This document shows positions 1 through 64,000 of a stretch of 64,000 nucleotides of DNA, piece after piece. Position numbers and translations under genes: made by a program. Every line of letters begins with the position of its first letter. Position 1 is the first letter of the stretch. This stretch comes from Cytophagales bacterium. GTDB lineage: Bacteria; Bacteroidota; Bacteroidia; Cytophagales; VRUD01. Under the pieces are notes generated by a model, which saw only the letters and a program-made list of their open reading frames with translations, did no database searches and was not told where the DNA came from. Location of the stretch: NCBI GenBank assembly GCA_019456305.1, contig VRUD01000007.1, positions 1-64,000 on the forward strand. The letters are read 5' to 3'.

Positions 1-2
1 TG

Positions 3-104
3 TGCCTCTACCCCCTGCACGAAAAAGCCGGGAAGCTGATGAAGCGCCTGTTCAGGAGGCAGTTGAGGAGGAAGGTGGAGAGGGAGATGGGAAGTAAAAT
101 ATGA
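3..104 (+). CDS. possible C-terminal end of a gene cut by the window edge
   Basis: The first 100 bases are clearly richer in G and C than the rest of the window. They are open in two plus-strand frames: one stops at 97, the other at 104. The frame ending at 104 encodes a very basic tail (many Arg and Lys); the frame ending at 97 encodes an acidic tail. I cannot tell which is real, or whether either is. No family is recognised. The base composition could mean foreign DNA, or simply the end of a differently composed gene. Confidence 0.2.
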   Translation, partial: CLYPLHEKAGKLMKRLFRRQLRRKVEREMGSKI

Positions 105-158
105 GTGCTTTGCCGGTTATTCACTCAGGCGGAGCCGTTCCAGGTTTGAGATAAAGAA

Positions 159-227
159 GTCGGCAGTCGGCAGTCAACAGTCGGTCCCGAGTACTCGGGA
201 CTGACTGCCGATTGTGGACTGCCGACT
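159..227. repeat. CGGCAGT-type inverted repeat around a CCCGAGTACTCGGG palindrome
   Basis: Copies of CGGCAGTC on the left and GACTGCCGA/GACTGCCG on the right form a long imperfect hairpin. At its centre (185-200) is the perfect 16-base palindrome TCCCGAGTACTCGGGA. Both parts recur many times in this window. Confidence 0.85.
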
Positions 228-315
228 CAAAAGTGCAAAGTATAAGGAAATAGGCAATTACCAAACATAAACATTGAAATTTCGATACGTTGAATTATTA
301 TTATGTGCAAATATT

Positions 316-894
316 TTAAAATTCTTTCGGTTTGAAATTTTTGTCGTTTAAGATTTTTATGTTTTCGCCTGCTTGTGTAAAAACATATAATCCTGCTTCA
401 ATGGCTTTTATTTTGGTTGTTTTAGGAATTACAAAACCGGCTATGCAGGCAATTACTTTACATGGGTTAAATTTTGCAAACTCCTTTCTCAACAATGATA
501 AACGGGTATCAATAAAAACATCAATATCGGCGGGGTGAAATTTGTGCCTTACTTCAATTATTGCAATATATTTACCATTTGTCAGCGCAATATCATATTC
601 TACTTTATCGGTTTTCATATACTGCACTACATTTTTAAACCGGATCTTACCGATGACAGGATTTCTCTCAAAACTATGAAAGAAGAAATCTTCCACTGAT
701 TCTCCGATGTTTTTAGACAGTCCTCCATACATTTCGCCAAGTTTCTGTAATTTTTTATCTGTTTCTTTAGCCTGTTCTTTGGTTTCCTGAAACTTTTCTG
801 TAAGGATACGGTCGGATTCTTTAATCTGTTCTTTTGTTTCCTGAAACATCAGCCAAACTTTGTCAAAATCGAGTTTTTGTTGTTGAGTTCTCAT
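316..894 (-). CDS. coiled-coil protein with a PD-(D/E)XK nuclease-like domain
   Basis: This is a 192-residue protein. Residues 1-60 are highly charged and heptad-like (FQETKEQIKESDRI is followed by FQETKEQAKETDKK), so a coiled coil is likely. The second half contains YDIALTNGKYIAIIEVRHK near residues 99-117. The pattern of Asp, beta hairpin and then Glu-x-(Arg/Lys) is that of the PD-(D/E)XK fold. Similar coiled-coil plus nuclease-fold proteins (DUF3782-like) are common and mostly uncharacterised in Bacteroidota and cyanobacteria. No signal peptide or membrane segment is visible. It stands alone on the minus strand, without an obvious operon partner. The fold is inferred from the motif only; activity is unknown. 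Confidence 0.6.
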   Translation of the reverse strand: MRTQQQKLDFDKVWLMFQETKEQIKESDRILTEKFQETKEQAKETDKKLQKLGEMYGGLSKNIGESVEDFFFHSFERNPVIGKIRFKNVVQYMKTDKVEYDIALTNGKYIAIIEVRHKFHPADIDVFIDTRLSLLRKEFAKFNPCKVIACIAGFVIPKTTKIKAIEAGLYVFTQAGENIKILNDKNFKPKEF

Positions 895-1015
895 TTGAAA
901 ATATTTTAAAATGGCTTTATATTACAAAGTTAACACAGGCAAATGAAAAGACAAGGAAAAAGTGAAAAATATTTTATGTGAATTGCAATTGTGAAAAAAA
1001 TGATTACTGTCTACA

Positions 1016-1834
1016 TTACGCATCCCTGACTTTTATAATATAATAAGATATCAAGCAAAACAACAAGCTGTAGCCAATAGTAATAAGAGATGCTATAATC
1101 AGCGGTATGGGATACATTTCAACACCTGAAGCCAGTTGCCAGAGACTCTTCCCGGGGAATGGGGTTAGCGTTGAAAAAATATTCGCAGGAAAATAAGGGT
1201 CTATTTGATTCGGGACAAAGAACCTTATTATAGCTTCAATAAATAATATATATGTAACATATAGAACGATTCCTAATCCTGTTTTTTTAATGATTACACC
1301 AACCAAAAATGCAAAGGAAAGGTAAGAAAATGTTTGGATAAAATAGGTTAGAAGGAAATGCATTTGGTCAGAAATTAAAACGTAGGTTGACTTGGAAAAC
1401 CAGTCGAGACAGGTGAAACATGCCTTATGAGTATGAGTAAATCCAAAGACCAAACTCACAATTGCCAGAAACAATGTACTCATAGTGCAAAAAATTAATA
1501 TGAGCAATATTTTAGCAAGTACAAAATCCAGTTTGCTCAACCCGCAGGTGATTTGATATCGGAACGTTTTATAAGAGAATTCAGCAGTAACTAATGAAAT
1601 AACTATAGGGCCTAACAGTAAAATACTAAAAAAGTGAGCAATATAAGTTATACTGTTCCACACACGCGGGAAGTAATAATATTGCTTAAAATTAATAAAG
1701 TTTAAAGCTTCAATCTCTATATTACTCCCTCCATAAAAAAATAAATATGATGAAGTTATATATAAAACTGTAAATATCCAGAAAGTTCTGTTGGAAAGTA
1801 TTTTATAAAATTCGATTTTGATAAGTGAGATCAT
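1016..1834 (-). CDS. ABC-2 type transporter permease
   Basis: The protein has 272 residues and about six hydrophobic segments, beginning near residues 15-35 and ending with a strongly hydrophobic helix before the short tail ISYYIIKVRDA. The opening MISLIKIEFYKILSNRTFWIF is the usual amphipathic start of ABC-2 permeases. The ATPase gene (2116-2838) lies upstream in the same direction, so the two should form one exporter with two permease and two ATPase copies. The 281-base gap between them is unusually large and is filled by two hairpin repeats. The substrate is unknown; lantibiotic-resistance, multidrug and secretion types all share this layout. Confidence 0.85.
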   Translation of the reverse strand: MISLIKIEFYKILSNRTFWIFTVLYITSSYLFFYGGSNIEIEALNFINFKQYYYFPRVWNSITYIAHFFSILLLGPIVISLVTAEFSYKTFRYQITCGLSKLDFVLAKILLILIFCTMSTLFLAIVSLVFGFTHTHKACFTCLDWFSKSTYVLISDQMHFLLTYFIQTFSYLSFAFLVGVIIKKTGLGIVLYVTYILFIEAIIRFFVPNQIDPYFPANIFSTLTPFPGKSLWQLASGVEMYPIPLIIASLITIGYSLLFCLISYYIIKVRDA

Positions 1835-1865
1835 AATTTGTTATTGGTTGGGTGGTTAGTTAGTT

Positions 1866-1935
1866 ACCCCGCACATAAATTTATTAATTTGATATAAATT
1901 ATTTTTTCACTTTATTATAAATTTATGTGCGGGGT
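1866..1935. repeat. hairpin repeat, ACCCCGCACATAAATTTA arms
   Basis: An 18-base arm (1866-1883) is repeated inverted at 1918-1935 around an AT-rich loop of about 34 bases. A near copy with the same arms and similar loop is at 26266-26334. It lies between the ABC permease and ATPase genes. Confidence 0.9.
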
Positions 1936-1989
1936 TATAGTTGATTAGTTTTTAGTTCTGGTTTTATAGTTTTTTAGTTTCTTGCTCAT

Positions 1990-2020
1990 CGTGCTCCTCC
2001 CGAGTACTCGGGAGAGCACG
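1990..2020. repeat. CCCGAGTACTCGGG palindrome with extended CGTGCTC arms
   Basis: The palindromic core is extended on both sides by CGTGCTC and GAGCACG with a one-base bulge, giving a hairpin of about 15 base pairs. It is in the same intergenic space as the 1866-1935 hairpin. Confidence 0.85.
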
Positions 2021-2115
2021 AGTGGCTGCCGTTAAATGAAGTAAACCACCCAACTAAAAAACTATAACAAGTAACAAATTAACCACAACCAAAAACTAAT
2101 AAACTAAAAACTATA

Positions 2116-2838
2116 TTAAGATGTTATTTCTAAAAACTTGGTTTCTAAACTTTGCTTTTTAACTATTTCACCCATTGCGCCTGAAACCATAATCCTGCCG
2201 GTTTTTAATATCCCTACGTGTGTACAAACTTTTTCTATCTCGTCTAAAATATGACTGGCAATGATAATCGTTTTACCTTCGTTGGCAACTTTTATGATCA
2301 GGTTCCTTATCTCTGCAATTCCTTGCGGGTCCAATCCGTTGGTAGGTTCATCAAGTACCAGCACTTCAGGGTTCCCGAGCAATATCGAAGCCATAGCCAA
2401 TCGCTGCTGCATTCCGAAAGAAAATCCTTTGAACTTTGAATTTTTTCTATCAGCAAGACCAACAATTTGTAATACCCTGTCAATATCGCTATAAGGGACA
2501 CCTTTAATGGTGGCTGTGACCTTTAAATTCTGGTAAGCTGATAAGTATGGATAGAAGTTTGCAGTTTCTAATAGCGCTCCGATCTTCTTTCTGCTATACT
2601 TTGAAGGAGGCTTCCCAAACCAGCTATAGGTACCTTGGTTAGCGTTAATGATGTTTAAAATTATCCCAAGCAATGTGGTTTTTCCGCTTCCGTTCGGGCC
2701 AAGTATACCATACACATTGCCCTTCTCTACATTAAAGGAAACACCATCCAATGCCCGGATATTCCCATAATTTTTTGAAACATTCTTTATTTCAAGTACT
2801 TGTGACAACTTTTTATTGGTTTTGATAAAAGTAGGCAA
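2116..2838 (-). CDS. ABC transporter ATP-binding protein
   Basis: This 240-residue nucleotide-binding domain carries every family motif: Walker A GPNGSGKTT (about 48-56), signature FSFGMQQR (about 141-148), Walker B with LVLDEPTNGLDPQG (about 160-174) and the switch His in ASHILDE. It powers the permease encoded downstream (1016-1834). The first 13 residues precede the usual start of such domains (VLEIKNVSKNYG), so translation may begin further in at a non-ATG codon. A 55-base perfect palindrome starts only 3 bases upstream of the annotated ATG (2841-2895), so the native promoter and ribosome site may have been replaced. The regulator type LytTR or GntR that often accompanies such pairs is not present. 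Confidence 0.9.
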   Translation of the reverse strand: MPTFIKTNKKLSQVLEIKNVSKNYGNIRALDGVSFNVEKGNVYGILGPNGSGKTTLLGIILNIINANQGTYSWFGKPPSKYSRKKIGALLETANFYPYLSAYQNLKVTATIKGVPYSDIDRVLQIVGLADRKNSKFKGFSFGMQQRLAMASILLGNPEVLVLDEPTNGLDPQGIAEIRNLIIKVANEGKTIIIASHILDEIEKVCTHVGILKTGRIMVSGAMGEIVKKQSLETKFLEITS

Positions 2839-2840
2839 TT

Positions 2841-2895
2841 GGCAGTTGGCAAGGAAGAGACGCCCAATTTGGGCGTCTCTTCCTTGCCAACTGCC
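2841..2895. repeat. 55-base perfect palindrome with GAGACGCCCAA core
   Basis: Two 27-base arms match exactly around a single central T. The inner GAGACGCCCAA/TTGGGCGTCTC core recurs at 30174-30238 and 54678-54740. The outer GGCAGTTGGCA links it to the CGGCAGT family. Confidence 0.95.
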
Positions 2896-3165
2896 AACTT
2901 ATCTATTAACAGCAACAAAATTATCGTTCCCGAGTACTCGGGATCAATAATGAATTTTTAAGTGCCTAATTGGGGCGAAAGGTACAATAATGATTGAAGC
3001 AAAAAAATATTCTTGGAAAATATTATTACCCAAAAATCTAAATTAAAAAAAATAGCTCAAATCTTAACTGTTTTTTTATAAATTGTTAAAGTTACGGGTT
3101 ACGGGTTCAGAGGGGTGTAAGGTTCGTTCAGAAGGGTGACTCTTTCTACTGTCAACTGCCACTTC
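2896..3165. other. gene-free stretch with one palindrome
   Basis: Besides TCCCGAGTACTCGGGA at 2928-2943 I see only AT-rich sequence and a small direct repeat GTTACGGGTTACGGGTT-like stretch near 3090. No gene or promoter can be supported. Confidence 0.5.
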
Positions 3166-3597
3166 TTATATTTTACCGACCCTTCTCTCATGCCTCCCCC
3201 CTTCAAATTCGTTATCCAGAAATACTTCCACCATTTCTTTTGCTTCTTCAATACTAACAAAACGTGCAGGAAGGCATAAGATGTTGGCGTCATTGTGCAG
3301 GCGTGCCAGGGCTGTTAGTTCTTTATTCCAGCATAATGCAGCTCTTATTCCTTTATGCTTGTTTGCTGTCATAGCTACACCATTTCCGCTCCCGCATATT
3401 GAAATACCATAATTAAATTCTTTGTTTTCAACTGCATTGGCAAGCGGATGGATATGATCTGGATAATCAACCGGGCTTTCATCAACAGGGCCAAAGTCCT
3501 TTACTTCATAGCCTTTTTGTGACAGCATCTCTTTTAATTCTTTTATATAAGTAAAGCCTGCATGGTCACCGCCTATTGCTATTTTGATTTTGTCCAT
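3166..3597 (-). CDS. rpiB: ribose-5-phosphate isomerase B
   Basis: It interconverts ribose 5-phosphate and ribulose 5-phosphate in the pentose phosphate pathway (cytosol). The 143-residue length is typical of the RpiB/LacAB family. Visible signatures are IAIGGDHAGF (6-15), the phosphate-site region DYPDHIHPLA (44-53) and ICGSGNGVAMTANK, with catalytic Cys at 68. The C-terminal GGRHERRVGKI contains the conserved His-Arg-Arg. It sits 10 bases downstream of tatC on the same strand, a common Bacteroidota arrangement, so the two are probably co-transcribed. Confidence 0.95.
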   Translation of the reverse strand: MDKIKIAIGGDHAGFTYIKELKEMLSQKGYEVKDFGPVDESPVDYPDHIHPLANAVENKEFNYGISICGSGNGVAMTANKHKGIRAALCWNKELTALARLHNDANILCLPARFVSIEEAKEMVEVFLDNEFEGGRHERRVGKI

Positions 3598-3607
3598 AAT
3601 GTATAAT

Positions 3608-4405
3608 TTATTTCATTTCAGGCATTTCTTTCTTCACTACTAATTTAGATATATAAATACTAACTTCATATAATAAAAACAAAGGCATTGCTATTAAAAG
3701 CTGGCTTATCACATCGGGCGGAGTGATTATTGCAGAGACGATCAGCGTGCCGATCAGGGCATGCCTGCGGTATTTTCGCATGGTAGCAGGTGTTACAATC
3801 CCTGCTTTTGACAAAAAATAAACCATGATTGGCAGTTGGAACATGATACCGCATGTTAGTACCAGCATGGATACTGTTGTGACGTATGAAGTAATATCAA
3901 ACTCATTGATGATACTCGGATCAAGCTGATAGTTTGCCAAAAAATTAATGGATAACGGTGATACAACATAATACCCGAACAGAATGCCTGATAAAAATAA
4001 CAGGCTTACAAAAAATACCGCCCCTCTTGCGATCGTTCTTTCTTTTGTGTAGAGCGCTGGTTTAACAAAGTGCCATATTTCCCAGAAAACGTAGGGAAAT
4101 GCACATATAAATCCAATTACAATTGATGATGAAATGTGCATGGTAAATTGCCCGGTCATTTTGCGGCTCTGGATCGTAAAAGGCAATTCGGTTATGCACA
4201 ATACGGAAGAATGAAGTATTTCCGAAATTTTACATAGAAAACGATACGTAATAAAATCCGGCCTTGAAGGGGCAAGAATGATATGATGAAAAACGATATT
4301 TTTGGCTAAAAAAACAATGATAGCAAGAGCAAGAATTGCAATAAAAGAACGTAAAATATGCCACCTCAATTCTTCAAGGTGGTCAAGGAATGACATTTCT
4401 TTCAT
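3608..4405 (-). CDS. tatC: Sec-independent protein translocase TatC
   Basis: TatC is the multi-spanning receptor of the twin-arginine translocase; it recognises RR signal peptides and works with TatA/TatB. The protein starts MSFLDHLEELRWH, the conserved cytoplasmic F-x-x-H-L-x-E-L-R motif, and has six predicted membrane helices, with the family region FPYVFWEIWHFVKPALYTKER near the middle. The reading frame extends upstream to an ATG at 4429, but ATGs at 4405 and 4396 place the start at the conserved motif and reduce overlap with the upstream nucleotidyltransferase gene (end 4383). No tatA is visible nearby. rpiB follows 10 bases downstream. Confidence 0.93.
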   Translation of the reverse strand: MKEMSFLDHLEELRWHILRSFIAILALAIIVFLAKNIVFHHIILAPSRPDFITYRFLCKISEILHSSVLCITELPFTIQSRKMTGQFTMHISSSIVIGFICAFPYVFWEIWHFVKPALYTKERTIARGAVFFVSLLFLSGILFGYYVVSPLSINFLANYQLDPSIINEFDITSYVTTVSMLVLTCGIMFQLPIMVYFLSKAGIVTPATMRKYRRHALIGTLIVSAIITPPDVISQLLIAMPLFLLYEVSIYISKLVVKKEMPEMK

Positions 4406-4715
4406 ATAGAAGTTTTCCTTTTGAAACAATACTGGTAATAAAAGCCTGTGGTACGTTACTCCACTCCTTAACTTCCTTTTCCGTATAGACTAAAATATCT
4501 TTAGGTGTAGATATAAGACCCCATAGGTGTTTCCTTATTCTTCTTGCTCTTTTGAAACGGGGTTCATTACTATCTTTCACTACTACTAATAAATCCAGAT
4601 CACTCCCTTCTTTTGATTTTCCGTAAGCATAGGAACCAAATAGAATAATTTTTTCAGGTTGAATTACTTCAATTATTTTTTCAGTTATAGTTTTAATATA
4701 TTTTGGGCTAATCAT
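4383..4715 (-). CDS. MNT-type nucleotidyltransferase, orphan
   Basis: This 110-residue protein has the minimal nucleotidyltransferase motif IILFGSYAYGKSKEGSDLDLLVVV (residues 24-47), i.e. GSxxxG followed by DxD. Such proteins (MntA-like) usually pair with a HEPN protein as a TA system in which MntA AMPylates the HEPN toxin. No HEPN gene is present here: the gene overlaps the start of tatC. It is closely similar to the intact partner at 18102-18413 (shared layouts ITEKI/ITEIV, KPEKIILFGSYA and RIRKHL/EIRKHL). I infer an orphan survivor of a TA module. Confidence 0.8.
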   Translation of the reverse strand: MISPKYIKTITEKIIEVIQPEKIILFGSYAYGKSKEGSDLDLLVVVKDSNEPRFKRARRIRKHLWGLISTPKDILVYTEKEVKEWSNVPQAFITSIVSKGKLLYERNVIP

Positions 4716-4818
4716 ATCTTAAAATTATCAAATTTTTTTCAAAGATAATCAAATATAAAAAATATTGCAAATAATTGAGATAAACCTTTATCTTTTTTGT
4801 TAAAAGAACTTTAGAGTG

Positions 4819-4842
4819 GTGTCAGGTGTTTCCACCTGACAC
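4819..4842. repeat. GTGTCAGGTG palindrome overlapping a gene end
   Basis: Ten-base arms GTGTCAGGTG and CACCTGACAC surround TTTC. The same element lies at 29162-29185 and 38003-38026. The left arm supplies the stop codon and the full element the last codons (SGGNT) of the 4822-5169 gene. Confidence 0.9.
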
Positions 4843-5169
4843 TTTCTGCTTTTTAATTTCAATTAATCCTGGTTCCATTTCTTCTGTGAGTTTTTCAAGG
4901 ACTAATGGAATTAAAGGTTTATGTGTTGAATACTTGCTATCATAAGCATTCAGCAAAAAGATAGTAATTGGATATTTAGTTAAATTTTGTTGAAATTGTA
5001 AATTTTTGTCGGCAGTAATAAATACTCGAAAATCAGCATTTACCATAAGTTTCAAAAGTTCCCCATTACTTTTTCCCAACCAATACATTTCACTAACTGT
5101 ATAAACTTCATGATCTACAAACTCAAATTTTAACTTTCTATGCAGATTTTCATCTAGTAATATTTTCAT
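4822..5169 (-). CDS. DUF5615 PIN-like toxin
   Basis: A 115-residue protein opening MKILLDENLHRKL, the hallmark of DUF5615, a PIN-like ribonuclease fold with acidic metal ligands (LLDEN near the start, ITADKN at about 53-58). Such proteins are putative RNase toxins. The antitoxin gene (5150-5383, DUF433) overlaps its start by 20 bases, the usual order and coupling. The last residues VSGGNT are encoded by a repeat palindrome, so the native C-terminus has been replaced. Whether this alters activity cannot be judged. Confidence 0.85.
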   Translation of the reverse strand: MKILLDENLHRKLKFEFVDHEVYTVSEMYWLGKSNGELLKLMVNADFRVFITADKNLQFQQNLTKYPITIFLLNAYDSKYSTHKPLIPLVLEKLTEEMEPGLIEIKKQKVSGGNT

Positions 5170-5383
5170 TTATATATTTAGGTGACGTAACAAATCTTGC
5201 AGCAATATTTAAAACTTCAATTGCTTGTTCTTTTGTAACTGATGGAAATCCATCCAGAAATTCATAGAGACCTTCTTCACCTTCTATATAATCAAATAGA
5301 CATTGAATTGGAACTCTGGTACCACGAAATACCGGTGTTCCGCCAAGAATTCCGGGGTCAATATTTATTGCATTTTGTTTCAT
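5150..5383 (-). CDS. DUF433 antitoxin
   Basis: The 77-residue protein has the DUF433 signature: INIDPGILGGTPVFRGTRVPIQCLFDYIEGEEGLYEFLDGFP-like text, with GG(T)PVFRGTRVP at about 14-25. The domain is a small winged helix that binds DNA and neutralises the neighbouring DUF5615 toxin. It is translated first and overlaps the toxin gene, which implies coupled translation and autoregulation, as in most type II modules. Confidence 0.9.
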   Translation of the reverse strand: MKQNAINIDPGILGGTPVFRGTRVPIQCLFDYIEGEEGLYEFLDGFPSVTKEQAIEVLNIAARFVTSPKYINENITR

Positions 5384-5439
5384 CTGTTAAATTTTTTCAA
5401 AGATAATCAAACTTTAAAAATATTTCAAATAACTACTTT

Positions 5440-6711
5440 TTATTGAAACAATGGAAAATTCCCCATCCATCCATTCACTTCCTTTCTTATAGCTCCAATT
5501 TTAGAGTCATCCTCATGATCCCTCAGTACGGTATCTATAAGATCAACAATTTTCAGCATATCATCTTCTTTCAGGCCTCTTGTTGTAATTGCTGAGGTAC
5601 CAATTCGCATACCGGAAGTAACAAAAGGAGATTGATCATCAAAAGGAACCATGTTTTTATTCACAGTGATATCTGCTTTTATTAAGGCGTTTTCTGCTAT
5701 TTTTCCAGTAAGATTCTTATTGCGAAGGTCAATAAGCATTAAGTGATTGTCAGTACCTCCGGAAATTACATGGTAGCCTTTTTCTATAAAGGCTTTTGCC
5801 ATTACGCTGGCATTGTTCTGAACCTGCTCAACGTATTTTTTATATTCATCCGATAATGCTTCATACAGTCCAACAGCTTTTGCCGCGATCACATGCTCAA
5901 GCGGGCCGCCTTGTGTACCCGGGAATACAGCCGAATCAAGCAATGATGACATCATACGTATTTTTCCTTTAGGCGTTTTGAGTCCAAAGGGATTTTCAAA
6001 ATCTTCACCCATCATGATCATACCGCCCCTCGGGCCTCTCAACGTTTTATGGGTGGTGGTGGTTATAAAATGACAATAGGGTAGGGGATCGTTTAAAAGG
6101 CCTTTTGCGATGATGCCAGCCGGATGGGCAATATCTGCCATTAACAATGCACCGGTCATGTCAGCAATCTCACGAAAACGTTTATAGTCCCAATCGCGGG
6201 CATAAGCAGATGCACCGGTGATGATGAATTTGGGTTTTTCTACTAAAGCGATCTCTTCTACTTTATCGTAATCAATGGTACCGGTCTTTTCACCAACTCC
6301 ATACGAAATCTGATGATAAAGCTTACCCGAGAAATTTACAGGTGACCCGTGCGTTAAATGACCTCCATGGGAAAGGTCAAGCCCCATAAATTTATCTCCC
6401 GGTTTCAGCACAGCCATAAAAACCGCCATGTTTGCCTGCGCCCCGGAATGCGGCTGCACATTTACCCAGGCAGCGCCAAACAGCTCTTTTGTCCTGTCTA
6501 TTGCTAATTGTTCCGATTCATCCACACATTCACAGCCGCCATAGTACCTTTTTGAGGGAAGGCCTTCGGCATATTTGTTTGTTAATACACTGCCCATTGC
6601 TTGCAATACCTGCTCTGAGACAAAATTTTCAGACGCAATAAGTTCAAGGCCGCGAAGCTGGCGCTGTTTTTCTTTAGCGATGATATCAAAAATTTGGGTG
6701 TCTTTTTTCAT
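5440..6711 (-). CDS. glyA: serine hydroxymethyltransferase
   Basis: This PLP enzyme converts serine and tetrahydrofolate to glycine and 5,10-methylene-THF. The 423 residues match the family length. Recognisable pieces are [14 protein letters not shown] near the start, [17 protein letters not shown] (about 47-63), the substrate loop [10 protein letters not shown], and the PLP-lysine site [14 protein letters not shown] (about 217-230). It is followed by the [11 protein letters not shown] region. A TAAATTTG box lies 15-22 bases upstream of the ATG on the same strand, so it probably has its own promoter with a very short leader. Confidence 0.97.
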
Positions 6712-6725
6712 GTTTTTAAATTATA

Positions 6726-6733
6726 CAAATTTA
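6726..6733 (-). promoter_or_regulatory. candidate -7 box for glyA
   Basis: On the minus strand the sequence TAAATTTG matches the Bacteroidota -7 consensus TAnnTTTG, 15 bases before the glyA ATG. No clear -33 TTG is visible at the right distance, so this is a weak prediction. Confidence 0.35.
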
Positions 6734-6820
6734 ATGATTTTTTTTCTTATTTGTGAAAAAAAGATATATCTTTGTTTTTAGTTATGAAAAAAGGATTTTT
6801 TAAAAAAAAATAAAAAAAAG

Positions 6821-6851
6821 TTTGCAAATTAAATAAAGAGCTTTATACTTG
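6821..6851 (+). promoter_or_regulatory. candidate promoter for a small RNA
   Basis: TTTG (6821-6824), a 19-base spacer and TATACTTG (6844-6851) match the Bacteroidota consensus TTTG-N19-TAnnTTTG with one mismatch. No protein gene follows on this strand. A start site near 6858 is predicted. Confidence 0.5.
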
Positions 6852-6857
6852 CGGCAG

Positions 6858-6956
6858 GTTTAGTTTAGTAAGTTCCCTCGCGGATTTTTTTCAACTTCAT
6901 GATTGATAATTGTTTGCCGTCAGGGATAAAAAAAGGGGCGTAAGCCCCTTTTTGAG
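6858..6956 (+). ncRNA. candidate small RNA of about 100 nt
   Basis: The interval runs from the predicted start after the promoter at 6821-6851 to a strong hairpin terminator. Inside, CCCTCGCGG and CCGTCAGGG can pair (with two internal mismatches) and close a loop of about 34 bases. There is no open reading frame of meaningful length. I do not recognise a known RNA family. The alternative is that the terminator serves only the minus-strand operon that ends at 6981. Confidence 0.4.
6930..6953. terminator. bidirectional rho-independent terminator
   Basis: AAAAAGGGGC and GCCCCTTTTT flank a GTAA loop. T runs follow on both strands. It lies just beyond the stop of the minus-strand gene at 6981 and at the end of the predicted plus-strand small RNA. 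Confidence 0.85.
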
Positions 6957-6980
6957 TGTTTAAAAGGAAAAGTTATTTTT

Positions 6981-7280
6981 TTACCAATTTTTTGTTTTTT
7001 GTTCTAATTCTTGTTGTGTAATATAATCACCCTTTTCATATTGTTTCCTTGCTTCATCAATCTCTGCTTTGTATTGTTCCGGGGTAAGTGGTTTGCCTTC
7101 AGTAGTATGAAGAACGATTCCTTTTTTATCACGTTTAATCATTTGGTAGACCAATTGAATAAAATGGTCGTCTGCTTGACTAATGTACTTGCTGTTAGCG
7201 GTAGTTTTTCTGTCGTGACTGTCCGCGAGACTGTCACACGAAAAAACCAAAAATTGTCTGGATGGTTTTATTTTTTCCAC
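6981..7280 (-). CDS. small antitoxin-like hypothetical protein
   Basis: The longest frame gives 99 residues. The tail LTPEQYKAEIDEARKQYEKGDYITQQELEQKTKNW is typical of small antitoxin-like proteins of Bacteroidota, which end in a helix plus GxxxTxxELxxxxxxW. The first 46 residues are not recognisable, and translation may start at the internal Met at 7142 (MIKRDKKGIV). The frame overlaps the PLD-like gene upstream by 13 bases and closes the operon before the terminator at 6930-6953. Its function is inferred only from the tail pattern. Confidence 0.55.
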   Translation of the reverse strand: MEKIKPSRQFLVFSCDSLADSHDRKTTANSKYISQADDHFIQLVYQMIKRDKKGIVLHTTEGKPLTPEQYKAEIDEARKQYEKGDYITQQELEQKTKNW

Positions 7281-7990
7281 TCCTTCTCGAATTGTAGAAG
7301 TAAACCGTCTTTGATAAAACCTTGGTCTATTTTTGAAAACATAAATCCTTTATTCCCTGCGTCCTTAATTGATGCACCGAAATGATAAAAGTCTGTCTGG
7401 TCGAGAACTACAAATCTGTCGTGAAAAACAGAAGAAGTTTTTACTTCTAAATTTTTATGTTGTTTATTAAATGCTTCAATGAATGTTTTTATTGTCGGTG
7501 TTATAGATTTGTTAAGTGTCAGCACGCGACAAAGCACGCTATTATTTTTGCTTGCCAAAAGTTCAAGAATTTTTTCATTGAGATAGTTGTCTATTAAGAT
7601 TATCTCTTTTGTCGCTTTTGCAATGATGTCATTAAATTTTAACAGTGCGTCAAAATGCTGTCCAGCGAAGTAAACGCCTTCTTCCGATACTTTTATATTT
7701 GGTGTTTGTATCGTTTCAACACTATTTAAAAATTTTATAAAATATTGTATGTCGGCAATAAGTGCCCGTGTTGCCCATTTGTGATATGATGCGTCTCCAG
7801 CGTGAAACTGCTCATAGTTTTGTGGTGCGAAGTCCTGTAAGTCAGGAAATTCTTTTTTCAATTTGTCTGCCTCTTTTAAAAATTGGTCTCGGAGACTGAC
7901 GAAAATATCCTCAGGTGGAGTGCTGTGAAGTTCTTGAACGCTTGCTACTCTGTCTTGAAGTGCAATTAATTTTGCTAAAGTTGAATTCAT
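7268..7990 (-). CDS. PLD-like (phospholipase D fold) protein
   Basis: A 240-residue soluble protein. The first 80 residues are helical; the second half has a PLD-type pattern: EIILIDNYLNEKILELLA (about 129-146), then a conserved FHDRFVVLDQTDFYHFGASIKDAGNKG (about 189-215). HDRFxxxD is the relaxed form of the HKD motif seen in stand-alone PLD-like proteins, many of them nucleases in restriction or defence loci. Only one HxR/K...D motif is visible, so a dimer would be needed for a full active site. It is 10 bases downstream of a two-TM gene (8001-8876) and overlaps the small gene at 6981-7280, so all three form an operon. Role unknown. Confidence 0.6.
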   Translation of the reverse strand: MNSTLAKLIALQDRVASVQELHSTPPEDIFVSLRDQFLKEADKLKKEFPDLQDFAPQNYEQFHAGDASYHKWATRALIADIQYFIKFLNSVETIQTPNIKVSEEGVYFAGQHFDALLKFNDIIAKATKEIILIDNYLNEKILELLASKNNSVLCRVLTLNKSITPTIKTFIEAFNKQHKNLEVKTSSVFHDRFVVLDQTDFYHFGASIKDAGNKGFMFSKIDQGFIKDGLLLQFEKEWKK

Positions 7991-8000
7991 TTCAATTAAT

Positions 8001-8876
8001 TTATGTTTGCTTATATGCTTTGATTGCCCATTTAAAAGTAAAAACCAGCAGACGTAGTGGATAAAAAAGAAGTAAAATAATTATGCTGATAATTTTGACG
8101 ATTTTAATTAAGTCATCTCTTGAAATTACTTTACTGGAAAAATTATTCCGTTCTTCTTCTAGTTTTTGTTTTATTATTTTAAGTTCTGTTATTTTTGTTT
8201 TACTGTTCAATTCAGCTTTGGTGAATGAGTATTGCTGAAATAAATTAACCAAGTCTGCTTTATTTTCAATCTTCAACTCTTCCAAGAGTGGCATAGGCAA
8301 TAAATAATATAAATTTTCCTTGTTTGTTAATAAGCAATTCCAAGCAGAAAGAATATCGTCATCAGTCTTAAAAAGTTCCTCCAACCCATTCCCTTGAAGA
8401 CCGGATTTCCGGACCCATTCTTCTATGGTGTAAAAATCTTCTATATCGACTAAATATTTACTCCATTTGTCGTCTGTAGTTATTTCTCGAATGCAGGCAA
8501 TGTAAGAGACTTTGTCTTTTGGGTTGGGCAGTTTACCATTAATAGATTGTTCATCTTCATATTTTTTTACTGCTTTATAAACCTTAAATTCTTTAGAAAG
8601 AAGATAAAGAGTATAATTTGAACCCCGATTTTCGTCCTCCTTTGTTTTTAAAAGAGTGATGAATGATTTTATTTTGGAAAACTTATTATCATAAGTACTT
8701 GAAAGATTTGAAATAATATTTTGTTGTGACTGAATATCTTTGTTTTTGTCGGCAATCATTTTTTCAATGATTAATGAATAGCACCAAAGTCCAAGAGTAA
8801 CTATAAGTATTAGTCCTAACACTCCAAATAGGATTAGAATTTCTCTTGCTAATTTTTTCTTAAATGGTTCTCTCAT
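8001..8876 (-). CDS. two-TM coiled-coil membrane protein, unknown
   Basis: The protein has 291 residues, with one hydrophobic helix at about 12-35 (EILILFGVLGLILIVTLGLW) and another at about 258-280 (IKIISIIILLLFYPLRLL). Between them lie about 220 mostly polar, Lys- and Glu-rich residues, including probable coiled coils just after the first and before the second helix. I recognise no family. With both helices crossing, the central domain would face one side of the inner membrane. It starts the three-gene operon with the PLD-like gene. A membrane anchor paired with a nuclease-like partner recalls defence operons, but nothing here proves it. Confidence 0.6.
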   Translation of the reverse strand: MREPFKKKLAREILILFGVLGLILIVTLGLWCYSLIIEKMIADKNKDIQSQQNIISNLSSTYDNKFSKIKSFITLLKTKEDENRGSNYTLYLLSKEFKVYKAVKKYEDEQSINGKLPNPKDKVSYIACIREITTDDKWSKYLVDIEDFYTIEEWVRKSGLQGNGLEELFKTDDDILSAWNCLLTNKENLYYLLPMPLLEELKIENKADLVNLFQQYSFTKAELNSKTKITELKIIKQKLEEERNNFSSKVISRDDLIKIVKIISIIILLLFYPLRLLVFTFKWAIKAYKQT

Positions 8877-8960
8877 TGTCCGTTTTTAAAATTACCGTTA
8901 ACTTCACGAATTTGTGTTATTTCCATAATTACTTGATTTTAATAGTCCCTAATTTAATGC

Positions 8961-9407
8961 TCAGCCTTTTTTTTGGTTGGGCTTTTTTTGTTTTATAATA
9001 TGTTTAATAAACTCTTTAGTGATCTTATTAGGATTTATATATTTTAAATCCTTCACTTTTTTAAAATCTCTATCATTATCTGCAATTAACGTTAAATCAT
9101 ATACAATTGCAGTTGCTGCAATAATTGCGTCTGCTAATTTTACTTTGGTTTGTTTACGAATTTTAATGGTTTTTAATATTATTTCTTCTGTGATATTTTT
9201 AATTTCAGAGCCTTCAATAAATGTTTCATAAACTTTTAAATCGTTTGGATCATCAGGGTTCCAACTCAATAATTCAATTCTGGAAATAACAGAAATGATA
9301 CTTTCATCATCTACAATCATATCCATAAATAAATCACCTTTATCAGTAAGGGTTTCATTCAAATACTTTATTACTGCTGAGGTATCTAATAAAAATCTCT
9401 CTCCCAT
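8961..9407 (-). CDS. PIN-domain toxin (VapC-like)
   Basis: The 148-residue protein begins with FLLDTSAVIKYLNE, has ISRIELLSW at about 42-50 and KLADAIIAATAIVYDLTLIADNDRDF at about 92-117. These carry the four acidic residues of PIN-domain ribonucleases (D8, E45, D95, D113 approximately). VapC-type toxins cut tRNA or rRNA. The antitoxin gene 9386-9631 overlaps its start by 22 bases. The final 20 residues are Lys-rich and look like an extension. Confidence 0.88.
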   Translation of the reverse strand: MGERFLLDTSAVIKYLNETLTDKGDLFMDMIVDDESIISVISRIELLSWNPDDPNDLKVYETFIEGSEIKNITEEIILKTIKIRKQTKVKLADAIIAATAIVYDLTLIADNDRDFKKVKDLKYINPNKITKEFIKHIIKQKKPNQKKG

Positions 9408-9631
9408 TCTTCTCTTAATGATTTTAATTTATCATCTATTTCTTTAGCGCTCATTTTACTTAATTTACCTTTCAATGAAGATAATTTTATCCGTTTTTCC
9501 TCAAAAACAGGGATGTTATTTTGATTTTGGATATCATTTTCCCGCATAGATTTTAAAGTCCTTTCAATGACTAAAATCTTTTTTGACATTGGTAATCTTT
9601 CAATTTCTTTTATAATTTCATGTGTTTTCAT
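9386..9631 (-). CDS. antitoxin partner of the PIN-domain toxin
   Basis: This 81-residue charged protein opens MKTHEIIKEIERLPMSKKILVIERTLKSM, the pattern of short helical antitoxins found ahead of PIN toxins in Bacteroidota and cyanobacteria, and ends with a Lys/Glu-rich tail that would wrap the toxin. Its 22-base overlap with the toxin gene supports the pairing. I cannot name a DNA-binding fold. Confidence 0.75.
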   Translation of the reverse strand: MKTHEIIKEIERLPMSKKILVIERTLKSMRENDIQNQNNIPVFEEKRIKLSSLKGKLSKMSAKEIDDKLKSLREEWERDFY

Positions 9632-9725
9632 AATTCAAAAATAAGAAAATTATCTAAATTACTTGACTTTTTAACGCTTTTTTCTCAATATCGTTTCATT
9701 TTCAAAAGATTTTTTCCCCACAACA

Positions 9726-11945
9726 TCAAATATCCCACACAAACGCCCCCTGATGCCTCACTGAAAAGCAGGGAATATCATAGGCTTTCGCTTCTTTTAG
9801 CAACTTTTTACCATAATACCATTTGTTAGAAGAATCGATGATGAGTTTTGTGAAAATAAAATGCTCCTGAAGTTTTCTCAGTGAAATATGTGCATTGTTT
9901 TGGAGCACAATAAAGTCAATATCTATTTTGTAGTAAGTGGGGGTCCGGCTCATGTTCGGGCTGCCACTCCCCAAATTGCCAGGAAATTCCATATCCTTAT
10001 TCAATAATAATATCTTATAACCATTCCAAACAATTAAATCCACAGCCCCCCTAAATCCCCCCAAAGGGGGGACTTTGCCACCCCCTTTGCCTCCTGTGGG
10101 GGATAGGGGATGGCCAGTTCTCCCCCCTTTGGGGGGAGTTAGAGGGGGGCTGGTGGGGCTTGGCGTAATATTCGTTTTTCTGATCCCTTTATTCCACCAA
10201 TGATGAAAAATATGAAATCTTAACTTTGATTTATCATTTAATAAAATTGAATCACAGATCAGCTCATTTTCAAAACCATCAATAAAGTCAATTGCCGAAT
10301 GATCATGAATATTATAGACAACAAAACGTTTTTGATTTTTTTGAATACTTAACTCAATGATCTGAAAAATGCTGAACAAAAATAAGAGTGAAAATAATAC
10401 TACCTGGAATTGAATTTTTTTAAAATAGATAAAAATTAAAAAAATTATAACGATCGCATAGATCAGCCATGATTCAAAAACCGAAATATCAATGCCCTTT
10501 ATAAGCGCAAATGGAAGTTTCTCTATGGTAAATATGAACTGGTTTAACAACCATATCAGCTTTTCAAGCAAAAAGCCAAAGCCCTTAGCCAGCAAAGGAA
10601 TAAATGAAGCGCCAATCGTTGTAAATCCTAAACATAAGATCAATAAAGCAGAAGGAATAACGACCAGGTTTGAGAAAAGAAAACAGGTAGGAAATTGATG
10701 AAAATACAATAAAGCAATAGGAAAGGTAGCAACCTGGGCTGCAATGGAAACACAGGTAATTGCCCAGATCTGATCGCCAACCCAATTGTATATTTCAACG
10801 AGGCCGTATAGCTTTGGCTGTAAATATACAATCCCAAAAACAGCCATATAGGAAAGCTGGAATCCAACTTCCATGATTAAATAAGGATTAAAGCATAGCA
10901 GGCAAAAAGCCGAGACCGCGAGTATATTATAGATATTGGTTTGCCTGCCAAAAGCCCTCGCAACAATAATGAACGAAAACATTGTAACTGCTCTCAACAC
11001 CGAAGGTGAGAGTGCTGTAACAAAAGCATAAAACCACAATACAACCAATAGAATAAAAGCCAGTATTATTTCTCCATACTTGATCTTTCTAAGTCTTCCG
11101 AGGATAAGCATTAAAAATTGAAAAACGATGCCAACGTGCAGTCCTGATACGGCTAGAACGTGCATAGCTCCGGCATTGGAATATGCTTCTTTTATTTCAT
11201 TATCAAGACTGCTTCTTATTCCCAGAATTAAAGCTGAGGCAATTTTATATTCCCTTGATGAATGGATGTATTTACGGAGTATTTTATCGCAGTAGTTCCT
11301 TACCGCTGTGGCCTTTTCTTTTATAACATTAATGGGTTGATAACCACAGACCAGGTAATTTCCGTTCCTTACAAAATGTTGATGGTAAATGTTGTGGAAT
11401 CTTAAATATCTTTTGTAATCAAATTCATTAGGGTTTGAAGGTGGAGTGATAAGGTTGGGTGAACCTTTTATGATTAACCTGTCGCCATATTTCAGCATTT
11501 TGGTAGTCGAATCCTTAGCAAAATATATGAGAATGCGGCCGGAAGCTGTTCCCCACCCATTTTCATTTTTAATTTCAGAAATTAAAAGCTCTGCTTTATA
11601 GCTTTTAGCTTTTTCAGTTAATTCTGAAACAATGAGTCCTTTATAATAATAGATTTCTCCATTGAAATTTAGAATATGATTAGCATCATTAGAATTTGTT
11701 TTTTGTTTTGTTAACAGGATGCCAAATAAGAAAACCGAAATTAAGGCAATGATTCCAAATACCGGCTTAAAATATACAATACGTTCTTTAGGAATAGTGA
11801 AATAGAGGAGGGCATAAGCTGAGATAAAACAAGCGAATAGCTCAAAATAGTGATCAAACTCAAGACCGGTGTAGATATAAAAAAGGATGCCGGCTATGAA
11901 GAAAACGGTGATTCTGAGGAATGAATAAGGCGTCCATTTGATCAT
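9726..11945 (-). CDS. comEC: ComEC/Rec2 family DNA-uptake channel with in-frame repeats
   Basis: ComEC forms the inner-membrane channel for single-stranded DNA in natural transformation. The 739-residue protein has an N-terminal membrane pair and DUF4131-like OB region, then the Competence domain with ASALILGIRSSLDNEIKEAYSNAGAMHVLAVSGLHVGIVF (about 233-272) and many helices to about residue 530. The metallo-beta-lactamase domain is absent, as is usual for short Bacteroidota forms. At 10043-10152 a repeat is read through in frame and gives a low-complexity stretch starting SPPLTPPKGGRTG (about residues 600-635). A second odd insertion, GSGSPNMSRTPT, follows near 9945-9985. Both lie in the C-terminal soluble part, so the channel may remain functional. 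Confidence 0.88.
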   Translation of the reverse strand: MIKWTPYSFLRITVFFIAGILFYIYTGLEFDHYFELFACFISAYALLYFTIPKERIVYFKPVFGIIALISVFLFGILLTKQKTNSNDANHILNFNGEIYYYKGLIVSELTEKAKSYKAELLISEIKNENGWGTASGRILIYFAKDSTTKMLKYGDRLIIKGSPNLITPPSNPNEFDYKRYLRFHNIYHQHFVRNGNYLVCGYQPINVIKEKATAVRNYCDKILRKYIHSSREYKIASALILGIRSSLDNEIKEAYSNAGAMHVLAVSGLHVGIVFQFLMLILGRLRKIKYGEIILAFILLVVLWFYAFVTALSPSVLRAVTMFSFIIVARAFGRQTNIYNILAVSAFCLLCFNPYLIMEVGFQLSYMAVFGIVYLQPKLYGLVEIYNWVGDQIWAITCVSIAAQVATFPIALLYFHQFPTCFLFSNLVVIPSALLILCLGFTTIGASFIPLLAKGFGFLLEKLIWLLNQFIFTIEKLPFALIKGIDISVFESWLIYAIVIIFLIFIYFKKIQFQVVLFSLLFLFSIFQIIELSIQKNQKRFVVYNIHDHSAIDFIDGFENELICDSILLNDKSKLRFHIFHHWWNKGIRKTNITPSPTSPPLTPPKGGRTGHPLSPTGGKGGGKVPPLGGFRGAVDLIVWNGYKILLLNKDMEFPGNLGSGSPNMSRTPTYYKIDIDFIVLQNNAHISLRKLQEHFIFTKLIIDSSNKWYYGKKLLKEAKAYDIPCFSVRHQGAFVWDI
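10043..10152. repeat. CAGCCCCCCTAAATCCCCC-type palindromic repeat inside comEC
   Basis: The left half (CAGCCCCCCTAAA, then CCCCAAAGGGGGG) and the right half (CCCCCTTTGGGGGGAGTTAG, then GGGGGGCTG) are inverted relatives. The same family occurs inside the M14 carboxypeptidase gene at 38403-38517, inside the cupin-methyltransferase gene at 30174-30238, and as a short intergenic relative near 28006-28035. Confidence 0.9.
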
Positions 11946-11988
11946 CTATAAAAAAGTCTTCTAATAAAAAAAATTTCAATACTGGTAA

Positions 11989-12438
11989 CTACCTATTGTT
12001 TTTTTTCAAACTCATCTTATAATGCATAATAGCACATTCATCAAACATTTTACCACTTTTCATAAATCCAAACTTTAAGTAGAGCGGTAAGGCATCAAGC
12101 TGTGAATGCAGATAAACCTGTTTATTTTTATTATTTTTATCTGAATGAATATCATTCAAAACCGCTTTAACTAATTTTGAACCAATTCCATTTCCTCTGT
12201 ATTGCGATAAAACTGCAAATCTTTCCATCTTAATACCTTCGTCTGTATAGCGCCAACGTGCAGTGCCGCAGGGAATCTTATCAATAGTGGCTAAAAAATG
12301 ATGGGAAGAATCTTCAAATTCGTCCAGTTCTTCATCGGAGGGTACAAGCTGTTCTTCCACGAAAACTTCTTTTCTGATAATGAATGCAGTTTCCATATCT
12401 TCCTTTTTGTATATTTTGAAAACATTGATGGACTTCAT
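11989..12438 (-). CDS. GNAT family N-acetyltransferase
   Basis: A 149-residue single-domain acetyltransferase. It has IRKEVFVEEQLVPSDEELDEFE (about 21-42), an entry seen in the ElaA/YjdJ-like GNAT group, and the acetyl-CoA site MERFAVLSQYRGNGIGSKLV (about 71-90; consensus V...RGxGxG/A). The substrate is unknown. It lies 36 bases downstream of fabD on the same strand and may be co-transcribed. Confidence 0.88.
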   Translation of the reverse strand: MKSINVFKIYKKEDMETAFIIRKEVFVEEQLVPSDEELDEFEDSSHHFLATIDKIPCGTARWRYTDEGIKMERFAVLSQYRGNGIGSKLVKAVLNDIHSDKNNKNKQVYLHSQLDALPLYLKFGFMKSGKMFDECAIMHYKMSLKKNNR

Positions 12439-12473
12439 TTTAGGCGCTTATAAATTTATTTTGCAAAAACTTT

Positions 12474-13346
12474 TTATACACAAGAAACTACGGCTTCTCT
12501 ATTGATTTTTCTTACCAATCCCTGCAAAACTTTACCAGGCCCGCATTCAATAAATTCTGTAGCCCCATCTTTGATCATATTCTCAATAGACTGCGACCAC
12601 TTTACAGGTGATGTCAATTGTGCGGATATATTATATTTGATTGCTTCAGTATTATTTGAAGCCAGGCCATTTACATTCTGATAGATCGGGCAGAAGGGAA
12701 TTTTAAAATCAGTGTTGCGGATGGCAGCTTCAAGCTCGACTCTTGCCGGTTCCATCAAAGGTGAATGAAACGCTCCACCTACAGGCAATTCAACAGCTCT
12801 TTTAGCGCCTGCTTTTTTTAATTCTTCACAAGCATCCTTCACACCCTTGATCGTTCCGGATATTACAACCTGGCCCGGGCAATTATAATTGGCAGGTACT
12901 ACTACTTCATCAAACTGGTGACATATATCTCCCACTTTTTTATTTTCCAGGCCAAGTATAGCTGCCATAGTTGATGGGTTTGCCTCACAGGTTTTTTGCA
13001 TAGCTAAAGCCCTTTTTAACACCAATCCTAATCCATCTTCAAACGTTAATACACCATTAGACACTAAGGCTGAAAACTCACCAAGAGAGTGCCCTGCTAC
13101 CATATCCGGTTTAAATGCTAATGAAGTTGAGGCAAGCACAACTGAATGTATAAAAATGGCAGGCTGTGTTACTTTAGTTTGTTTTAACTCTTCATCTGTA
13201 CCGGAGAACATTGTATCTGAAATATTAAATCCCAGTATATCATTTGCTGCCTGGAACATTTTCCGGGCTTCTTCAGACCTGTCGTACAGATCTTTACCCA
13301 TACCAACATATTGAGAGCCCTGACCAGGGAAGATATATGCTTTCAT
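12474..13346 (-). CDS. fabD: malonyl-CoA:ACP transacylase
   Basis: FabD loads malonyl groups onto acyl carrier protein to start fatty-acid elongation. The 290 residues match the family. Motifs: PGQGSQYVGMGKDL at the N-terminus, nucleophile elbow GHSLGEFSALV with the catalytic Ser near residue 87, the AAILGL oxyanion region, and GGAFHSPLM with the partner His near 194. The gene is monocistronic or heads a pair with the GNAT gene. Upstream (13347-13495) are only short hairpins (for example CCCCGATGCAATCGGGG). Confidence 0.96.
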   Translation of the reverse strand: MKAYIFPGQGSQYVGMGKDLYDRSEEARKMFQAANDILGFNISDTMFSGTDEELKQTKVTQPAIFIHSVVLASTSLAFKPDMVAGHSLGEFSALVSNGVLTFEDGLGLVLKRALAMQKTCEANPSTMAAILGLENKKVGDICHQFDEVVVPANYNCPGQVVISGTIKGVKDACEELKKAGAKRAVELPVGGAFHSPLMEPARVELEAAIRNTDFKIPFCPIYQNVNGLASNNTEAIKYNISAQLTSPVKWSQSIENMIKDGATEFIECGPGKVLQGLVRKINREAVVSCV

Positions 13347-13495
13347 AATTTATATTTAGTGTATCGCCTGCCCCGATGCAATCGGGGGAATTTTGATATT
13401 TTTAATAGAATTTATTCCTACATTTTCAGCCAAAGGCTGATCACCCGTTAGGGTGAAATAATCACCTTCTGGTCATTCCGGCTTTGTCGGGACAT

Positions 13496-16165
13496 CTACC
13501 TCAAAATCTGCACCCAACCTTTAAAAGTCACATTTTCATCAATGCACCTGTATTCAACTTCGGCATGGTAATAATAAACGCCATCAGGCAATGCTCTTTT
13601 ATTGTTAGCTCTTCCATCCCACTCAATATCTACATCACCAGTTGAGACATTAAAAACTTTATAGAAAACTCTTTTCCCCCATCTGTTGTAAATATCCAAT
13701 TTTACAGAATTTATTTCCTTTGGAACTGGTTTTTTAGGTGAAAATATTTCATTTAATTTATTTTTATCATTATTGGGTGTAAAAATGTTTGGAAAACACA
13801 AACAATTATAGGTACAAACTTTGTTGCTGAACTCACTTTCATTACCATATATATCAATAGCGGTTACAACGTAACATCTTGCAATAGAAATATCTGAAAA
13901 AGACGTATCATTTTTTGTGCTATCTATATTCTTAAATACACCATCGCAAGATTGATAAACTTTATAAGTTGAAATATTATTTTCACATTCAAGATTATTA
14001 TCTTTCCAAAAAATTTCATTATTGGGTGGAATAAAAGCATCTATATGTTTACAAATTAAATCACAATCAGGCTGACTGATATACAATATGGGAGACAGGG
14101 GCGGATTGGTGTCTCTGGGAATCTCAAAAGTAATTTGAGAAGCATTAATTAAAGGATCGGGCAATAAAGGCATGCCATACGTACCATTGGTTTTTATATA
14201 ATACCAGGCTGAGTCTCCATTGATCAAACCTGAATCTATATAACTACCAACATCCTCTGTTACCAAGACGCTATCAACTAATTGAAAAGTACCAATCATT
14301 TTGTATATGTAATGATACCGCTCAATATTTGACCAGGGCACATTTGCCTTCCAGGAAAGTTGTACTTTTCTGCAAGCCGGTACAGTATTGAGCCACACAC
14401 TGGATGCTGAGTCTGACACTCCTTTAAAGGTAGTGTCTTTATAATAAAATTCAACCTTATAATTATATGCACTGTCTTGGGTATTCAGGCCGCTATCTAA
14501 GAAAGAAGTATCTGTAATAGCGCCTGCAGTGTCAATTAAAGTATAAATTAAAGTATAATCACTCCCATATTGTCCTTTGGCCCTATAAAGTTTGTAGTGA
14601 TAGGGAGGTGGATATATTGTATCTGCTATTTCTAAAGGTTTAACCCATTTTACTTCTATCTCACCATTACTCAAATCGGTATTTATTACTGAAACATTGG
14701 TGATTACCGGAACATCAAGCACTAAATGCTGGCATATTGTATCAGCACAGCTTATACCCCCGCCCGGTTTGGGAAACTCTGCCGCTATCAAATAGCAATA
14801 ATTTGGACCTTTTTTTAAGCCAATTCCATTATCGTCATCTACAAAAGTAGTATCATATATAGCTACTTCAGCGATCTTTTGATAACCCGGGTCCGGCACG
14901 TTGATTTCACAGCAACTATCAGGATCGAAGTCATAATTACCTGTTCTCCTCCATATTCCCATTTTTTGAGCATTGTTACAGGGATAAAAGTCCCAGCTTA
15001 AAGTGATTGATTTATTATTTGCAATAGCGCTTAACCCCGTGGGTGCAGGCGCTTTAACAGTGATAAACCAGTTGCGTATATCTACCAGCTTACATACACT
15101 CACGTCCTCTGCCTTAAAAGTAACCTGATAAGGCTGATCTCTTACGTGGCCACAACTGGTTTGCCAGGTAAAAGATCCACTTGCAGGAGTAAAAATAGCC
15201 GGAGAAGATGACAAATTAAATATACCACTATATCCGTATAACTGTATGATATCCCCATCTATGTCTGTTGCTTTGATCGTGTCATTAATGATGTCTCCGG
15301 CAATCACGCATATATCTTTAGGTATTTCAAGCATTGGTCTGTTATTGGTACATTCTTCTACAAAAATTTGCATATCTCTGATCGTAGAGCTTAATTTGAG
15401 CCCATTACGCCATTCTTCAATATAGAATGCAATATTATATTCCCCCGTTTTACAAGGTGTATCCCAAACAATGTCGCCTGTCACCGGGTCTAAAGTGAAT
15501 GTAGCCGTGCCTGCTGATGGGCAATCAGGTAGTAAAAAAAAACCGGGATCCGCAGGATCTTTATAGTTGTTTACATAGACATCTTTAGCTTTGCGGGGTA
15601 TGGTAAGCCTGTAAGATAAGCTATCTCCGTCAGGGTCCCATGCTCCGGGATTATGGATAAATAGCTGCCCTGATGCTGCGATATCAATAGGTGGCACCAA
15701 CAATTGTGGAGTGCTGTTTGAGCCAACCTGGGTATTTATTGTAGTTGAAATATAAAATGCAGTATTATAAGAGTCATCCATATTCCTAACGCCTCCATTT
15801 CTGTTTTCAGCCCAAAAGCTCACATCGTAACTTCCGGGACCTGGGAAAATATGTGTAAAGATATATATATTTTGTTGCGTGTTATTACCAAGGTTTAACG
15901 GAAAAGGCTCAAAGGCTTTTTCTTCCTGCTCTTCAGGAGACCCATAACCAAATTTTAATATTGCGGTAGGTTGATCGGTCAGACCTCCGGTATTTATATA
16001 TAAAGTTAAAGTAAATTTATAGGTTAGTGATGAAATTCTCTCAGCAGTAATTTCGCCTGCTCTTAGATGTGATGCTATGACGTCTTTTACGCTTAATACA
16101 ATGAGTAAAAGCACAAATAAGATTTTAAAATTTCTTCTATAATTGTACATAAATGATGCAGACAC
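13496..16165 (-). CDS. large secreted protein with T9SS type B (gliding-associated) C-terminal domain
   Basis: The protein has 889 residues. An N-terminal hydrophobic segment (about 10-30) ends in VIASHLRAGEIT; the SHLRAGEI opening is typical of Bacteroidota surface proteins with cadherin- or PKD-like repeats. The middle holds several Ig/fibronectin-type modules (for example PAPTGLSAIANNKSITLSWD near 365). The last 90 residues are a type B sorting domain: CFPNIFTPNNDKNK, then IYNRWGKRVF, WDGRANNKRALPDGVYYY and GWVQILR. This domain directs T9SS export and attachment. Function is probably adhesin-like or structural; no enzyme motif is seen. It is transcribed away from sdhC. Confidence 0.85.
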   Translation of the reverse strand: MSASFMYNYRRNFKILFVLLLIVLSVKDVIASHLRAGEITAERISSLTYKFTLTLYINTGGLTDQPTAILKFGYGSPEEQEEKAFEPFPLNLGNNTQQNIYIFTHIFPGPGSYDVSFWAENRNGGVRNMDDSYNTAFYISTTINTQVGSNSTPQLLVPPIDIAASGQLFIHNPGAWDPDGDSLSYRLTIPRKAKDVYVNNYKDPADPGFFLLPDCPSAGTATFTLDPVTGDIVWDTPCKTGEYNIAFYIEEWRNGLKLSSTIRDMQIFVEECTNNRPMLEIPKDICVIAGDIINDTIKATDIDGDIIQLYGYSGIFNLSSSPAIFTPASGSFTWQTSCGHVRDQPYQVTFKAEDVSVCKLVDIRNWFITVKAPAPTGLSAIANNKSITLSWDFYPCNNAQKMGIWRRTGNYDFDPDSCCEINVPDPGYQKIAEVAIYDTTFVDDDNGIGLKKGPNYCYLIAAEFPKPGGGISCADTICQHLVLDVPVITNVSVINTDLSNGEIEVKWVKPLEIADTIYPPPYHYKLYRAKGQYGSDYTLIYTLIDTAGAITDTSFLDSGLNTQDSAYNYKVEFYYKDTTFKGVSDSASSVWLNTVPACRKVQLSWKANVPWSNIERYHYIYKMIGTFQLVDSVLVTEDVGSYIDSGLINGDSAWYYIKTNGTYGMPLLPDPLINASQITFEIPRDTNPPLSPILYISQPDCDLICKHIDAFIPPNNEIFWKDNNLECENNISTYKVYQSCDGVFKNIDSTKNDTSFSDISIARCYVVTAIDIYGNESEFSNKVCTYNCLCFPNIFTPNNDKNKLNEIFSPKKPVPKEINSVKLDIYNRWGKRVFYKVFNVSTGDVDIEWDGRANNKRALPDGVYYYHAEVEYRCIDENVTFKGWVQILR

Positions 16166-16299
16166 TAATTAAACTTATTACTTTGGTTGTAAAACTACAA
16201 AAAAAAAGTATTATTGCATAAAATATAACCCTATATGTTTTTTGTTCTTTTATATAAAGTTCATAATTTTATGACCAAAAATAAGCATAAATTATAATT

Positions 16300-17163
16300 A
16301 TGGAAGCTACAACATTAAATAAAAAAACCACATCTTTGGCAATCAACAGGATAGGTTTCATCCGCACATATAGAACTGATAAATGGTGGATTGAACCATT
16401 TTTGGTGCTTTCGGGATTGACCTCTTTTATTATTTACTCAACCTGGGCGGCATGGCAGGGTAAATATTACTGGTGGAGCGGTGGGCATGAAGGTTTTGGA
16501 GGTTACCTTTCACCCTTTTACTCCCCACCCTTGTTTATCAAAGAGGGTGTTGAAGGGGTAGCGCCTCTGTGGCATGCCTGGTTCGGAGCGTGGCCTGAGT
16601 GGCTTTTTGACTTTGATTTTTTGCCTGCTTCACCTGCCTGGCTGATCCTTCTATTTCCGCTTTCTTTCCGGTTTACCTGTTATTATTACCGGAAGGCATA
16701 TTACCGGGCTTTTGCCGGATCACCCCCTGCCTGTGCTGTGGGAGCCATACCTCAAAAACCATACAAAGGAGAGACGGGATTGATGACTTTTCAAAATTTG
16801 CATCGTTATGCACTCATCTTTGGCATTATTTTCATATTCCTGCTTTCTTATGATGCCATTCTGGCTTTCTTTAATGACGGTAAATTCGGTGTAGGTGTAG
16901 GCAGCATCGTGCTGCTGATCAATCCTATTCTACTTGGCAGTTATACCTTTGGATGCCATTCGTTCAGACATTTGATTGGTGGAGGAACTGATTGCTTATC
17001 GTGCAATAAACTAAGGTATCACACATGGCGTAAAGTTAGTTTTTTAAATGAACGTCATATGCTGTTTGCATGGGTGAGCTTATTCTGGGTTGGATTTGCT
17101 GATGTTTATGTGAGATTAGTGTCTATGGGGGTGATAACCGATTTGAATACGTGGGGGATTTGA
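16300..17163 (+). CDS. sdhC: succinate dehydrogenase membrane anchor subunit (SdhC-like)
   Basis: A 287-residue protein with about five or six membrane helices: FLVLSGLTSFIIYSTWAAW (about 33-51), AWLILLFPLSFRFTCYYYR, YALIFGIIFIFLLSYDAIL, VGSIVLLINPILLGSYTF and MLFAWVSLFWVGFADVYV. Family marks include YRAFAGSPPACAVG (about 137-150), CHSFRHLIGG and the haem-ligand-type His residues in LHRY and CHSFRH. It anchors the flavoprotein and iron-sulfur subunits (sdhA, sdhB) and passes electrons to quinone. Residues 71-85 (SPPLFIKEGVEGVA) are repeat-derived and in frame, in the loop after the first helix. The flavoprotein gene is 2.4 kb downstream rather than adjacent because of inserted cargo. Confidence 0.85.
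   Translation: MEATTLNKKTTSLAINRIGFIRTYRTDKWWIEPFLVLSGLTSFIIYSTWAAWQGKYYWWSGGHEGFGGYLSPFYSPPLFIKEGVEGVAPLWHAWFGAWPEWLFDFDFLPASPAWLILLFPLSFRFTCYYYRKAYYRAFAGSPPACAVGAIPQKPYKGETGLMTFQNLHRYALIFGIIFIFLLSYDAILAFFNDGKFGVGVGSIVLLINPILLGSYTFGCHSFRHLIGGGTDCLSCNKLRYHTWRKVSFLNERHMLFAWVSLFWVGFADVYVRLVSMGVITDLNTWGI
16512..16560. repeat. in-frame repeat in sdhC
   Basis: CTCCCCACCCTTG and the following TCAAAGAGGGTGTTGAAGGGG are imperfectly inverted and encode SPPLFIKEGVEG. The boundaries are estimated from where the text stops resembling a membrane-protein loop. Confidence 0.6.
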
Positions 17164-17203
17164 TAATTGAAAATTAAACTAAATTTATTGTTAAAAAAAT
17201 ATT

Positions 17204-17428
17204 ATGAATTTACAAACAAAAGAAATACTGAATAAAGCATTAGTGCTTGAAGAGAAAGAAAGAGCATGGTTAGCTCATTATCTTATTGATAGTCTGGAAG
17301 AAATAAAAGATGGAAATGCAGAAGAAGAATGGTTAAGATTGGCTAATAAAAGACTAAACGAAATCGAAGATGGGAAAGTAAAACCTGTAGAGTGGAAAGA
17401 AATAAGGAATAAGATAACAAAACATTAA
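17204..17428 (+). CDS. addiction-module antitoxin (orphan)
   Basis: This 74-residue protein has the Unstab_antitox pattern: KALVLEEKERAWLAHYLIDSLEE (about 11-33), followed by EEEWLRLANKRLNEIEDGKVKPVEWKEI. Such antitoxins neutralise ParE/RelE-type toxins. Its partner is missing except for the last 20 or so codons directly downstream (17418-17498), so this is the surviving half of a broken module within the sdh operon. Confidence 0.85.
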   Translation: MNLQTKEILNKALVLEEKERAWLAHYLIDSLEEIKDGNAEEEWLRLANKRLNEIEDGKVKPVEWKEIRNKITKH

Positions 17429-17498
17429 TGAAAATATTAATATTGTTGCAGTTATGCATTTAAAAAGAAAACCTGATTATTGGCTGAAAAGAGTTTAA
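17418..17498 (+). pseudogene. remnant of a ParE-family toxin
   Basis: Read in the frame that stops at 17498, the sequence gives NINIVAVMHLKRKPDYWLKR. This matches the conserved ParE/RelE C-terminus (beta strand, then A-V-x-H-x-x-R-x-P-x-Y-W). A stop codon lies at 17415-17417, so about 75-80 upstream residues are gone. Its position right after the antitoxin gene is where the intact toxin would be. Confidence 0.75.
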
Positions 17499-17504
17499 AA
17501 AATT

Positions 17505-18083
17505 TTGAAAACAATCACAAAAGCTATAGAAAAGTGGGATAAAGAATATGAAAAAGATAACAAAGTCTATCTTGAAACATTAAATAATAATGATGATATT
17601 AATAAGATCCTTATTTTTTTGAATAAATGGGGATGCAGGATTCCAAAAATTGAGTTCTCAAAGATAGATAGAGAACTTCAGAAGAAACTAATAGGAAATA
17701 AATATATAGTAAAATTAAAAAAATTGAGTATTGAAGATATTAATTTAGATAAATATAAAAAAGAAATTAAAGATATTTTTGAAGAGATTAAATCAATAAA
17801 CAAAATAGGAGGTACAGCTGTATCTAAAATTTTACACCTAAAGTTACCAAAATTATTTATAATGTGGGACATACCTATTTCTCAACATTATGGCTATTAT
17901 CAAAACGGAGAGGGCTATTTCAAGTTTTTAAAGGAAATGAAGAAAGACCTTGCAAAAGATAGAATAGTACAAGAAGAAGCGAAGAAAAAAAGAACAACAA
18001 TTCCGAAAATAATAGATGAGTATAATTATATTATAACAAGAAAATCTTATGATTTGTATAGAATAGATAATAAATACAAATAG
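17505..18083 (+). CDS. hypothetical protein with a helix-hairpin-like segment
   Basis: The frame opens with TTG at 17505 and gives 192 residues, very rich in Lys and Ile. The segment SINKIGGTAVSKILHLKLPKLFIMWDIPIS (about 95-124) resembles the helix-hairpin-helix plus conserved W/D of DNA-glycosylase-like and DUF6308-like proteins (x-x-x-G-x-x-T/A-x-S-K-x-L-H...P...M-W-D). No catalytic Lys is evident. It has much lower GC than the sdh genes around it and lies among TA genes, so it is probably horizontally acquired cargo. Confidence 0.6.
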   Translation: MKTITKAIEKWDKEYEKDNKVYLETLNNNDDINKILIFLNKWGCRIPKIEFSKIDRELQKKLIGNKYIVKLKKLSIEDINLDKYKKEIKDIFEEIKSINKIGGTAVSKILHLKLPKLFIMWDIPISQHYGYYQNGEGYFKFLKEMKKDLAKDRIVQEEAKKKRTTIPKIIDEYNYIITRKSYDLYRIDNKYK

Positions 18084-18101
18084 AAAAACACAATATTTAT
18101 C

Positions 18102-18413
18102 ATGATAACCCGGCAAAAGATCACCGAAATCGTAAACAAAATAGCTTTGAACTATAAGCCTGAAAAAATTATTCTTTTTGGTTCTTATGCAGATGATAAT
18201 CCTACTGATGGCAGTGATTTAGATTTGCTCATTATTAAGGATTCAAATCTGCCTAGATATAAAAGAAGTACAGAAATAAGAAAACATTTAAGAGGAATTA
18301 CTGTTCCGATGGATTTAATAGTTTATACCAAAGATGAAATACAAAAATGGAAGGATACTCCATTAGCATTTGTAACAAAAATTTTGAAGCAGGGAAAGGT
18401 TATATATGGATAA
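18102..18413 (+). CDS. MNT-type nucleotidyltransferase antitoxin (MntA-like)
   Basis: This 103-residue minimal nucleotidyltransferase has IILFGSYADDNPTDGSDLDLLII (about 22-44): GSYA, then DGSDLD as the metal-binding DxD. In MntA/HepT systems this protein modifies and silences the HEPN ribonuclease. The HEPN gene follows with an 8-base overlap (18406), so the pair is translationally coupled. It is a close relative of the orphan at 4383-4715. Confidence 0.88.
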   Translation: MITRQKITEIVNKIALNYKPEKIILFGSYADDNPTDGSDLDLLIIKDSNLPRYKRSTEIRKHLRGITVPMDLIVYTKDEIQKWKDTPLAFVTKILKQGKVIYG

Positions 18414-18798
18414 GAAATCTGAAATAGTGAAAGAATGGATAAATAAGGCTGAACACGATCTTGAGATCGCAGAATTAGCATTAGAACACAAGCCACACCT
18501 CACTGATAATATTTGTTTTCATTGTCAGCAAACAGCAGAGAAATACATAAAAGCCTATTTAGTGAGCTTAAATATAGATTTTAAAGAAATACACGATTTG
18601 TATTATTTGTTAGATTTAATTTCCAATAGAAAAGATTTTAATGATGATCTTTATAATTGTATAGATAAATTTGAAAACTTTGCTGTTGAAGTAAGATACC
18701 CTGGTGATAGTTATGAGCCTTCATTAGAAGATGCTAAGACTGCTTATCAAACTGCTGTAAAAGTTAAAAACATTATATTAGAGCTAATAACAAAATAA
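18406..18798 (+). CDS. HEPN domain toxin (HepT-like)
   Basis: A 130-residue all-helical HEPN protein: WINKAEHDLEIAELAL (about 12-27), DNICFHCQQTAEKYIKAYLVS (about 39-59), IHDLYYLLDLI and a C-terminal helix. HEPN toxins are RNases with an R-x4-6-H motif. Here the expected position reads VRYPGDSYEP without a clear His, so this belongs to the group with altered motif, in which RNase activity is uncertain. The overlap with the nucleotidyltransferase gene supports a two-gene module. Confidence 0.87.
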   Translation: MDKKSEIVKEWINKAEHDLEIAELALEHKPHLTDNICFHCQQTAEKYIKAYLVSLNIDFKEIHDLYYLLDLISNRKDFNDDLYNCIDKFENFAVEVRYPGDSYEPSLEDAKTAYQTAVKVKNIILELITK

Positions 18799-18825
18799 TA
18801 ATATTAATTTAAACATCTATAAACT

Positions 18826-19621
18826 ATGAAAAAATTAACACTTTTATTCGCAGCAATTTCATTGCTATCTATATCAAAAGCGCAAATTACTTTTGAATAT
18901 GAATATGATACCATACAAGCTCCAAATGGTGCTTGGTTATATCAAATTGGTGATAATTATTACAGATATATTAAGTTTGATAATTATCAATTTACGCTTT
19001 ATAATTTAAACCATTCTTTTGATAAAACTATTACATTTCCCACTGTAATAGGTTTCCCTAACGTATATATTCGTTACATTACTCAATCTTTATTTGATAC
19101 TGATAATTTAATTGAGTTTATAGCATATTATTATGATTCAAGCCAGTGTAACGGCAAAATTAAGATATTTAATGAAATTGGTTCAATTTTATTCGAGTCG
19201 GATAGTACTCATGGAGTTGATATAATTTCTGCTGGTAATGATGGTTATAAAATGTATGTGAGGAGATATCAACAATGCCCTTATAAATATTTTGGCTTGC
19301 GTATATATAGTTTGCCGGGAACTTTACCAGTAGGAAAAACAGAAATAATTGGTCAGATAGATCACTGGCAAATAGGAGCTTCCTATCCCAACCCATCAAA
19401 CAACTACACAATAATTGATTATCAGCTTCAACAAGACATTAGCAATGGTGAAATTGTTTTTTACAATATCCAGGGCATAGAGGTCAAAAGATTTAAAGTT
19501 GACAGAACCTTTAACCATTTACGGCTCTCAACAACCGACCTTTTCTCCGGGAATATATTACTATAATTTACAAACTTCACAGGGTGTTAGCAGCGGGAAG
19601 AAGATGGTAGTGATAAAATAA
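18826..19621 (+). pseudogene. secreted T9SS type A protein with a frameshift near its end
   Basis: The frame starts with a clear signal peptide (MKKLTLLFAAISLLSISKA) and continues to a type A sorting domain: GASYPNPSNNYTIIDYQL, then VFYNIQGIEVKRF. It stops at 19566, just before the last strand. One base later the lost end reappears: IYYYNLQTSQGVSSGKKMVV, stopping at 19621, 4 bases before sdhA. Removing one A at 19552-19553 restores LFSGIYYYNLQ. Either the gene is broken and the product would not be exported normally, or the base is a sequencing error. The middle has no recognised domain. Confidence 0.85.
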
Positions 19622-19625
19622 AAAA

Positions 19626-21476
19626 ATGAACATCTCCGAAATAAAAACCATCGAACACGACATCATCGTAATAGGTGCCGGTGGCGCAGGATTGTGCGCT
19701 GCCATAGAATGTTCCGGACAGGGATTAAGTACGGGACTAATATGCAAGTCATTGTTGGGCAAAGCCCATACTGTAATGGCTGAAGGAGGCTGTGCTGCTG
19801 CACTCGGCAACGTTGATCCCCGGGATCACTGGAAGATACATTTCAGGGATACAATGCGGGGTGGGAAATTCCTCAATGTATGGCGTATGGCAGAATTGCA
19901 CGCCAAACATGCCCCTGACAGGGTAAGAGAATTGGAAGAATGGGGAGCCGTATTTGACCGCACCAAAGACGGACTGATCAGCCAGCGGAACTTTGGGGGA
20001 CACCGTTATCCCCGCCTGGCACATGTTGGCGACCGCACAGGACTGGAAATGATCAGAACTTTGCAGGATCATGGCATACATCAAGGCATTGATATTTATA
20101 TGGAATTCACGGCACTGGATTTGCTAAAAGATGGTGATAAAATAACTGGACTGGTTGGCATGTGGCGGGATTCGGGTGAGTTCGTTATTTTAGTGTGCAA
20201 GGCGGTGATCTTTGCTACCGGGGGCGCTGGTAAAGCCTGGCAGATCACCTCAAATTCATGGGAATATTCCGGTGATGGCTATGCCATGGCTTATGAAGCC
20301 GGGGCAGAATTGATGGATATAGAATTTACACAATTCCATCCGACCGGCATGGTGTGGCCTCCTTCTGTTCGTGGTACTTTGGTTACGGAAGGTGTAAGAG
20401 GTGATGGTGGCATTCTGCTAAACAACGAGGGCAAACGTTTTATGTATAATTATATCCCTGAACGTTTTGCATCAGAAACTGCTGATACAGAGGAAGAAGC
20501 CAACAGGTGGCTTGCAGGCGATAAAAATGCCCGGAGGCCTCCCGAATTGCTCACCCGCGATGTTGTTGCCCGGTCTATCATGAAAGAAGTAAAAGAGGGC
20601 AGGGGCTCACCACATGGCGGTGCATTCCTTGACATTGCCTCACGCCTTTCTGCTGATCTGATCAAGAAAAAGTTGCCGTCCATGTATCACCAGTTCAACG
20701 TACTGGCAAGCCTGGATATTACCAAGGAACCAATGGAAGTTGGCCCTACTTTACACTATTTCATGGGAGGCATCCGGGTGAATGCAGATACACAAATGTC
20801 AAATGTACCCGGGCTGTTTGCTTGCGGGGAATGTGCTGGCGGTATGCACGGAGCTAACCGATTAGGGGGTAATTCATTATCAGACCTTTTGGTCTTTGGG
20901 AAACTGGCGGGCGAAGGCGCTGTCGAATATACTCGCTCAATATCTACTGCCTCTACCATAGACAAATCTCAGGTTGAACAAATAATCAAAAATGCAACCG
21001 ATATATTAAATCGTGAAAGAGGTAAAAATCCTTATTTAGTTCATGAGGATCTGCAGGATGTTATGCAAAATCGGGTAGGTATTGTCAGGACGGAGGAAGA
21101 ATTAAAAAAAGGGATAAATGAATTAGAAAGGCTGAAAAAGGATCTCAGGGAAGTAAAGGCAGATGGTGCAAGCCAGTATAATCCCGGATGGCACGAGGCA
21201 TTGAGTTTAAGAAACCTTCTGATAACTTCCGAAGCAGTTGCGCGCGCAGCTTTGACCAGGGAAGAAAGCCGTGGCGCTCATACCCGCCTGGATTATGAAG
21301 GTGAAAGAGATGAATGGCTGAAAGTGAATGTAGTGGTAAAAAAAGACAAAGACGGTAATATGCAAGTTGAGAAAGTATTACGACCTGAACCACCTCAAGA
21401 GCTTAAACGGATTGCTGATGCTTCTATTGAAGAATTGGAGGAAGAAGTGGTGAAGGAAAGGGAATTGGTGAGTTGA
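19626..21476 (+). CDS. sdhA: succinate dehydrogenase/fumarate reductase flavoprotein subunit
   Basis: SdhA oxidises succinate to fumarate using covalently bound FAD. The 616 residues include the dinucleotide-binding IVIGAGGAGLCAAIE (14-28), the FAD-linking His48 in AHTVMAEGGCAAAL, the substrate and proton-shuttle region QFHPTGM (about 238-244), the HYMGG-like LHYFMGGIRVN (about 377), GECAGGMHGANRLGGNSLSDLLVFG (about 401-425) and the catalytic R-x-E/H region with ESRGAHTRLDYEGERDEW (about 550-567). It acts with sdhC and sdhB, which lie on either side on the same strand but separated by cargo genes. Confidence 0.97.
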   Translation: MNISEIKTIEHDIIVIGAGGAGLCAAIECSGQGLSTGLICKSLLGKAHTVMAEGGCAAALGNVDPRDHWKIHFRDTMRGGKFLNVWRMAELHAKHAPDRVRELEEWGAVFDRTKDGLISQRNFGGHRYPRLAHVGDRTGLEMIRTLQDHGIHQGIDIYMEFTALDLLKDGDKITGLVGMWRDSGEFVILVCKAVIFATGGAGKAWQITSNSWEYSGDGYAMAYEAGAELMDIEFTQFHPTGMVWPPSVRGTLVTEGVRGDGGILLNNEGKRFMYNYIPERFASETADTEEEANRWLAGDKNARRPPELLTRDVVARSIMKEVKEGRGSPHGGAFLDIASRLSADLIKKKLPSMYHQFNVLASLDITKEPMEVGPTLHYFMGGIRVNADTQMSNVPGLFACGECAGGMHGANRLGGNSLSDLLVFGKLAGEGAVEYTRSISTASTIDKSQVEQIIKNATDILNRERGKNPYLVHEDLQDVMQNRVGIVRTEEELKKGINELERLKKDLREVKADGASQYNPGWHEALSLRNLLITSEAVARAALTREESRGAHTRLDYEGERDEWLKVNVVVKKDKDGNMQVEKVLRPEPPQELKRIADASIEELEEEVVKERELVS

Positions 21477-21597
21477 TTAAAAATCACTATATTTGTTAAT
21501 AAAAAGGTAAATGATTATGTAAGGGGTGTTGAGATAAAACAAAAAAAAGAAAAAAATCAAGAAAAGGGAATGGATTTAGGAATGTAATGATGATAGG

Positions 21598-21786
21598 GTG
21601 ATTATTGAAAATGAAACACTGGGTATATTTGCCTTTGGTAAAAATCAGGACGAAGCAAAAAAAGATTTCTGTGAGGAATTTGATCATATATATAAGAGTT
21701 TCAATGGATTACCAAGGGAAAAACTATCAAAAGATGCTTTGTTAATGAAAGATAATATTAACTTTAGAAGTTTAACAAATGGATAA
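21598..21786 (+). pseudogene. N-terminally truncated small antitoxin-type gene
   Basis: From a GTG at 21598 the frame gives 62 residues: ENETLGIFAFGKNQDEAKKDF is the pattern of a small HicB-like/antitoxin-type family frequent in Bacteroidota, whose members have about 20 more residues before this point. It lies in the 400-base gap between sdhA and sdhB, probably as a decayed cargo gene. Confidence 0.5.
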
Positions 21787-21795
21787 TATTCTTAA

Positions 21796-21873
21796 GAGAT
21801 TACTTTTCGTTATCCGGATTTAGCAAAGTGGACAAAAGAAGTTTTAACGGAAATGGTTGATAAGATAAATTAA
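21796..21873 (+). pseudogene. C-terminal fragment of an unknown small protein
   Basis: A short open stretch reads EITFRYPDLAKWTKEVLTEM and ends at 21873, directly before sdhB. It follows a stop and has no start codon. The FRYPD...WTxE pattern recalls the ends of HEPN-type proteins, but this is only an impression. Confidence 0.35.
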
Positions 21874-21880
21874 TTAGAAT

Positions 21881-22636
21881 ATGTCTCAATCAAGAAATTT
21901 CAAAGTCTGGCGCGGTGACGCTACGGGAGGCGACTTCGTTAACTACGATGTTGATGTTGAGGAAGGCATGGTAGTGTTGGACGTGATTCACCGCATTCAG
22001 TCAAAGCAGGCGAACGACCTGGCTGTAAGATGGAACTGTAAAGCCGGTAAATGCGGTTCATGCAGCATGGAAATAAATGGCAAACCCCGTCTGTCATGCA
22101 TGACCAGGATGAACGAATATGGAGGAAATGAAACGATTACCGTGCAGCCGATGAAATCCTTCCCGGTTGTTAAAGACCTTGTCGCAGATGTTTCGTGGAA
22201 TTACGAGCAAAACAAACGTATCGCTCCTTTTAAACCCAAACCCAAAGATCCTGATGGAAATTACCGTATGGATCAAAAAGATGTTGACAGGATACAGGAA
22301 TTCCGCAAGTGTGTTGAATGTTACCTGTGCCAGAATGTATGCCACGTTTTGCGTGATCATGAGCGTAAGGATAGATTTGTTGGCCCAAGATTCATGATAC
22401 GCCTTGCCAGCCTGGAGATGCACCCGCTTGATACTGAAGACCGCATACCCATGATCAAAGATGCATTCGGCTCAGGCATGTGCAATATCACAAGATGCTG
22501 CACTGATGTTTGCCCCGAACATATTAATATTACCGACAATGGCATCATTCCGCTAAAAGAAAGGGTGGTTGACAGGTATTATGATCCGGTTGCATGGGTG
22601 TGGAGAAAGATTTTTGGTGGGAATAAAATACGATAA
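21881..22636 (+). CDS. sdhB: succinate dehydrogenase/fumarate reductase iron-sulfur subunit
   Basis: SdhB carries electrons from the FAD of SdhA to the membrane subunit. The 251 residues contain the [2Fe-2S] cysteines C53, C58, C61 and C73 (WNCKAGKCGSCS...LSC), then CVECYLCQNVC (about 145-155) and CNITRCCTDVCP (about 204-215) for the [4Fe-4S] and [3Fe-4S] clusters. Unlike the usual sdhCAB operon, 400 bases of debris separate it from sdhA. A CGGCAGT repeat block follows directly after its stop. Confidence 0.96.
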   Translation: MSQSRNFKVWRGDATGGDFVNYDVDVEEGMVVLDVIHRIQSKQANDLAVRWNCKAGKCGSCSMEINGKPRLSCMTRMNEYGGNETITVQPMKSFPVVKDLVADVSWNYEQNKRIAPFKPKPKDPDGNYRMDQKDVDRIQEFRKCVECYLCQNVCHVLRDHERKDRFVGPRFMIRLASLEMHPLDTEDRIPMIKDAFGSGMCNITRCCTDVCPEHINITDNGIIPLKERVVDRYYDPVAWVWRKIFGGNKIR

Positions 22637-22643
22637 TTTGTAA

Positions 22644-22787
22644 CTAATCAGTCGGCAGTTGGCAATCGGCAGTCAGCAAAAAAGCAAAAAAACAATTGCT
22701 GACTGCCGACTGCCGACTGTGGACTGCCGACTGCCGATTGTGGACTGCCGACTGCCGATTGTGGACTGCCGACTGCCGACTGATTAG
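22644..22787. repeat. CGGCAGT/GACTGCC microsatellite-like hairpin block
   Basis: CTAATCAGTCGGCAG at the left end is inverted at the right end. Between them are many tandem copies of GACTGCCGA and TTGTGGACTGCC. The block is between the convergent sdhB and PPTase genes and may act as a terminator hairpin. Confidence 0.95.
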
Positions 22788-22825
22788 ACCTCATTTTCAA
22801 ATTTTCACATTATCAAATTATTTTC

Positions 22826-23476
22826 TTATCCGCCATAATAAACAAGTAATAAATCACCTGACTTTTTGTAATGGATTGTGTAGGTATTATGTAATTTGGT
22901 CGTGATTAATTCACCCATGCATACGCCTTCATTTTCATATTTAAAAGGATGGATTTTCATATTTTTTTTGAAATCCAGGTTTTTTAACCCATAGCTTTTA
23001 TAGATCACTTCTTTGGCGCTCCAGTAAACATGGGTTTTCTCTATACTTCCTGCAGCGTCAATTAACTCTTTGTCAGATAAAAACTTAGGTGCAATTAAAA
23101 GCATTTTTTCACGTATTAGTTCAATATCAATGCTCGCTCCTCCAAAATCACTCCTCTCCTCTGTAAGAATAGCAGCGGCATACATTTTTGAATGGCTTAT
23201 AGAAATACTACAGGATGTCTCTTTTAAAAAAGGTTTGCCATTTTTATCTTTTGATATTCCATTATATTCTTTTCCAATGTCGGCTAATAATTTCTTAATG
23301 ATTATTCTACACGCCAGCCATTGTTTTATTCTTTGTTCATTACGAAGCTGGCTTATTTGTATTCTTTCTTCCTTGTTTGGATCTAACAATAGAATTAACG
23401 CATCAATATCTTCATTTATTCGCCACAGCGCTAAATGAACTCTGTTTTCAATATTTTTGTTGAAAATGATGGGCAT
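22826..23476 (-). CDS. 4'-phosphopantetheinyl transferase (Sfp-like)
   Basis: It transfers phosphopantetheine from CoA to carrier proteins. The 216-residue protein is of the Sfp/AcpT two-subdomain type. Signatures are GKPFLKETSCSISISHSKMYAAAIL (about 79-103), GASIDIELIREK (about 113-124; the D-x-E metal site) and YWSAKEVIYKSYG (about 151-163; W-x-x-K-E-A/S). It is alone in its transcription unit, between repeat blocks and divergent from the WD40 gene. The target carrier protein is not visible here. Confidence 0.92.
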   Translation of the reverse strand: MPIIFNKNIENRVHLALWRINEDIDALILLLDPNKEERIQISQLRNEQRIKQWLACRIIIKKLLADIGKEYNGISKDKNGKPFLKETSCSISISHSKMYAAAILTEERSDFGGASIDIELIREKMLLIAPKFLSDKELIDAAGSIEKTHVYWSAKEVIYKSYGLKNLDFKKNMKIHPFKYENEGVCMGELITTKLHNTYTIHYKKSGDLLLVYYGG

Positions 23477-23527
23477 TTTATAATTATTAGTATTTTGTAA
23501 TTTATAAAACTAAAATCTATATTTGTT

Positions 23528-24448
23528 ATGAATAAAATTGAAATAAACAAACTAGCTACGATAACCGGTCATAAAGATTGCATCTATACACTTGAAAAAG
23601 CTGATAAAGATAATATTTTTTTTTCAGGAGATGGAGATGGAATGGTTGTTGCCTGGGATTTTAAAAATCCTGATACAGGAAAATTGATTGCAAAAACCGA
23701 TGCTTCGGTGTATGCCTTACACTATATGCCAGGGTTAAATTATTTGATAGTAGGAGAAAATTTTGCAGGATTGCATATTATTGACCTGAAAGAAAATAAA
23801 GAGATCAAATTCATCCGGATCACTTCTGCAGCTATCTTTGACATTAAGGTATTTGAAAATGTAATATTTGTCGCTACAGGTGATGGAGAAATAATATTGG
23901 TAAATAAAAACGATTTTTCACTTTTAAATAAGATAAAATTATCTGAAAAAAGTGCCCGGGCCATTGCAATTTGTCAGCAAAAGGAAGAATTTGCAGTAGG
24001 ATATAGTGATAATCAGATAAGGATCTTTGACCTGAAAGATCACAGCACTAAACAGACAATTTCAGCACATAATAATTCTGTCTTTACTATTGTGTATTCA
24101 CCCGATGGTAAATATTTGTTGAGTGGTGGCAGAGATGCTCATTTAAAAGTCTGGGATGTGCCTGGTAATTATAAACTATTTAACGACATTGTTGCTCATA
24201 TGTATACTATAAATCATATCACTTACCGCCCTGATGGGAAATATTTTTTGACTTCAAGTATGGACAAGTCTATAAAGGTTTGGGATGCAGGCAAATTTAA
24301 GTTGTTAAAAGTGATAGATAAGTCTCGCCATGCAGGCCATGGCACATCGGTAAATAAACTGTATTGGTCAAAATACAAAGAGCAGGTAGCTTCCTGCAGC
24401 GATGACAAAACTATATCAATTTGGGAAATCGCTTTTGGTAGGCTCTGA
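23528..24448 (+). CDS. WD40 repeat protein
   Basis: A 306-residue protein made of about seven WD40 blades, for example LATITGHKDCIYTLEKA...VVAWDF (about 9-45), SAHNNSVFTIVYSPDGKYLLSGGRDAHLKVWDV (about 179-211), HMYTINHITYRPDGKYFLTSSMDKSIKVWDA and the final blade QVASCSDDKTISIWEI. No signal peptide is seen, so it is probably a cytoplasmic scaffold. A TATATTTG box ends 2 bases before the ATG, too close to serve it unless the mRNA is leaderless. Confidence 0.92.
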   Translation: MNKIEINKLATITGHKDCIYTLEKADKDNIFFSGDGDGMVVAWDFKNPDTGKLIAKTDASVYALHYMPGLNYLIVGENFAGLHIIDLKENKEIKFIRITSAAIFDIKVFENVIFVATGDGEIILVNKNDFSLLNKIKLSEKSARAIAICQQKEEFAVGYSDNQIRIFDLKDHSTKQTISAHNNSVFTIVYSPDGKYLLSGGRDAHLKVWDVPGNYKLFNDIVAHMYTINHITYRPDGKYFLTSSMDKSIKVWDAGKFKLLKVIDKSRHAGHGTSVNKLYWSKYKEQVASCSDDKTISIWEIAFGRL

Positions 24449-24498
24449 TTGATAGCATGTTAACGAAAATCAAAAATCGAGAAATATGCAGGCAGGTA

Positions 24499-25233
24499 TT
24501 ACTTCTCCTGATACTCTTGCAGCACTTTTCTTACCTCTGGTTTGCCACGTGAGAGGTCAAAAGGTGTTTTGCTTTTGTTGTCTTTTGCATTTACATCAGC
24601 GCCTTTTTCTATTAGTAGTTTTAGTACCTCTACATGATTTCTGTAAGCGGCATCATGCAAGGCTGTTTTTCCTTTCTTATCCTTCACATTAATATCTGCG
24701 CCCTTTTCTATAAGAAATTTTACAGTTTTCAAACTTCCTAATGCTGTTGAAGTATGCAATGGTGTCCAGTCTTCATTATCTTTAGCATTTACGTCTGCCC
24801 CTTTTTCTATCAACAATTTAATTACGTCTAAGTTATCTTCATCAGTTGCTTCGTGCAAGGGAGTTTCGCCATAAATATCTTTGGCATTAATATCTGCCCC
24901 CTTTTTTAATAAAAATTGGATAATTTCCAGATTGTCACCTACTGCAGCTTCATGTAAAGAACTTTCACCATTCACATCTTTGGCATTAATATCCGCCCCT
25001 TTTTCCACCAATAATTCTACTATTTCAAGACTCCCTTCATCGGCAGCTTCAAGTAGAGGTGTCATGCCGTTTTTCTCTTTAAAATTAATATCAGCGCCTT
25101 TTTCTAATAACTGCTTAACCTCTTTAAGGTTCTCATTTCTTATAGCATGTAATAATTCTTTATTTACATCTTCCTGAGCGATCAGTATTCTACTACATAG
25201 AACAATGACCAGTATTGTTAGTATTTTTTTCAT
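24499..25233 (-). CDS. secreted ankyrin repeat protein
   Basis: After a signal peptide (MKKILTILVIVLCSRILIA) come seven ankyrin repeats with the consensus NAKDxxGxTPLHEAAxxxxLEIVKLLIEKGADI. Ankyrin repeats bind other proteins. The gene converges with the WD40 gene at 23528-24448. Its repeats are close to those of the larger ankyrin protein at 43760-45460, so the two are related. The partner and role are unknown; the signal peptide predicts a periplasmic location. Confidence 0.93.
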   Translation of the reverse strand: MKKILTILVIVLCSRILIAQEDVNKELLHAIRNENLKEVKQLLEKGADINFKEKNGMTPLLEAADEGSLEIVELLVEKGADINAKDVNGESSLHEAAVGDNLEIIQFLLKKGADINAKDIYGETPLHEATDEDNLDVIKLLIEKGADVNAKDNEDWTPLHTSTALGSLKTVKFLIEKGADINVKDKKGKTALHDAAYRNHVEVLKLLIEKGADVNAKDNKSKTPFDLSRGKPEVRKVLQEYQEK

Positions 25234-25250
25234 AGCTAATGATTTATATG

Positions 25251-25403
25251 TGAGTCCACTCTAATAAGCCCAAAAAATAAAAATGCCACCAAATCACCAA
25301 AGCACTAAATCCCACAAAACCCTGCAAATCAATTAGTTAATTTTTAGTGGGATTTTGTGTTTTTGTGCTTTTGTGGCAAAAAAGACTTTTTAGAGTGGAC
25401 TCA
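25251..25403. mobile_element. MITE-like element, TGAGTCCACTC termini, copy A
   Basis: The ends TGAGTCCACTCTAATAAG and its near inverse CTTTTTAGAGTGGACTCA bound 153 bases with no coding capacity. Inside is a second inverted repeat (AAATCCCACAAAA against TTTTAGTGGGATTT). It lies between the divergent ankyrin and DivIVA genes. Related copies are at 58410-58589 and, as one end only, at 52278-52295. Confidence 0.8.
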
Positions 25404-25504
25404 TATGTTGATATATGAGATAACTTTTCCTTGCAAGATTAAGACTTTTTAAAACAATAAAAAAATTATGAATATAATAATACAAAATTTTTTATTTTTA
25501 TTTT

Positions 25505-25512
25505 TATCTTTG
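25505..25512 (+). promoter_or_regulatory. -7 box for the DivIVA-domain gene
   Basis: TATCTTTG fits TAnnTTTG exactly, 51 bases before the ATG at 25564. The -33 region is AT-rich without a clear TTG. Confidence 0.5.
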
Positions 25513-25563
25513 ACCCCAATTAGTATAAATTCGTATATTGGCATCGGTTAAAGCCATTTACAC

Positions 25564-26235
25564 ATGAAGATCACACCTTTAGATATCAAGCAAAAGACCT
25601 TTGAAAAATCTTTCAGGGGGTATGACAAGGATGAAGTCAATGCTTTTTTGCTTTCTTTGTCGGTTGAATGGGAAAAGATGCTTGAAGAATACAAGGAATT
25701 AATGAGAAAAAATGAAGTTGCTGACAAGGAGGTTCAGAAATTACGCGAAGTAGAAAGTTCCCTGTACAAGACCCTGAAAACAGCCGAAAATACCGGAGCC
25801 AACATGATAGAGCAGGCAAATAAATCGGCAGAATTACACATTCAAGAAGCACAAATGAAGGCTGACATACTGCTGAATGATGCGAAAGATAAGATCAAAG
25901 AATTAAGCCAGGATTACAGAATGATAGAAAATTACAGAGATGACCTGCTCATGGAATTAAAAAACCTGGTGAAGGATACGCTGGAAAAAGTAAACAAAAT
26001 AACGGCTAATGCCAAACAATCTTCCAAAGAAGTGAAAGCAATATTTCTTAACAATGAAAAAAACTTGAAACCGCGGTTGGATAAAGACGATATCCAGCCT
26101 GATCTGGCAAAGTCGGGACAGGCTGAAGACAACAAAAAGCTAAAAGAGGAGATAAATGAGCGCGATACTGCTAAAATCGAGCAAGAAAAGTCTCCTTCTG
26201 ATCAAACATCATTCTTTGATCAGGTTGGGGAATAA
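25564..26235 (+). CDS. DivIVA-domain protein
   Basis: The 223-residue protein begins MKITPLDIKQKTFEKSFRGYDKDEVNAFL, the conserved membrane-binding head of DivIVA (x-P-x-D-I...F...F-R-G-Y-D-x-x-E-V). A long coiled coil follows (about 30-160), then an acidic/basic variable tail. DivIVA proteins sense membrane curvature and organise poles or septa in Gram-positives. Bacteroidota carry this shorter relative, whose role is not established. It is preceded by its own TATCTTTG box and followed by hairpin repeats. Confidence 0.9.
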   Translation: MKITPLDIKQKTFEKSFRGYDKDEVNAFLLSLSVEWEKMLEEYKELMRKNEVADKEVQKLREVESSLYKTLKTAENTGANMIEQANKSAELHIQEAQMKADILLNDAKDKIKELSQDYRMIENYRDDLLMELKNLVKDTLEKVNKITANAKQSSKEVKAIFLNNEKNLKPRLDKDDIQPDLAKSGQAEDNKKLKEEINERDTAKIEQEKSPSDQTSFFDQVGE

Positions 26236-26360
26236 GTTTGGTTATTAGTTTGTTAGTTTTTAGTTACCCCGCACATAAATTTTTTGATATATTATTTTTA
26301 TTTTTTCACTTTATTATAAATTTATGTGCGGGGTAACTAACCAACCACCCAACTAATAAC
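26236..26360. repeat. hairpin repeat, second copy of the ACCCCGCACATAAATTT element
   Basis: Arms at about 26266-26281 and 26319-26334 match those at 1866-1935. They are flanked by inverted TTAGTT/AACTAA runs, giving a compound hairpin after the DivIVA-domain gene. Confidence 0.9.
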
Positions 26361-26440
26361 TAAATTAATTTTGGCTTTAGTTTAATATAGCGTGTTAAAC
26401 TGTATATTAGCTCTGTAAATGTACACGAAATTGATAAAAT

Positions 26441-26637
26441 CGGCAGTCTCCAGTCGGCAATCTACAGTCCCCAGTCAGCAAAAAACAATTGCCGACTGCC
26501 GATTGTGGACTGCCGACTGCCGACTGTGGACTGCCGACTGTGGACTGCCGACTGTGGACTGCCGACTGCCGACTGCCGACTGCCGACTGCCGACTGTGGA
26601 CTGTCGACTGCCGATTGCCGACTGTGGACTGCAGACT
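26441..26637. repeat. long CGGCAGT/GACTGCC block
   Basis: About 200 bases made of GCCGACT, GTGGACT and GCCGATT units in variable order, with inverted units (CGGCAGTC) at the left edge. The block is open in several frames on both strands by periodicity alone. It lies 80 bases upstream of folB. Confidence 0.97.
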
Positions 26638-26716
26638 TAAAGGTATTCAATGTGATTTTGAAAAATTATACATTTTGCAACGTTAGTTTAAACTAAAGCC
26701 TTAATTTTTTATATCT

Positions 26717-27076
26717 ATGGGCCAAGTAATATTAAAAGGGATGGAATTTTTTGCCTATCATGGTTATTCTTATGAAGAGCAAAAGGTAGGGAATAAATAC
26801 AGCGTGGATATTAAGATCACTACAGATACTACCAAAGCCGCAGAAACCGATGAACTTCAGTATACAGTTAATTATGAAAAATTATATAAGGTCATATCGG
26901 ATCAAATGAAAATTTCTTCTCACTTGTTGGAACATCTGGCAAACAGGATAATTAAGGAGGCATTTGAAAAATTTCCGTTTGTTGATGATATAGAGGTTTG
27001 TATTTCTAAATTCAACCCTTCAGTTTCTGGTCTATGCAAAGCCGCAAAAGTTATAATTTCCCGGTCAAAAAAATAG
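26717..27076 (+). CDS. folB: dihydroneopterin aldolase
   Basis: FolB splits dihydroneopterin in folate synthesis and assembles as an octamer. The 119-residue protein has the standard signatures: GMEFFAYHGYSYEEQKVGNKYSVDI (about 8-32) with the active-site Glu22-equivalent in HGYSYEEQ, NYEKLYKVI, and a conserved Lys in ISKFNPSVSG (about 99-108). It is 3 bases upstream of the ChaN-like gene, so both form an operon. Confidence 0.95.
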   Translation: MGQVILKGMEFFAYHGYSYEEQKVGNKYSVDIKITTDTTKAAETDELQYTVNYEKLYKVISDQMKISSHLLEHLANRIIKEAFEKFPFVDDIEVCISKFNPSVSGLCKAAKVIISRSKK

Positions 27077-27079
27077 AGG

Positions 27080-27964
27080 ATGAAAAAAAAACTACTATTA
27101 ATTCTGTTCCTTTTCATTCTGCATTCTTCATTCAGCCTTATTAATTCAAATAAGCCTGCTTATATAATTTTCAATAAAAATGGAAAACCTGCTTCTTATG
27201 ATAAGATGCTGAGGCAAGCCGCTGAGTCAGATATCATATTGTTCGGAGAGCTGCACAACAACCCGGTTTCTCACTGGCTTGAATTGGAATTAACAAAAGA
27301 CTTATTTAAACTAAAAGGCGCTAAGCTTTTGGCGGGGGCGGAAATGTTTGAAGCAGATGACCAGATCATTATCAATGAATATTTATCAGGAACGATAAAA
27401 GCTAAACATTTGGAGAAAGAAGCTAAAATATGGAATAATTATAAAACAGACTATAAGCCCTTGGTTGAGTTTGCACTTCAAAAAAAAATCCCATTCATTG
27501 CTACAAATATTCCGCAGAGATATGCCAATTTGGTTTTTAGAAAAGGATTGTCTGCATTAGAAGGCCTTAATGAAGAAGCAAAGAAATATATTGCCCGGTT
27601 ACCGGTAACCGTTGATCTTGAATTACCCGGTTATAAGAAAATAATCGAAGGTAAACTAATGGGACATGGTGATGAAATCAACCTTGAAAATATGGCAAAG
27701 GCACAGGCAAGCAAAGATGCTACAATGGCGCATTTTATTTTGAAAAATTGGGCGGAAGGAAAAATATTTGTTCATTATAACGGTACGTATCATTCTAATA
27801 ATTTTGAAGGAATATACTGGTATTTAAAAAAGGGTTACTCCGAAATTAAAATTTTAACGATTAGCACGGTAGAACAGAGTAAAATTGAACCATTAGCTGA
27901 AGAAAATACCGGGATCGCAGATTACATTATTGTAATTCCTGAATCAATGACAAAGACTTATTAG
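27080..27964 (+). CDS. ChaN-family (haem-binding uptake, DUF399) protein
   Basis: A 294-residue exported protein with an N-terminal signal (KKLLLILFLFILHSSFS). It has DIILFGELHNNPVSHWLELELTKDL (about 50-74), the defining motif of the ChaN/Tiki/EreA-like fold, with Glu and His as metal or haem ligands, and later AHFILKNWAEGKIFVHYNGTYHS (about 217-240). ChaN proteins bind haem in pairs in some Gram-negatives and aid iron uptake; others may be proteases. It is co-transcribed with folB; the link to folate synthesis is not obvious. Confidence 0.85.
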   Translation: MKKKLLLILFLFILHSSFSLINSNKPAYIIFNKNGKPASYDKMLRQAAESDIILFGELHNNPVSHWLELELTKDLFKLKGAKLLAGAEMFEADDQIIINEYLSGTIKAKHLEKEAKIWNNYKTDYKPLVEFALQKKIPFIATNIPQRYANLVFRKGLSALEGLNEEAKKYIARLPVTVDLELPGYKKIIEGKLMGHGDEINLENMAKAQASKDATMAHFILKNWAEGKIFVHYNGTYHSNNFEGIYWYLKKGYSEIKILTISTVEQSKIEPLAEENTGIADYIIVIPESMTKTY

Positions 27965-27973
27965 CGCATAGCA

Positions 27974-28035
27974 TCCCGAGTACTCGGGAGTGGCTTGAAG
28001 GTAAGCAAGTCCCCTTTAGGGGATTTAGGGGTAAA
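27974..28035. repeat. CCCGAGTACTCGGG palindrome and CCCCTTTAGGGG repeat
   Basis: TCCCGAGTACTCGGGA at 27974-27989 is followed by CCCCTTTAGGGGATTTAGGGG (split by me as CCCCTTTAGGGG plus ATTTAGGGG) at 28010-28030, a short relative of the CCCCC-rich family in comEC. Confidence 0.8.
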
Positions 28036-28348
28036 TTGCTATGCACCCTGCGCTTTGTGTTTTTATGTATAAAAAAAAGTAAATTTTTTTTTATTTAATA
28101 AATAAAGCTAACTTTGAGCGCACATAACAACTAGACCAAGGAGGTTTTCATATCCTGTCGGTTTATAAAAATGAAAGGAGGTAATAAAAAGCAAAATATT
28201 TTTTAGACTACGTAGACTATTCCATAGCAGCTATGGGATATTCGCAGGTACATTGAACCTTGATGGTTTTTTGGGCCTAATACAAAATTAAATTAACTCA
28301 TTATTTTTAAAACTATTTTATTTAAATTTAAATTAAAAAACAATAATT
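28036..28348 (+). promoter_or_regulatory. long structured leader with a tiny ORF
   Basis: TAACTTTG (28109-28116) matches the -7 consensus, so transcription should start near 28123 and give a 5' leader of about 225 bases for the gene at 28349. The leader holds AAGGAGG-like segments, an 11-codon ORF MKGGNKKQNIF at 28171-28206 preceded by AT-rich sequence, and a hairpin TCCATAG/CTATGGGA at about 28220-28237. No known riboswitch is recognised. Confidence 0.4.
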
Positions 28349-29035
28349 ATGAAACATTTACTTAAGAAATTTTGTGCCGGCAGTTTATTAATAACACTGC
28401 TATTATTAAGTCAGGGACTTAAAGCACAAGACACGTTGTGGTACAATTGTACGGGAATGGCCCCGCATAACGGTCAATTGTTTGAATTCAGATTGCTAGA
28501 TGTCAATTGGATGGAAATAGGGAGGGCAATGGATACCGTTGCTGGTGGTACTGTTATGGTCTGGGTTGAGGCTCCTTCAGGTTTAGTAGCGTTAGATACT
28601 TTTTATTTAGAGTATTACGCTGATCATGATACTTCCGGGGGGTATACTTTCCCTGGTGATCATGCATGGCGTGACACCCTAGTAGCAGCGGGTGGTGATA
28701 CCACGATATGGTGGGTACATAACCCCGCCACTATTATGGACATCATGTGGCCCGTTACCGGTATTAATGAATTGCACCCAAATATTACAAAAGTGCAAAT
28801 TTTTCCTAATCCTGCTAGAGGAGCGTTTAATTTGAATCTTGTCCTTACCGATCATGAAAAGGTAATGATCAAGATATTCAGCGTAGAAGGTAAGCTTGTA
28901 TTTGCCAGGCATTTAGGCAGCATTACAGGACATAATTCTATTGAATTAAATCTGTCAGATCAAAGTGCAGGCTTATACCACTTGCAGATAATAACAGACA
29001 AAGGAACCGTGAGTAAGGAAGTAGTGATTAAATAA
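28349..29035 (+). CDS. secreted protein with T9SS type A sorting domain
   Basis: The 228-residue protein has a signal peptide ending at LKAQ (about residue 26), a middle domain of about 100 residues rich in Trp, Asp and Gly that I do not recognise, and a C-terminal sorting domain: QIFPNPARGAFNLNLVL, then KIFSVEGKLVFARHLG, SAGLYHLQIITDKGTVSKEVVIK. T9SS would export it and anchor it on the cell surface. It is monocistronic, with a long leader and a good terminator. Confidence 0.88.
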   Translation: MKHLLKKFCAGSLLITLLLLSQGLKAQDTLWYNCTGMAPHNGQLFEFRLLDVNWMEIGRAMDTVAGGTVMVWVEAPSGLVALDTFYLEYYADHDTSGGYTFPGDHAWRDTLVAAGGDTTIWWVHNPATIMDIMWPVTGINELHPNITKVQIFPNPARGAFNLNLVLTDHEKVMIKIFSVEGKLVFARHLGSITGHNSIELNLSDQSAGLYHLQIITDKGTVSKEVVIK

Positions 29036-29074
29036 TCGACCCTTACTTCATATAACTTGCTGAAGTTTTTATCA

Positions 29075-29113
29075 ACCCCACGAGATATTAAGTATATTTT
29101 GTGGGGTTTTTTT
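29075..29113 (+). terminator. rho-independent terminator after the T9SS gene
   Basis: ACCCCAC (29075-29081) and GTGGGGT (29101-29107) pair around an AT loop of 19 bases, followed by a run of seven T. Confidence 0.8.
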
Positions 29114-29161
29114 GTTAAATAAATTATTTATTTAGAATTTAGTGTCCACTAAATTAATGTG

Positions 29162-29185
29162 GTGTTAGGGGTTTCCACCCGACAC
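29162..29185. repeat. GTGTTAGGGG/CACCCGACAC palindrome
   Basis: An imperfect third member of the GTGTCAGGTG family (others at 4819-4842 and 38003-38026), 10 bases before the next gene start. Confidence 0.8.
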
Positions 29186-29194
29186 TAATAAATA

Positions 29195-29716
29195 ATGGAA
29201 CTATTCATTGACATTCTCAAGATTTTATTACCTGCTCTAATAGTATTGTATGCTGTTTATCTTATCGTGAAATCATTTTTAGATAAGGAATTAGAAAAAA
29301 AGATGGTGGATCTTAAGACGAAAAATACCGAGTTAGTGCTGCCCATCAGGCTGCAGGCTTATGAGAGAATGTGTTTATTCCTGGAGCGGATCACTCCGCA
29401 TAACCTCGTAGTACGGTTGAATAAAGATGGATATTCTGCCAGAGAATTCCATAAAAAGATACTTGAAGAGATCAACCATGAATATAATCACAATCTTTCA
29501 CAGCAAGTATATATGAGTGATCAATCATGGTTATTAGTTAAAAATGCAAAAGAACAAATAATATCTATAATCAATCAATCTGCTGATCAATTACAACAAG
29601 GCGCTAAAGGTATGGATCTTGCTAAAATGATCTTTGATAATCTTATAAAAAAGAATGAAGATCCTACCAGCAAAGCGCTGACATTTTTGAAAGATGAGAT
29701 CAGGCAGATCTTTTGA
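29195..29716 (+). CDS. conserved single-TM hypothetical protein
   Basis: A 173-residue protein with one N-terminal membrane helix (ILKILLPALIVLYAVYLIV, about 7-25), then a charged linker and a soluble helical domain: LPIRLQAYERMCLFLERITPHNLVVRL and MSDQSWLLVKNAKEQIISIIN. This is a conserved Bacteroidota family of unknown function. The soluble part probably faces the cytoplasm. No operon partner: a repeat region of 160 bases separates it from the next gene. Confidence 0.75.
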   Translation: MELFIDILKILLPALIVLYAVYLIVKSFLDKELEKKMVDLKTKNTELVLPIRLQAYERMCLFLERITPHNLVVRLNKDGYSAREFHKKILEEINHEYNHNLSQQVYMSDQSWLLVKNAKEQIISIINQSADQLQQGAKGMDLAKMIFDNLIKKNEDPTSKALTFLKDEIRQIF

Positions 29717-29718
29717 AA

Positions 29719-29873
29719 AATGGTTAAAAACAGTTAATAGCGGTTAATAATGGTTAATATCGGTTACTTTTTCATATGCTTAATCTTGAAAAAAAGGAGC
29801 ATATTGCAAAAAAGCAGTGTTTTAAGCAACCGTTGTTAACTGTTGTTAACTGCTATTAACTGCTATTAACTTT
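29719..29873. repeat. GGTTAATA / TATTAACC inverted repeat block
   Basis: Tandem units GGTTAAAAA, AGTTAATAGC and GGTTAATAATGG on the left are inverted on the right as GTTGTTAACTG and GCTATTAACTG. The block fills the space between two genes. Confidence 0.9.
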
Positions 29874-29879
29874 TATTTA

Positions 29880-31388
29880 ATGAAAAACATAATCAAATCA
29901 CTAAAAACATTAACTCCTGCTGATTTGGATTTTCGGTCATTAGGGGATTGGGTTTATCAGTTTGATTTTAAAAAGATTGATTATAAGCACTTAATACCTT
30001 CGATACAAGACCCTAAAAATTATGCAAGAAATATATTAACCCTGAAGCCCATAGAATGCGTTATTTTACACTGGCCCCCTCAATGTGAGAGCGCCATTCA
30101 TTACCATGAAGGCTTTTGGGGATATGTAGCAGTGCTTGAAGGGATTGCAGAAAATGTGGAGTATAGGTTGGAAAGCCCCCCTAAATCCCGAGTAGAGACG
30201 CCCAAATTGGGCGTCTCTACTCGGGATTTAGGGGGGCTGCTAATTAAGAGCACTACTTTGCGATCTTTTGAGGGAGGTATATTTCCGGAACCTGATAATG
30301 TAATACACAAAATTATTAATCCTCATTCTGCAGCTTTGGTAACAGCACATTTTTACTACCCTCCTTTGGAAGATTTTGCAGGAATGAAGATCTACGATAT
30401 AGAAAACTGCAAGCTGGGAATTCTCAATGAAAAAGCCCAGACCGCCTCCTGGAATGAGCCTGAAGAGCATTTTCAGAAGATAGTTTCCAACGCTTTCCAG
30501 TATATTCCATATTACGAAAATAATAAAAAGCTTACCCATAAGATATACCCAATAGTACCCAAACCTCATAAAAGCGATATCCGGAAAATGGTAAGCGGTT
30601 ATTATGAGGAGCAGGCAAGAGAATATGACAATTTCGATACCCGCCATGAATCACGAAACGCTTACGTACAAAAAATAAATGAATTGGTTGCCAAAGACCT
30701 TGTTCAGCAAAATTCGGGTTGGCCGCCATCGGATGGCTCTGCTGGTACGCGGGTTGTGCCATCCGATGGATCTGTGGGTAAAATAAATAATATGCTCATA
30801 CTTGCCTGCGGAACCGGCAGGAGGGCAATAGAGATAAAGGAGCAGACTAAGCTGGACTATGAGATCACCTGTGTTGAGATGAGTAAGGAAATGTGTAAAA
30901 TAGCTCAGCAGAGAGGTTTGAATGTGATCAATGCTGCGTGGTTAGATGCAGACCTCAGAAATGGATTACTTTTTGATGCAGTTACTTTCCTTTATGCCTT
31001 TGGGCATATTCCCAGCGAGGAAGAAAGGAAGAAAGTGTTGATGAAAGTAAATAAACATTTAAACATAGGAGGCCACTTTTATTTCGATGCTTTTAATATC
31101 AAAGATAAGAACGAATGGGGGGCCAGCGCTGTTAAAAATTATGAAAAGTTTAATCTTTCTAATTTTGATTATCAGAAAGGAGATGTTTTTTATAAAAAAG
31201 TGGATGGAGAACAGTTCGCTTTCCTGCATTATTTTACAGAAGATGAAATAATTAGCTTGTTGGGAAAGACTGGCTTTGAACTAGACCAAATGCTCAATAT
31301 TGGATATGTAAATAAGTCCGGAGAAGTATTAAATGCTAAAGATGAAGGAGCGTTTTTTATTAAAGCTAAAAAAGTGAAACATCAATAG
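29880..31388 (+). CDS. cysteine-dioxygenase-like cupin fused to a SAM methyltransferase
   Basis: This 502-residue protein has two domains. Residues about 1-195 resemble type I cysteine dioxygenase: a cupin with CVILHWPPQCESAIHYHEGFWGYVAVLEG (about 60-88; H-x-H...E-G-x-x) and a later VIHKIINPHSAALVTAHFYYPPL. Residues about 235-500 are a class I methyltransferase: YYEEQAREYDNFD, the SAM site MLILACGTGRRAIEIK (about 305-320), FDAVTFLYAFGHIPSEEER. Two repeat-derived segments are read through: SPPKSRVETPKLGV...RDLGG inside the cupin and WPPSDGSAGTRVVPSDGSVG just before the SAM site. Iron dioxygenase activity on a thiol with methylation of the product is a guess. It overlaps the convergent protease gene by 23 bases. 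Confidence 0.82.
   Translation: MKNIIKSLKTLTPADLDFRSLGDWVYQFDFKKIDYKHLIPSIQDPKNYARNILTLKPIECVILHWPPQCESAIHYHEGFWGYVAVLEGIAENVEYRLESPPKSRVETPKLGVSTRDLGGLLIKSTTLRSFEGGIFPEPDNVIHKIINPHSAALVTAHFYYPPLEDFAGMKIYDIENCKLGILNEKAQTASWNEPEEHFQKIVSNAFQYIPYYENNKKLTHKIYPIVPKPHKSDIRKMVSGYYEEQAREYDNFDTRHESRNAYVQKINELVAKDLVQQNSGWPPSDGSAGTRVVPSDGSVGKINNMLILACGTGRRAIEIKEQTKLDYEITCVEMSKEMCKIAQQRGLNVINAAWLDADLRNGLLFDAVTFLYAFGHIPSEEERKKVLMKVNKHLNIGGHFYFDAFNIKDKNEWGASAVKNYEKFNLSNFDYQKGDVFYKKVDGEQFAFLHYFTEDEIISLLGKTGFELDQMLNIGYVNKSGEVLNAKDEGAFFIKAKKVKHQ
30174..30238. repeat. 65-base perfect palindrome inside a coding region
   Basis: Two exact 32-base arms around one central A: AGCCCCCCTAAATCCCGAG outside, TAGAGACGCCCAA inside. 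The core is the GACGCCCAAATTGGGCGTC family and the outside the CCCCCCTAAATCCC family. The host frame stays open through it. Confidence 0.95.
30726..30769. repeat. CCATCGGATGG repeat inside a coding region
   Basis: CCATCGGATGG and CCATCCGATGG bound a 22-base centre with CTGGTACGCGGG. Relatives occur at 34434-34476, 38220-38267 and 43307-43346. It codes for PPSDGSAGTRVVPSDGS. Confidence 0.85.
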
Positions 31389-33459
31389 AGGAATTTTTTT
31401 TAAAAATAGCGCCCTTCATATTGTTTAAAAAAGTAGAATTGGTTGCTTCAGGTGTGAATTGAAACAGCTTTTTTGTAGGTAAATTCATAGTGCCCCACAT
31501 TAGGTATTGGCATTTTCCATTTGTTATTTCTTTCTTTATATGACAGAGCACCATCTGTGTAGCTTTCTCAACCAGCATGTATTGTTGCTTTGTGAAAATA
31601 GTCTGAAATTGCCCTTTATATACTTCTTTTACCACCCCCTTTTCAACAAGAGCAATTAGGTATCCATTGGAATTGTATATATCGAAATTGATATCAATAA
31701 ATTCTTCGTTCCAATCTTTAAAAGATAGAAATGGCTGGCCGCTATATACGAACATCTGTTCATAGTAGTAACTACCTCCCAGCTTAATGGTACATTCTGA
31801 TAATCCTGATTCGGAACTCCCCTGCTCTAAGCGGGGAGACTCTGATGAGTCGGGCCTCAATTTTCGAGTTTCGAATTTCGAGTTTCGAATTTCGAGTTTC
31901 GAATGGCGGGATTTAGATTGGGACTCTGATGAGTAGCCCTCCGATAGTTGTTTATAATACCTAAAGTTTGTAGAATCTCCCAATGCTTCATAAGCTGCAC
32001 TTAAATAACCATAAGCATATCCATTATCAGGATTCATGATGAGCAGTTTTTTATAGCTTTCAATTGATTTATCATAATTGCCTTTAGCAAACCAGGCAAG
32101 CCCCAAAATCCTGTAACAATACTGATCATTTGGATACAATGTTGCAAGTTTATTGCCGTAATAAATGGCGTTGTCTAATTGCCTTTCACGTTCATCAGTG
32201 ATTACCAAATTTCGGTAGATTATGCCGGGTACTGCATTTTCTCTTGGAACAGCCCGCATTATATCCATTACTATATCCTCTTCTTTATCGCTTCTGCTAT
32301 ATTGCCAATATATTGAAGACAAAGATAAAAGAGCATCGGGGTTCAGCGTGTCAAGAGCAAAGCCCTTTTTAGCATATTTTAGGGCTAACTCGTAATTTCC
32401 ATTATTGGCATAGCTCACGGCTAATTTAATGTAAACGCTCACATCTTCTGTATTACTGTTGACAATGTACTTTTCATAAAATTTTATTGCTTTATCATCG
32501 TTTAATCGGTTATAATAAATGTCTGCTAAATATTTATATATTTCTGTAACTGCCATAATACTATCTACAATCCTGGAAATTTGCTGATTATTTTCCATTG
32601 CAGCTGTAAGGTAATGCAGCATAAGTTCAGAATTTCCTGTTTGATAATATGCATATCCTAAATATATAAATGCCTCAATATTCTGAGGTTCAAAAATTGT
32701 TACCTTTTTAAAATAATTGATAGAAACCTTATATTGACCTCTATTAAATTCGTAAATCCCCATTTGAAGATAATAATTTGCCTTTATGGATTTATCCTCA
32801 TGGTCTTGATTAATTAATTCATCAAAAGCATTGACTGGAATGGCAAAATTCAGATTTTGGGCATTGGTAGCCGATACGGAAACATAGGTACTGATACCTA
32901 TCAATTCTCCTTTTACATTCACGATTGCTCCACCACTTGAACCAGGAGATAGCGGACATGAAACCTGTATGTAGGACATAGAGTTGTCATCACTTTTTCG
33001 AATCCCGCTGACAATACCTTCTGTTATAGTGTTTTCATAACCTTTAGGACTTCCTACAGAAAACACCTTTTCTCCTACCTGTACTTTATCACTGTTTGCC
33101 ATGGTAACAGCGCCAAATGTCTTTTCGGATATCTTTAGCAGCATCATATCTTTTTGGATATCAAACCCAAGTATCACAACATCCCTGATAATTGAATCCT
33201 CGTGTTTGACAATGATATGTTGACCACCTTGAATTAAATGAAAATTGGTAATTACAAGCCCCTTTTTATCTATCACTACCCCGCTGCCTTGCCCTATGTT
33301 ATTACACAAGGCGTCATGCGAATAAAGTGTAAGCACTGAACCTGTTACTTTTTTGTAGATCTTTTCTGCATCTACCTTTTGTGCCTTAGCTGTCTCGCAT
33401 ATATAGCAAAGGTGCCCGGCAACCGATGACCATAAAATTATCTTTAATACCTTTTTCAT
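31366..33459 (-). CDS. HtrA-like serine protease with TPR repeats
   Basis: After a signal segment (KVLKIILWSSVAGHLCYICETAKA) comes a trypsin-like S1C domain. With numbering from the upstream ATG at 33474 the triad is H79 (ITNFHLIQ), D109 (QKDMMLLKI) and S180 (SPGSSGGAI). There is no PDZ domain. About eight TPR units follow (for example NIEAFIYLGYAYYQTGNSELMLHYL), then a repeat-derived stretch (KSRHSKLEIRNSKFETRKLR and on to SGLSE), then a C-terminal domain shared with the 33645-34238 protein. The start at 33459 (MKKVLK) is preferred because the upstream codons lie in a MITE. It is likely a periplasmic quality-control or regulatory protease. Confidence 0.85.
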   Translation of the reverse strand: MKKVLKIILWSSVAGHLCYICETAKAQKVDAEKIYKKVTGSVLTLYSHDALCNNIGQGSGVVIDKKGLVITNFHLIQGGQHIIVKHEDSIIRDVVILGFDIQKDMMLLKISEKTFGAVTMANSDKVQVGEKVFSVGSPKGYENTITEGIVSGIRKSDDNSMSYIQVSCPLSPGSSGGAIVNVKGELIGISTYVSVSATNAQNLNFAIPVNAFDELINQDHEDKSIKANYYLQMGIYEFNRGQYKVSINYFKKVTIFEPQNIEAFIYLGYAYYQTGNSELMLHYLTAAMENNQQISRIVDSIMAVTEIYKYLADIYYNRLNDDKAIKFYEKYIVNSNTEDVSVYIKLAVSYANNGNYELALKYAKKGFALDTLNPDALLSLSSIYWQYSRSDKEEDIVMDIMRAVPRENAVPGIIYRNLVITDERERQLDNAIYYGNKLATLYPNDQYCYRILGLAWFAKGNYDKSIESYKKLLIMNPDNGYAYGYLSAAYEALGDSTNFRYYKQLSEGYSSESQSKSRHSKLEIRNSKFETRKLRPDSSESPRLEQGSSESGLSECTIKLGGSYYYEQMFVYSGQPFLSFKDWNEEFIDINFDIYNSNGYLIALVEKGVVKEVYKGQFQTIFTKQQYMLVEKATQMVLCHIKKEITNGKCQYLMWGTMNLPTKKLFQFTPEATNSTFLNNMKGAIFKKNSSIDVSLF
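31800..31935. repeat. in-frame TTTCGAA repeat block in the protease gene
   Basis: Tandem TTTCGAGTTTCGAA units (31862-31904) are flanked by GACTCTGATGAGT on both sides (31839-31851 and 31922-31934) and by CCCCTGCTCTAAGCGGGG. It encodes the low-complexity link between TPR and C-terminal domains. Confidence 0.85.
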
Positions 33460-33468
33460 TATTCTAAT

Positions 33469-33586
33469 GGGCATCTCTAAAAACTACACCATACATTCCC
33501 CTCTACCTGCCCGCCACGGCCAAGGCAGGCGGGTCAAGAGGGGCAAGGGGTGTGTTTTAAAAAATATGTAGTTTTTAGAGATGCCC
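33469..33586. mobile_element. MITE-like element with GGGCATCTCTAAAAACTAC termini
   Basis: Nineteen-base ends are perfect inverted repeats (GGGCATCTCTAAAAACTAC against GTAGTTTTTAGAGATGCCC), flanked on both sides by the direct repeat TAAT (33465-33468, 33587-33590), which looks like a target-site duplication. The 118-base element has no ORF; its centre contains the CTGCCCGCC...GGCAGGCGGG hairpin. It sits 10 bases before the protease ATG. Confidence 0.88.
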
Positions 33587-33599
33587 TAATAATAATTTA

Positions 33600-33607
33600 T
33601 ATCTTTG
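33600..33607 (+). promoter_or_regulatory. -7 box for the 33645 gene
   Basis: TATCTTTG fits TAnnTTTG, 37 bases before the ATG. It lies 14 bases outside the MITE. Confidence 0.5.
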
Positions 33608-33644
33608 CAAGATAAGTTAATTTCATTAAAACTGTAATAAAATT

Positions 33645-34238
33645 ATGGGAGCAAATTTAAAAATTATTTTGTTAATTTTTAGCATGATCGTTGCAATTTT
33701 AATTTTTTTAAATAATTCATTTGGTGGAAATACTATAATTGAGCAGCAGAGACAGGATACATGTGCTATTAAATTGGGTGGTGGTATCTTTATTATTGAC
33801 TGTGAAAAGCCATTACTTTATCGAAATTATCCAATTTTCACTGTACCCAAATCAAATAATAACCCTTATAGAGAGCCGCGTAATTTGATTGGGATCAGCT
33901 TCGATGTATATAATGCCAATGGGAAAATTATTGCAAGAGTAACTGAAGGCAGGCTTACCTATGGAGACAAAAATCGTTTCGTAATAGAATCAACCTCTGA
34001 TGAATTTCTTCTTCAAGAAAAAAACACCAACTGGTTGATTTGCAGGATCCTAACACCCGGTCCGCCTCACAAGTTAGCGTATGATTGCGAATTATGGATG
34101 TGGATGAATCTATATATGCCAAATGGATTTTTATTTAAAGCTACACCTGAACAAATGAATGTTTCAATCAGATTCGTAGATTTAAGGAAAGGTGGAATGT
34201 TCTTACTACGAAATAATTCTGCGATTGAAGTTTATTAA
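33645..34238 (+). CDS. exported protein sharing the protease C-terminal domain
   Basis: A 197-residue protein with an N-terminal hydrophobic helix (KIILLIFSMIVAILIFL, about 6-22), then a domain that aligns with the last 150 residues of the HtrA-TPR protease encoded divergently next door: CAIKLGGGIFII against CTIKLGGSYYYE, FDVYNANGKIIARVTEG against FDIYNSNGYLIALVEKG, and GGMFLLRNNSAIEV against GAIFKKNSSIDVSL. The domain is not one I can name. Its shared use suggests a substrate-, ligand- or partner-binding module; this protein could regulate or feed the protease. Confidence 0.75.
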   Translation: MGANLKIILLIFSMIVAILIFLNNSFGGNTIIEQQRQDTCAIKLGGGIFIIDCEKPLLYRNYPIFTVPKSNNNPYREPRNLIGISFDVYNANGKIIARVTEGRLTYGDKNRFVIESTSDEFLLQEKNTNWLICRILTPGPPHKLAYDCELWMWMNLYMPNGFLFKATPEQMNVSIRFVDLRKGGMFLLRNNSAIEVY

Positions 34239-34493
34239 AAATCCAAAGGGGTAAACATCCCAAAATACTCCAGGGTTAAAATCTCTATCGATAAAAAAAA
34301 TAGTGTAGTGGACGGGCATAATGCAGAGACGAGGTATGTAGAGACGTTGCATGCAACGTCTCTACATACCTCGTCTCTGCACTCATTAGGGTTGAGCATT
34401 GACCATGCTGTAATAAAGGGGAGGCAATCATCGGATGGCTCTATAGCATCAGGGGTGGAGCCATCCGGTGAATATGCTGGCAAAGCTAATGCT
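34239..34493 (+). pseudogene. duplicated fragment of the M14 carboxypeptidase N-terminus
   Basis: In frame directly after the stop of the previous gene, the text PKYSRVKISIDKKNS matches QKYSRVKIPIDKKHA at residues 24-38 of the carboxypeptidase (38042-41041). A palindrome (GTAGAGACGTTGCATGCAACG core, 34340-34367) is inserted, then 114 bases (34380-34493) are identical to 38171-38284. There is no start codon or signal peptide. Confidence 0.85.
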
Positions 34494-34646
34494 ACTGTTA
34501 ATAGAATTGATGTTTTAATCAGTTGGAATTTCAGACATATTGTAAACCTTAACAAAATAAGACTTTTTAACTCTGTAAACCTAAAATTAGGTTTACCGCA
34601 AATTGATATAAGAACCCTGAAAGAATTAATTAACTATGAAGACTAA
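34494..34646 (+). pseudogene. C-terminal fragment of a PIN-type toxin
   Basis: The frame continues into VNRIDVLISWNFRHIVNLNK and IRLFNSVNLKLGLPQIDIRT. The string D-x-L-I-S-W-N-F-x-H-I-V-N...N-x-V-N-L-x-L-G is the characteristic end of a PIN-domain toxin family. About 100 upstream residues are missing, replaced by the carboxypeptidase fragment. Confidence 0.75.
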
Positions 34647-34734
34647 AAAAGAAATAAAAAAAAGTGACTTTAATAGTGTTAAATTCTTTCGTTCTGTAAA
34701 AAAAAAGATTTCTAAAAGTCTTGTAGGAACTTGA
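34636..34734 (+). pseudogene. truncated partner of the dead PIN toxin
   Basis: A 32-codon ORF overlaps the toxin fragment by 11 bases: MKTKKEIKKSDFNSVKFFRS, then VKKKISKSLVGT. Such D-x-V-K-x-x-R-x-x-x-x-x-I-S openings are typical of the small antitoxin encoded beside this PIN family. The second half is missing. The overlap preserves the original gene order. Confidence 0.55.
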
Positions 34735-35195
34735 AACATTACCGCTTTTCTCCTGTACAACGTGGTGAAAGATGACAGTTTGAACTCAAACCAGAAATAT
34801 TTTTAGAAAAACCCCTGGAGTAACTAAAATAAAATACTACTTTTACATCATCACACCCCGCATCCCGAGTACTCGGGATGCGGGGTGTGCGGGACACTTA
34901 AAGGTTGAACGTGCCTAACATAAAACCATTTAGTACCTAAAAATCTAAATTAAAAAGAGGAAAAGTACGTCCTATTGTGAATAAAGAGCTGCATTAAGAC
35001 AATATGTTGCAAAAATTAATAATAATAGGGTCAACCAGCACCCAGTAACCAGCATCCAGTAACTGATAATTTGATGCATGATGTTAATAATGCTTACAAT
35101 TTAAGTTGTTTTTTTTAACTTAGATTTTTAGGTAGTATCTTTTTTGCCCTGAACACCAAAAATTGTATTCTTTAATCCAAACCAATTTTAAAACC
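34735..35195. other. gene-free stretch of repeats
   Basis: It contains a perfect 38-base palindrome at 34852-34889 (CACACCCCGCATCCCGAGT and its inverse) built on CCCGAGTACTCGGG, and a direct repeat of CCAGCACCCAGTAA/CCAGCATCCAGTAA at about 35036-35061. Otherwise AT-rich; no gene or RNA recognised. Confidence 0.8.
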
Positions 35196-36662
35196 ATGAA
35201 AAAACTTCTATTCTTATCCCTGTTTTTGCACATAATTTTTTGTGCAAAAGCCCAGCCAGGCTCCATTGACCTCTCCTTTACCGTAGGAACGGGAGCAAAC
35301 GATTGGGTCGAGACAACCTCTATACAAAGCGATGGGAAAATTATTATCGGTGGTAACTTCACTTCCTATAATGGAACAGCAATAAACCGCATTGCCCGTC
35401 TCAATACCGATGGTACCCTTGACAGTACTTTTACCGTAGGTACGGGAGCAAACAGTTCTGTCAATACAACCTCTATACAAAGCGATGGGAAAATTATTAT
35501 TGGTGGCAGTTTCTGGTCCTATAATGGAACAGCAATATACAATATTGCCCGCCTCAATACCGATGGTACCCTTGATAGTACTTTTACCGTTGGTACGGGA
35601 GCAAGCTTTTATGTCTATACAACCTCTATACAAAGCGATGGGAAAATCATTATCGGTGGTGTGTTCACTTCTTATAATGGAACGGCAAGAAATTATATTG
35701 CCCGCCTCAATACCGATGGAACTCTTGACGGAACTTTTACCGTAGGAACGGGAGCAAGCAGTTATGTCAGGACAACCTCTATACAAAGCGATGGGAAAAT
35801 TATTATCGGTGGTAGCTTCACTTCCTATAATGGAACAGCAAGAAATTATATTGCCCGCCTCAATGCAGATGGTACCCTTGACAGTACTTTTACCGTTAGT
35901 ACGGGAGCAAGTTATGATGTCTATACAACCTCTATATAAAGCGATGGGAAAATTATTATCGGTGGATGGTTCACTACCTATAATGGAACAGCAAGAAATT
36001 ATATTGCCCGCCTCAATGTGGATGGTACCCTTGACGGAACTTTTAACCCTGGAACGGGAGCAAACGATTATGTCGATGCAACCTCTATACAAAGCGATGG
36101 GAAAATTATTATCGGTGGCAGGTTCACATCCTATAATGGAACAGGGAGGAACCGGATTGCAAGATTGTTAAATTGTTTCCCATCCATACCGACAATTACT
36201 CAAAACGGGGATACACTTTCTTCCTCTACTGCCAACAGTTATCAGTGGTTCTTTAACGGAGATACAATTCCCGGTGAGACAAGCCAGATTTACACAGCCA
36301 CACAATCAGGTTTTTACATGGTTTCCATAACTGACGCCAACGGTTGTTCGGCTGCATCAGACTCATTGAGCGTAACCATTTCAAGCATTAAAGAATATAA
36401 ATCAATTTATGGTTTAAAAATATATCCCAATCCCAATACCGGAGAGTTCAATATTGTAATGCTTGTCCCGAACGAAGTGAGGGAACTCCAGCTAAAAATC
36501 GTCAACAATTTGGGGCAGGTTTTATTTAGAGAAAAGCTAAAACAATTTAAAGGCATCTACGAAAAGCAACTTGATTTAAATAAATATCCGGCAGGCATCT
36601 ATAAACTCCAATTAATAAGCAAAAAAGGAGTAATCAATAAACAGATAATAATAATTTATTAA
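35196..36662 (+). pseudogene. secreted delta-60 repeat propeller protein with T9SS domain, broken by one stop codon
   Basis: The frame opens with a signal peptide (MKKLLFLSLFLHIIFCAKA) and runs through six to seven near-identical 51-residue delta-60 repeats (153 bases each; SIQSDGKIIIGGxFTSYNGT, IARLNTDGTLDSTFTVGTGA). At 35937-35939 the expected CAA of SIQSDGK is TAA, a single C-to-T change. The same frame then continues to a type A sorting domain (KIYPNPNTGEFNIVMLV...PAGIYKLQLISKKG) ending at 36662. The 35163 upstream ATG is less likely than 35196, which begins the signal peptide. Recent inactivation or a sequencing error are both possible; the repeats are otherwise well kept. Confidence 0.9.
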
Positions 36663-36705
36663 GTTTTTTTAAACTTTTTTCCATTGTAACCATTTATTGC
36701 TGTTT

Positions 36706-37272
36706 TTACAGTTTAGGCGAAATATTGAGCTTTAACACTTTTGATGTAAATTTTCCATATCCACTATAAAATTCACGGAATTTCCCCTGCCTGCGCTGAA
36801 GCTTCGGCAGGCAGGCATTTGTGTTTTCAAAGCCGGTCACTTCGTTATCTTTAGGGTCGATGGACCAGAATTCCTGTACGCCATATTTTTCATAAATTCT
36901 TTTTTTAATTTTAATATCATAATAAGCGGTAGATGGTGATAAAATTTCAATTACCATATCAGGCGCTCCATGGATACCATCATCTCTTACAATATCACTT
37001 CTTTGGTTTGAAACAAAAACAATATCGGGCTGCAAAACATTATTTTCATCAAAATATACATCTATTGGAGCGCAACGGACTTCTCCTATCGGGTTGTCTT
37101 TCAGAAAGATTCTTATTTGGGTTAAAATATCAGCCACTATGCCCTGGTGCCCGTAAGTCGGTGCCGGCTCGCCCAATGCTATTAATGCGCCATTAATGAG
37201 TTGGTGAGGGTCGCCTTCCTCAAGCTGTCTATAATCTTCAACTGTGTAATGTTTTTGAGCTGTTGTTATCAT
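36706..37272 (-). CDS. Uma2 family (DUF820) endonuclease-like protein
   Basis: A 188-residue protein with the Uma2 PD-(D/E)XK pattern: YTVEDYRQLEEGDPHQLINGALI (about 9-31), VRCAPIDVYFDENNVLQPDIVFVS (about 60-83), GAPDMVIEILSPSTAYYDIKIKKRIYEKYGVQEFWSIDPK (about 97-136). E-I-L-S-P-S-T with the later Lys are the conserved nuclease residues. Family members are very abundant in cyanobacteria and filamentous bacteria, and their biological role is unknown. Residues 144-153 (NACLPKLQRR) come from an in-frame repeat (36786-36816). Confidence 0.9.
   Translation of the reverse strand: MITTAQKHYTVEDYRQLEEGDPHQLINGALIALGEPAPTYGHQGIVADILTQIRIFLKDNPIGEVRCAPIDVYFDENNVLQPDIVFVSNQRSDIVRDDGIHGAPDMVIEILSPSTAYYDIKIKKRIYEKYGVQEFWSIDPKDNEVTGFENTNACLPKLQRRQGKFREFYSGYGKFTSKVLKLNISPKL
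36786..36816. repeat. CCTGCCTGC hairpin inside the Uma2 gene
   Basis: CCTGCCTGCGCTGAAG and CTTCGGCAGGCAGG form a stem with one mismatch. A related CCTGCCCGCC...GGCAGGCGGG hairpin is the centre of the MITE at 33469-33586. Confidence 0.8.
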
Positions 37273-37578
37273 TTCCTGCTTTTTTTATTCTGCAATAAAA
37301 ATAAATATTTAATAACTCAAATATAAACAACTTTTATTAAACAAAAAAAAATTGATAATTAAAATTATTAAATTGTTATATTGCTATATTGCTAAGATGT
37401 AAATTGTTTTTTTCATAATTTAAAGGAGTTAATCTCCCTGCGCTATAGCCTCGGGAGGTAAAATTTCCATGATTATCTAAATCAGGAAAATCACTAAATT
37501 CTGATTATCATGTTTCATACAAAAGTTTTTTGTAATTTCGCATCGTAATTATCTGTTGATATTATATCCTTAACTGTT
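37273..37578. other. gene-free AT-rich stretch
   Basis: A GCGCTATAGCCTCGGG motif at 37439-37454 recurs inverted at 37938-37956 as CCCGAGGCGCTATAGC. No promoter or RNA is clear. Confidence 0.5.
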
Positions 37579-37821
37579 ATGGAAACGTATTTGAAAGAAA
37601 AACTGAAAGTTGATATGGATCTCTTGAAAATGTTTGCTGTCATCATACTAATTTTAGGTGGTGGTATTATTTCAATATTTTTAACAAATCAATTTATTCT
37701 AAATATCTATGAATTATTTTTAGTCATTTTTGGTTGTATATTAATAGTGGTATTTTTTATTGCTGCTGTAAAGAGATATATTAACATTCATAAAAACTTA
37801 AATAAACTCAAAAATTCATGA
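37579..37821 (+). CDS. small two-TM membrane protein
   Basis: The 80-residue protein has two hydrophobic helices (FAVIILILGGGIISIFLTNQF, about 20-40, and YELFLVIFGCILIVVFFIAAV, about 48-68) and basic ends. No family is recognised. Its stop codon overlaps the start of a 35-codon membrane ORF (ATGA at 37818-37821), which suggests coupled translation of two small membrane partners. Confidence 0.6.
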   Translation: METYLKEKLKVDMDLLKMFAVIILILGGGIISIFLTNQFILNIYELFLVIFGCILIVVFFIAAVKRYINIHKNLNKLKNS

Positions 37822-37925
37822 ATTATGTTTTTTTTATTGTAGTCACTTTTATTGCTGTAGCTCTTATTTCCTTGGTTGTTGCTTTCGAAATCATAGACAG
37901 AAAAGCAGCTAAAGAAGATAAATAA
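37818..37925 (+). CDS. 35-residue single-TM microprotein
   Basis: Too short for routine gene calls. It reads MNYVFFIVVTFIAVALISLV, then VAFEIIDRKAAKEDK: one membrane helix followed by a charged tail. The 4-base ATGA overlap with the preceding two-TM gene is strong support for translation. Function unknown. Confidence 0.55.
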   Translation: MNYVFFIVVTFIAVALISLVVAFEIIDRKAAKEDK

Positions 37926-38002
37926 GTCTGAATCCCCGTCCCGAGGCGCTATAGCCAAAATACTTCCGAAATCTTTAAGATTTAGGAAGTTTATTTAATG
38001 TG

Positions 38003-38026
38003 GTGTCAGGTGTTTCCACCTGACAC
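38003..38026. repeat. GTGTCAGGTG palindrome
   Basis: An exact copy of the 4819-4842 element (arms GTGTCAGGTG and CACCTGACAC, loop TTTC), 15 bases before the carboxypeptidase ATG. Confidence 0.9.
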
Positions 38027-38041
38027 CCATTACTATCCACG

Positions 38042-41041
38042 ATGAAAAAGTTTTTGATCTATACACTTACAATGCTGCTGTGTCATGTATTACCGCTTGA
38101 GACAATTGCACAGTATCAGAAATACTCGAGGGTTAAAATCCCTATTGATAAAAAACATGCTCGTACACTACACTCATTAGGGTTGAGCATTGACCATGCT
38201 GTAATAAAGGGGAGGCAATCATCGGATGGCTCTATAGCATCAGGGGTGGAGCCATCCGGTGAATATGCTGGCAAAGCTAATGCTTTTATAATAACCGATC
38301 TGTCAGCTTATGAAATTAACCTGCTGGATCAAAACGGATTTGCACTTCAAATATTAATTGATGATGTATCAAAATTTTATCAGGATAGGAGTAAGAAAGA
38401 CCGCAGCCCCCCTCTAACTCCCCCCAAAGGGGGGAGAACTGGCCAACCCTTAAATCCCCCAAGAGGGAAAAGCGATGGCAAAGTCTCCCCCTTTGGGGGA
38501 GATTTAGAGGGGGCTGCTGTTTGCCCTGCACCTAACCCAAACGACACCATTACCACACCCGGTGGCTTTTCCCTCGGCTCAACGGGCGGGTTTTTTACCT
38601 ACAATGAAATGTTGGCCCATCTTGATACGATGGCTGCTCAATACCCGGGTATTATTTCAGTAAAACAGCCCATTGATACGTTCACTACGATTGAAGGACG
38701 TCCTGTTTTCCGGGTTAAGATTTCAGATAATCCGCTCGCAGATGAAAGCAGTACGGAGGCCCAGGTTTTATATACTGCCATTCACCATGCCCGTGAACCG
38801 GTGTCCATGTCGCAGTTGATATTCTATATGTATTATTTGTTAGAAAATTATGGGCAGGATACGCTCGTAACAAGTATTGTTGACCGGACGGAAATGTTTT
38901 TTGTCCCCTGTGTCAACCCTGACGGGTATATTTACAACGAAACTACCAATCCATCTGGCGGGGGGATGTGGCGAAAGAACAGGAGAAACAACGGAGACGG
39001 CACCTTTGGCGTTGACCTTAACAGAAATTACGGGTATAACTGGGGCTTTGATGATTTTGGCTCATCGCCCAATACAAACAGTGAGACCTATAGAGGTACC
39101 GCACCATTTTCTGAACCAGAAACACAGGCGATGCAATATTTATGCGAACAACACAATTTTAAGATCGCCTTAAATTATCACGCATTTGGGAATTTGTTGA
39201 TATATCCGTGGGGTTATGACTATGGAATTTATACACCCGATTCAGCGCGTTTTGTACAATTTGCCCTCCTGTTAACAAAAAATAATAATTATGTATATGG
39301 TACGGGCGACCAAACCGTTGGTTATATCGTAAACGGTGACGCTGATGACTGGATGTATGGTGAGCAGGGCACAAAAAATATGATCCTTGCCATGACCCCT
39401 GAAGTGGGCAGCTCAAATGATTTTTTCTGGCCTGCGCCTTCAAGGATCATTCCATTATGCAAAGACAACATTTTTGCAAATCTCTATATGGCCATGCTGT
39501 CCGGCTCTTTTGTGAATGTAGAACCGGAAAGCGGCCTTTTTATTAGTAGTTACAACGGTACCATTAAATTTGATCTGACAAGCATAGGCCTGTTATTACC
39601 AACCAACGTCTCTGTGAGTCTGTATAGTACAAATCCTTACGTAACAGGTATTGACAGCGCCAAAAATTTTACCGGCATTACAGACATGACTCCTGTAACG
39701 GATTCCTTTTCTTTTTCTTTAGACAACCTTATTCCCAAGAATACTGAAATTGAGTTTGTTTTTATGGTAAATGACGGGCTTAATGTCTATGAATTTGTTG
39801 TGACTAAATTGTTTAATAATTCTCTGCCTTTTTTATCTGATAGCTTAAATAATTTAACTAACTGGAGCACTGCTAACTGGGGAATTACTACCGCTCAATA
39901 TTATTCACCTCCTTCATCAATAACGGATTCACCATTTGGAAATTATTTGCCAAATGACAGCAATTCCGTAACTTTAAATCAACCGGTTGATCTGACTGGA
40001 GCCGTAGATGCTTATCTTACTTTTTGGGCAAAATGGGATATAGAATCCAACTGGGATTACCTGCAGGTAAAAGCATTTAATGGAAGTAACAACCAGCCGC
40101 TTTGTGGTTTCTATACAAGACCCGGCTCGGGTTTTTTCCAGCCATCCGGAGAACCTTTATACGATGGCATTCAGGGTAACTGGGTGCAGGAAATTATGAG
40201 CTTAAACGATTACCTCGGCCAGACAATTAACATAAGATTTGTACTCAACAGCGATGGAGGGCTTGAAAAAGATGGTTTCTATTTTGATGATTTCCAGGTT
40301 TTTGTAAGTTATCCCCAGTCCCCTGTTGTTAACCTTGGCGATACTATTTCATTTTGTTTGGGTGATTCAGTAACGCTTGACGCAGGTAATCCGGGAAGTA
40401 ATTATCTCTGGTCAACGGGCGATACTACTCAAACGATCGTTGTTGACTCTGTCGGGATATACAGTGTTACAGTCACCGATTCAATATGGATCGTTAGCGA
40501 TAGCGTTGTTGTCGTCTCATTGAGTACGTTTCCTACAGCAGCTTTTATTGATTCTGTAAATGGATTTTCAGCAAGCTTTATCAATATTTCTACAAACGCT
40601 GAATTATACTTTTGGGATTTTGGCGATTCCACTACCTCAAACTTATCTGATCCTGTTCATACTTATAATAATGCTACATGGTATTATGTGTGTTTAATAG
40701 CAGAAAATGCCTGCGGTTCAGATACCGTTTGTGATTCTGTTACAGTGACTGCAACTGGAATAAAAAATGTGGAAACTGATTTTGTAACCCTTCAAAACTA
40801 TCCTAACCCAGCCGCAGATTTCACAACGATAAAATATAAAATATCTGGTGAACTTGAAAACCCTGTTATCGAAATATTCAATTTATTAGGAGTTTCAGTT
40901 GGAAAATATGCCATTAACAATGCAGAAGGTTATCTTGAACTTGCTACATACAAATTAACACCCGGCATATATTATTATCGTTTGAAAGCTGCAAATTATA
41001 CCTCTGCATTTTTGAAGATGGTAGTGTTAAAAAAGCGATAA
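38042..41041 (+). CDS. secreted M14 zinc carboxypeptidase with T9SS sorting domain
   Basis: A 999-residue protein with signal peptide (MKKFLIYTLTMLLCHVLPLETIA). The M14 domain covers about 180-490: zinc ligands in AIHHAREPVS (H-x-x-E), substrate Arg in DLNRNYGYNWG, the third ligand in LNYHAFGNLLIYPWG and catalytic Glu in MTPEVGSSNDFF. Later come a CUB/jelly-roll-like region, a PKD-like domain (FLWDFGDSTTSNLSDPVHTY-like, about 856-875) and a type A sorting domain (LQNYPNPAADFTTIKYKI...TPGIYYYRLKAANYTS). Before the catalytic domain two repeat-derived insertions interrupt the propeptide (about 44-80 and 119-160). Since the propeptide is dispensable for catalysis, the enzyme may tolerate them. 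Confidence 0.92.
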   Translation: MKKFLIYTLTMLLCHVLPLETIAQYQKYSRVKIPIDKKHARTLHSLGLSIDHAVIKGRQSSDGSIASGVEPSGEYAGKANAFIITDLSAYEINLLDQNGFALQILIDDVSKFYQDRSKKDRSPPLTPPKGGRTGQPLNPPRGKSDGKVSPFGGDLEGAAVCPAPNPNDTITTPGGFSLGSTGGFFTYNEMLAHLDTMAAQYPGIISVKQPIDTFTTIEGRPVFRVKISDNPLADESSTEAQVLYTAIHHAREPVSMSQLIFYMYYLLENYGQDTLVTSIVDRTEMFFVPCVNPDGYIYNETTNPSGGGMWRKNRRNNGDGTFGVDLNRNYGYNWGFDDFGSSPNTNSETYRGTAPFSEPETQAMQYLCEQHNFKIALNYHAFGNLLIYPWGYDYGIYTPDSARFVQFALLLTKNNNYVYGTGDQTVGYIVNGDADDWMYGEQGTKNMILAMTPEVGSSNDFFWPAPSRIIPLCKDNIFANLYMAMLSGSFVNVEPESGLFISSYNGTIKFDLTSIGLLLPTNVSVSLYSTNPYVTGIDSAKNFTGITDMTPVTDSFSFSLDNLIPKNTEIEFVFMVNDGLNVYEFVVTKLFNNSLPFLSDSLNNLTNWSTANWGITTAQYYSPPSSITDSPFGNYLPNDSNSVTLNQPVDLTGAVDAYLTFWAKWDIESNWDYLQVKAFNGSNNQPLCGFYTRPGSGFFQPSGEPLYDGIQGNWVQEIMSLNDYLGQTINIRFVLNSDGGLEKDGFYFDDFQVFVSYPQSPVVNLGDTISFCLGDSVTLDAGNPGSNYLWSTGDTTQTIVVDSVGIYSVTVTDSIWIVSDSVVVVSLSTFPTAAFIDSVNGFSASFINISTNAELYFWDFGDSTTSNLSDPVHTYNNATWYYVCLIAENACGSDTVCDSVTVTATGIKNVETDFVTLQNYPNPAADFTTIKYKISGELENPVIEIFNLLGVSVGKYAINNAEGYLELATYKLTPGIYYYRLKAANYTSAFLKMVVLKKR
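38171..38284. repeat. 114-base duplication, copy in the carboxypeptidase gene
   Basis: Identical to 34380-34493. It contains the ATCGGATGGCTC...GAGCCATCCGGTGA palindrome of the CCATCGGATGG family and is read in frame (SLGLSIDHAVIKGRQSSDGS and beyond). Confidence 0.95.
38403..38517. repeat. CAGCCCCCC palindromic repeat inside the carboxypeptidase gene
   Basis: Starts GCAGCCCCCCTCTAACTCCC and ends with the inverse GAGATTTAGAGGGGGCTGC. It encodes SPPLTPPKGGRTGQPL and PPRGKSDGKVSPFGGDLEGA. The comEC copy (10043-10152) is read in frame on its own coding strand and gives the near-identical SPPLTPPKGGRTG. Confidence 0.9.
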
Positions 41042-41129
41042 TGAATAAAGATATTTGTAATATTGCAGGAAATTAGGTATTATTAAATAATATTGCAACT
41101 TTTTTTTACAACTATTCTTATAATTAATC

Positions 41130-41549
41130 ATGTTTAAATCATCCGGAACCTATATAACTAAAGAAGCTAAAACCCATTTAAGCTATTTAGTAGCGCTTGC
41201 TAAAGTAGATGGTGACGTAGATAAATCAGAGCTTGATCTATTATTTAAAATTGGAAAAAGATTTGGTTTAAATGAAAAGGATATAAAATCCATTTTTAAT
41301 CATCCTAATACTACAAAGATTGAATATCCTATAACCAATGAGGCCAAGTTTGAGCAGATATATGACCTTGTTCACATGATGCTGGCAGATGAAATAATAC
41401 AGGATGTAGAAATGGATTTTTGTATTGATATGGCAAGTAAATTGGGTATGAAAAAAAACATAGTAGATGTGTTGGTAAGAAAGATATATTGGGGAACAAA
41501 AGATGGAAAGAGCAGGGATGAGATAAAAGAAGAAGTGAAATTGGCGTAA
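41130..41549 (+). CDS. TerB-like domain protein
   Basis: The 139-residue cytoplasmic protein is all helical: LSYLVALAKVDGDVDKSELDLLFKIGKRFGL (about 17-47), MMLADEIIQDVEMDFCIDMASKLGM (about 82-106). The pattern of paired helices with D-G-x-v-x-x-x-E is that of TerB (tellurite resistance B) domains, which bind metal or partner proteins. It stands alone before the atp genes. Function unknown; no tellurite genes are near. Confidence 0.8.
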   Translation: MFKSSGTYITKEAKTHLSYLVALAKVDGDVDKSELDLLFKIGKRFGLNEKDIKSIFNHPNTTKIEYPITNEAKFEQIYDLVHMMLADEIIQDVEMDFCIDMASKLGMKKNIVDVLVRKIYWGTKDGKSRDEIKEEVKLA

Positions 41550-41680
41550 TATACCAGATTTGAAAAATCAGAGTATTTAGCAATACGTTGGCGGTAATGC
41601 CTACAAAAAAACAAGAGAAACAGTAGTCATTTACCATTGAATTTCGTATTAATTCAAAAATATTTTAAAACTTGATATTA

Positions 41681-43232
<1,552 letters not shown>

Positions 43233-43252
43233 TAATTTGGGAAGGAAATAGG

Positions 43253-43460
43253 AAATAAGGAAATAAGGAAATAAGGAAATAGGGAAATAAGGGTTGGCTA
43301 TCATCGGATGACTCTCCGGATTATGCGTTGGGGTCATCCGATGAATTTGCTGGCATAACGACTAAAAGGAAATAAGGGAATAAGAGAAACCGTATACAGA
43401 ATTATACCTTTATTCCCTTTATTCCCTCTATTCCTTTATTTCCTTATTTCCTTTTTAAAA
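43253..43460. repeat. GGAAATAA microsatellite hairpin with nested CATCGGATG repeat between atpD and atpC
   Basis: Tandem GGAAATAA units (43253-43290, 43369-43384) are inverted as TTCCCTTTATTCCCTCTATT and TTTCCTTATTTCC (43412-43453). A CATCGGATGACTC/GGGGTCATCCGATG element lies nested at 43307-43346. The whole could fold into a long cruciform. Confidence 0.92.
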
Positions 43461-43471
43461 AAAAATGAAAA

Positions 43472-43723
43472 ATGTACTTAGAAATACTCACGCCAGATAA
43501 AAAAATATTTGAGGGGGAAGTTGAGGCAGTACAGTTGCCAGGCAAAAAAGGGTTGTTTGAAGTTTTAAACGGCCATGCCCCCATTATCAGCGATCTTGAA
43601 GAAGGAAAGATCAGGATCAAAACCTCAAATGATGAACAGATATTTAACATAGATGGGGGTGTGGTGGAAGTGCTGGAAAACAAGATCGTGGTGTTGGTAG
43701 AGGCAGTATTAGAGGAAGGTTGA
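43472..43723 (+). CDS. atpC: ATP synthase F1 subunit epsilon
   Basis: The 83-residue protein is the N-terminal beta-sandwich of the epsilon subunit only: LEILTPDKKIFEGEVEAVQLPGKKGLFEVLNGHAPIISDLEEGKIRI. The C-terminal helical hairpin is absent, as is usual in Bacteroidota. It links beta/gamma to the c-ring. The gene normally follows atpD directly; here a 240-base repeat block intervenes, which may uncouple the two or form a processing or pausing site. Confidence 0.95.
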   Translation: MYLEILTPDKKIFEGEVEAVQLPGKKGLFEVLNGHAPIISDLEEGKIRIKTSNDEQIFNIDGGVVEVLENKIVVLVEAVLEEG

Positions 43724-43759
43724 TAGTTTCAAAAAAAATTATTATAATAATAAAAAGCT

Positions 43760-45460
43760 GTGAAATCATTAATCACTACCTTAATCTTAGCTGGGTATTT
43801 GTTTTATCCTTTACGCGCACAAGATGAACAAAGTAAACAACTATTTGAAGCTGTAAATAAAAAAGATTTAGAGCAGGTAAAAAAGCTTCTGGATGACGGG
43901 GTAGATGTCAATACAGCAGATAATGGTGGAGAAACACCTTTATTTGAAGCTGTAATTAGGGATCAAGTTGAAATGACACAATTTTTGGTGTCAGAAGGGG
44001 CAGATGTAAACGTAAAGAATATAATTGGTAATACGCCTTTACATTATACTGATCATTATAAAATTACTAAATTACTTATTGAAAATGGGGCAAATGTCAG
44101 CGCCAAGAACAAAGAAGGCAATACTCCTTTACACGAACACGCTTATCACGCAAAAATTGAGACCATAAAAACGCTTTTAGATCAGGGCGCTGATGTAAAT
44201 GCTGTAAATAGAGATGGGTTGACACCTATATTTATGGCTACAAGCAATCGGAGTGAAATCCTGGATCTTTTATTAGAAAAAGGCGCAGATGTGAAAGCTA
44301 AAACCAAGTATGGGTGGACGGTTATACATGAGGCTGTTAGAAATGTATATGATATATTAGATCTTGTGGGTGTTGCCAATTGTGGACCTGAATTTTCTTC
44401 AAAAATAGAATTTCTGATACAAAAAGGGGCTGATATAAATTCAAAAACTAAATATGGGATCACTCCTTTGTTTGGAGCAATTGAGTTAGATTATGAAGAA
44501 ATAATTAAAATATTAATAGATAAAGGCGCGGAGGTAAACGCAAAGACAAAATATGGAGACACCCCTTTATTCGAGGCAATCGCGAAAAGTGATTCAAGTT
44601 ATATAGATATTATTGAATTACTAATAAAAAAGGGAGCTGAAGTGAATGTTGTAAATAAATATGGCGTTTCTGCTTTGGATCTTGCTTTCACGAATCAGCT
44701 ATTTGAGATCGCTAAGTTGTTAATAGAAAAAGGAGCTGATATAAATCAAGTGGATAAATTCAAAGACACGCCTTTACATAAAGCTGTTAATGCAGGTAAA
44801 GTTGATTTAATCAAGTTAATATTAGAAAAAGGGGCTAATACAGATACGAAGAATAAGATTGGTACTACACCTTTAAATTTAACTATGCATTATTATAGCA
44901 ATATTAATGACATAGAGATTTCTAAACAATACAAAGAAATTATGATGTTATTAATTAAAATGGGCGCCAATGTAAATACGAAATGTGAAGGTGAAGTTTC
45001 ACCTTTAGAACATGCGGTTAAATTGGGAGATATAGAAATTGCAGCGTTGTTATTAGAAAAAGGGGCAGAAATAAACGCAATGAATAAGTATCAAATGGCC
45101 CCTTTAAATATTGCTATCACCAATGATAATCTTGAAATTGCAAAATTATTAATAGACAATGGCGCTGATGTTAATCCTGAAGAATCCAGACCTCTACATC
45201 AGGCTGCTTTTGAGGGGAAATATGAATTTATGAAATTATTTATAGAAAAAGGGGCAAATGTAAATATTCAAAAACTAAATGGTATGAGTGCCTTGCATCT
45301 TGCGGTGATAGAGGGTAATCCGGAAGTTGTGAAAATACTTATAGAAAGTGGAGCTGATCTATCATTGAAAAATAAGAAAGGGCAATCGGCATTAGACATC
45401 GCAAAGAAGAATAATAATGAAGAAATAATTGCTATATTAGAAGATCAACTGAAAAAATAA
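43760..45460 (+). CDS. secreted ankyrin repeat protein (large)
   Basis: The 566-residue protein starts at a GTG (43760) with a signal peptide (KSLITTLILAGYLFYPLRA) and has about 16 ankyrin repeats, with consensus N-x-x-x-K-x-G-x-T-P-L-H...IIKLLIEKGADVN, ending in IIAILEDQLKK. It follows the pattern of the smaller ankyrin protein at 24499-25233, so both come from one family. Predicted periplasmic; partners unknown. It lies 36 bases after atpC but is unlikely to be part of the ATP synthase. Confidence 0.92.
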   Translation: MKSLITTLILAGYLFYPLRAQDEQSKQLFEAVNKKDLEQVKKLLDDGVDVNTADNGGETPLFEAVIRDQVEMTQFLVSEGADVNVKNIIGNTPLHYTDHYKITKLLIENGANVSAKNKEGNTPLHEHAYHAKIETIKTLLDQGADVNAVNRDGLTPIFMATSNRSEILDLLLEKGADVKAKTKYGWTVIHEAVRNVYDILDLVGVANCGPEFSSKIEFLIQKGADINSKTKYGITPLFGAIELDYEEIIKILIDKGAEVNAKTKYGDTPLFEAIAKSDSSYIDIIELLIKKGAEVNVVNKYGVSALDLAFTNQLFEIAKLLIEKGADINQVDKFKDTPLHKAVNAGKVDLIKLILEKGANTDTKNKIGTTPLNLTMHYYSNINDIEISKQYKEIMMLLIKMGANVNTKCEGEVSPLEHAVKLGDIEIAALLLEKGAEINAMNKYQMAPLNIAITNDNLEIAKLLIDNGADVNPEESRPLHQAAFEGKYEFMKLFIEKGANVNIQKLNGMSALHLAVIEGNPEVVKILIESGADLSLKNKKGQSALDIAKKNNNEEIIAILEDQLKK

Positions 45461-45490
45461 ATGCCCCCTTCACCTGTTGTCTTTTTTTTG

Positions 45491-46135
45491 TTAAAAATAT
45501 AAATTTAAATATATTGCACCTGTTGAGTTTGATTTAAAGTTAATTCCACTTGTCTTTGTTATACTACTACTATTATAATTTGGGCTAGAATAAGCGTTCT
45601 CTTCCAATCTATAATAAAAAGAAAATGTAGGTAGAATTTCTGTTGAAAGAGAAATTCTCGTATTAAAAACATATCTTAAGCCAATGACAGGCGCTATACC
45701 AGCGCTTATTGTCTGAAAACCCCTTGTTGATCTCAATGAATCATTATTATTATAATTTGTAGTATATGAATATCTATAATTTGAGGATAAATCAATACCG
45801 TAATAAAAAATTATTTTTTTAAAAATATTTTTGTACCATTCAATTCCTAATCTTATATCATAGCTAAATGATTTGTTTAATCTAGAAGAATTATTTGAAC
45901 TTGATGTTAAATCAAAATTACCAGTTCTCATTCTTAAACCAAATCTAATTGCTTTATTATTTTTAAAATATTTTTTATAAGAAATTAAATATGGACTTGA
46001 TCTCCAAATCACAACACCTATTTCATTTTTGTATTTATTTGATGAAGTTGTATCTTTATCGTTTTGCGCATAAATATCTATCTTAAAATTAATTATTATT
46101 AAAATTACTATTGCTGAATTAATGAAGTTTTTCAT
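45491..46135 (-). CDS. outer-membrane beta-barrel-like protein
   Basis: The 214-residue protein has a signal peptide (MKNFINSAIVILIIINFKIDIYA) and alternating aromatic strands (SPYLISYKKYF, AIRFGLRMRTG, IIFYYGIDLSSNYRY, ISLSTEILPTFSFYYRL), ending GAIYLNLYF with a terminal Phe. This is the pattern of small outer-membrane beta barrels. No family name. It follows convergently after the ankyrin gene. Confidence 0.7.
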   Translation of the reverse strand: MKNFINSAIVILIIINFKIDIYAQNDKDTTSSNKYKNEIGVVIWRSSPYLISYKKYFKNNKAIRFGLRMRTGNFDLTSSSNNSSRLNKSFSYDIRLGIEWYKNIFKKIIFYYGIDLSSNYRYSYTTNYNNNDSLRSTRGFQTISAGIAPVIGLRYVFNTRISLSTEILPTFSFYYRLEENAYSSPNYNSSSITKTSGINFKSNSTGAIYLNLYF

Positions 46136-46330
46136 ATCTCTTATTGCCCCATCTATATTTCCAAATAATTTACTAGGTAAAATATCATATGTTAATATCA
46201 GATTTGTTTGTTTACTAAAGTCTTGTGATAATAAATTGAATTAAAAGATTTAAAATAATAAGACAGGTAACCAATTTTTCCAGAAGCTTTTATAAAATTG
46301 TAAATTGTAAATGGGAAATGTAAAAATTAC

Positions 46331-47356
46331 TTATTTCTTAATAGACAATGTATGAGGAATATTTCTGATTACCACATTGTTACTTATTTTTTCCAATTTA
46401 TGGTCCTCGAATACAAGACTTTTGTTATTCACTATCCATTTTCCCCAGGTATTTTTGTTAGGGATTATATTATAATTCTCAACAACTTGATTTTGCTTAA
46501 CATCATATACTTTGCTTTCCTTCCTTTCATTATTAGTAAACATAAAAAAATGGCCTTGATTATATACCCAACCAAAAGGTACTCCTATATCAAAGTGTGA
46601 AAACTCATCAATGATAGCATTCGTATGAGAGTTATATATTTGAAAACATGTTTTTCCATTTTGTAAAGGTGTATTGCATGATCCTTCTGATAAAGCTTCA
46701 CCTGAATACAAAACATAATATTTGCCATCCGGTGAGAAATGAATAGACTTTACACCTGCATTTCCAACTTTTCTTGTATTACAATCATAACGTAATATTC
46801 TATTATTTGATTTTTCAGAAGGGACTACTTTTATGTATAATTCATTTTTATTTTGAGTTTGCAACCAATGTAAATCATACGGGTGTTTAATATTTTGCAC
46901 TTGATATTTTTTCTTTGATGATATATCTAAAATATATAATTTATCAGATATAAACCCTATTCCGCCAAGAAAAAACTCCCCTGTTATATATGCTATTTTA
47001 GTACCATCTGGGCACCATACATATCTTCTAACATCATCATTAGTATAAACAATAGTTTTCCCATTAATATCAATAATTCTTAAAGAGTTTTTAGGTAATA
47101 CCTGATATTTACCTTTCTCGAATATCCCTTTTTTATGTTCCAGGAATGCAATATAGTTATTTTGAGGGGATATCTTTACTCTACAAACAAGGTCTTTAGT
47201 AGTTTTATAAATGATATTTTCATTATTATCTATTAGATTTCTTTTAAATATTGCTTTTTTATTAGACAATTGTGTTCTAATTAAATAATCTTCATTTTGT
47301 GCAAATAAGATAATATGAACTAAAATAAAGTTAGTAATTAAAATTAGTACTTTCAT
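46331..47356 (-). CDS. secreted beta-propeller-like protein
   Basis: A 341-residue protein with a signal peptide ending at LFAQ. It contains repeated blades of the TolB/WD40 type: CRVKISPQNNYIAFLEHK (about 59-76), RYVWCPDGTKIAYITG, SIHFSPDGKYYVLYSG and FSHFDIGVPFGWV. No enzyme motif. It is upstream of the 45491 barrel gene; together with 47391 and 48158 it belongs to a run of exported proteins on the minus strand. Confidence 0.72.
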   Translation of the reverse strand: MKVLILITNFILVHIILFAQNEDYLIRTQLSNKKAIFKRNLIDNNENIIYKTTKDLVCRVKISPQNNYIAFLEHKKGIFEKGKYQVLPKNSLRIIDINGKTIVYTNDDVRRYVWCPDGTKIAYITGEFFLGGIGFISDKLYILDISSKKKYQVQNIKHPYDLHWLQTQNKNELYIKVVPSEKSNNRILRYDCNTRKVGNAGVKSIHFSPDGKYYVLYSGEALSEGSCNTPLQNGKTCFQIYNSHTNAIIDEFSHFDIGVPFGWVYNQGHFFMFTNNERKESKVYDVKQNQVVENYNIIPNKNTWGKWIVNNKSLVFEDHKLEKISNNVVIRNIPHTLSIKK

Positions 47357-47390
47357 GTTATTTAATTTTTATTGGACTAATAAACAGATT

Positions 47391-48152
47391 TTATGGTTTA
47401 CTCAATCTTACTGTAAAATATGTTTCGTTACCCATCCTATCTTGTAAAAGCGAAGCAGCTACACCTAAATCTGATGCTGTAATTCCTAATGGTGCCAAAG
47501 CTACAAAAATTACTATTACTTTTGAATTTTTTTCTTTACATTCTGCAAGAAAATGTTTCATATATTGCTTTGTTTTAACAGTATCATGATCACCAGGGAA
47601 GAACTCAAGATTAACTGGCGTACCAGGAGCCAAACTATTTTCATATAAAACATCTACTTCTAAACCATTAAAGTGGCATAATATAGGAGAAACATCTCCA
47701 CCATTTTCACTACTAAGAGCAATTACATTAAACATTTCACCAAAATTCACTTTATCAAGAGCCCGACCTGAATTTTCAACACAGTTAATCAATGTTAGTG
47801 TTCCCCAACTGACATCTGTGGGGACTGATGGAAAGGAACTTTGATATCCCTGACCAAGTACTAATGGTAATTTTATACTACCAGTAATAGTCCCTGTATT
47901 ACAATAATCATCTTTCGCTAAACTTGGGTCATTATCGCAATCATTAATATTAAAATTGTGCTTGGCTTTATTTACACTATTTTTTTCTACATCGTCACTA
48001 ATATTATCACCATCTCTATCAAAAACAGTTGGTTCCTTTCCACAAAATTTAGGATCTACTAAACCTTCCTGTTTACAACTAAATAATAATACACCAATAA
48101 TTAATAGACCGCAGTAAATATACCACCAATGGTATTTTAATAATAAATTCAT
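47391..48152 (-). CDS. lipoprotein with Ca-binding repeat and LAS-peptidase-like domain
   Basis: This 253-residue protein has a lipobox-like sequence (IGVLLFSC, Cys at about 26). Next comes DRDGDNISDDVEKN (about 45-58), a thrombospondin-3-type calcium-binding loop. The C-terminal half resembles penicillin-insensitive murein endopeptidase/LAS folds: FGEMFNVIALSSENGGDVSPILCHFNGLEVDVLYE (about 134-168), where H-F-N-G-L-E-V-D fits the H-x6-D zinc motif. The second zinc His of active LAS enzymes is not evident, so activity is doubtful. It lies 5 bases downstream of the 1343-residue T9SS gene, in one operon. Confidence 0.6.
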   Translation of the reverse strand: MNLLLKYHWWYIYCGLLIIGVLLFSCKQEGLVDPKFCGKEPTVFDRDGDNISDDVEKNSVNKAKHNFNINDCDNDPSLAKDDYCNTGTITGSIKLPLVLGQGYQSSFPSVPTDVSWGTLTLINCVENSGRALDKVNFGEMFNVIALSSENGGDVSPILCHFNGLEVDVLYENSLAPGTPVNLEFFPGDHDTVKTKQYMKHFLAECKEKNSKVIVIFVALAPLGITASDLGVAASLLQDRMGNETYFTVRLSKP

Positions 48153-48157
48153 TTTTA

Positions 48158-51100
48158 TTAATTTGTTAATATAAATTTCGCATTATCAATTATTACATTA
48201 TTGTTACCTCTAAGCACTCCAAAATACAATCCCGGATGCCGGTCAGCAATATTTAGCTTAAATGTATGTCGCCCGCTTTCTAATTGCTTGTCACTAAAGA
48301 TTGTCTTAATTCGCTTTCCCTGTACATCATAAATCCCGAATGTATAATTTCCATCGTCTTTTATATTTATTAATATGGAAGCCTCTCCTGAAAATGGATT
48401 AGGATATATCGTTACTATTTCATCCTGTATTATCTCTTCTGTTTGAGGTAAGTCTTTTTCGTCTTTTAAGAAAAAGTCTAAAAATGCTAATCTATCCTGT
48501 GTAACCCATACATAAAAGTCTTTATCCGGGTATGTTGCTCTTACTTCAGGTTTAACCAGATAATCTGCAAACTGCCGGTAACTCGTTAAATTAAAATCTT
48601 TTCCTTTTGCTAAGCGTGCGCTTATCAGATATGCATACACTGTATTTTTCAGCATAGATTCAAGGTAAGAACCTATAGTGTCATTATGGTTAAGATAATA
48701 CCCTAATTCTAACTGATCAACTGCATTTCCGATAAGTGTTGAGATTTCATCGTAAGCTTTCTTGTGCAATCCTTTAGTAATTAGTCCGTTTATACCTTCA
48801 TATTCCTTATGATATGAATGATCGTAGATCACTGAAGAATCTGCCTCAACGAATGCCAACCTTTGCAAAGATGGAACCCTGCCGGTACATATAAATGGTT
48901 CCGGGCCGGCATCTTGCTTAACCAGGAAGGGTACCACAACAAAAGTTATTAATCCTGTAGAAGGATCATATGGAGGATCAGCGATAATATCAATTATTGG
49001 TGCACCAATAATGCTGCCATGTTTCCAGTAATTACATCTATAATTAAAATCCGCGGCTTCTATATTGCCCGGGGGTACTAAATACGTAATATCTACATTA
49101 TTATTAATAAATTTATTTTTACCAATTGACGCAAATGTTGTATTTGAAAAAATAATGGCATGCATATTATCTTCAAAGAGGTTGTTGCTATTATTAGCAA
49201 TGTCAACGGTACCATTTAAATCCAGCACAGCAGCAGTATTGTCTTTAAAATCTGTATATTGGATTTTGGTGAAGGAATTATAACCATGTATAGCAATTTG
49301 ATTATCCATGAATAATGGATTATCAACAGGCCTTCCTTTATAAACAGTTGAAGGGTGTCCTATAAATAATCGTGCATTGTTGGCATCAATTGCAATATCG
49401 TTATTTAAAAAGCTGCCGCCACGAACATCCAATCTCGCCAATGGCGCTACTGCTACTCCTACTGCTGTTAGATCGGGATCAAAGATCGGACCTTGATTAA
49501 TAGTTGATTCAAATATACAATCTGCGACAATAGCCCTTCCGTTTATAACATGAACAGCTTTTCCCAGGTAATTTTCAAATCCACAGCCAATAAATTCTAA
49601 TTCAGATGACGGTGTGCTGCTTTGATTTACGCCTCCCGTGTAATCACCGTCACAGCTTATCATATTATAGTTTTGGAAAGTACCGTCAAAATTGCAATCA
49701 ATGGATGTTTTATATACTTTCTTTTTCATTATTAATTCTAAGTTAGAGCCGCATCCAAATTCAAAATCTTCATTTTCTGCAATATAAAAAGTAGGCTTGC
49801 TTATACTTAAAGTACATCCCGGGAGAAAAATTGTCTTTCCATTCCTAAGCGTAAAATTTATATCTTCCGGGGTGTCACCGCCAGGAACGAAAATGTTTTT
49901 GTAAATAATAAACGGTTTGTCTGTTTTATTATGGATCAGATCGGCAGGAGAAGCGTTGTCTGCGGTAAAATCATGGGTAATGCTTGATGGAATAAAATAA
50001 AATTCTATACTTTTTGTTTTTTGGAAATTACCACCCGGGCCTGAAGCAGTCATTGTAACAGAATATGTATTCCATCCAAAGTTTAATATGCTGTCTAAAG
50101 TATTTGCTAAGAAATTATGAGAATATCTGTTTGGAAAGAAAGAGCTTGTCTGCGTTTTAATGTCCTGCCCATTCAGTTTTATTTTTATTTCAGTCACCCC
50201 AAATCCGGCAGTAAGCGTATGCCTGAAAAACAATACATTATCATTAAGGTCTTGTTCAGCCATAGGCGCCTTTTCTATCACTTCTAAATCTGCAATATCA
50301 GGAAAGGGTTGTATTCTTTTGAATCCGGTATTTTGACCCCACCTGTTGGCCACTACCATTTCGTTGGCATTATTGGTAAACGTGTTTGAAGATACAGCAT
50401 TTGGGAAAAATAATTCTTCATTCGTTTCACTTGTTCCGAAGCTGCCGCCTGAACCTAAATAAAATCCATCGTTTGAGAAAACATGAATTTTAGCTGCTTT
50501 TTTATCAGTGATATAAAAAGCATTGTTGCCGAGGTTATATCCTATATTGGTTAATGTAGAATTCACTTGGGGAAATGTTGAACTTACTATTAAATCTAAT
50601 GCTGATGATGAAGCAAGACCATCTGTACTAAGTGAAATAATGGTATTTCTTCTTATATCTATTGCCAATATTACATTATGACCGCCAACTCTTGGTGAAG
50701 ATTCAAATCTTTTAATACCAAATAAATCATGGGTTTGCCCTTTAAAATCAGTAAATTGATCTAAAATTCTTGGCCCATCAGCGCCAGGTTTTAACAGACC
50801 TGTATTAGGGTCCAAAATAAGCCGGTAAATAAGGTTGTTTAGCGCATTAGCTATGTATAAAACATTAGCATTATTTGTGGAAAAACCTGTAAGATCGGTG
50901 GCGCCATGTAAATTCAATCCAAAATTTGTATTACTAACAAGAATAAACTCCAATTCATCAGCATTATTTACAAAAAGCTTATATATTTTTATTGTTTGAG
51001 TATCTCTATCCAAAACATATAAGTATTGACCTAATATAAATACCGCCACCGGATCTGAAAATCCATCAATTATACGGATTCTATTATCTATAGAAGTATT

Positions 51101-52189
51101 TAGAACTACTCTTTCCCAAATTCTATCTAAAATTGCACCGGTTGGGAAATTTTTCAAATTACCATTAGCATCAGGGAGGGAGAATACTCCGGAAGCATCC
51201 TCTATATCAGCGTATAATCTAACAAAATTCCCATTAGCATCTTTCATATCATTATTATTTAAGTCTTGAATAGAAAGTACAAAGCCAGGTGAGTAAGTTT
51301 CTGTCTTAATAACTATTTGTAGGACTAATTGAGTAATAAATTCAGCAATTTCTTTTATGATATCACAAATAAATTCTGGAAATACAGCTACACAAGCTGT
51401 CCATAGAGGGTTAGTAATAGTTTGTGCTACGAGTTCTTCAACCTCAAAGCTAAATGAATAGGGTGAAAATTCCAGTTGCCGAAATGCTGTTGTATTAAAA
51501 AAATCGTCAGGAATTTCCTTATTTTCAATATTTGGATTTTCTCCCAGAATAAGATTGGGGTTAATTGGAGCTGATTGGTTTTCCCTGTTTTGCAATTTAA
51601 TAAATACAAAACCTGATTGAGATTTTGGAGCGCATGGTGATCCTAATATATCTGGTACATCAATATCACCCGTCTCTCTGTTGCCGCTTTTATTAGTCTG
51701 AATATTTCCACTATACGTTATAGCATTGATGAAATATTGTTTAACAGTAGTATCATATACAGAAAGACAATTCAGCATCATAGAATTAGCAGGATCATCA
51801 TCTTTACGCATTTCCAGTTCAATTAGATAATCACACCATGGATTTTGCGATTGAGCGGCAGCAGAATTTATATGACTTTTAATAAAGTGTTTAATAAAGA
51901 ATTTCCCATTAATAGTACCTGTACTATCAATCATATCAAATTGTGAGCAAAAATTCGTATAGTTATTGTAATCATCAAACACTTCTCTTGTAACGTGCCA
52001 TAAACCATTATCAAGGTAAGATTTCAGCCTTTCTACAGGTAACCTGGCAAGGTTTTCCTCATTAATTTGTATGGGGTCATAGATCAACCCATTTGGTCCA
52101 CCCCCACCTAAAGGAGCAATGAAAGGTTTTGCACTAATAAATAAAATTAATACAATAAAAAATAGCAGAATATGGTTGTATTTCTTCAT
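48158..52189 (-). CDS. 1343-residue secreted protein with NHL-like and beta-helix regions and T9SS domain
   Basis: The signal peptide is HILLFFIVLILFISAKPFIA. Residues about 340-640 are propeller-like (GFSDPVAVFILGQYLYVLDRDTQTIKIYKL; ITDKKAAKIHVFSNDGFYLGSGGSFG), resembling NHL repeats. Residues about 750-1050 look like right-handed beta-helix coils (VHVINGRAIVADCIFES; VRGGSFLNNDIAIDAN; FEDNMHAIIFSNTTFASIGKNKFINNN). The C-terminus is a type A sorting domain (TIYPNPFSGEASILINIK...HPGLYFGVLRG). It could be a surface adhesin or a polysaccharide lyase-like protein without visible catalytic residues. It is first in a run of exported-protein genes. Confidence 0.85.
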   Translation of the reverse strand: MKKYNHILLFFIVLILFISAKPFIAPLGGGGPNGLIYDPIQINEENLARLPVERLKSYLDNGLWHVTREVFDDYNNYTNFCSQFDMIDSTGTINGKFFIKHFIKSHINSAAAQSQNPWCDYLIELEMRKDDDPANSMMLNCLSVYDTTVKQYFINAITYSGNIQTNKSGNRETGDIDVPDILGSPCAPKSQSGFVFIKLQNRENQSAPINPNLILGENPNIENKEIPDDFFNTTAFRQLEFSPYSFSFEVEELVAQTITNPLWTACVAVFPEFICDIIKEIAEFITQLVLQIVIKTETYSPGFVLSIQDLNNNDMKDANGNFVRLYADIEDASGVFSLPDANGNLKNFPTGAILDRIWERVVLNTSIDNRIRIIDGFSDPVAVFILGQYLYVLDRDTQTIKIYKLFVNNADELEFILVSNTNFGLNLHGATDLTGFSTNNANVLYIANALNNLIYRLILDPNTGLLKPGADGPRILDQFTDFKGQTHDLFGIKRFESSPRVGGHNVILAIDIRRNTIISLSTDGLASSSALDLIVSSTFPQVNSTLTNIGYNLGNNAFYITDKKAAKIHVFSNDGFYLGSGGSFGTSETNEELFFPNAVSSNTFTNNANEMVVANRWGQNTGFKRIQPFPDIADLEVIEKAPMAEQDLNDNVLFFRHTLTAGFGVTEIKIKLNGQDIKTQTSSFFPNRYSHNFLANTLDSILNFGWNTYSVTMTASGPGGNFQKTKSIEFYFIPSSITHDFTADNASPADLIHNKTDKPFIIYKNIFVPGGDTPEDINFTLRNGKTIFLPGCTLSISKPTFYIAENEDFEFGCGSNLELIMKKKVYKTSIDCNFDGTFQNYNMISCDGDYTGGVNQSSTPSSELEFIGCGFENYLGKAVHVINGRAIVADCIFESTINQGPIFDPDLTAVGVAVAPLARLDVRGGSFLNNDIAIDANNARLFIGHPSTVYKGRPVDNPLFMDNQIAIHGYNSFTKIQYTDFKDNTAAVLDLNGTVDIANNSNNLFEDNMHAIIFSNTTFASIGKNKFINNNVDITYLVPPGNIEAADFNYRCNYWKHGSIIGAPIIDIIADPPYDPSTGLITFVVVPFLVKQDAGPEPFICTGRVPSLQRLAFVEADSSVIYDHSYHKEYEGINGLITKGLHKKAYDEISTLIGNAVDQLELGYYLNHNDTIGSYLESMLKNTVYAYLISARLAKGKDFNLTSYRQFADYLVKPEVRATYPDKDFYVWVTQDRLAFLDFFLKDEKDLPQTEEIIQDEIVTIYPNPFSGEASILINIKDDGNYTFGIYDVQGKRIKTIFSDKQLESGRHTFKLNIADRHPGLYFGVLRGNNNVIIDNAKFILTN

Positions 52190-52412
52190 TGATAATTATA
52201 AGTTACAATTCAAAACATTTATTAAAAAACGTAATACCAAAACAAATCCTAATTTTATCGTTCATTTTATTAAACCTTGAGTCCACTCCGAAAAGTCCCT
52301 CAACTAATTAATTTGCCAATATACAAAAATAAAAACACATTGTCAAGTTTTTTTGCATTTATTTTCCGTTTGTAACCGTTGAATAGTCGGTTAGCTTTCT
52401 TTTATCCTATCT
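52190..52412. other. gene-free stretch with a MITE end
   Basis: TTGAGTCCACTCCGAAAAG (52277-52295) is one terminus of the TGAGTCCACTC element family without a matching opposite end. The rest is AT-rich, without a recognised gene or RNA. Confidence 0.7.
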
Positions 52413-52559
52413 TTACACATCAGTTTCCCTGTCATAAATATTCATAAATCTCCATTCTGGATATGTTTTATTCAGGAATTGAGTAAATCTCACAAGATCA
52501 TTTACATAATACCAGCAGTACTGTCCGGCTAATTTGCTAATACGATTCTTTCCTATTCG
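52413..52559 (-). pseudogene. C-terminal fragment of an unknown protein, overlapping the panB end
   Basis: On the minus strand a frame open from about 52559 reads [20 protein letters not shown], then FLNKTYPEWRFMNIYDRETD, and stops at 52413. It lacks a start and overlaps the last codons of panB in another frame. The text is protein-like (many aromatic residues), but I do not know the family. Confidence 0.45.
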
Positions 52560-53355
52560 GAAAATCATTAGATTTCACATCTTCAATATAATTCTGCACC
52601 GCACCAGAGATCACTTGATAAAGATCGGCATATCTTCTCAAAAACCGGGGTTGAAATTCTTTGGTTATGCCAAGAAGGTCGTGGGTTACCAGCACCTGGC
52701 CGTCTATATCAGGGCCGGCACCGATGCCTATTACCGGGATGTTTAATTCGCTGCTGACTTTTTTGGCAAGCTTTGCCGGGATCTTTTCTAATATGAGTGC
52801 AAAGCATCCGCAATCCTCAATAATATGGGCATCTTCCATGAGTTTTTTTGCTTCAACTTTTTCTTTTGCCCTTACCGTATAAGTTCCGAATTTGTAAATA
52901 GATTGAGGTGTTAACCCAAGATGTCCCATCACGGGAATACCAGCAGATAAAATGCGTTCAATACAATCCTTCACTTCTGCGCCACCCTCTAATTTGATAG
53001 CATGCGCCTCTGCTTCCTTCATGATCCGGATTGATGATTCCAGGGCAATCTTGGAATTACCCTGATAGGAGCCAAAAGGAAGATCTACCACAACAAAAGC
53101 ACGCTTTATTGCCCTTATCACAGAAGATGCGTGGTCGATCATTTGATCCAGGGTGATGGGTAAAGTTGTTTCATATCCATGGATTACATTGGCTGCCGAA
53201 TCTCCCACCAGGATTACATCAATGCCCGAGTCATTCAATATCTGTGCCATTGAATAATCATAAGCAGTAAGCATGGAGATTTTCTCACCTCTTTTCTTCA
53301 TTTCCTGAAGCTGGTGGGTGGTTACTCTTTTGATTTCAGGTTGTTTTTTAGCCAT
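52537..53355 (-). CDS. panB: 3-methyl-2-oxobutanoate hydroxymethyltransferase
   Basis: PanB makes ketopantoate from ketoisovalerate and methylene-THF in pantothenate synthesis. The 272 residues include [44 protein letters not shown] (about 20-63), [11 protein letters not shown] (about 93-103), KLEGGAE (about 118-124; metal and substrate site), GHLGLTPQ and [21 protein letters not shown]. The C-terminus [11 protein letters not shown] overlaps a gene fragment in another frame. It is likely co-transcribed with the upstream MFS gene (26-base gap). Confidence 0.97.
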
Positions 53356-53381
53356 AATATTTTTTTTATAATCTATGTTTA

Positions 53382-54677
53382 TTAATGCTTAACTGGAAAA
53401 ATATCTTTCAAAGATGAAATTTTCAACAAAAATAACAAACCAATAATAAAAAATAACGCCAATGCAATAATACTAATGCGCATGCTCCCGGTAAGAGCTT
53501 CCAGGTATCCAAAACTGGCTGTTCCCAGCACTGTTGCAAGTTTCTCGGTTACATCATAAAAACTAAAATAACAAGCATGGTCCTGGGTTTCAGGCAGCAT
53601 TTTCGAGTAGGTAGAGCGGGAAAGGGCCTGCATACCTCCCATCACAAATCCTACCAGGAAAGCCACCATTATAAAACCGGGTGCGTCATAAACAAAATAA
53701 ACATAAATACAAATTCCTATCCAAATACAACAACAAGCAAAAAGTGCCTTGATATTTCCCACACGTCCTGAAAGATAAGAGAAGAAATAGGCGCCTGCAA
53801 TAGCAACTATCTGTATAATCATAATTGTTACGATCAGGATACCTGTATCCAGGCCTAACTCCTTTTTGCCAAAACTTGCTGCCATGTACAGGACAGTCTG
53901 CAAACCTGCAATATAAAAGAAAAAAGCAAAAAGGAATGTTTTCAACCCTTTTAGCTCTTTGAGCTGTTTCCAAACCAACCCTAATTCCTTGTATCCGTTG
54001 AGCAAAATATTTCCCGCTGGCTTTCTGTTATAAACATTGCCAGGCAATCTTTTAAAAGTGATAGTAGAAAAACCGATCCACCAAATACCAACTGATAGAA
54101 ATGAGATTTTGGCAGGGTTTTGTTCGTCAACAAAGCCGTACCATTCAGGTTTTAAAACCATAGAAAGATTAAAAGCCAATAGTATCATGCTTCCTGCATA
54201 ACCGTAGGCATACCCTTTAGCGCTGATCTTATCATGATATTTGGGTTCTGCAATTTCGGGCAAGTAGGCATTATAAAAAACAATACTACCTGAAAAGCCA
54301 ATACCAGCCAATACAAAAGCAATGACACCGAACTCTATATTAGTCCCATCAAACCAGGCCAAAGCAATGCATGACAATGCTCCCAAGTAAGCAAAAAACT
54401 GCATGAATCTTTTCTTGCTTCCCGTATAATCAGCAATGGAGGATAGCAAAGGAGAAATAGCTGCAATAAAGAGGAAAGAGAAAGATATTGCATAGGCATA
54501 TAGTTCTGTATTAATAACCTCAACACCGAAGAATAAAACCAGGTCACTTTCCCCTGACTGGGTTACCTGATTGTAATAAATGGGGAAAATCGTAGCAGTA
54601 ATAACTAAGGAATAGACAGAATTTGCCCAGTCGTAGAAGCACCAGGCGTTGATGACCTTTTTATCATTAAGACGCAT
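53382..54677 (-). CDS. UMF1-family MFS transporter
   Basis: A 431-residue protein with about 12 membrane helices. The opening [32 protein letters not shown] (about 3-34) is the signature of the Atg22/UMF1 group (W-x-x-Y-D-W-A-N-S). The later [21 protein letters not shown] (about 343-363) is also conserved. Substrates are unknown for bacteria; amino-acid efflux is suggested by the yeast Atg22 relative. The ATG lies immediately next to a 63-base palindrome (54678-54740) that separates it from the exbD stop. Confidence 0.9.
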
Positions 54678-54740
54678 AGCGCATAGCCCCGCCGGTAGAG
54701 ACGTCCAAATTGGGCGTCTCTACCGGCGGGGCTATGCGCT
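54678..54740. repeat. 63-base palindrome exactly filling the gap between two genes
   Basis: AGCGCATAGCCCCGCCGGTA and its inverse flank GAGACG(T/C)CCAAATTGGGCGTCTC; one mismatch in 31 pairs. It starts at the base after the MFS ATG and ends at the base before the exbD stop codon (minus-strand order). Confidence 0.95.
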
Positions 54741-55199
54741 TCACATTACCTGTTTCTTAATAGCAGCATAATTAAGCTTCCGGGCATTGGCTTCCCGTAA
54801 TTGCTGCTTCACATCAGAGACTATGCCCATTTTCGCCTCCTTATCTACTTTTATAGATATGGTGATCTGGTCTCTTTCAGCTTCACTTAATTTATCTTTT
54901 TGCTCTGCGATAAAGCGAGGGATATCTCTGGGTTCTATCAGCACATCATTTACCTGGATACGCGGTTCGCTGCCAAACGCAGGATTATTGGGTTTACCGA
55001 TATAAATGTAGCTTACGAGTGATTTTCTTTCCAGTTTCTGTAATTGGGTTGCATGGGGGAGCTTTTGTTTTACCAATAGTTCCGTTTCACGCAATACCGT
55101 GGTCACCATAAAGAAAAACAGAAGAATAAAAATAATATCAGGCAATGCGCTTGTAGGAATTTCCTGCGAAGTAGATGATTTTTTGGTAAATTTAGCCAT
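54741..55199 (-). CDS. ExbD/TolR-type biopolymer transport protein
   Basis: The 152-residue protein has one N-terminal membrane helix (ALPDIIFILLFFFMVTTVL, about 17-36) with the conserved proton-path Asp (LPDIIF) and a periplasmic domain (IQVNDVLIEPRDIPRFI). ExbD dimers with the ExbB pentamer turn the proton gradient into work for TonB or related systems. It is the second of two exbD genes in this operon, as is common in Bacteroidota. Confidence 0.93.
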   Translation of the reverse strand: MAKFTKKSSTSQEIPTSALPDIIFILLFFFMVTTVLRETELLVKQKLPHATQLQKLERKSLVSYIYIGKPNNPAFGSEPRIQVNDVLIEPRDIPRFIAEQKDKLSEAERDQITISIKVDKEAKMGIVSDVKQQLREANARKLNYAAIKKQVM

Positions 55200-55272
55200 A
55201 ATTAAACACAGATTACACAGATTAAATCATAGATTACACAGATGAAAAAATCTTAATGATAATTCCCCAATT

Positions 55273-55836
55273 TTAAATCCCATAATCCGTAGGTTCTGCC
55301 TCCGATATCTGCAATGGGTATTCCCTTCGGGCTTTATCATACATAGCTTTGTCACCTTTATTTTTTTTATTTAGCCTGAGATATTTCTCTACTGTAATAC
55401 CTAAAAATTCTGCTCTTAGTTCATGATAAGCAGTTTTGATCTCATCTATTACGTTGATATACATGTCATAACTGGTCCCCCTGTCTGCCTTAATAGACAC
55501 CACGGCATCCTTGGGGCTGTCAGAAAGTCTCGGGTTACGTTTCCGGTTAGCTAAAAACTCTTTTGTTTTTTCTTTTAATAGTGATACGTCCATTCTTTCT
55601 TCCTCAACCAACAGCATGTCTTTTGAGTTGATCAAAACCTTCCAGATATTTCTCTGTTTCATTTTAATTTCCGGGGGCGGCTCATCCGGATCTATCTTGG
55701 GAGGCAAAAGGATAGGAAGCCCTTTATCCGTAGCAATAGTGGTGACCATAAGGAAAAAAACCAACAACAAAAAAGCGATGTCGGCCATGGTGCTGGCGTT
55801 GATCGTTGCGGATCCTCTTGATTTTCTTTTGATCAT
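55273..55836 (-). CDS. ExbD/TolR-type biopolymer transport protein
   Basis: A 187-residue protein, ExbD-like: INASTMADIAFLLLVFFLMVTTIATDKGLPILLPP (about 13-47), where MADIAF carries the key Asp, then a periplasmic domain and the tail YPLQISEAEPTDYGI. It is distinct from the second ExbD downstream (54741-55199). Two different ExbD proteins with one ExbB and a small TM protein form the usual Bacteroidota energiser operon. Confidence 0.93.
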   Translation of the reverse strand: MIKRKSRGSATINASTMADIAFLLLVFFLMVTTIATDKGLPILLPPKIDPDEPPPEIKMKQRNIWKVLINSKDMLLVEEERMDVSLLKEKTKEFLANRKRNPRLSDSPKDAVVSIKADRGTSYDMYINVIDEIKTAYHELRAEFLGITVEKYLRLNKKNKGDKAMYDKARREYPLQISEAEPTDYGI

Positions 55837-55855
55837 TTGTATTAAATAAAAAAAC

Positions 55856-55875
55856 GATCCCGAGTACCCGGGATC
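55856..55875. repeat. GATCCCGAGTACCCGGGATC palindrome
   Basis: A one-base variant of the CCCGAGTACTCGGG family with GATC ends, between exbD and the small TM gene. Confidence 0.85.
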
Positions 55876-55884
55876 AACAGCCGC

Positions 55885-56208
55885 TTACTTTTTGAAAAAT
55901 CTGGCTATTAATTCAGAATAAAAAATTCCGATAATGGCAAAGAATGTCAAAATATACATCATTATGAGTACCCCACCGATCAATTTAGATTCTGTAGCGC
56001 CAACTTCAAATTTGGCATACAAATCGGTTACTTCATTACCTGAAATTACCCAGCAGATCAAATAGAGTACTAAAGATAATCCAACAACAATACCTGCAGG
56101 CTTTCTAAGTTTAGGCTGTTCCTTTAATTGCCTAAGGAAGAATCCTATCGCTAACAATACACATCCTAAAAACAGGATATAGCCTATAATAATAATTAAG
56201 TCTACCAT
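55885..56208 (-). CDS. three-TM protein of the ExbBD operon
   Basis: This 107-residue protein has three hydrophobic helices (LIIIIGYILFLGCVLLAIGFF, about 3-23; GIVVGLSLVLYLICWVIS; IGGVLIMMYILTFFAIIGIFY). It occurs regularly between exbB and exbD in Bacteroidota gene clusters and probably belongs to the energiser complex. No biochemical role is established to my knowledge. Confidence 0.8.
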   Translation of the reverse strand: MVDLIIIIGYILFLGCVLLAIGFFLRQLKEQPKLRKPAGIVVGLSLVLYLICWVISGNEVTDLYAKFEVGATESKLIGGVLIMMYILTFFAIIGIFYSELIARFFKK

Positions 56209-56313
56209 AGTATTAGTAGTTATTAGTTAGTGGTTTTTAGTTATGATTATTTACCCCCACACCAAAAGTTTTGTTGAGGGGGTTTAGTTATTGGTTTTAG
56301 TTTATTAGTCTTT

Positions 56314-56700
56314 TTACCATAACCTTTTTATATCATAATCATCAAAAAGTTTGTCTTTGCTAACTATCGTCATATTTTCCATTTTCGCTTGTGATATAAT
56401 TAATCTATCAAATGGATCTTTATGATGAAATTCTAATTTACTAACCTCTAAAGTATGTTCAAAGTTAATTGATAAAATTTCTATACCTTTTTCATTTACA
56501 TAAGAAATTACTTCTTTATAAGGCTTTTTCAGTTTAAGTCTCCCAATACTTATTTTGATTGACATTTCCCACAAACTGGCAATACTTAAAATGATAATAT
56601 TGTCAGGGTTTTCTATCTCTTCTTTTGCCTTTCCACTTAATTTTTTGTCATCTTCAACAAACCAAATAAAAGCGTGTGTATCTAACAATAATCTCATCAC
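56314..56700 (-). CDS. PIN-domain toxin (VapC-like)
   Basis: The 128-residue protein begins MMRLLLDTHAFIWFVEDDKKLS, the pattern of the type II toxin-antitoxin PIN group, and ends with KDPFDRLIISQAKMENMTIVSKDKLFDDYDIKRLW. Its acidic residues (D7, E44-45, D96, D114 approximately) are retained. It overlaps the antitoxin gene by 4 bases (ATGA-type). The module sits inside the ExbBD operon, between exbB and the small TM gene. Confidence 0.92.
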   Translation of the reverse strand: MMRLLLDTHAFIWFVEDDKKLSGKAKEEIENPDNIIILSIASLWEMSIKISIGRLKLKKPYKEVISYVNEKGIEILSINFEHTLEVSKLEFHHKDPFDRLIISQAKMENMTIVSKDKLFDDYDIKRLW

Positions 56701-56900
56701 ATATAATCCTTAAAGTCTTCCAAAGGCTCATCAAAATCATCAGACATTATAAAAGTGCCTTTTAAACAACCAGCTTTAAGTGAATGCTTTTTTTTCTTTT
56801 TTTTATCCTTTTGTAAAAGAAAATCCACAAAGTCAAAGACTTCCACTTTTAAGTTTTCGGGTAATGAATTTACTTTCGTATATAATAATGTATTGTCCAT
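56697..56900 (-). CDS. DUF2281-type antitoxin
   Basis: From the ATG at 56900 it reads MDNTLLYTKVNSLPENLKVE, then VFDFVDFLLQKDKKKKKK, the common DUF2281 opening (L-P-x-x-x-x-x-E-V-x-D-F-V-D-F-L). The tail is acidic and basic (Lys-rich run from a poly-A tract, then FDEPLEDFKDYM) and fits the toxin. A longer start (56912) is possible. The Lys run, encoded by A-rich codons, is a likely frameshift hotspot. Confidence 0.88.
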   Translation of the reverse strand: MDNTLLYTKVNSLPENLKVEVFDFVDFLLQKDKKKKKKHSLKAGCLKGTFIMSDDFDEPLEDFKDYM

Positions 56901-56929
56901 AAGGCAATTCAATTTTATTAACAGTAAAT

Positions 56930-57784
56930 TTATCCTTTTATTTTGAATTTAAAAAGCATATCAACCAATGAAATTGAAGCGTCTTCCATCTGGTTTACTA
57001 TGGCGTCAATTTTACTTACACAATAATTGTAAAAAAGCTGTAGAATAACTGCAACGATCAAACCACCAACAGTGGTTAACAGGGCTACCTTAATACCTCC
57101 TGCAACCAGAGAAGGTGAAATATCACCTGCTGCTTCAATAGCATCAAACGCCTGGATCATACCGATAACCGTACCCATGAACCCAAGCATAGGGGCAAGA
57201 GAAATAAATAAAGATATCCAGACTAATCCTTTTTCCAGCTTGCCCATTTCCACAGAACCATAAGAGATAATTGATTTTTCAACCATTTCTATCCCTTCAG
57301 AAATTCTCATCAGCCCCTGTGTAAAAATAGATGCAACAGGACCTTTTGTACCTGAACATATATCTTTAGCTGCCTGCACTCCTCCGCTTTGCAAAGCGCT
57401 CTCTACTTCCTTTAAAAGTTTATCCGTATTGGTTGTTGCAAGGTTGAGGGTAATGATCCTTTCAATTGCGATTCCCAGGCCAATGATCAGGCATAACAGT
57501 ACAATGCCCATAAACTCGGGTCCACCTTCAATAAACTTCTCTTTTAACATCTGGTGAAAATTTGGTTCTTCCTGGGGGGGCTCCGGTTCTTGTACAAACG
57601 CTTCTTCTTCAGCCGCAGCTTCTTCGGGCTGCTCTTCAAGAGCCGCAGTATCAGTGAACAAAGTATCACCTTCTTCCATAGTTGCTTCATTCGTATCTGT
57701 TCCCTCATCCTGTGCGAAGGAAACGAAGCAGTTACCAAATGTCAAAACACCTGATAAGATCAATAATGCAAATAAGTTTTTCAT
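56930..57784 (-). CDS. exbB: MotA/TolQ/ExbB proton channel protein
   Basis: The 284-residue protein has an N-terminal signal-like helix, a Glu/Ala-rich linker (EEQPEEAAAEEEAFVQEPEP), then three membrane helices: MGIVLLCLIIGLGIAIERII (about 97-116), WISLFISLAPMLGFMGTVIGMIQAFDAI (about 188-215) and GGIKVALLTTVGGLIVAVILQLFYNY (about 228-253). The APMLGFxGTVxGM block is the family signature. With ExbD it energises TonB-like or gliding machinery. The antitoxin gene (56697-56900) begins immediately downstream. Confidence 0.94.
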   Translation of the reverse strand: MKNLFALLILSGVLTFGNCFVSFAQDEGTDTNEATMEEGDTLFTDTAALEEQPEEAAAEEEAFVQEPEPPQEEPNFHQMLKEKFIEGGPEFMGIVLLCLIIGLGIAIERIITLNLATTNTDKLLKEVESALQSGGVQAAKDICSGTKGPVASIFTQGLMRISEGIEMVEKSIISYGSVEMGKLEKGLVWISLFISLAPMLGFMGTVIGMIQAFDAIEAAGDISPSLVAGGIKVALLTTVGGLIVAVILQLFYNYCVSKIDAIVNQMEDASISLVDMLFKFKIKG

Positions 57785-57835
57785 AGAAATATTTATTAGT
57801 TAATTATTAGTTCGTTATATTCAATGCACCCCCCC

Positions 57836-57870
57836 TAATCCCCCCCGGGTTACTCGGGGAGACAGGCGGT
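57836..57870. repeat. CCCCCGGGTTACTCGGGG palindrome variant
   Basis: A shortened relative of CCCGAGTACTCGGG next to the CCCCCCTAATCCCCC motif, upstream of tRNA-Ser. Confidence 0.7.
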
Positions 57871-57888
57871 ATTAGCATCTGTGAAAGC

Positions 57889-57975
57889 GGAGAGAAAGGG
57901 ATTCGAACCCTTGGTGCCCTTGTGGGGCACACCCGCTTTCCAAGCGAGCGCCTTCGACCACTCGGCCACCTCTCC
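57889..57975 (-). tRNA. tRNA-Ser (GGA)
   Basis: Read on the minus strand, 87 bases fold as a class II tRNA: acceptor GGAGAGG pairing with its 3' partner CTTTCTCC-like end, a D-arm, anticodon stem-loop with CTTGGAAA, so anticodon GGA (Ser), a long variable arm, and TTCGAATCC in the T-arm. CCA is not encoded. Confidence 0.95.
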
Positions 57976-58107
57976 ACTATTATTTATTGATTTTTAGATT
58001 TTTTGATTTAGTAATTATCAATAAATCACCAAATCCACAAATCACAAAATGAATTGGCGGCACAAATAAATCACAAAAAATATCTTTATGCAAGTTTTTT
58101 TTGATTT

Positions 58108-58792
58108 TTAATCAATTATTCCATAAACCTGTTTATCGTCTTCACTGAGTTGGAAAACAATGCCTCTTACTTTCTCAACGTTTATTTTATGTAAAACATC
58201 TTCTACCGATACCGGCATTAATCGGGCAGTATGGTCTTTGGAAGCAGATAAGATATAGCTACCATCAGAGGAGAATTGCGCTACAGTTACCGCTGCTTTA
58301 TAGCCAGGGAATAATTGGAGTTCATTACCTTGCAAATCCCATATTCTCACAGTGTTGTCGTTTGAACCAGTAACTATATATTTACTATCAGGTGAAAAAT
58401 TTACATCATTGAGTCCACTCCAAAAAGCATGCACTGAACGAAGTGAACGTGTCAAAAAATAAAAATTTAACCGCAAAGGCAAAGACGCAAAGTTGTAATT
58501 GTTTGATTATCAACTACATTTTTTTTCAAATCTTTGCGTCTTAGCCCCGAGTACTCGGGGGTGAAAAAATACTTTTTGGAGTGGACTCAATGGTAGTAAT
58601 GATGCTGAGTATAACTGCAATGATACAAAGAGAAGTAATTGCTCTGATGAAAGTTGTCCTTTGTTTCTTCTTTTTGTTTATTTCCTGCTCACTTTCAGAA
58701 AGAAATTCATGGATATTATCCAATTGCTCTTCTGCAATGCTTTTACCAATATTATCTGTATCAATATTGGGTGGATGTAGCGCTTTTTCCAT
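58108..58792 (-). pseudogene. nSTAND/WD40-related gene broken by a MITE
   Basis: The 5' part (58792-58590) encodes an 83-residue frame with a Gln/Lys linker and a membrane helix (FIRAITSLCIIAVILSIITTI, about 49-69). The 3' part (58409-58108) encodes two WD40 blades and a tail (DHTARLMPVSVEDVLHKINV) nearly the same as the C-terminus of the 1347-residue gene next door. Between them lies a 180-base MITE, and the two halves are in different frames. Several WD40 blades must also have been lost. It is a truncated paralogue of 58891-62934. Confidence 0.85.
58410..58589. mobile_element. MITE-like element, TGAGTCCACTC termini, copy B
   Basis: Ends TGAGTCCACTCCAAAAAG and CTTTTTGGAGTGGACTCA are perfect inverses, and the symmetry continues a few bases outside (CAT/ATG). 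The 180-base interior includes AAGACGCAAAG/CTTTGCGTCTTA arms and the CCCGAGTACTCGGG palindrome. It interrupts the WD40 gene. Confidence 0.88.
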
Positions 58793-58847
58793 ACTGAGAT
58801 TTCCAAAGGTTACCTATCTCTGGTCATTAAATATTCGTCATCCGCCT

Positions 58848-58873
58848 GTCCCCCCGAGTTACTCGGGGGGGAC
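58848..58873. repeat. GTCCCCCCGAGTTACTCGGG palindrome variant
   Basis: A CCCGAGTACTCGGG relative with one extra T, between the broken and the intact WD40 genes. Confidence 0.85.
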
Positions 58874-58890
58874 AAAGTCGGGATAAATCG

Positions 58891-61800
58891 TCATTCGTAA
58901 ATTCCATAAAGTTTCTTATCATCTTCTGTCATCTGCCATACCTCGCCTCTCACCTTCTCTACATTGATTTTGTGGAGGGCGTTTTTTGCAAAAACAGGCA
59001 TTAACAGAGCTTTATGATCATTAGAAGCAGAAAGAATATAGTTATCGTTCGGAGAAAAAGAAACCATAAAAACTAATGAGGTATGACCTGTAATAATTTG
59101 TAGTTCATTTCCGTTCATATCCCATATACGAACAGTCTTATCATTGGAACCTGTAACCAAATATTGACCATCATTAGAAAAATCAATATCATTCACTATA
59201 TCAGTGTGGCCCTTTAATATTTTAATTGCATTTCCTTTCATATCCCAGATAATTGCAGTTTTATCAGCAGATGTGGTAGCAAAGAATTGATCATCTTTTG
59301 AAAATGTAAGTTCTTTAATTTGTTCGGAGTGCCCTTTAAACTTCTTAACGAGTTTTAGTTCTTCTAAATATTTATCAAAATACCAGAGCCGGTTCGATAA
59401 ATCATCTATAAGAGCAATAATATATTTACCATTTAGGGAAAAATGAACAGAACTTATTCGCGCAGAGAATCCATTAACAGTTTTAATTAATCTTAGTTTT
59501 TGAGGTAAAGTATTTCCAATGATTTCGTAAATTGAGAAAGAAGTATCAACACCCACGAAAGCTGTTGTAATCAAATATCTTCCATCGTTTGAAAAGCTCG
59601 CATGTTGTGTAATATATAGTTTCATAAGTTCTCCTCCCTCCAAATCCCAGAATCTTACAATATTCTCATCTTCTCCACCGCCAGTAATGAAATATTGCCC
59701 ATTAGGTGCAAACTTTGCATACCATATCTTATCTTTATGCCCTTTATAAGACCTCAAATATTGACCATTTAAATCCCAAAGTCTTGCTATTTTGTCAGAA
59801 GAAACAGTAAGAATATACTTCATATCAGGCGAGAAATCAGCAATATGGATGTTATAGGGCTCAGAATTATTAATAATGTGCAGCAAATTTCCTTTGTTGT
59901 CTCTTAATTGAGCATTTTTACCTATAGTAAGAATGTATTGTCCATCTGCTGAATATCCGGCATATTCCAGCCAGCCAAAATGCCCGGTAATTACAGGGTT
60001 TTCTTCAGGGTAAATATTCCAGATGCGAACTGTATTATCCGTTGATGATGTAACGACCAGTTTACCGTTTGGTGAGAAGTTAGCGTCTAACAATAAAGCA
60101 TTATGCCCTTTTAATGTTTGCAACCTGTTACCTTGCAAATCCCAGAGTATAGCTAAACCATCTGAGGAAATTGTTATAATTGTATGGCCATCAGGAGAAA
60201 ATATTGCCTTACATACCCATGCCGAATGACCTTTCAAAACATGTTTTATATTTCCCTGAATATCCCAAATAATTGCTGTTTTGTCAACAGAACCAGTAAC
60301 AATATATTTTCCATCGGGTGAAAAATCTGCATATAGCGTTCCCCCATTATGTCCTTTTAAAAATGTTACCTGGCCAGATTCTAAATTCCAAAGCCTTGGA
60401 TAATCAGCTCCTGTAGTTACAATATATTTTCCATTCAGCGAAAATGTAGCATTAACTCGTCTGCTAAAATTTAGAAACTCCAATCTTTTTATTTCGTTAC
60501 CCTTCAAATCCCAAATTCTAACAGTATTATCATAAGATGCTGTCAATATTGATAACCCATCAGGGGCAAATTTTGCACATCTTATTCTTGCATTGTGCCC
60601 TATTAAAATTTGTAACTCCTTGCCATTGATCCCCCATAAACGGGCAGTTGTATCTTCTGCTGCTGTTAACAATAATTTATCATCCGGAGAAAAATATACT
60701 GAATTCACATATCCCCTATGACCTTTTAGTAAAATCAGCTCATCACCTAAAGTTTCAGATAAACTAACAGTATAGTCCTGCTGAGCAGCAATAATATATT
60801 TACCGTCATGTGAAATGTCAACAACTTCATGCTCATCCCAGCTTGTGATACGAACATCATGTTTACGTAATTCATTCCCTTTTATATTCCATACTCCAAT
60901 AGTTGCATCTTTTGAAACTGAAACTACATATTTACTATCTGGAGTAAACCTAACTCTATTCACTTGCTTTTCATGTCCTTTTAGAAGCGTATAAAAAGGC
61001 ACTTTAGAATACGAAGCCATTAAAACCTCCTTTGCAAGTTTGCCCTGATAAATATTATAGGCTTGTTCTGCCAATCTAAAACTAAGGGTAGGATCATTAT
61101 CCAACACTCTGTATGCTTTAGTGGCTATTTCATTAGACTTAGCGCTGATCTTAATATCTTCCTTTAATTTCATTACCCAGAAAAATCCCACAGAAGCAAT
61201 CAACAATAGCACACAAATCACTCCAACAACGGCCTTCACCAGTTTTTTCTTTCGGTTTATATTCGCCCTGCTTACCCTCAAATATTCCTTAATATCCTCA
61301 TAATGCTCTGCTGTTTTCATAGGTTTTTTTTCAACTTCTATCTCCTCTTTGCTATCCATATATCGCTTCAGCCATGCAATGGGATTTACTTCAAAGCTGT
61401 TGAACCACCTTTCAAAATAATTTAAAGCCCCGGCAGAAAGTAAAAGTTCTTTAGGCTTTTTATTTTTCAACCATTTATGAAGCTGGTTGCACAAATCCCG
61501 GTATATGATCACGCGCTCATGCTGCTCCCTTGCCCACTGTTCCAGCTTCGTCCAGTTGCGCATGAGGGCTTCATGGGTAATGTCAAGGACAGTCGTGAGG
61601 CGCAGATTTTTCGATGCCGGGTCTTTGCTAATGAAGGGGCGCAGGAAGGTATTGCCCTGGATGCGGAAGATGTCAAGCACACGGGCTACTTTCTCACGTT
61701 CGTTTTTTTTGTAACCAAGCATTTCAATAATTTCCTGCAAGGAGGTGAGGCTCCGGACTGCCCGGTTCTCATCTATTTTGGTCAGACATTGGAAGGCTAC

Positions 61801-62934
61801 TTTTATGATGTGCTGTGCTTTTTGTTTACTAAGGCGCCTGTCGCTGCCACTTACTTTATTATAATATTCATGAGTCGTATCGTACAGGCGGTTGGCGTGG
61901 ATGTCCAGCACATTGCGAAGCGAAGGGTTTTTGTATGCATTTTGAAGATTAACGGGCTGTTCTTTCAGCCACTGCTCAAACCGCTGCTGGTCTTTTTCCG
62001 GGAGGTTTTCTTTGGGAAAGCCTCCTACCATTGCATAATGGATAAGATCCATCTCCTCTGTTCCCCTGCCCGAAACTTCGTAGATCTGGTAAAGGCAATG
62101 CTGCAGGATTGGCAACATGTCTGTACCTACATCACCTGTTATTTCATTCATCAAGAACTGTAGAAGACGTTCTGAAATTTTAATACCAGCCAGCTTTGCA
62201 GGTTCGCTGATGGCTTCCAGTATATGCTGCTTGCTCAATCTTCCCAAAAATTTCTGACTTTGTTCAATCATCTCAGGCAGTGCCTGAAAAGCATTGCAAT
62301 TCCCAAAAAAGTCACTGCGCATCGTGCAGACCACATACACAGGCAGGTTTTCTTTTTGTGCTACACGAATGGTTTCCAGAAGCAATTGTACCATATGCTG
62401 TGCCTGCTCTGTGGCAACTCCTGTGTTGGGATTGTAGTTTTCTTCGTTGGTGAAAAATTCTTCAAATTGATCAGCTAATATCAATAGATTGGCTTTTTTG
62501 GATTTTTGAATTTCGGATTTATATAGGGGGGAATCTTTATACAAATCAACTAAAGCAGAAAACCCATGTTTCAACTTACTTTCAACCTTATCTGTATCAT
62601 GGATACCCAGTTTGTCAGAGAGCTCATGCGATAAATTCCTCAGTGGGTCTCTTTTCGGACGAAAGTCAGCAATCACCCAGTTGGTAAATTCAGCTTTCAA
62701 AAAACCAGCCCTGGCATGCGGAATCAACCCTGCAAATATCAGCGATGACTTGCCATCCCCCGATGAGCCGGTGACCATCAGGAAGTGGTGCTTTTTCAAC
62801 TTTTTTGTGATTTCGTCTAAATATTCATCCCTTCCTTTGAAGTAGAGGGACTCTTCTTCGTTGAAGGAGCGGGGGCCAGGGTAAGGGGAGGGAATTGAAG
62901 ATTGAAGATTGAAGATTGAAGATATTGGATTCAT
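58891..62934 (-). CDS. nSTAND1-like NTPase with TM helix and WD40 repeats
   Basis: A 1347-residue protein. Residues 17-36 read PYPGPRSFNEEESLYFKGRD, the entry of the nSTAND1 domain. Walker A GSSGDGKSS is at 56-64 and Walker B LLILADQFEEFF at 150-161. Helical winged-type regions follow to about 560. A membrane helix (LVKAVVGVICVLLLIASVGFF) lies near 565-588, then about 15 WD40 blades (650-1310), and the tail KINVEKVRGEVWQMTEDDKK. It is probably a signal-sensing STAND switch: the propeller binds a trigger and the NTPase oligomerises. The effector is not obvious. The first 14 residues derive from a GAAGATT repeat (62896-62924). A broken paralogue lies downstream. Confidence 0.88.
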   Translation of the reverse strand: MNPISSIFNLQSSIPSPYPGPRSFNEEESLYFKGRDEYLDEITKKLKKHHFLMVTGSSGDGKSSLIFAGLIPHARAGFLKAEFTNWVIADFRPKRDPLRNLSHELSDKLGIHDTDKVESKLKHGFSALVDLYKDSPLYKSEIQKSKKANLLILADQFEEFFTNEENYNPNTGVATEQAQHMVQLLLETIRVAQKENLPVYVVCTMRSDFFGNCNAFQALPEMIEQSQKFLGRLSKQHILEAISEPAKLAGIKISERLLQFLMNEITGDVGTDMLPILQHCLYQIYEVSGRGTEEMDLIHYAMVGGFPKENLPEKDQQRFEQWLKEQPVNLQNAYKNPSLRNVLDIHANRLYDTTHEYYNKVSGSDRRLSKQKAQHIIKVAFQCLTKIDENRAVRSLTSLQEIIEMLGYKKNEREKVARVLDIFRIQGNTFLRPFISKDPASKNLRLTTVLDITHEALMRNWTKLEQWAREQHERVIIYRDLCNQLHKWLKNKKPKELLLSAGALNYFERWFNSFEVNPIAWLKRYMDSKEEIEVEKKPMKTAEHYEDIKEYLRVSRANINRKKKLVKAVVGVICVLLLIASVGFFWVMKLKEDIKISAKSNEIATKAYRVLDNDPTLSFRLAEQAYNIYQGKLAKEVLMASYSKVPFYTLLKGHEKQVNRVRFTPDSKYVVSVSKDATIGVWNIKGNELRKHDVRITSWDEHEVVDISHDGKYIIAAQQDYTVSLSETLGDELILLKGHRGYVNSVYFSPDDKLLLTAAEDTTARLWGINGKELQILIGHNARIRCAKFAPDGLSILTASYDNTVRIWDLKGNEIKRLEFLNFSRRVNATFSLNGKYIVTTGADYPRLWNLESGQVTFLKGHNGGTLYADFSPDGKYIVTGSVDKTAIIWDIQGNIKHVLKGHSAWVCKAIFSPDGHTIITISSDGLAILWDLQGNRLQTLKGHNALLLDANFSPNGKLVVTSSTDNTVRIWNIYPEENPVITGHFGWLEYAGYSADGQYILTIGKNAQLRDNKGNLLHIINNSEPYNIHIADFSPDMKYILTVSSDKIARLWDLNGQYLRSYKGHKDKIWYAKFAPNGQYFITGGGEDENIVRFWDLEGGELMKLYITQHASFSNDGRYLITTAFVGVDTSFSIYEIIGNTLPQKLRLIKTVNGFSARISSVHFSLNGKYIIALIDDLSNRLWYFDKYLEELKLVKKFKGHSEQIKELTFSKDDQFFATTSADKTAIIWDMKGNAIKILKGHTDIVNDIDFSNDGQYLVTGSNDKTVRIWDMNGNELQIITGHTSLVFMVSFSPNDNYILSASNDHKALLMPVFAKNALHKINVEKVRGEVWQMTEDDKKLYGIYE

Positions 62935-62982
62935 GTTCTCAAGTAATTCTAATTTTTAACCACTAATTACACTAATTAGTGT

Positions 62983-63161
62983 CTGTCTATAAAGTCGAAT
63001 GTTTAATATATTATAGTAAAAACATAACTTCGTAAGTTGATTAAAAAGTCGGCAGTCCACAGTCGGCAGTCAGCAAATTTGCCGACTGCCGACTGCCGAC
63101 TGCCAACTTAATGTTGAAACTTTGGATTTTCATTAACGAATATTTTTGACATTATAGACAG
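62983..63161. mobile_element. MITE-like element with CTGTCTATAA termini, nesting a CGGCAGT block
   Basis: CTGTCTATAAAGTC at the left is nearly inverted at the right (GACATTATAGACAG; one difference). Inside, 63047-63109 holds the CGGCAGT/GACTGCC hairpin with AAGTTG...CAACTT outer arms. 179 bases, no ORF. Confidence 0.65.
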
Positions 63162-63209
63162 CCACTAATTACTCAAAATTAATTAGTGAAATTCGTGGTC
63201 TCTATTTCT

Positions 63210-64000
63210 CTACTCAATAATCAATTTCTTAACTAAAGAATCAGTTTTGTCGCTCAATTTTAAAAAATACAACCCTGGCTTTAAATCTTTTACTTCAATT
63301 TTTATTAGATTATCATAAAATAGATTAATCTTGTCCTTATACAATACTTTACCATGATTATTTAATAGTATAATAGATAGATCATCCGTCTTCCAAAACT
63401 CTATTTTTAGTTCAATATAATTTTCAGCAGGGTTTGGATATAAATTGATTTTAAAACCTGATGAGTGGAGATTTTGGGAAGGGATCCCTGTTTGAATATT
63501 TATGCCGCTAATAGCGGTAGCGATGTGCTGAATACCTGCAAGCGCTGCAATGGTTGCAACTGTGGCTTTGATCACGTTGCTCATAAATGTAAAATTGAGT
63601 GCTCCTAAAGTATCATTGGCTGTATGGTAATTTTGGTTCCTGAAGTCTGCGCCATCTGTAAGCATAAGCGCTTTATACCCCCCGTCCCAAAACCTGGCGT
63701 GATCGCTTCTTCTGAAATCCGGTGCAATTTCCCCATTTCCCGGTAAAGCCATTGAGATCACCTTTAGATCAGGTACATATATTGCTGCACAGCTATCAAA
63801 TTTAGCTCTTAATGTGTCTGAATAGATGTTTGCTACATTGGCTAAAAAGTTACCTCTAAAGCTATCAGCAACCAGCACATTGTATTGATCGGGGAACAAC
63901 AAATTAAAATCTGCAGGTACCGTTTGGCTATAGGGATCATTGGAATAGTAACCGATCATTTCATAGTTGATCACTCCCTGAATCGTTTCAAAACTATCAA
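63210..64000 (-). CDS. M28 peptidase (aminopeptidase-like), C-terminal part with T9SS domain, cut by the window end
   Basis: The frame is open beyond 64000, so the start and the first zinc ligands are outside. Visible: VINYEMIGYYSND (the E-M-I/G-Y strand of M28), RRSDHARFWDGGYKALMLTDGADFRNQNYHTANDTLGALNF (about 87-127 from the first GTG), with S-D-H, D and N-Y-H-T-A-x-D-T typical for M28 zinc aminopeptidases. A type A sorting domain (INLYPNPAENYIELKIEF...PGLYFLKLSDKTDSL) ends the protein. It is an exported peptidase, comparable in use to the M14 carboxypeptidase at 38042-41041. Confidence 0.9.
   Translation of the reverse strand, partial: DSFETIQGVINYEMIGYYSNDPYSQTVPADFNLLFPDQYNVLVADSFRGNFLANVANIYSDTLRAKFDSCAAIYVPDLKVISMALPGNGEIAPDFRRSDHARFWDGGYKALMLTDGADFRNQNYHTANDTLGALNFTFMSNVIKATVATIAALAGIQHIATAISGINIQTGIPSQNLHSSGFKINLYPNPAENYIELKIEFWKTDDLSIILLNNHGKVLYKDKINLFYDNLIKIEVKDLKPGLYFLKLSDKTDSLVKKLIIE

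Follow-up and report, generated by a model that had tools for sequence, protein, structure and literature searches.

How palindromic repeats can lie inside unrelated protein-coding genes without disrupting the reading frame is the question raised by the window analyzed here, 64,000 nt of DNA (contig VRUD01000007.1, bases 1-64000) from a 4.245-Mb genome that is split into 159 contigs and contains runs of N; the gene content, with T9SS sorting domains, points to Bacteroidota. The initial annotation posited such in-frame insertions in sdhC, comEC, a cupin-methyltransferase (twice), an HtrA-TPR protease, a Uma2 gene and an M14 carboxypeptidase (twice). We compared these genes with homologues or paralogues and searched for further copies of the repeats in stretches adding up to 2.0 Mb of the 4.2-Mb genome, about half of it. 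Because the nearest relatives among the compared genomes have only the order in common with this one, the insertion edges are mostly good to a few residues. The genome sample contains more than 100 palindromes of set strength, compared to 0 in an equal-size third-order Markov control, and chance is therefore excluded; not every repeat family is a simple palindrome, the HtrA repeat being a tandem array. The families that recur in coding DNA are F1 (CCGAGTACTCGG), F2 (CCCCC..GGGGG), F3 (AGAGACG..CGTCTCT), F9 (CCCGCC..GGCGGG) and F11 (CCTGCC..GGCAGG).

Within comEC (9726..11945, minus strand; Pfam Competence and DUF4131, with homologues in relatives), an F2 element lies in frame at 10041..10151 on the minus strand (AGCCCCCCTAAATCC..GAGTTAGAGGGGGGCT, read as SPPLTPPKGGRTGHPLSPTGGKGGGKVPPLGGFRGAV), with 108 nt between its ends and 57 similar places in the 2.0 Mb. 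The encoded insert of about 37 aa, which starts with SPPLTPPKGG, is missing from the aligned homologues. In the AlphaFold model of ComEC (mean pLDDT 85), confidence is low in two places: residues 599-632, which correspond to the F2 insert and fall below pLDDT 50 in an otherwise confident model, and residues 656-670. A second short segment of ComEC (window 9936-9980, residues about 656-670, around PGNLGSGSPNMSRT) has no counterpart in homologues and is disordered in the model; when it was looked for as a repeat elsewhere, none was found. The cupin-methyltransferase (29880..31388, plus strand; Pfam methyltransferase matches) contains two inserts that are lacking in both homologues found (L271, L272). 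The first, of about 19-20 extra aa, is a nested perfect palindrome at 30174..30238 with 32-nt arms that are 100% complementary, running from F2 ends through an F1 half (CCCGAGT..ACTCGGG) to the F3 core AGAGACGCCCAAATTGGGCGTCTCT; the second is an in-frame hairpin-type insert of about 22 aa at 30720..30779 on the plus strand (CCATCGGATGG..CCATCCGATGG), with a similar sequence at one other place in the 2.0 Mb.

The Uma2 gene (36706..37272, minus strand; PF05685) has an F11 hairpin insert of 30 nt, or 10 codons, at 36785..36816 (minus strand): nucleotide alignment with two paralogues from the same genome (L404, L405) reveals exactly 30 extra nt and hence a nucleotide-level empty site, with edges located to within a few nt. 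Two inserts are present in the M14 carboxypeptidase with a T9SS sorting domain (38042..41041, plus strand; PF00246 and Por_Secre_tail). The first (KGRQSSDGSIASGVEPSGEYAGKAN, 38207..38281, plus strand) adds 23 aa that homologues L360 and L361 lack; the sole other copy of its DNA is a 114-nt duplicate at 34380-34493, and the dispersed type is limited to its hairpin. The second, at 38405..38518 on the plus strand, is an F2 element in the linker between the propeptide and the catalytic domain, with 111 nt between its ends and 38 similar places in the 2.0 Mb; alignment shows a segment of about 29 aa or more that is absent or different in both homologues. The HtrA-TPR protease (31366..33474, minus strand; Trypsin_2 at residues 63-194, TPRs up to residue 504) has, after the last TPR, a linker repeat region at 31807..31923 (minus strand) with a TTCGAGTTTCGAAT tandem array of 7/14-nt units (tandem copies at 31850-31905), similar sequences being present at 11 other places in the 2.0 Mb. 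In the neighborhood of these genes, an in-frame stop at window 35937-36020 seems to split a gene of 153-nt repeats (ORFs 35163-35939 and 36018-36662, in the same frame).

Taken gene by gene, the proposed insertions hold up for comEC and Uma2 (one each) and for the cupin-methyltransferase and M14 carboxypeptidase (two each), where homologues or paralogues are free of them, and are less firmly established in HtrA, for which the dispersed repeat is the evidence; five genes with seven sites stand, HtrA on this weaker evidence. Nowhere did the same segments occupy the same places in homologues: the inserts are absent from every homologue examined. The sdhC segment (16522..16566, plus strand) is neither a repeat nor an insertion, given that homologues L355-L358 have the same length there and that it recurs at 0 other places in the 2.0 Mb.

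Comparable inserts are found in hosts outside the window. PurQ has 24 extra residues, formed by a nested F3/F1 palindrome, that are missing from every homologue shown; PriA carries two inserts that its homologues lack; and genome searches detected one copy each of purQ and priA. Compared to homologues, the kynurenine monooxygenase contains 29 extra residues; the MoeA insert of 20 residues, or 60 nt, has the exact length of its palindrome; and the inserts in an acyl-CoA dehydrogenase and a split transketolase comprise 27 aa and about 48 aa, respectively. The AlphaFold2 model of PurQ (pTM 0.84) matches the Thermotoga PurQ, and the insert accounts for its sole long stretch of low confidence (residues 189-208). 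Low-confidence stretches thus coincide with the inserts in the ComEC and PurQ models, whose folds are intact apart from them, suggesting that these inserts are probably flexible loops.

To assess how repeats relate to the reading frame, the 180-nt flanks of each copy were scored by a codon-phase model for which random positions served as the calibration. For F1, F2, F3, F9 and F11 together, 88 in-frame copies were counted in the 2.0 Mb versus 5 apparent frameshifts; the model yields 5.6% false frameshifts at random positions, so that the five match the error rate of the method and copies within genes leave the frame intact in essentially every case. The earlier statement that no repeat breaks the frame accordingly holds genome-wide within error. 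That all families read through is correct for these five but not for F13 (heptamer), F6 and F15, for which no in-frame coding copy was seen (0 of 88 in the 2.0 Mb); in F6 and F15, stops close five of the six frames. Arrays of 7-nt units (GACTGCC, GACTGTG) at window 22649-22803, 26444-26640, 158-227 and 63042-63109 form large imperfect hairpins and are never in-frame coding. The 8-mer ATCGGATG, considered as a sixth family (49% in frame), was left out of the counts, most of its matches being chance or part of a tandem-repeat protein.

Under a rough neutral estimate, with random insertion and one third of the copies keeping the frame while the others are lost, 22% of the survivors are expected to lie in frame in genes. 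The in-frame genic shares of F1 (23%), F3 (25%), F9 (23%) and F11 (33%), all mostly extragenic families, agree with random insertion followed by a reading-frame filter, and because of this match, the in-frame pattern originally noticed is, for most families, what selection would be expected to spare. The absence from genes of F6 and F15, with their stops, conforms to the same pure survivorship, in which intergenic repeats insert anywhere, the in-frame genic copies are the remainder spared by selection, and no adaptation to genes is involved. As an account of the entire phenomenon, however, survivorship appears rather unlikely in view of F2.

F2 is the family behind SPPLTPPKGGRTG, and 37 complete copies, that is, copies with both ends present, were identified. 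Their length is divisible by three in 32 of 37 cases (p=3e-11); 36 of the 37 (97%) lie in an ORF that runs for at least 150 nt on both sides, compared to 60% at random (p=2e-7); and 31 (84%) are in frame between coding flanks without a frameshift. Unpaired F2 ends are located in ORFs in 24 of 30 cases. Eight of the sampled stretches had been picked for holding F2 matches; when the tests were rerun without them (n=27), the p-values were 4e-7 for length, 3e-5 for ORFs and 3e-3 for in-frame coding, and the results also hold without the window. Frame filtering alone predicts about 16-22%, which the enrichment of F2 in genes exceeds; because the loss of frame-breaking genic copies cannot lift the genic share above the random share, genes must be favored by the insertion or the retention of F2. 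Alone among the families, F2 behaves like a truly gene-dwelling element. Its ends were detected 65 times in this genome, whereas a search of 395 further genomes from the phylum gave none.

Gene restriction and frame-compatible lengths, along with the same peptide text in unrelated proteins, are also what would be expected if F2 encoded a functional linker or localization peptide under positive selection. The hosts, however, are functionally unrelated, spanning about 20 Pfam families such as MurF-alanine racemase, DNA polymerase III delta, a MiaB-type radical SAM enzyme, transketolase and acyl-CoA dehydrogenase; the peptides come in two reading frames (SPPLTPPKGG and SPPKSPQRGD); the F2 interiors vary from copy to copy; and the ComEC model is disordered at the insert. 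We regard a functional peptide as highly improbable. Instead, we tentatively propose, at somewhat below even confidence, that F2 is a mobile element inhabiting gene interiors, with retention or insertion favoring translated DNA, that its interior is rebuilt by hairpin-tip exchange with the length kept a multiple of three, and that the same exchange, genome-wide, tops old palindromes with new ones and perfects their arms.

The window contains several nested palindromes. In intergenic DNA, an F3 core lies within a GGCAGTTGGCAA palindrome with fully complementary arms (2839..2897), another F3 core within AGCGCATAGCCCCGCCGGT arms (54678..54740) and an F1 core within ACCCCGCAT arms (34852..34889). 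At 34322..34381, an F3 core is nested in another F3 palindrome with perfect 30-nt arms. A duplicated N-terminal fragment of the M14 gene (window 34308-34646, with 114 nt identical to that gene) adjoins the latter palindrome. In this genome, 39 of 52 copies of the F3 core are flanked by perfectly complementary arms of at least 7 nt, which mostly differ per copy. Elsewhere, complementarity usually ends at the GT..AC foot, with GT before the core in 121 of 134 copies and AC after it in 115 of 134, and exceeds 6 nt in 1 of 134 copies. A GTAG (or GT[AG]G) foot is present in F3 only and lacking in F1 and F2. Within the class of the window's genome, the core is rare, a single copy being present in 294 other genomes compared to 32 in this one. 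The exact 25-nt F3 core (L121-L239) is scattered over many phyla, including Bacteroidota, Chloroflexi, Ignavibacteria, Patescibacteria and Spirochaetia, and occurs in isolates as well. Long, copy-specific perfect arms on this phyla-wide REP core appear, judging from the sequences compared, to be confined to this genome.

The idea that the two F3 arms stem from a single native flank through inverted copying does not hold in general, although it may apply to some unique arms: about half of the arms examined can be assigned to other repeat families in the genome, and both arms of the second PriA insert are non-native. At paralogous sites, F1 has swapped 6-10 nt of a host repeat for its own 14-16 nt, and also comes as a clean insertion (L113); F3 has replaced the loop of the hairpin of one repeat, in two different forms. 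At that F3-topped repeat, the left arm was altered to fit the right one in L104 and the right arm to fit the left one in L028, and these changes in opposite directions are the putative mark of template-switch correction.

Perfect stems can arise and persist through template switching (PMC8794818), and the mutation of quasipalindromes by this route (PMC8794818, PMC7202029) explains the correction of arms to perfect complementarity. Together with tip replacement, the opposite corrections in L104 and L028 and the lack of target duplication at F2, this might suggest that no transposition is involved, hairpins growing and swapping tips through replication errors while gene conversion spreads the repeats. 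By itself, however, quasipalindrome template switching fails to explain how a fixed core lands in many hairpins; the identical F3 core found across phyla without the arms implies that it moves as a unit, and clean insertions exist (L113; Uma2). Template switching alone is therefore an improbable explanation. The palindromes could conceivably have been misassembled in a fragmented, probably metagenome-derived draft, palindromes being difficult to assemble and the 159 contigs containing runs of N, yet the ORFs continue in frame into conserved downstream domains, the 16-nt F1 core is below the usual assembly word length, F3 is also found in isolate genomes, and a false graph path would be expected to copy a whole flank rather than 7-25 nt. 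An assembly artefact seems to us very unlikely.

On balance, the explanation that we favor, with a degree of confidence modestly above even, is that these repeats belong to several families of small, non-autonomous palindromes of REP/MITE type, which have proliferated in the genome through a history of four steps. First, a folded single-stranded intermediate would insert, in many cases into a hairpin already present, whose old tip it replaces; no duplication of the target would be formed. Second, template switching within the hairpin, as one locus suggests, would mend mismatches and yield perfect arms. Third, as the statistics show, genic copies with a frame shift or a stop are lost, whereas those in frame survive, adding a mostly disordered peptide to loops and linkers. 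Fourth, F2, nearly all copies of which are genic and whose length and remodeled interiors are multiples of three, may have come to use genes as its main habitat, its open frames giving flexible linkers rich in Pro, Gly and Lys. A search for target-site duplications at the 37 F2 copies found none, the mean best direct repeat being 1.0 versus 1.34 in mismatched flank pairs; in this respect, F2 differs from a MITE of a DDE transposon.

The likeness to Rickettsia palindromic elements (RPEs) that was pointed out at the outset is apt in the sense of "works like", and extends to the presence of several families at once, here in a Bacteroidota-type genome. RPEs are described as palindromic repeats located in frame in unrelated, conserved genes, with several families and a tolerated peptide, nearly half of the first-reported ones being in ORFs (PMC10969869). 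The resemblance is one of behavior, a palindromic repeat in frame in unrelated protein-coding genes; in contrast to RPEs, the present elements are from another phylum, 97% of the F2 copies lie in ORFs, and the repeats show exchanged interiors and nesting of families. RPEs are the closest functional parallel, without any claim of RPE membership. TnpAREP subclass 2.4, from Bacteroidetes and Cyanobacteria, includes "double foot" REPs and in-frame REP insertions inside its own tnpAREP genes (PMC6006769). Similarly, F3 has a double foot, GTAG..CTAC, and the RAYT-like gene in L104 has an in-frame array mid-gene; in contrast to REP/TnpAREP systems, no RAYT was found clearly flanked by F1, F2 or F3, F2 is not extragenic here, and the F3 arms are copy-specific in this genome only. 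Because in-frame REP insertions have been reported earlier in Bacteroidetes and Cyanobacteria (PMC6006769), the phenomenon in general is already known. In several phyla, REPs have been found inside ORFs, and intragenic GTAG/CGTC REPs, for example those of Opitutus terrae and R. conorii, lie wholly within ORFs, often as dimers encoding 20-30 aa (PMC3733652); the present elements differ in the near restriction of F2 to genes and, as regards the features considered, in tip replacement and nesting. In the perfect inverted repeats within coding genes of Nematomorpha mitochondria, both arms encode conserved native protein (PMC6649704), whereas the palindromes described here are extra inserted sequence.

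In the open-licence literature, we found no description of a palindrome family almost confined to genes and with frame-compatible lengths beside unconfined families, nor of systematic hairpin-tip replacement, with new palindromes on old tips and perfected arms. The findings look like RPE/REP-like biology in a new host, with the gene restriction of F2 and tip replacement looking like new variants. If this reading is correct, the genome, with 4.2 Mb and internal empty sites, would add a case of protein-coding palindromes outside Rickettsia that is both independent and richer, and a clear new case for the study of "selfish" DNA living within working proteins. It would become testable how small palindromes move, tip replacement hinting at single-stranded hairpin intermediates, and whether mobile DNA adapts to in-frame life in proteins, with the other families of the same genome serving as a natural control for F2. 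In annotation and protein databases, such peptides would create spurious similarity between unrelated proteins.

The likeliest agent of mobility would be a Y1/HUH nuclease of the TnpAREP (RAYT) type, since a nuclease that acts on single strands fits insertion at hairpin tips without duplication. The genome yielded seven Y1_Tnp matches; the proteins from L336 and L104 match the REP-associated tyrosine transposase model, both under the NCBIfam cut-off. Among the seven genes, none is clearly flanked by F1, F2 or F3, and no F3 lies within 1.5 kb of any of them; L336 has only two F1 copies nearby, whereas L115 has one F1 hairpin and two F2 hairpins in its vicinity. The RAYT-like gene at L104:6281-7105 has an in-frame TCATCGGATGA-type repeat array (85 aa) between its two halves, which is absent from the paralogue in L336. 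Several of the five further Y1 transposase genes (L335, L016, L017, L115 and L334) are flanked on both sides by small palindromes of their own, such as ATCGCTCCGTTAGGAGCGAAAC and AACCGTTAAAACGGTT.

Follow-up and report, generated by a model that had tools for sequence, protein, structure and literature searches.

Rickettsia palindromic elements (RPEs) are small repeats of 105–146 bp that lie in frame in many conserved genes, and a Rickettsia guanylate kinase that carries one is both translated and active (PMC2229807). GTAG-tagged REPs are dispersed palindromes of 20–40 bp that start with GTAG and are sometimes found within open reading frames (ORFs) and in DNA-repair genes (PMC3733652), and REPs also serve as targets of insertion sequences (PMC1525189). 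Template-switch (quasipalindrome) mutation can make or perfect inverted repeats, coding DNA included (PMC8794818, PMC8604942, PMC7202029), and the mitochondria of Nematomorpha have long perfect inverted repeats within genes, where they are translated (PMC6649704). How gene-less palindromic repeats of 20–70 nt spread is an open question.

The window analysed here is a stretch of 64,000 nt from a Cytophagales bacterium (contig VRUD01000007.1), in which a cupin gene contains a 65-nt perfect palindrome; a feature beyond the view of an earlier, sequence-only reading of this DNA is that a conserved core sits at the exact centre of palindromic arms that are specific to each copy. Like RPEs, these repeats are inserted in frame in conserved protein genes (35 copies, with insert-free homologues at 12 sites); unlike RPEs, their conserved unit measures 28–29 bp, outside the RPE length, their arms vary from copy to copy, and their exact centre-nesting is not described for RPEs in the available text of that report (PMC2229807). 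The GTAG at the end of the dispersed 28–29-nt core resembles the tag of GTAG-tagged REPs; however, the REP tag is unpaired and confined to one end, whereas the present element is symmetric, its GTAG being base-paired with CTAC (PMC3733652), and no RAYT gene was found near the repeats in the stretches examined of this draft genome. Mobile DNA entering palindromic repeats is also the theme of insertion sequences in REPs (PMC1525189), but the entrant here would be a gene-less palindrome of 28–29 bp whose product is still a perfect palindrome. The template-switch events in the available portions of the literature occur at existing short inverted repeats, none of them with a dispersed core central at dozens of sites, and in Nematomorpha both arms encode conserved host protein, in contrast to the extra peptide found here, which is absent from homologues (PMC6649704). 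The target-site duplication expected of a MITE was also sought, and direct repeats of 4–9 nt outside the palindromes occur in at most one of 79 copies, a duplication within a symmetric target being invisible to such a count. In the literature searched, as far as its available text extends, no description was found of a palindrome that repeatedly sits at the centre of others, leaves a perfectly symmetric product and does so in the coding DNA of one genome.

The 65-nt palindrome and its host gene

The host gene (29880..31388, + strand) encodes 502 aa and stays open through two inserts; its product is a cysteine-dioxygenase-like cupin fused to a SAM methyltransferase. Against profiles, the CDO_I match is weak and the methyltransferase families are clear, and the cupin matches the cysteine dioxygenases 3eqe and 4qm8 of the PDB. 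Relatives of the host gene were not found in named genomes, the homologues being from genomes of the same order; three of these (L022, L023, L024) share the domain architecture but lack the insert. The palindrome (AGCCCCCCTAAATCCCGAGTAGAGACGCCCAAATTGGGCGTCTCTACTCGGGATTTAGGGGGGCT) occupies 30174..30238 (palindromes are given here without strand), is the longest in the window and consists of 32+1+32 nt with an unpaired A at its centre (30206). It enters the protein in frame at ENVEYRLE^LLIKS, between two cupin motifs, where it adds a 22-aa loop with the peptide SPPKSRVETPKLGVSTRDLGGL. The opposite strand is open as well (a 69-aa ORF), because symmetry requires it. The earlier description of a 65-base perfect palindrome in a cupin gene, open on both strands, is thereby borne out, whereas its argument that insertion in either orientation keeps a frame open is empty, in that a perfect palindrome has no orientation save for its single centre base.

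Three layers are nested within the 65 nt. The outer layer consists of the terminal 16 nt of the C repeat (CAGCCCCCCTAAATCCC...GGGATTTAGGGGGGCTG) on the left (30174..30189, +) and of the same 16 nt inverted on the right (30223..30238, −). The middle layer comprises the left half of palindrome B (TCCCGAGTA; 30186..30194, +) and its right half (TACTCGGGA; 30218..30226, −), and the centre is core A (GTAGAGACGCCCAAATTGGGCGTCTCTAC; 30192..30220), which is common to other copies and overlaps B by GTA/TAC. The C repeat (AGCCCCCCTAAATCCC) is dispersed and 110–124 bp long, and its usual interior is missing from the 65-nt palindrome; an intact C-type repeat of 110 nt at 10043..10152 (+) reveals where the outer arms come from. 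The two repeat families that the earlier reading saw joined are indeed both dispersed, with 88 exact genome matches for the C-repeat end CCCCCTAAATCCC and 114 pattern matches for the GAGACG...CGTCTC palindrome (nested ones counted twice; the reversed-pattern control gave 1), and it lacked the third family, the middle-layer palindrome B (CCCGAGTACTCGGG), with 196 genome copies. A B pattern with a 28-base gap between its halves has no genome match, because the B halves share bases with the core. The RNA fold of the palindrome stretch is predicted at −72 kcal/mol (z = −15); hairpin matches in Rfam are all sub-threshold and are put down to chance, and the PLSDB plasmids gave no match.

Other repeats lie in and around the same gene. 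The second in-frame insert (30714..30780, +) belongs to an unrelated repeat family, D7, with 6 further genome copies, and falls in the linker that precedes the methyltransferase domain; two 117-nt copies of this family, 99% identical, are found at 34377–34493 and 38168–38284. Just upstream of the cupin gene, a long imperfect inverted repeat with 57-nt arms (29713–29769 and 29824–29880) is built of GGTTAATA/AACTGCTATT units.

Copies of the core and the symmetry of their flanks

From 61 stretches (the window and stretches around genome matches) of a single draft genome in 159 contigs, 79 copies of core A or its sister core A' (GTAGAGACGTTGCATGCAACGTCTCTAC) were aligned on their centres. The core measures 28–29 nt and the whole palindromes 21–75 nt, and most copies have GTAG...CTAC at both core ends, with GTAG pairing with CTAC. 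Nearly every copy in this genome lies at the centre of a larger perfect palindrome, and the outer arms vary by copy; in the window, for instance, an intergenic A copy with TTGGCAGTTGGCA array-type arms forms a 59-nt perfect palindrome (2839..2897), an A' copy (GTTGCATGCAAC core) lies inside a second GAGACG palindrome of 60 nt (34322..34381), and an A copy with AGCGCATAGCCCCGCCG arms of family E stands between an Atg22/MFS gene and an ExbD gene (54678..54740).

At flank positions 4–9, 61–72 of 77 copies are symmetric, as against about 20–25 expected with right flanks permuted, even though the flanks have a mixed base composition once past the conserved GTAG. Summed over positions 4–23 outward from GAGACG, the symmetric count is 1010, compared with 416.9 ± 21.4 (maximum 495) in 2000 permutations that exchange right flanks between copies; the excess extends to about position 20 and then ends. 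Flank symmetry is alike inside ORFs and between genes, and although an internal mismatch is present in 26 of 77 cores, perfect flanks surround many of these.

The pattern GTAGAGACG(N10-11)CGTCTCTAC is shared with other bacteria, where it occurs at no fewer than 117 loci, mainly in Bacteroidota and Cyanobacteria, but their flanks are ordinary and asymmetric. Among the matches listed, 128 distinct copies from elsewhere have a mirrored flank of 0 in 79 cases, of 1 in 32, and of at least 7 in only three; save for these three, flanks of GTAGAGACG palindromes that are symmetric here are chance-like in other bacteria among the matches listed. The rare mirrored flanks outside this genome include one of 14 nt at L330 535 (Bacteroidia MS495-74) and one of 9 nt at L256 891 (Nostoc sp. 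JL33), which are possible second lineages that behave alike. Among the matches listed, the letters GTAGAGACG led to no relevant literature. Within the same genome, long symmetric flanks are absent from 22 of 23 sampled B palindromes, the sole long-flanked one being at 34852..34889 with a mirrored CACACCCCGC flank. Because copies in other species and B are mostly unmirrored, the symmetry is a property of A/A' in this genome, and a general property neither of palindromes nor of the core. A genome-wide process that perfects all palindromes is ruled out by the unmirrored B palindromes of the sample.

Heptamer arrays (GACTGCC, GACTGTG) are also present in the window as two inverted arms, at 185–201, 22644–22787, 26437–26640 and 63046–63109. 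Palindrome B is at the centre of one of them (~192), and centre-nesting may not be limited to A.

Sources of the arms

Long-armed copies, defined by at least 9 nt outside GTAG, number 40 after three mis-cut rows (two of L044, one of L066) were dropped from 43. In 28 of the 40, the arms are half of another repeat family, namely other GAGACG palindromes (7), E (6), B (4), D15 (4), inverted array repeats (3), other GTAG palindromes (3) and F (1), as assigned by motifs that were picked after the arms had been read. The arms of the remaining 12 belong to no recognised family, and a whole-genome search with 19 unusual arms returned convincing further copies for F only, a few array-type arms matching weakly and in part; pre-existing outer palindromes at those 12 sites are thus putative. 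Halves of B stand on both sides of 9 copies, shorter arms included, and B covers an estimated 0.07% or so of the genome (196 × 16 bp in 4.25 Mb).

A before-and-after comparison is provided by SpoIIE paralogues. One SpoIIE-type gene (L059) reads GTAGTGAATGGGGATTTT-[A']-AAAATCCCCATTCACTAC, and at the same codons its paralogue L199 has TGTAGTGAACGGGCATGCCCGTTCACTACA, a perfect palindrome that lacks the core and is near-identical to the outer palindrome of L059; paralogue L204 has a decayed form of this outer palindrome. At the level of sequence, the pair L059/L199 supports the view that the core entered a palindrome that was already there. A different insert, a 33-nt hairpin, occupies the same loop in paralogue L202, and across L199, L200, L202, L204 and L205 this one surface loop holds various in-frame inserts, some of them palindromic; it is an insertion hot spot. 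With dozens of copies in putative palindromic targets and such a paralogue pair, both the entry site and fold-back copying become testable.

Proposed mechanism and alternative explanations

We put at roughly 70% the probability that the core is a mobile, REP-like palindrome which inserts itself at the centres of others, that the copies surviving in genes are translated, and that the cupin insert is a composite of this kind. In the proposed sequence of events, the GTAGAGACG...CGTCTCTAC palindrome would be a non-autonomous REP-like element that enters the symmetric centre, or hairpin tip, of palindromes already there in this genome, probably on single-stranded DNA at replication forks. Successive rounds could then yield perfectly symmetric hairpins of 50–75 nt; the 65-nt case would be a C-repeat shell around a B palindrome around an A core. 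Hairpin-tip entry on single-stranded DNA appears to be the simplest way to exact symmetry, and fold-back copying may have perfected the arms during or after entry. Y1 enzymes, which have been proposed to mobilise REPs (PMC3733652), are represented by seven genes (PF01797) in the draft genome; no GTAG palindrome lies within about 1.5 kb of them in the stretches examined.

The same symmetry would also arise if the core entered ordinary sites and its hairpin folded the strand back, so that one flank was copied inverted by template switching, a process that creates and perfects hairpins according to the available accounts (PMC8794818, PMC8604942). The arms would then be made during or after insertion and need not pre-exist, as the 12 long-armed copies with arms of no known family would suggest. 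In L040, moreover, the asymmetric TTTC loop of a D15 arm is mirrored on the opposite side (TTTCC.../...GGAAA) instead of being continued, and in L077 the left arm passes the centre of an A element while the right arm is its mirror and not its continuation. Offsets from the old centre vary with symmetry still perfect, and the many perfect flanks around the 26 mismatched cores are expected if copying starts past the core. However, mirroring is mostly lacking from B here and from copies of the core in other species, most arms come from known families, the SpoIIE paralogues have the outer palindrome without the core, and the sharp end of symmetry near position 20 fits outer palindromes of typical size. 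Template switching as the whole explanation is accordingly a doubtful one, and because the hints in its favour (L040, L077 and the mismatched cores) are few, fold-back copying is treated as a rival, or else as a later step of the same process. A further reading, offered tentatively, combines both processes in a self-propagating hairpin that seeks out hairpin tips and, as it enters, copies the neighbouring strand by fold-back, each insertion giving a larger perfect palindrome; if true, nested palindrome growth would be a mode of mobility that runs through coding DNA and whose products are translated.

Selection for long symmetric hairpins as functional RNA (terminators, RNase III sites or mRNA stability) would accord with the very stable fold and with the many intergenic copies just past gene ends; it is nevertheless highly improbable, since symmetry is similar inside ORFs and between genes, the arms differ at each site, and mismatches are tolerated in cores whose flanks are perfect. 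Palindromes are a known source of trouble in sequencing and assembly, and in a draft of 159 contigs mirrored flanks might have been made by palindromic k-mers or fold-back reads. Yet the mirrored stretches are short and give way to unique sequence inside long contigs, the 35 ORFs stay in frame, several of them in usually essential genes, and neither B in the same assembly nor the same core in other MAGs is affected, all of which makes such an artefact scarcely credible.

Coding copies and reading phase

Counting as in frame those copies whose ORF is open for at least 40 codons on either side, 35 of the 79 lie in frame within ORFs. Their hosts, by Pfam, include PriA (two), AspRS, Cmk, AsnB, PBP, a PurL-type glutaminase, SufD, MoeA, L3, BamA-like and other proteins, and the insert is absent from same-order homologues at 12 sites in 11 genes. 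Odd-length in-frame copies of core A with intact GTAG (n = 15) use phase 0 nine times, phase 2 six times and phase 1, which reads TAG, not at all; even-length copies of A' with intact GTAG (n = 14) are divided 8 and 6 across two open phases. The TAG phase is used by none of these 29 copies, a result that is partly built in by defining in-frame copies as open. One fixed coding phase is ruled out, as two phases are in use. The sequence-only reading had expected every coding copy to share a phase relative to the palindrome centre, which fails on phases 0 and 2, and had set against this random phases with frequent stops; the phases are not single, and the avoidance of stops holds.

Its proposal that such elements survive within genes by remaining open is upheld by the in-frame copies, housekeeping genes included, and orientation drops out as the cause: the lack of stops in two of the three phases, together with selection against frame breaks, accounts better for survival. 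On the proposed mechanism, a genic copy would persist only with a frame-keeping length, a TAG-free phase and a loop that the protein tolerates, the peptide then becoming part of the enzyme. Judged from their open frames, the peptides of in-frame copies are probably translated, in which case these genes would form a large, naturally occurring collection of enzymes that accommodate additional peptides from a perfect hairpin, and ribosomes would have to open and read through a 32-bp mRNA hairpin. Independently of how in-frame copies were defined, five same-strand neighbour pairs around other copies, compared by Pfam, include no clearly broken gene; four are separate genes, and in the fifth the L053 copy lies between two MFS-type ORFs.

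In AspRS, the palindrome measures 29 nt but only 4 aa are gained, so that not every entry simply adds its own length. The same site of the AspRS loop is occupied in frame by another palindrome, CCCCTCCTTGATAAGGAGGGG, in a second species of the order (genome G018; L101 1738–1759). Next to the cupin gene in the window, a gene for a trypsin-like protease with TPR (31366–33474, −) contains an in-frame low-complexity stretch at 31792–31917 (SKSRHSKLEIRNSKFETRK...) made of repeated CGAAACTCGAAATT units, which is probably another intragenic repeat.
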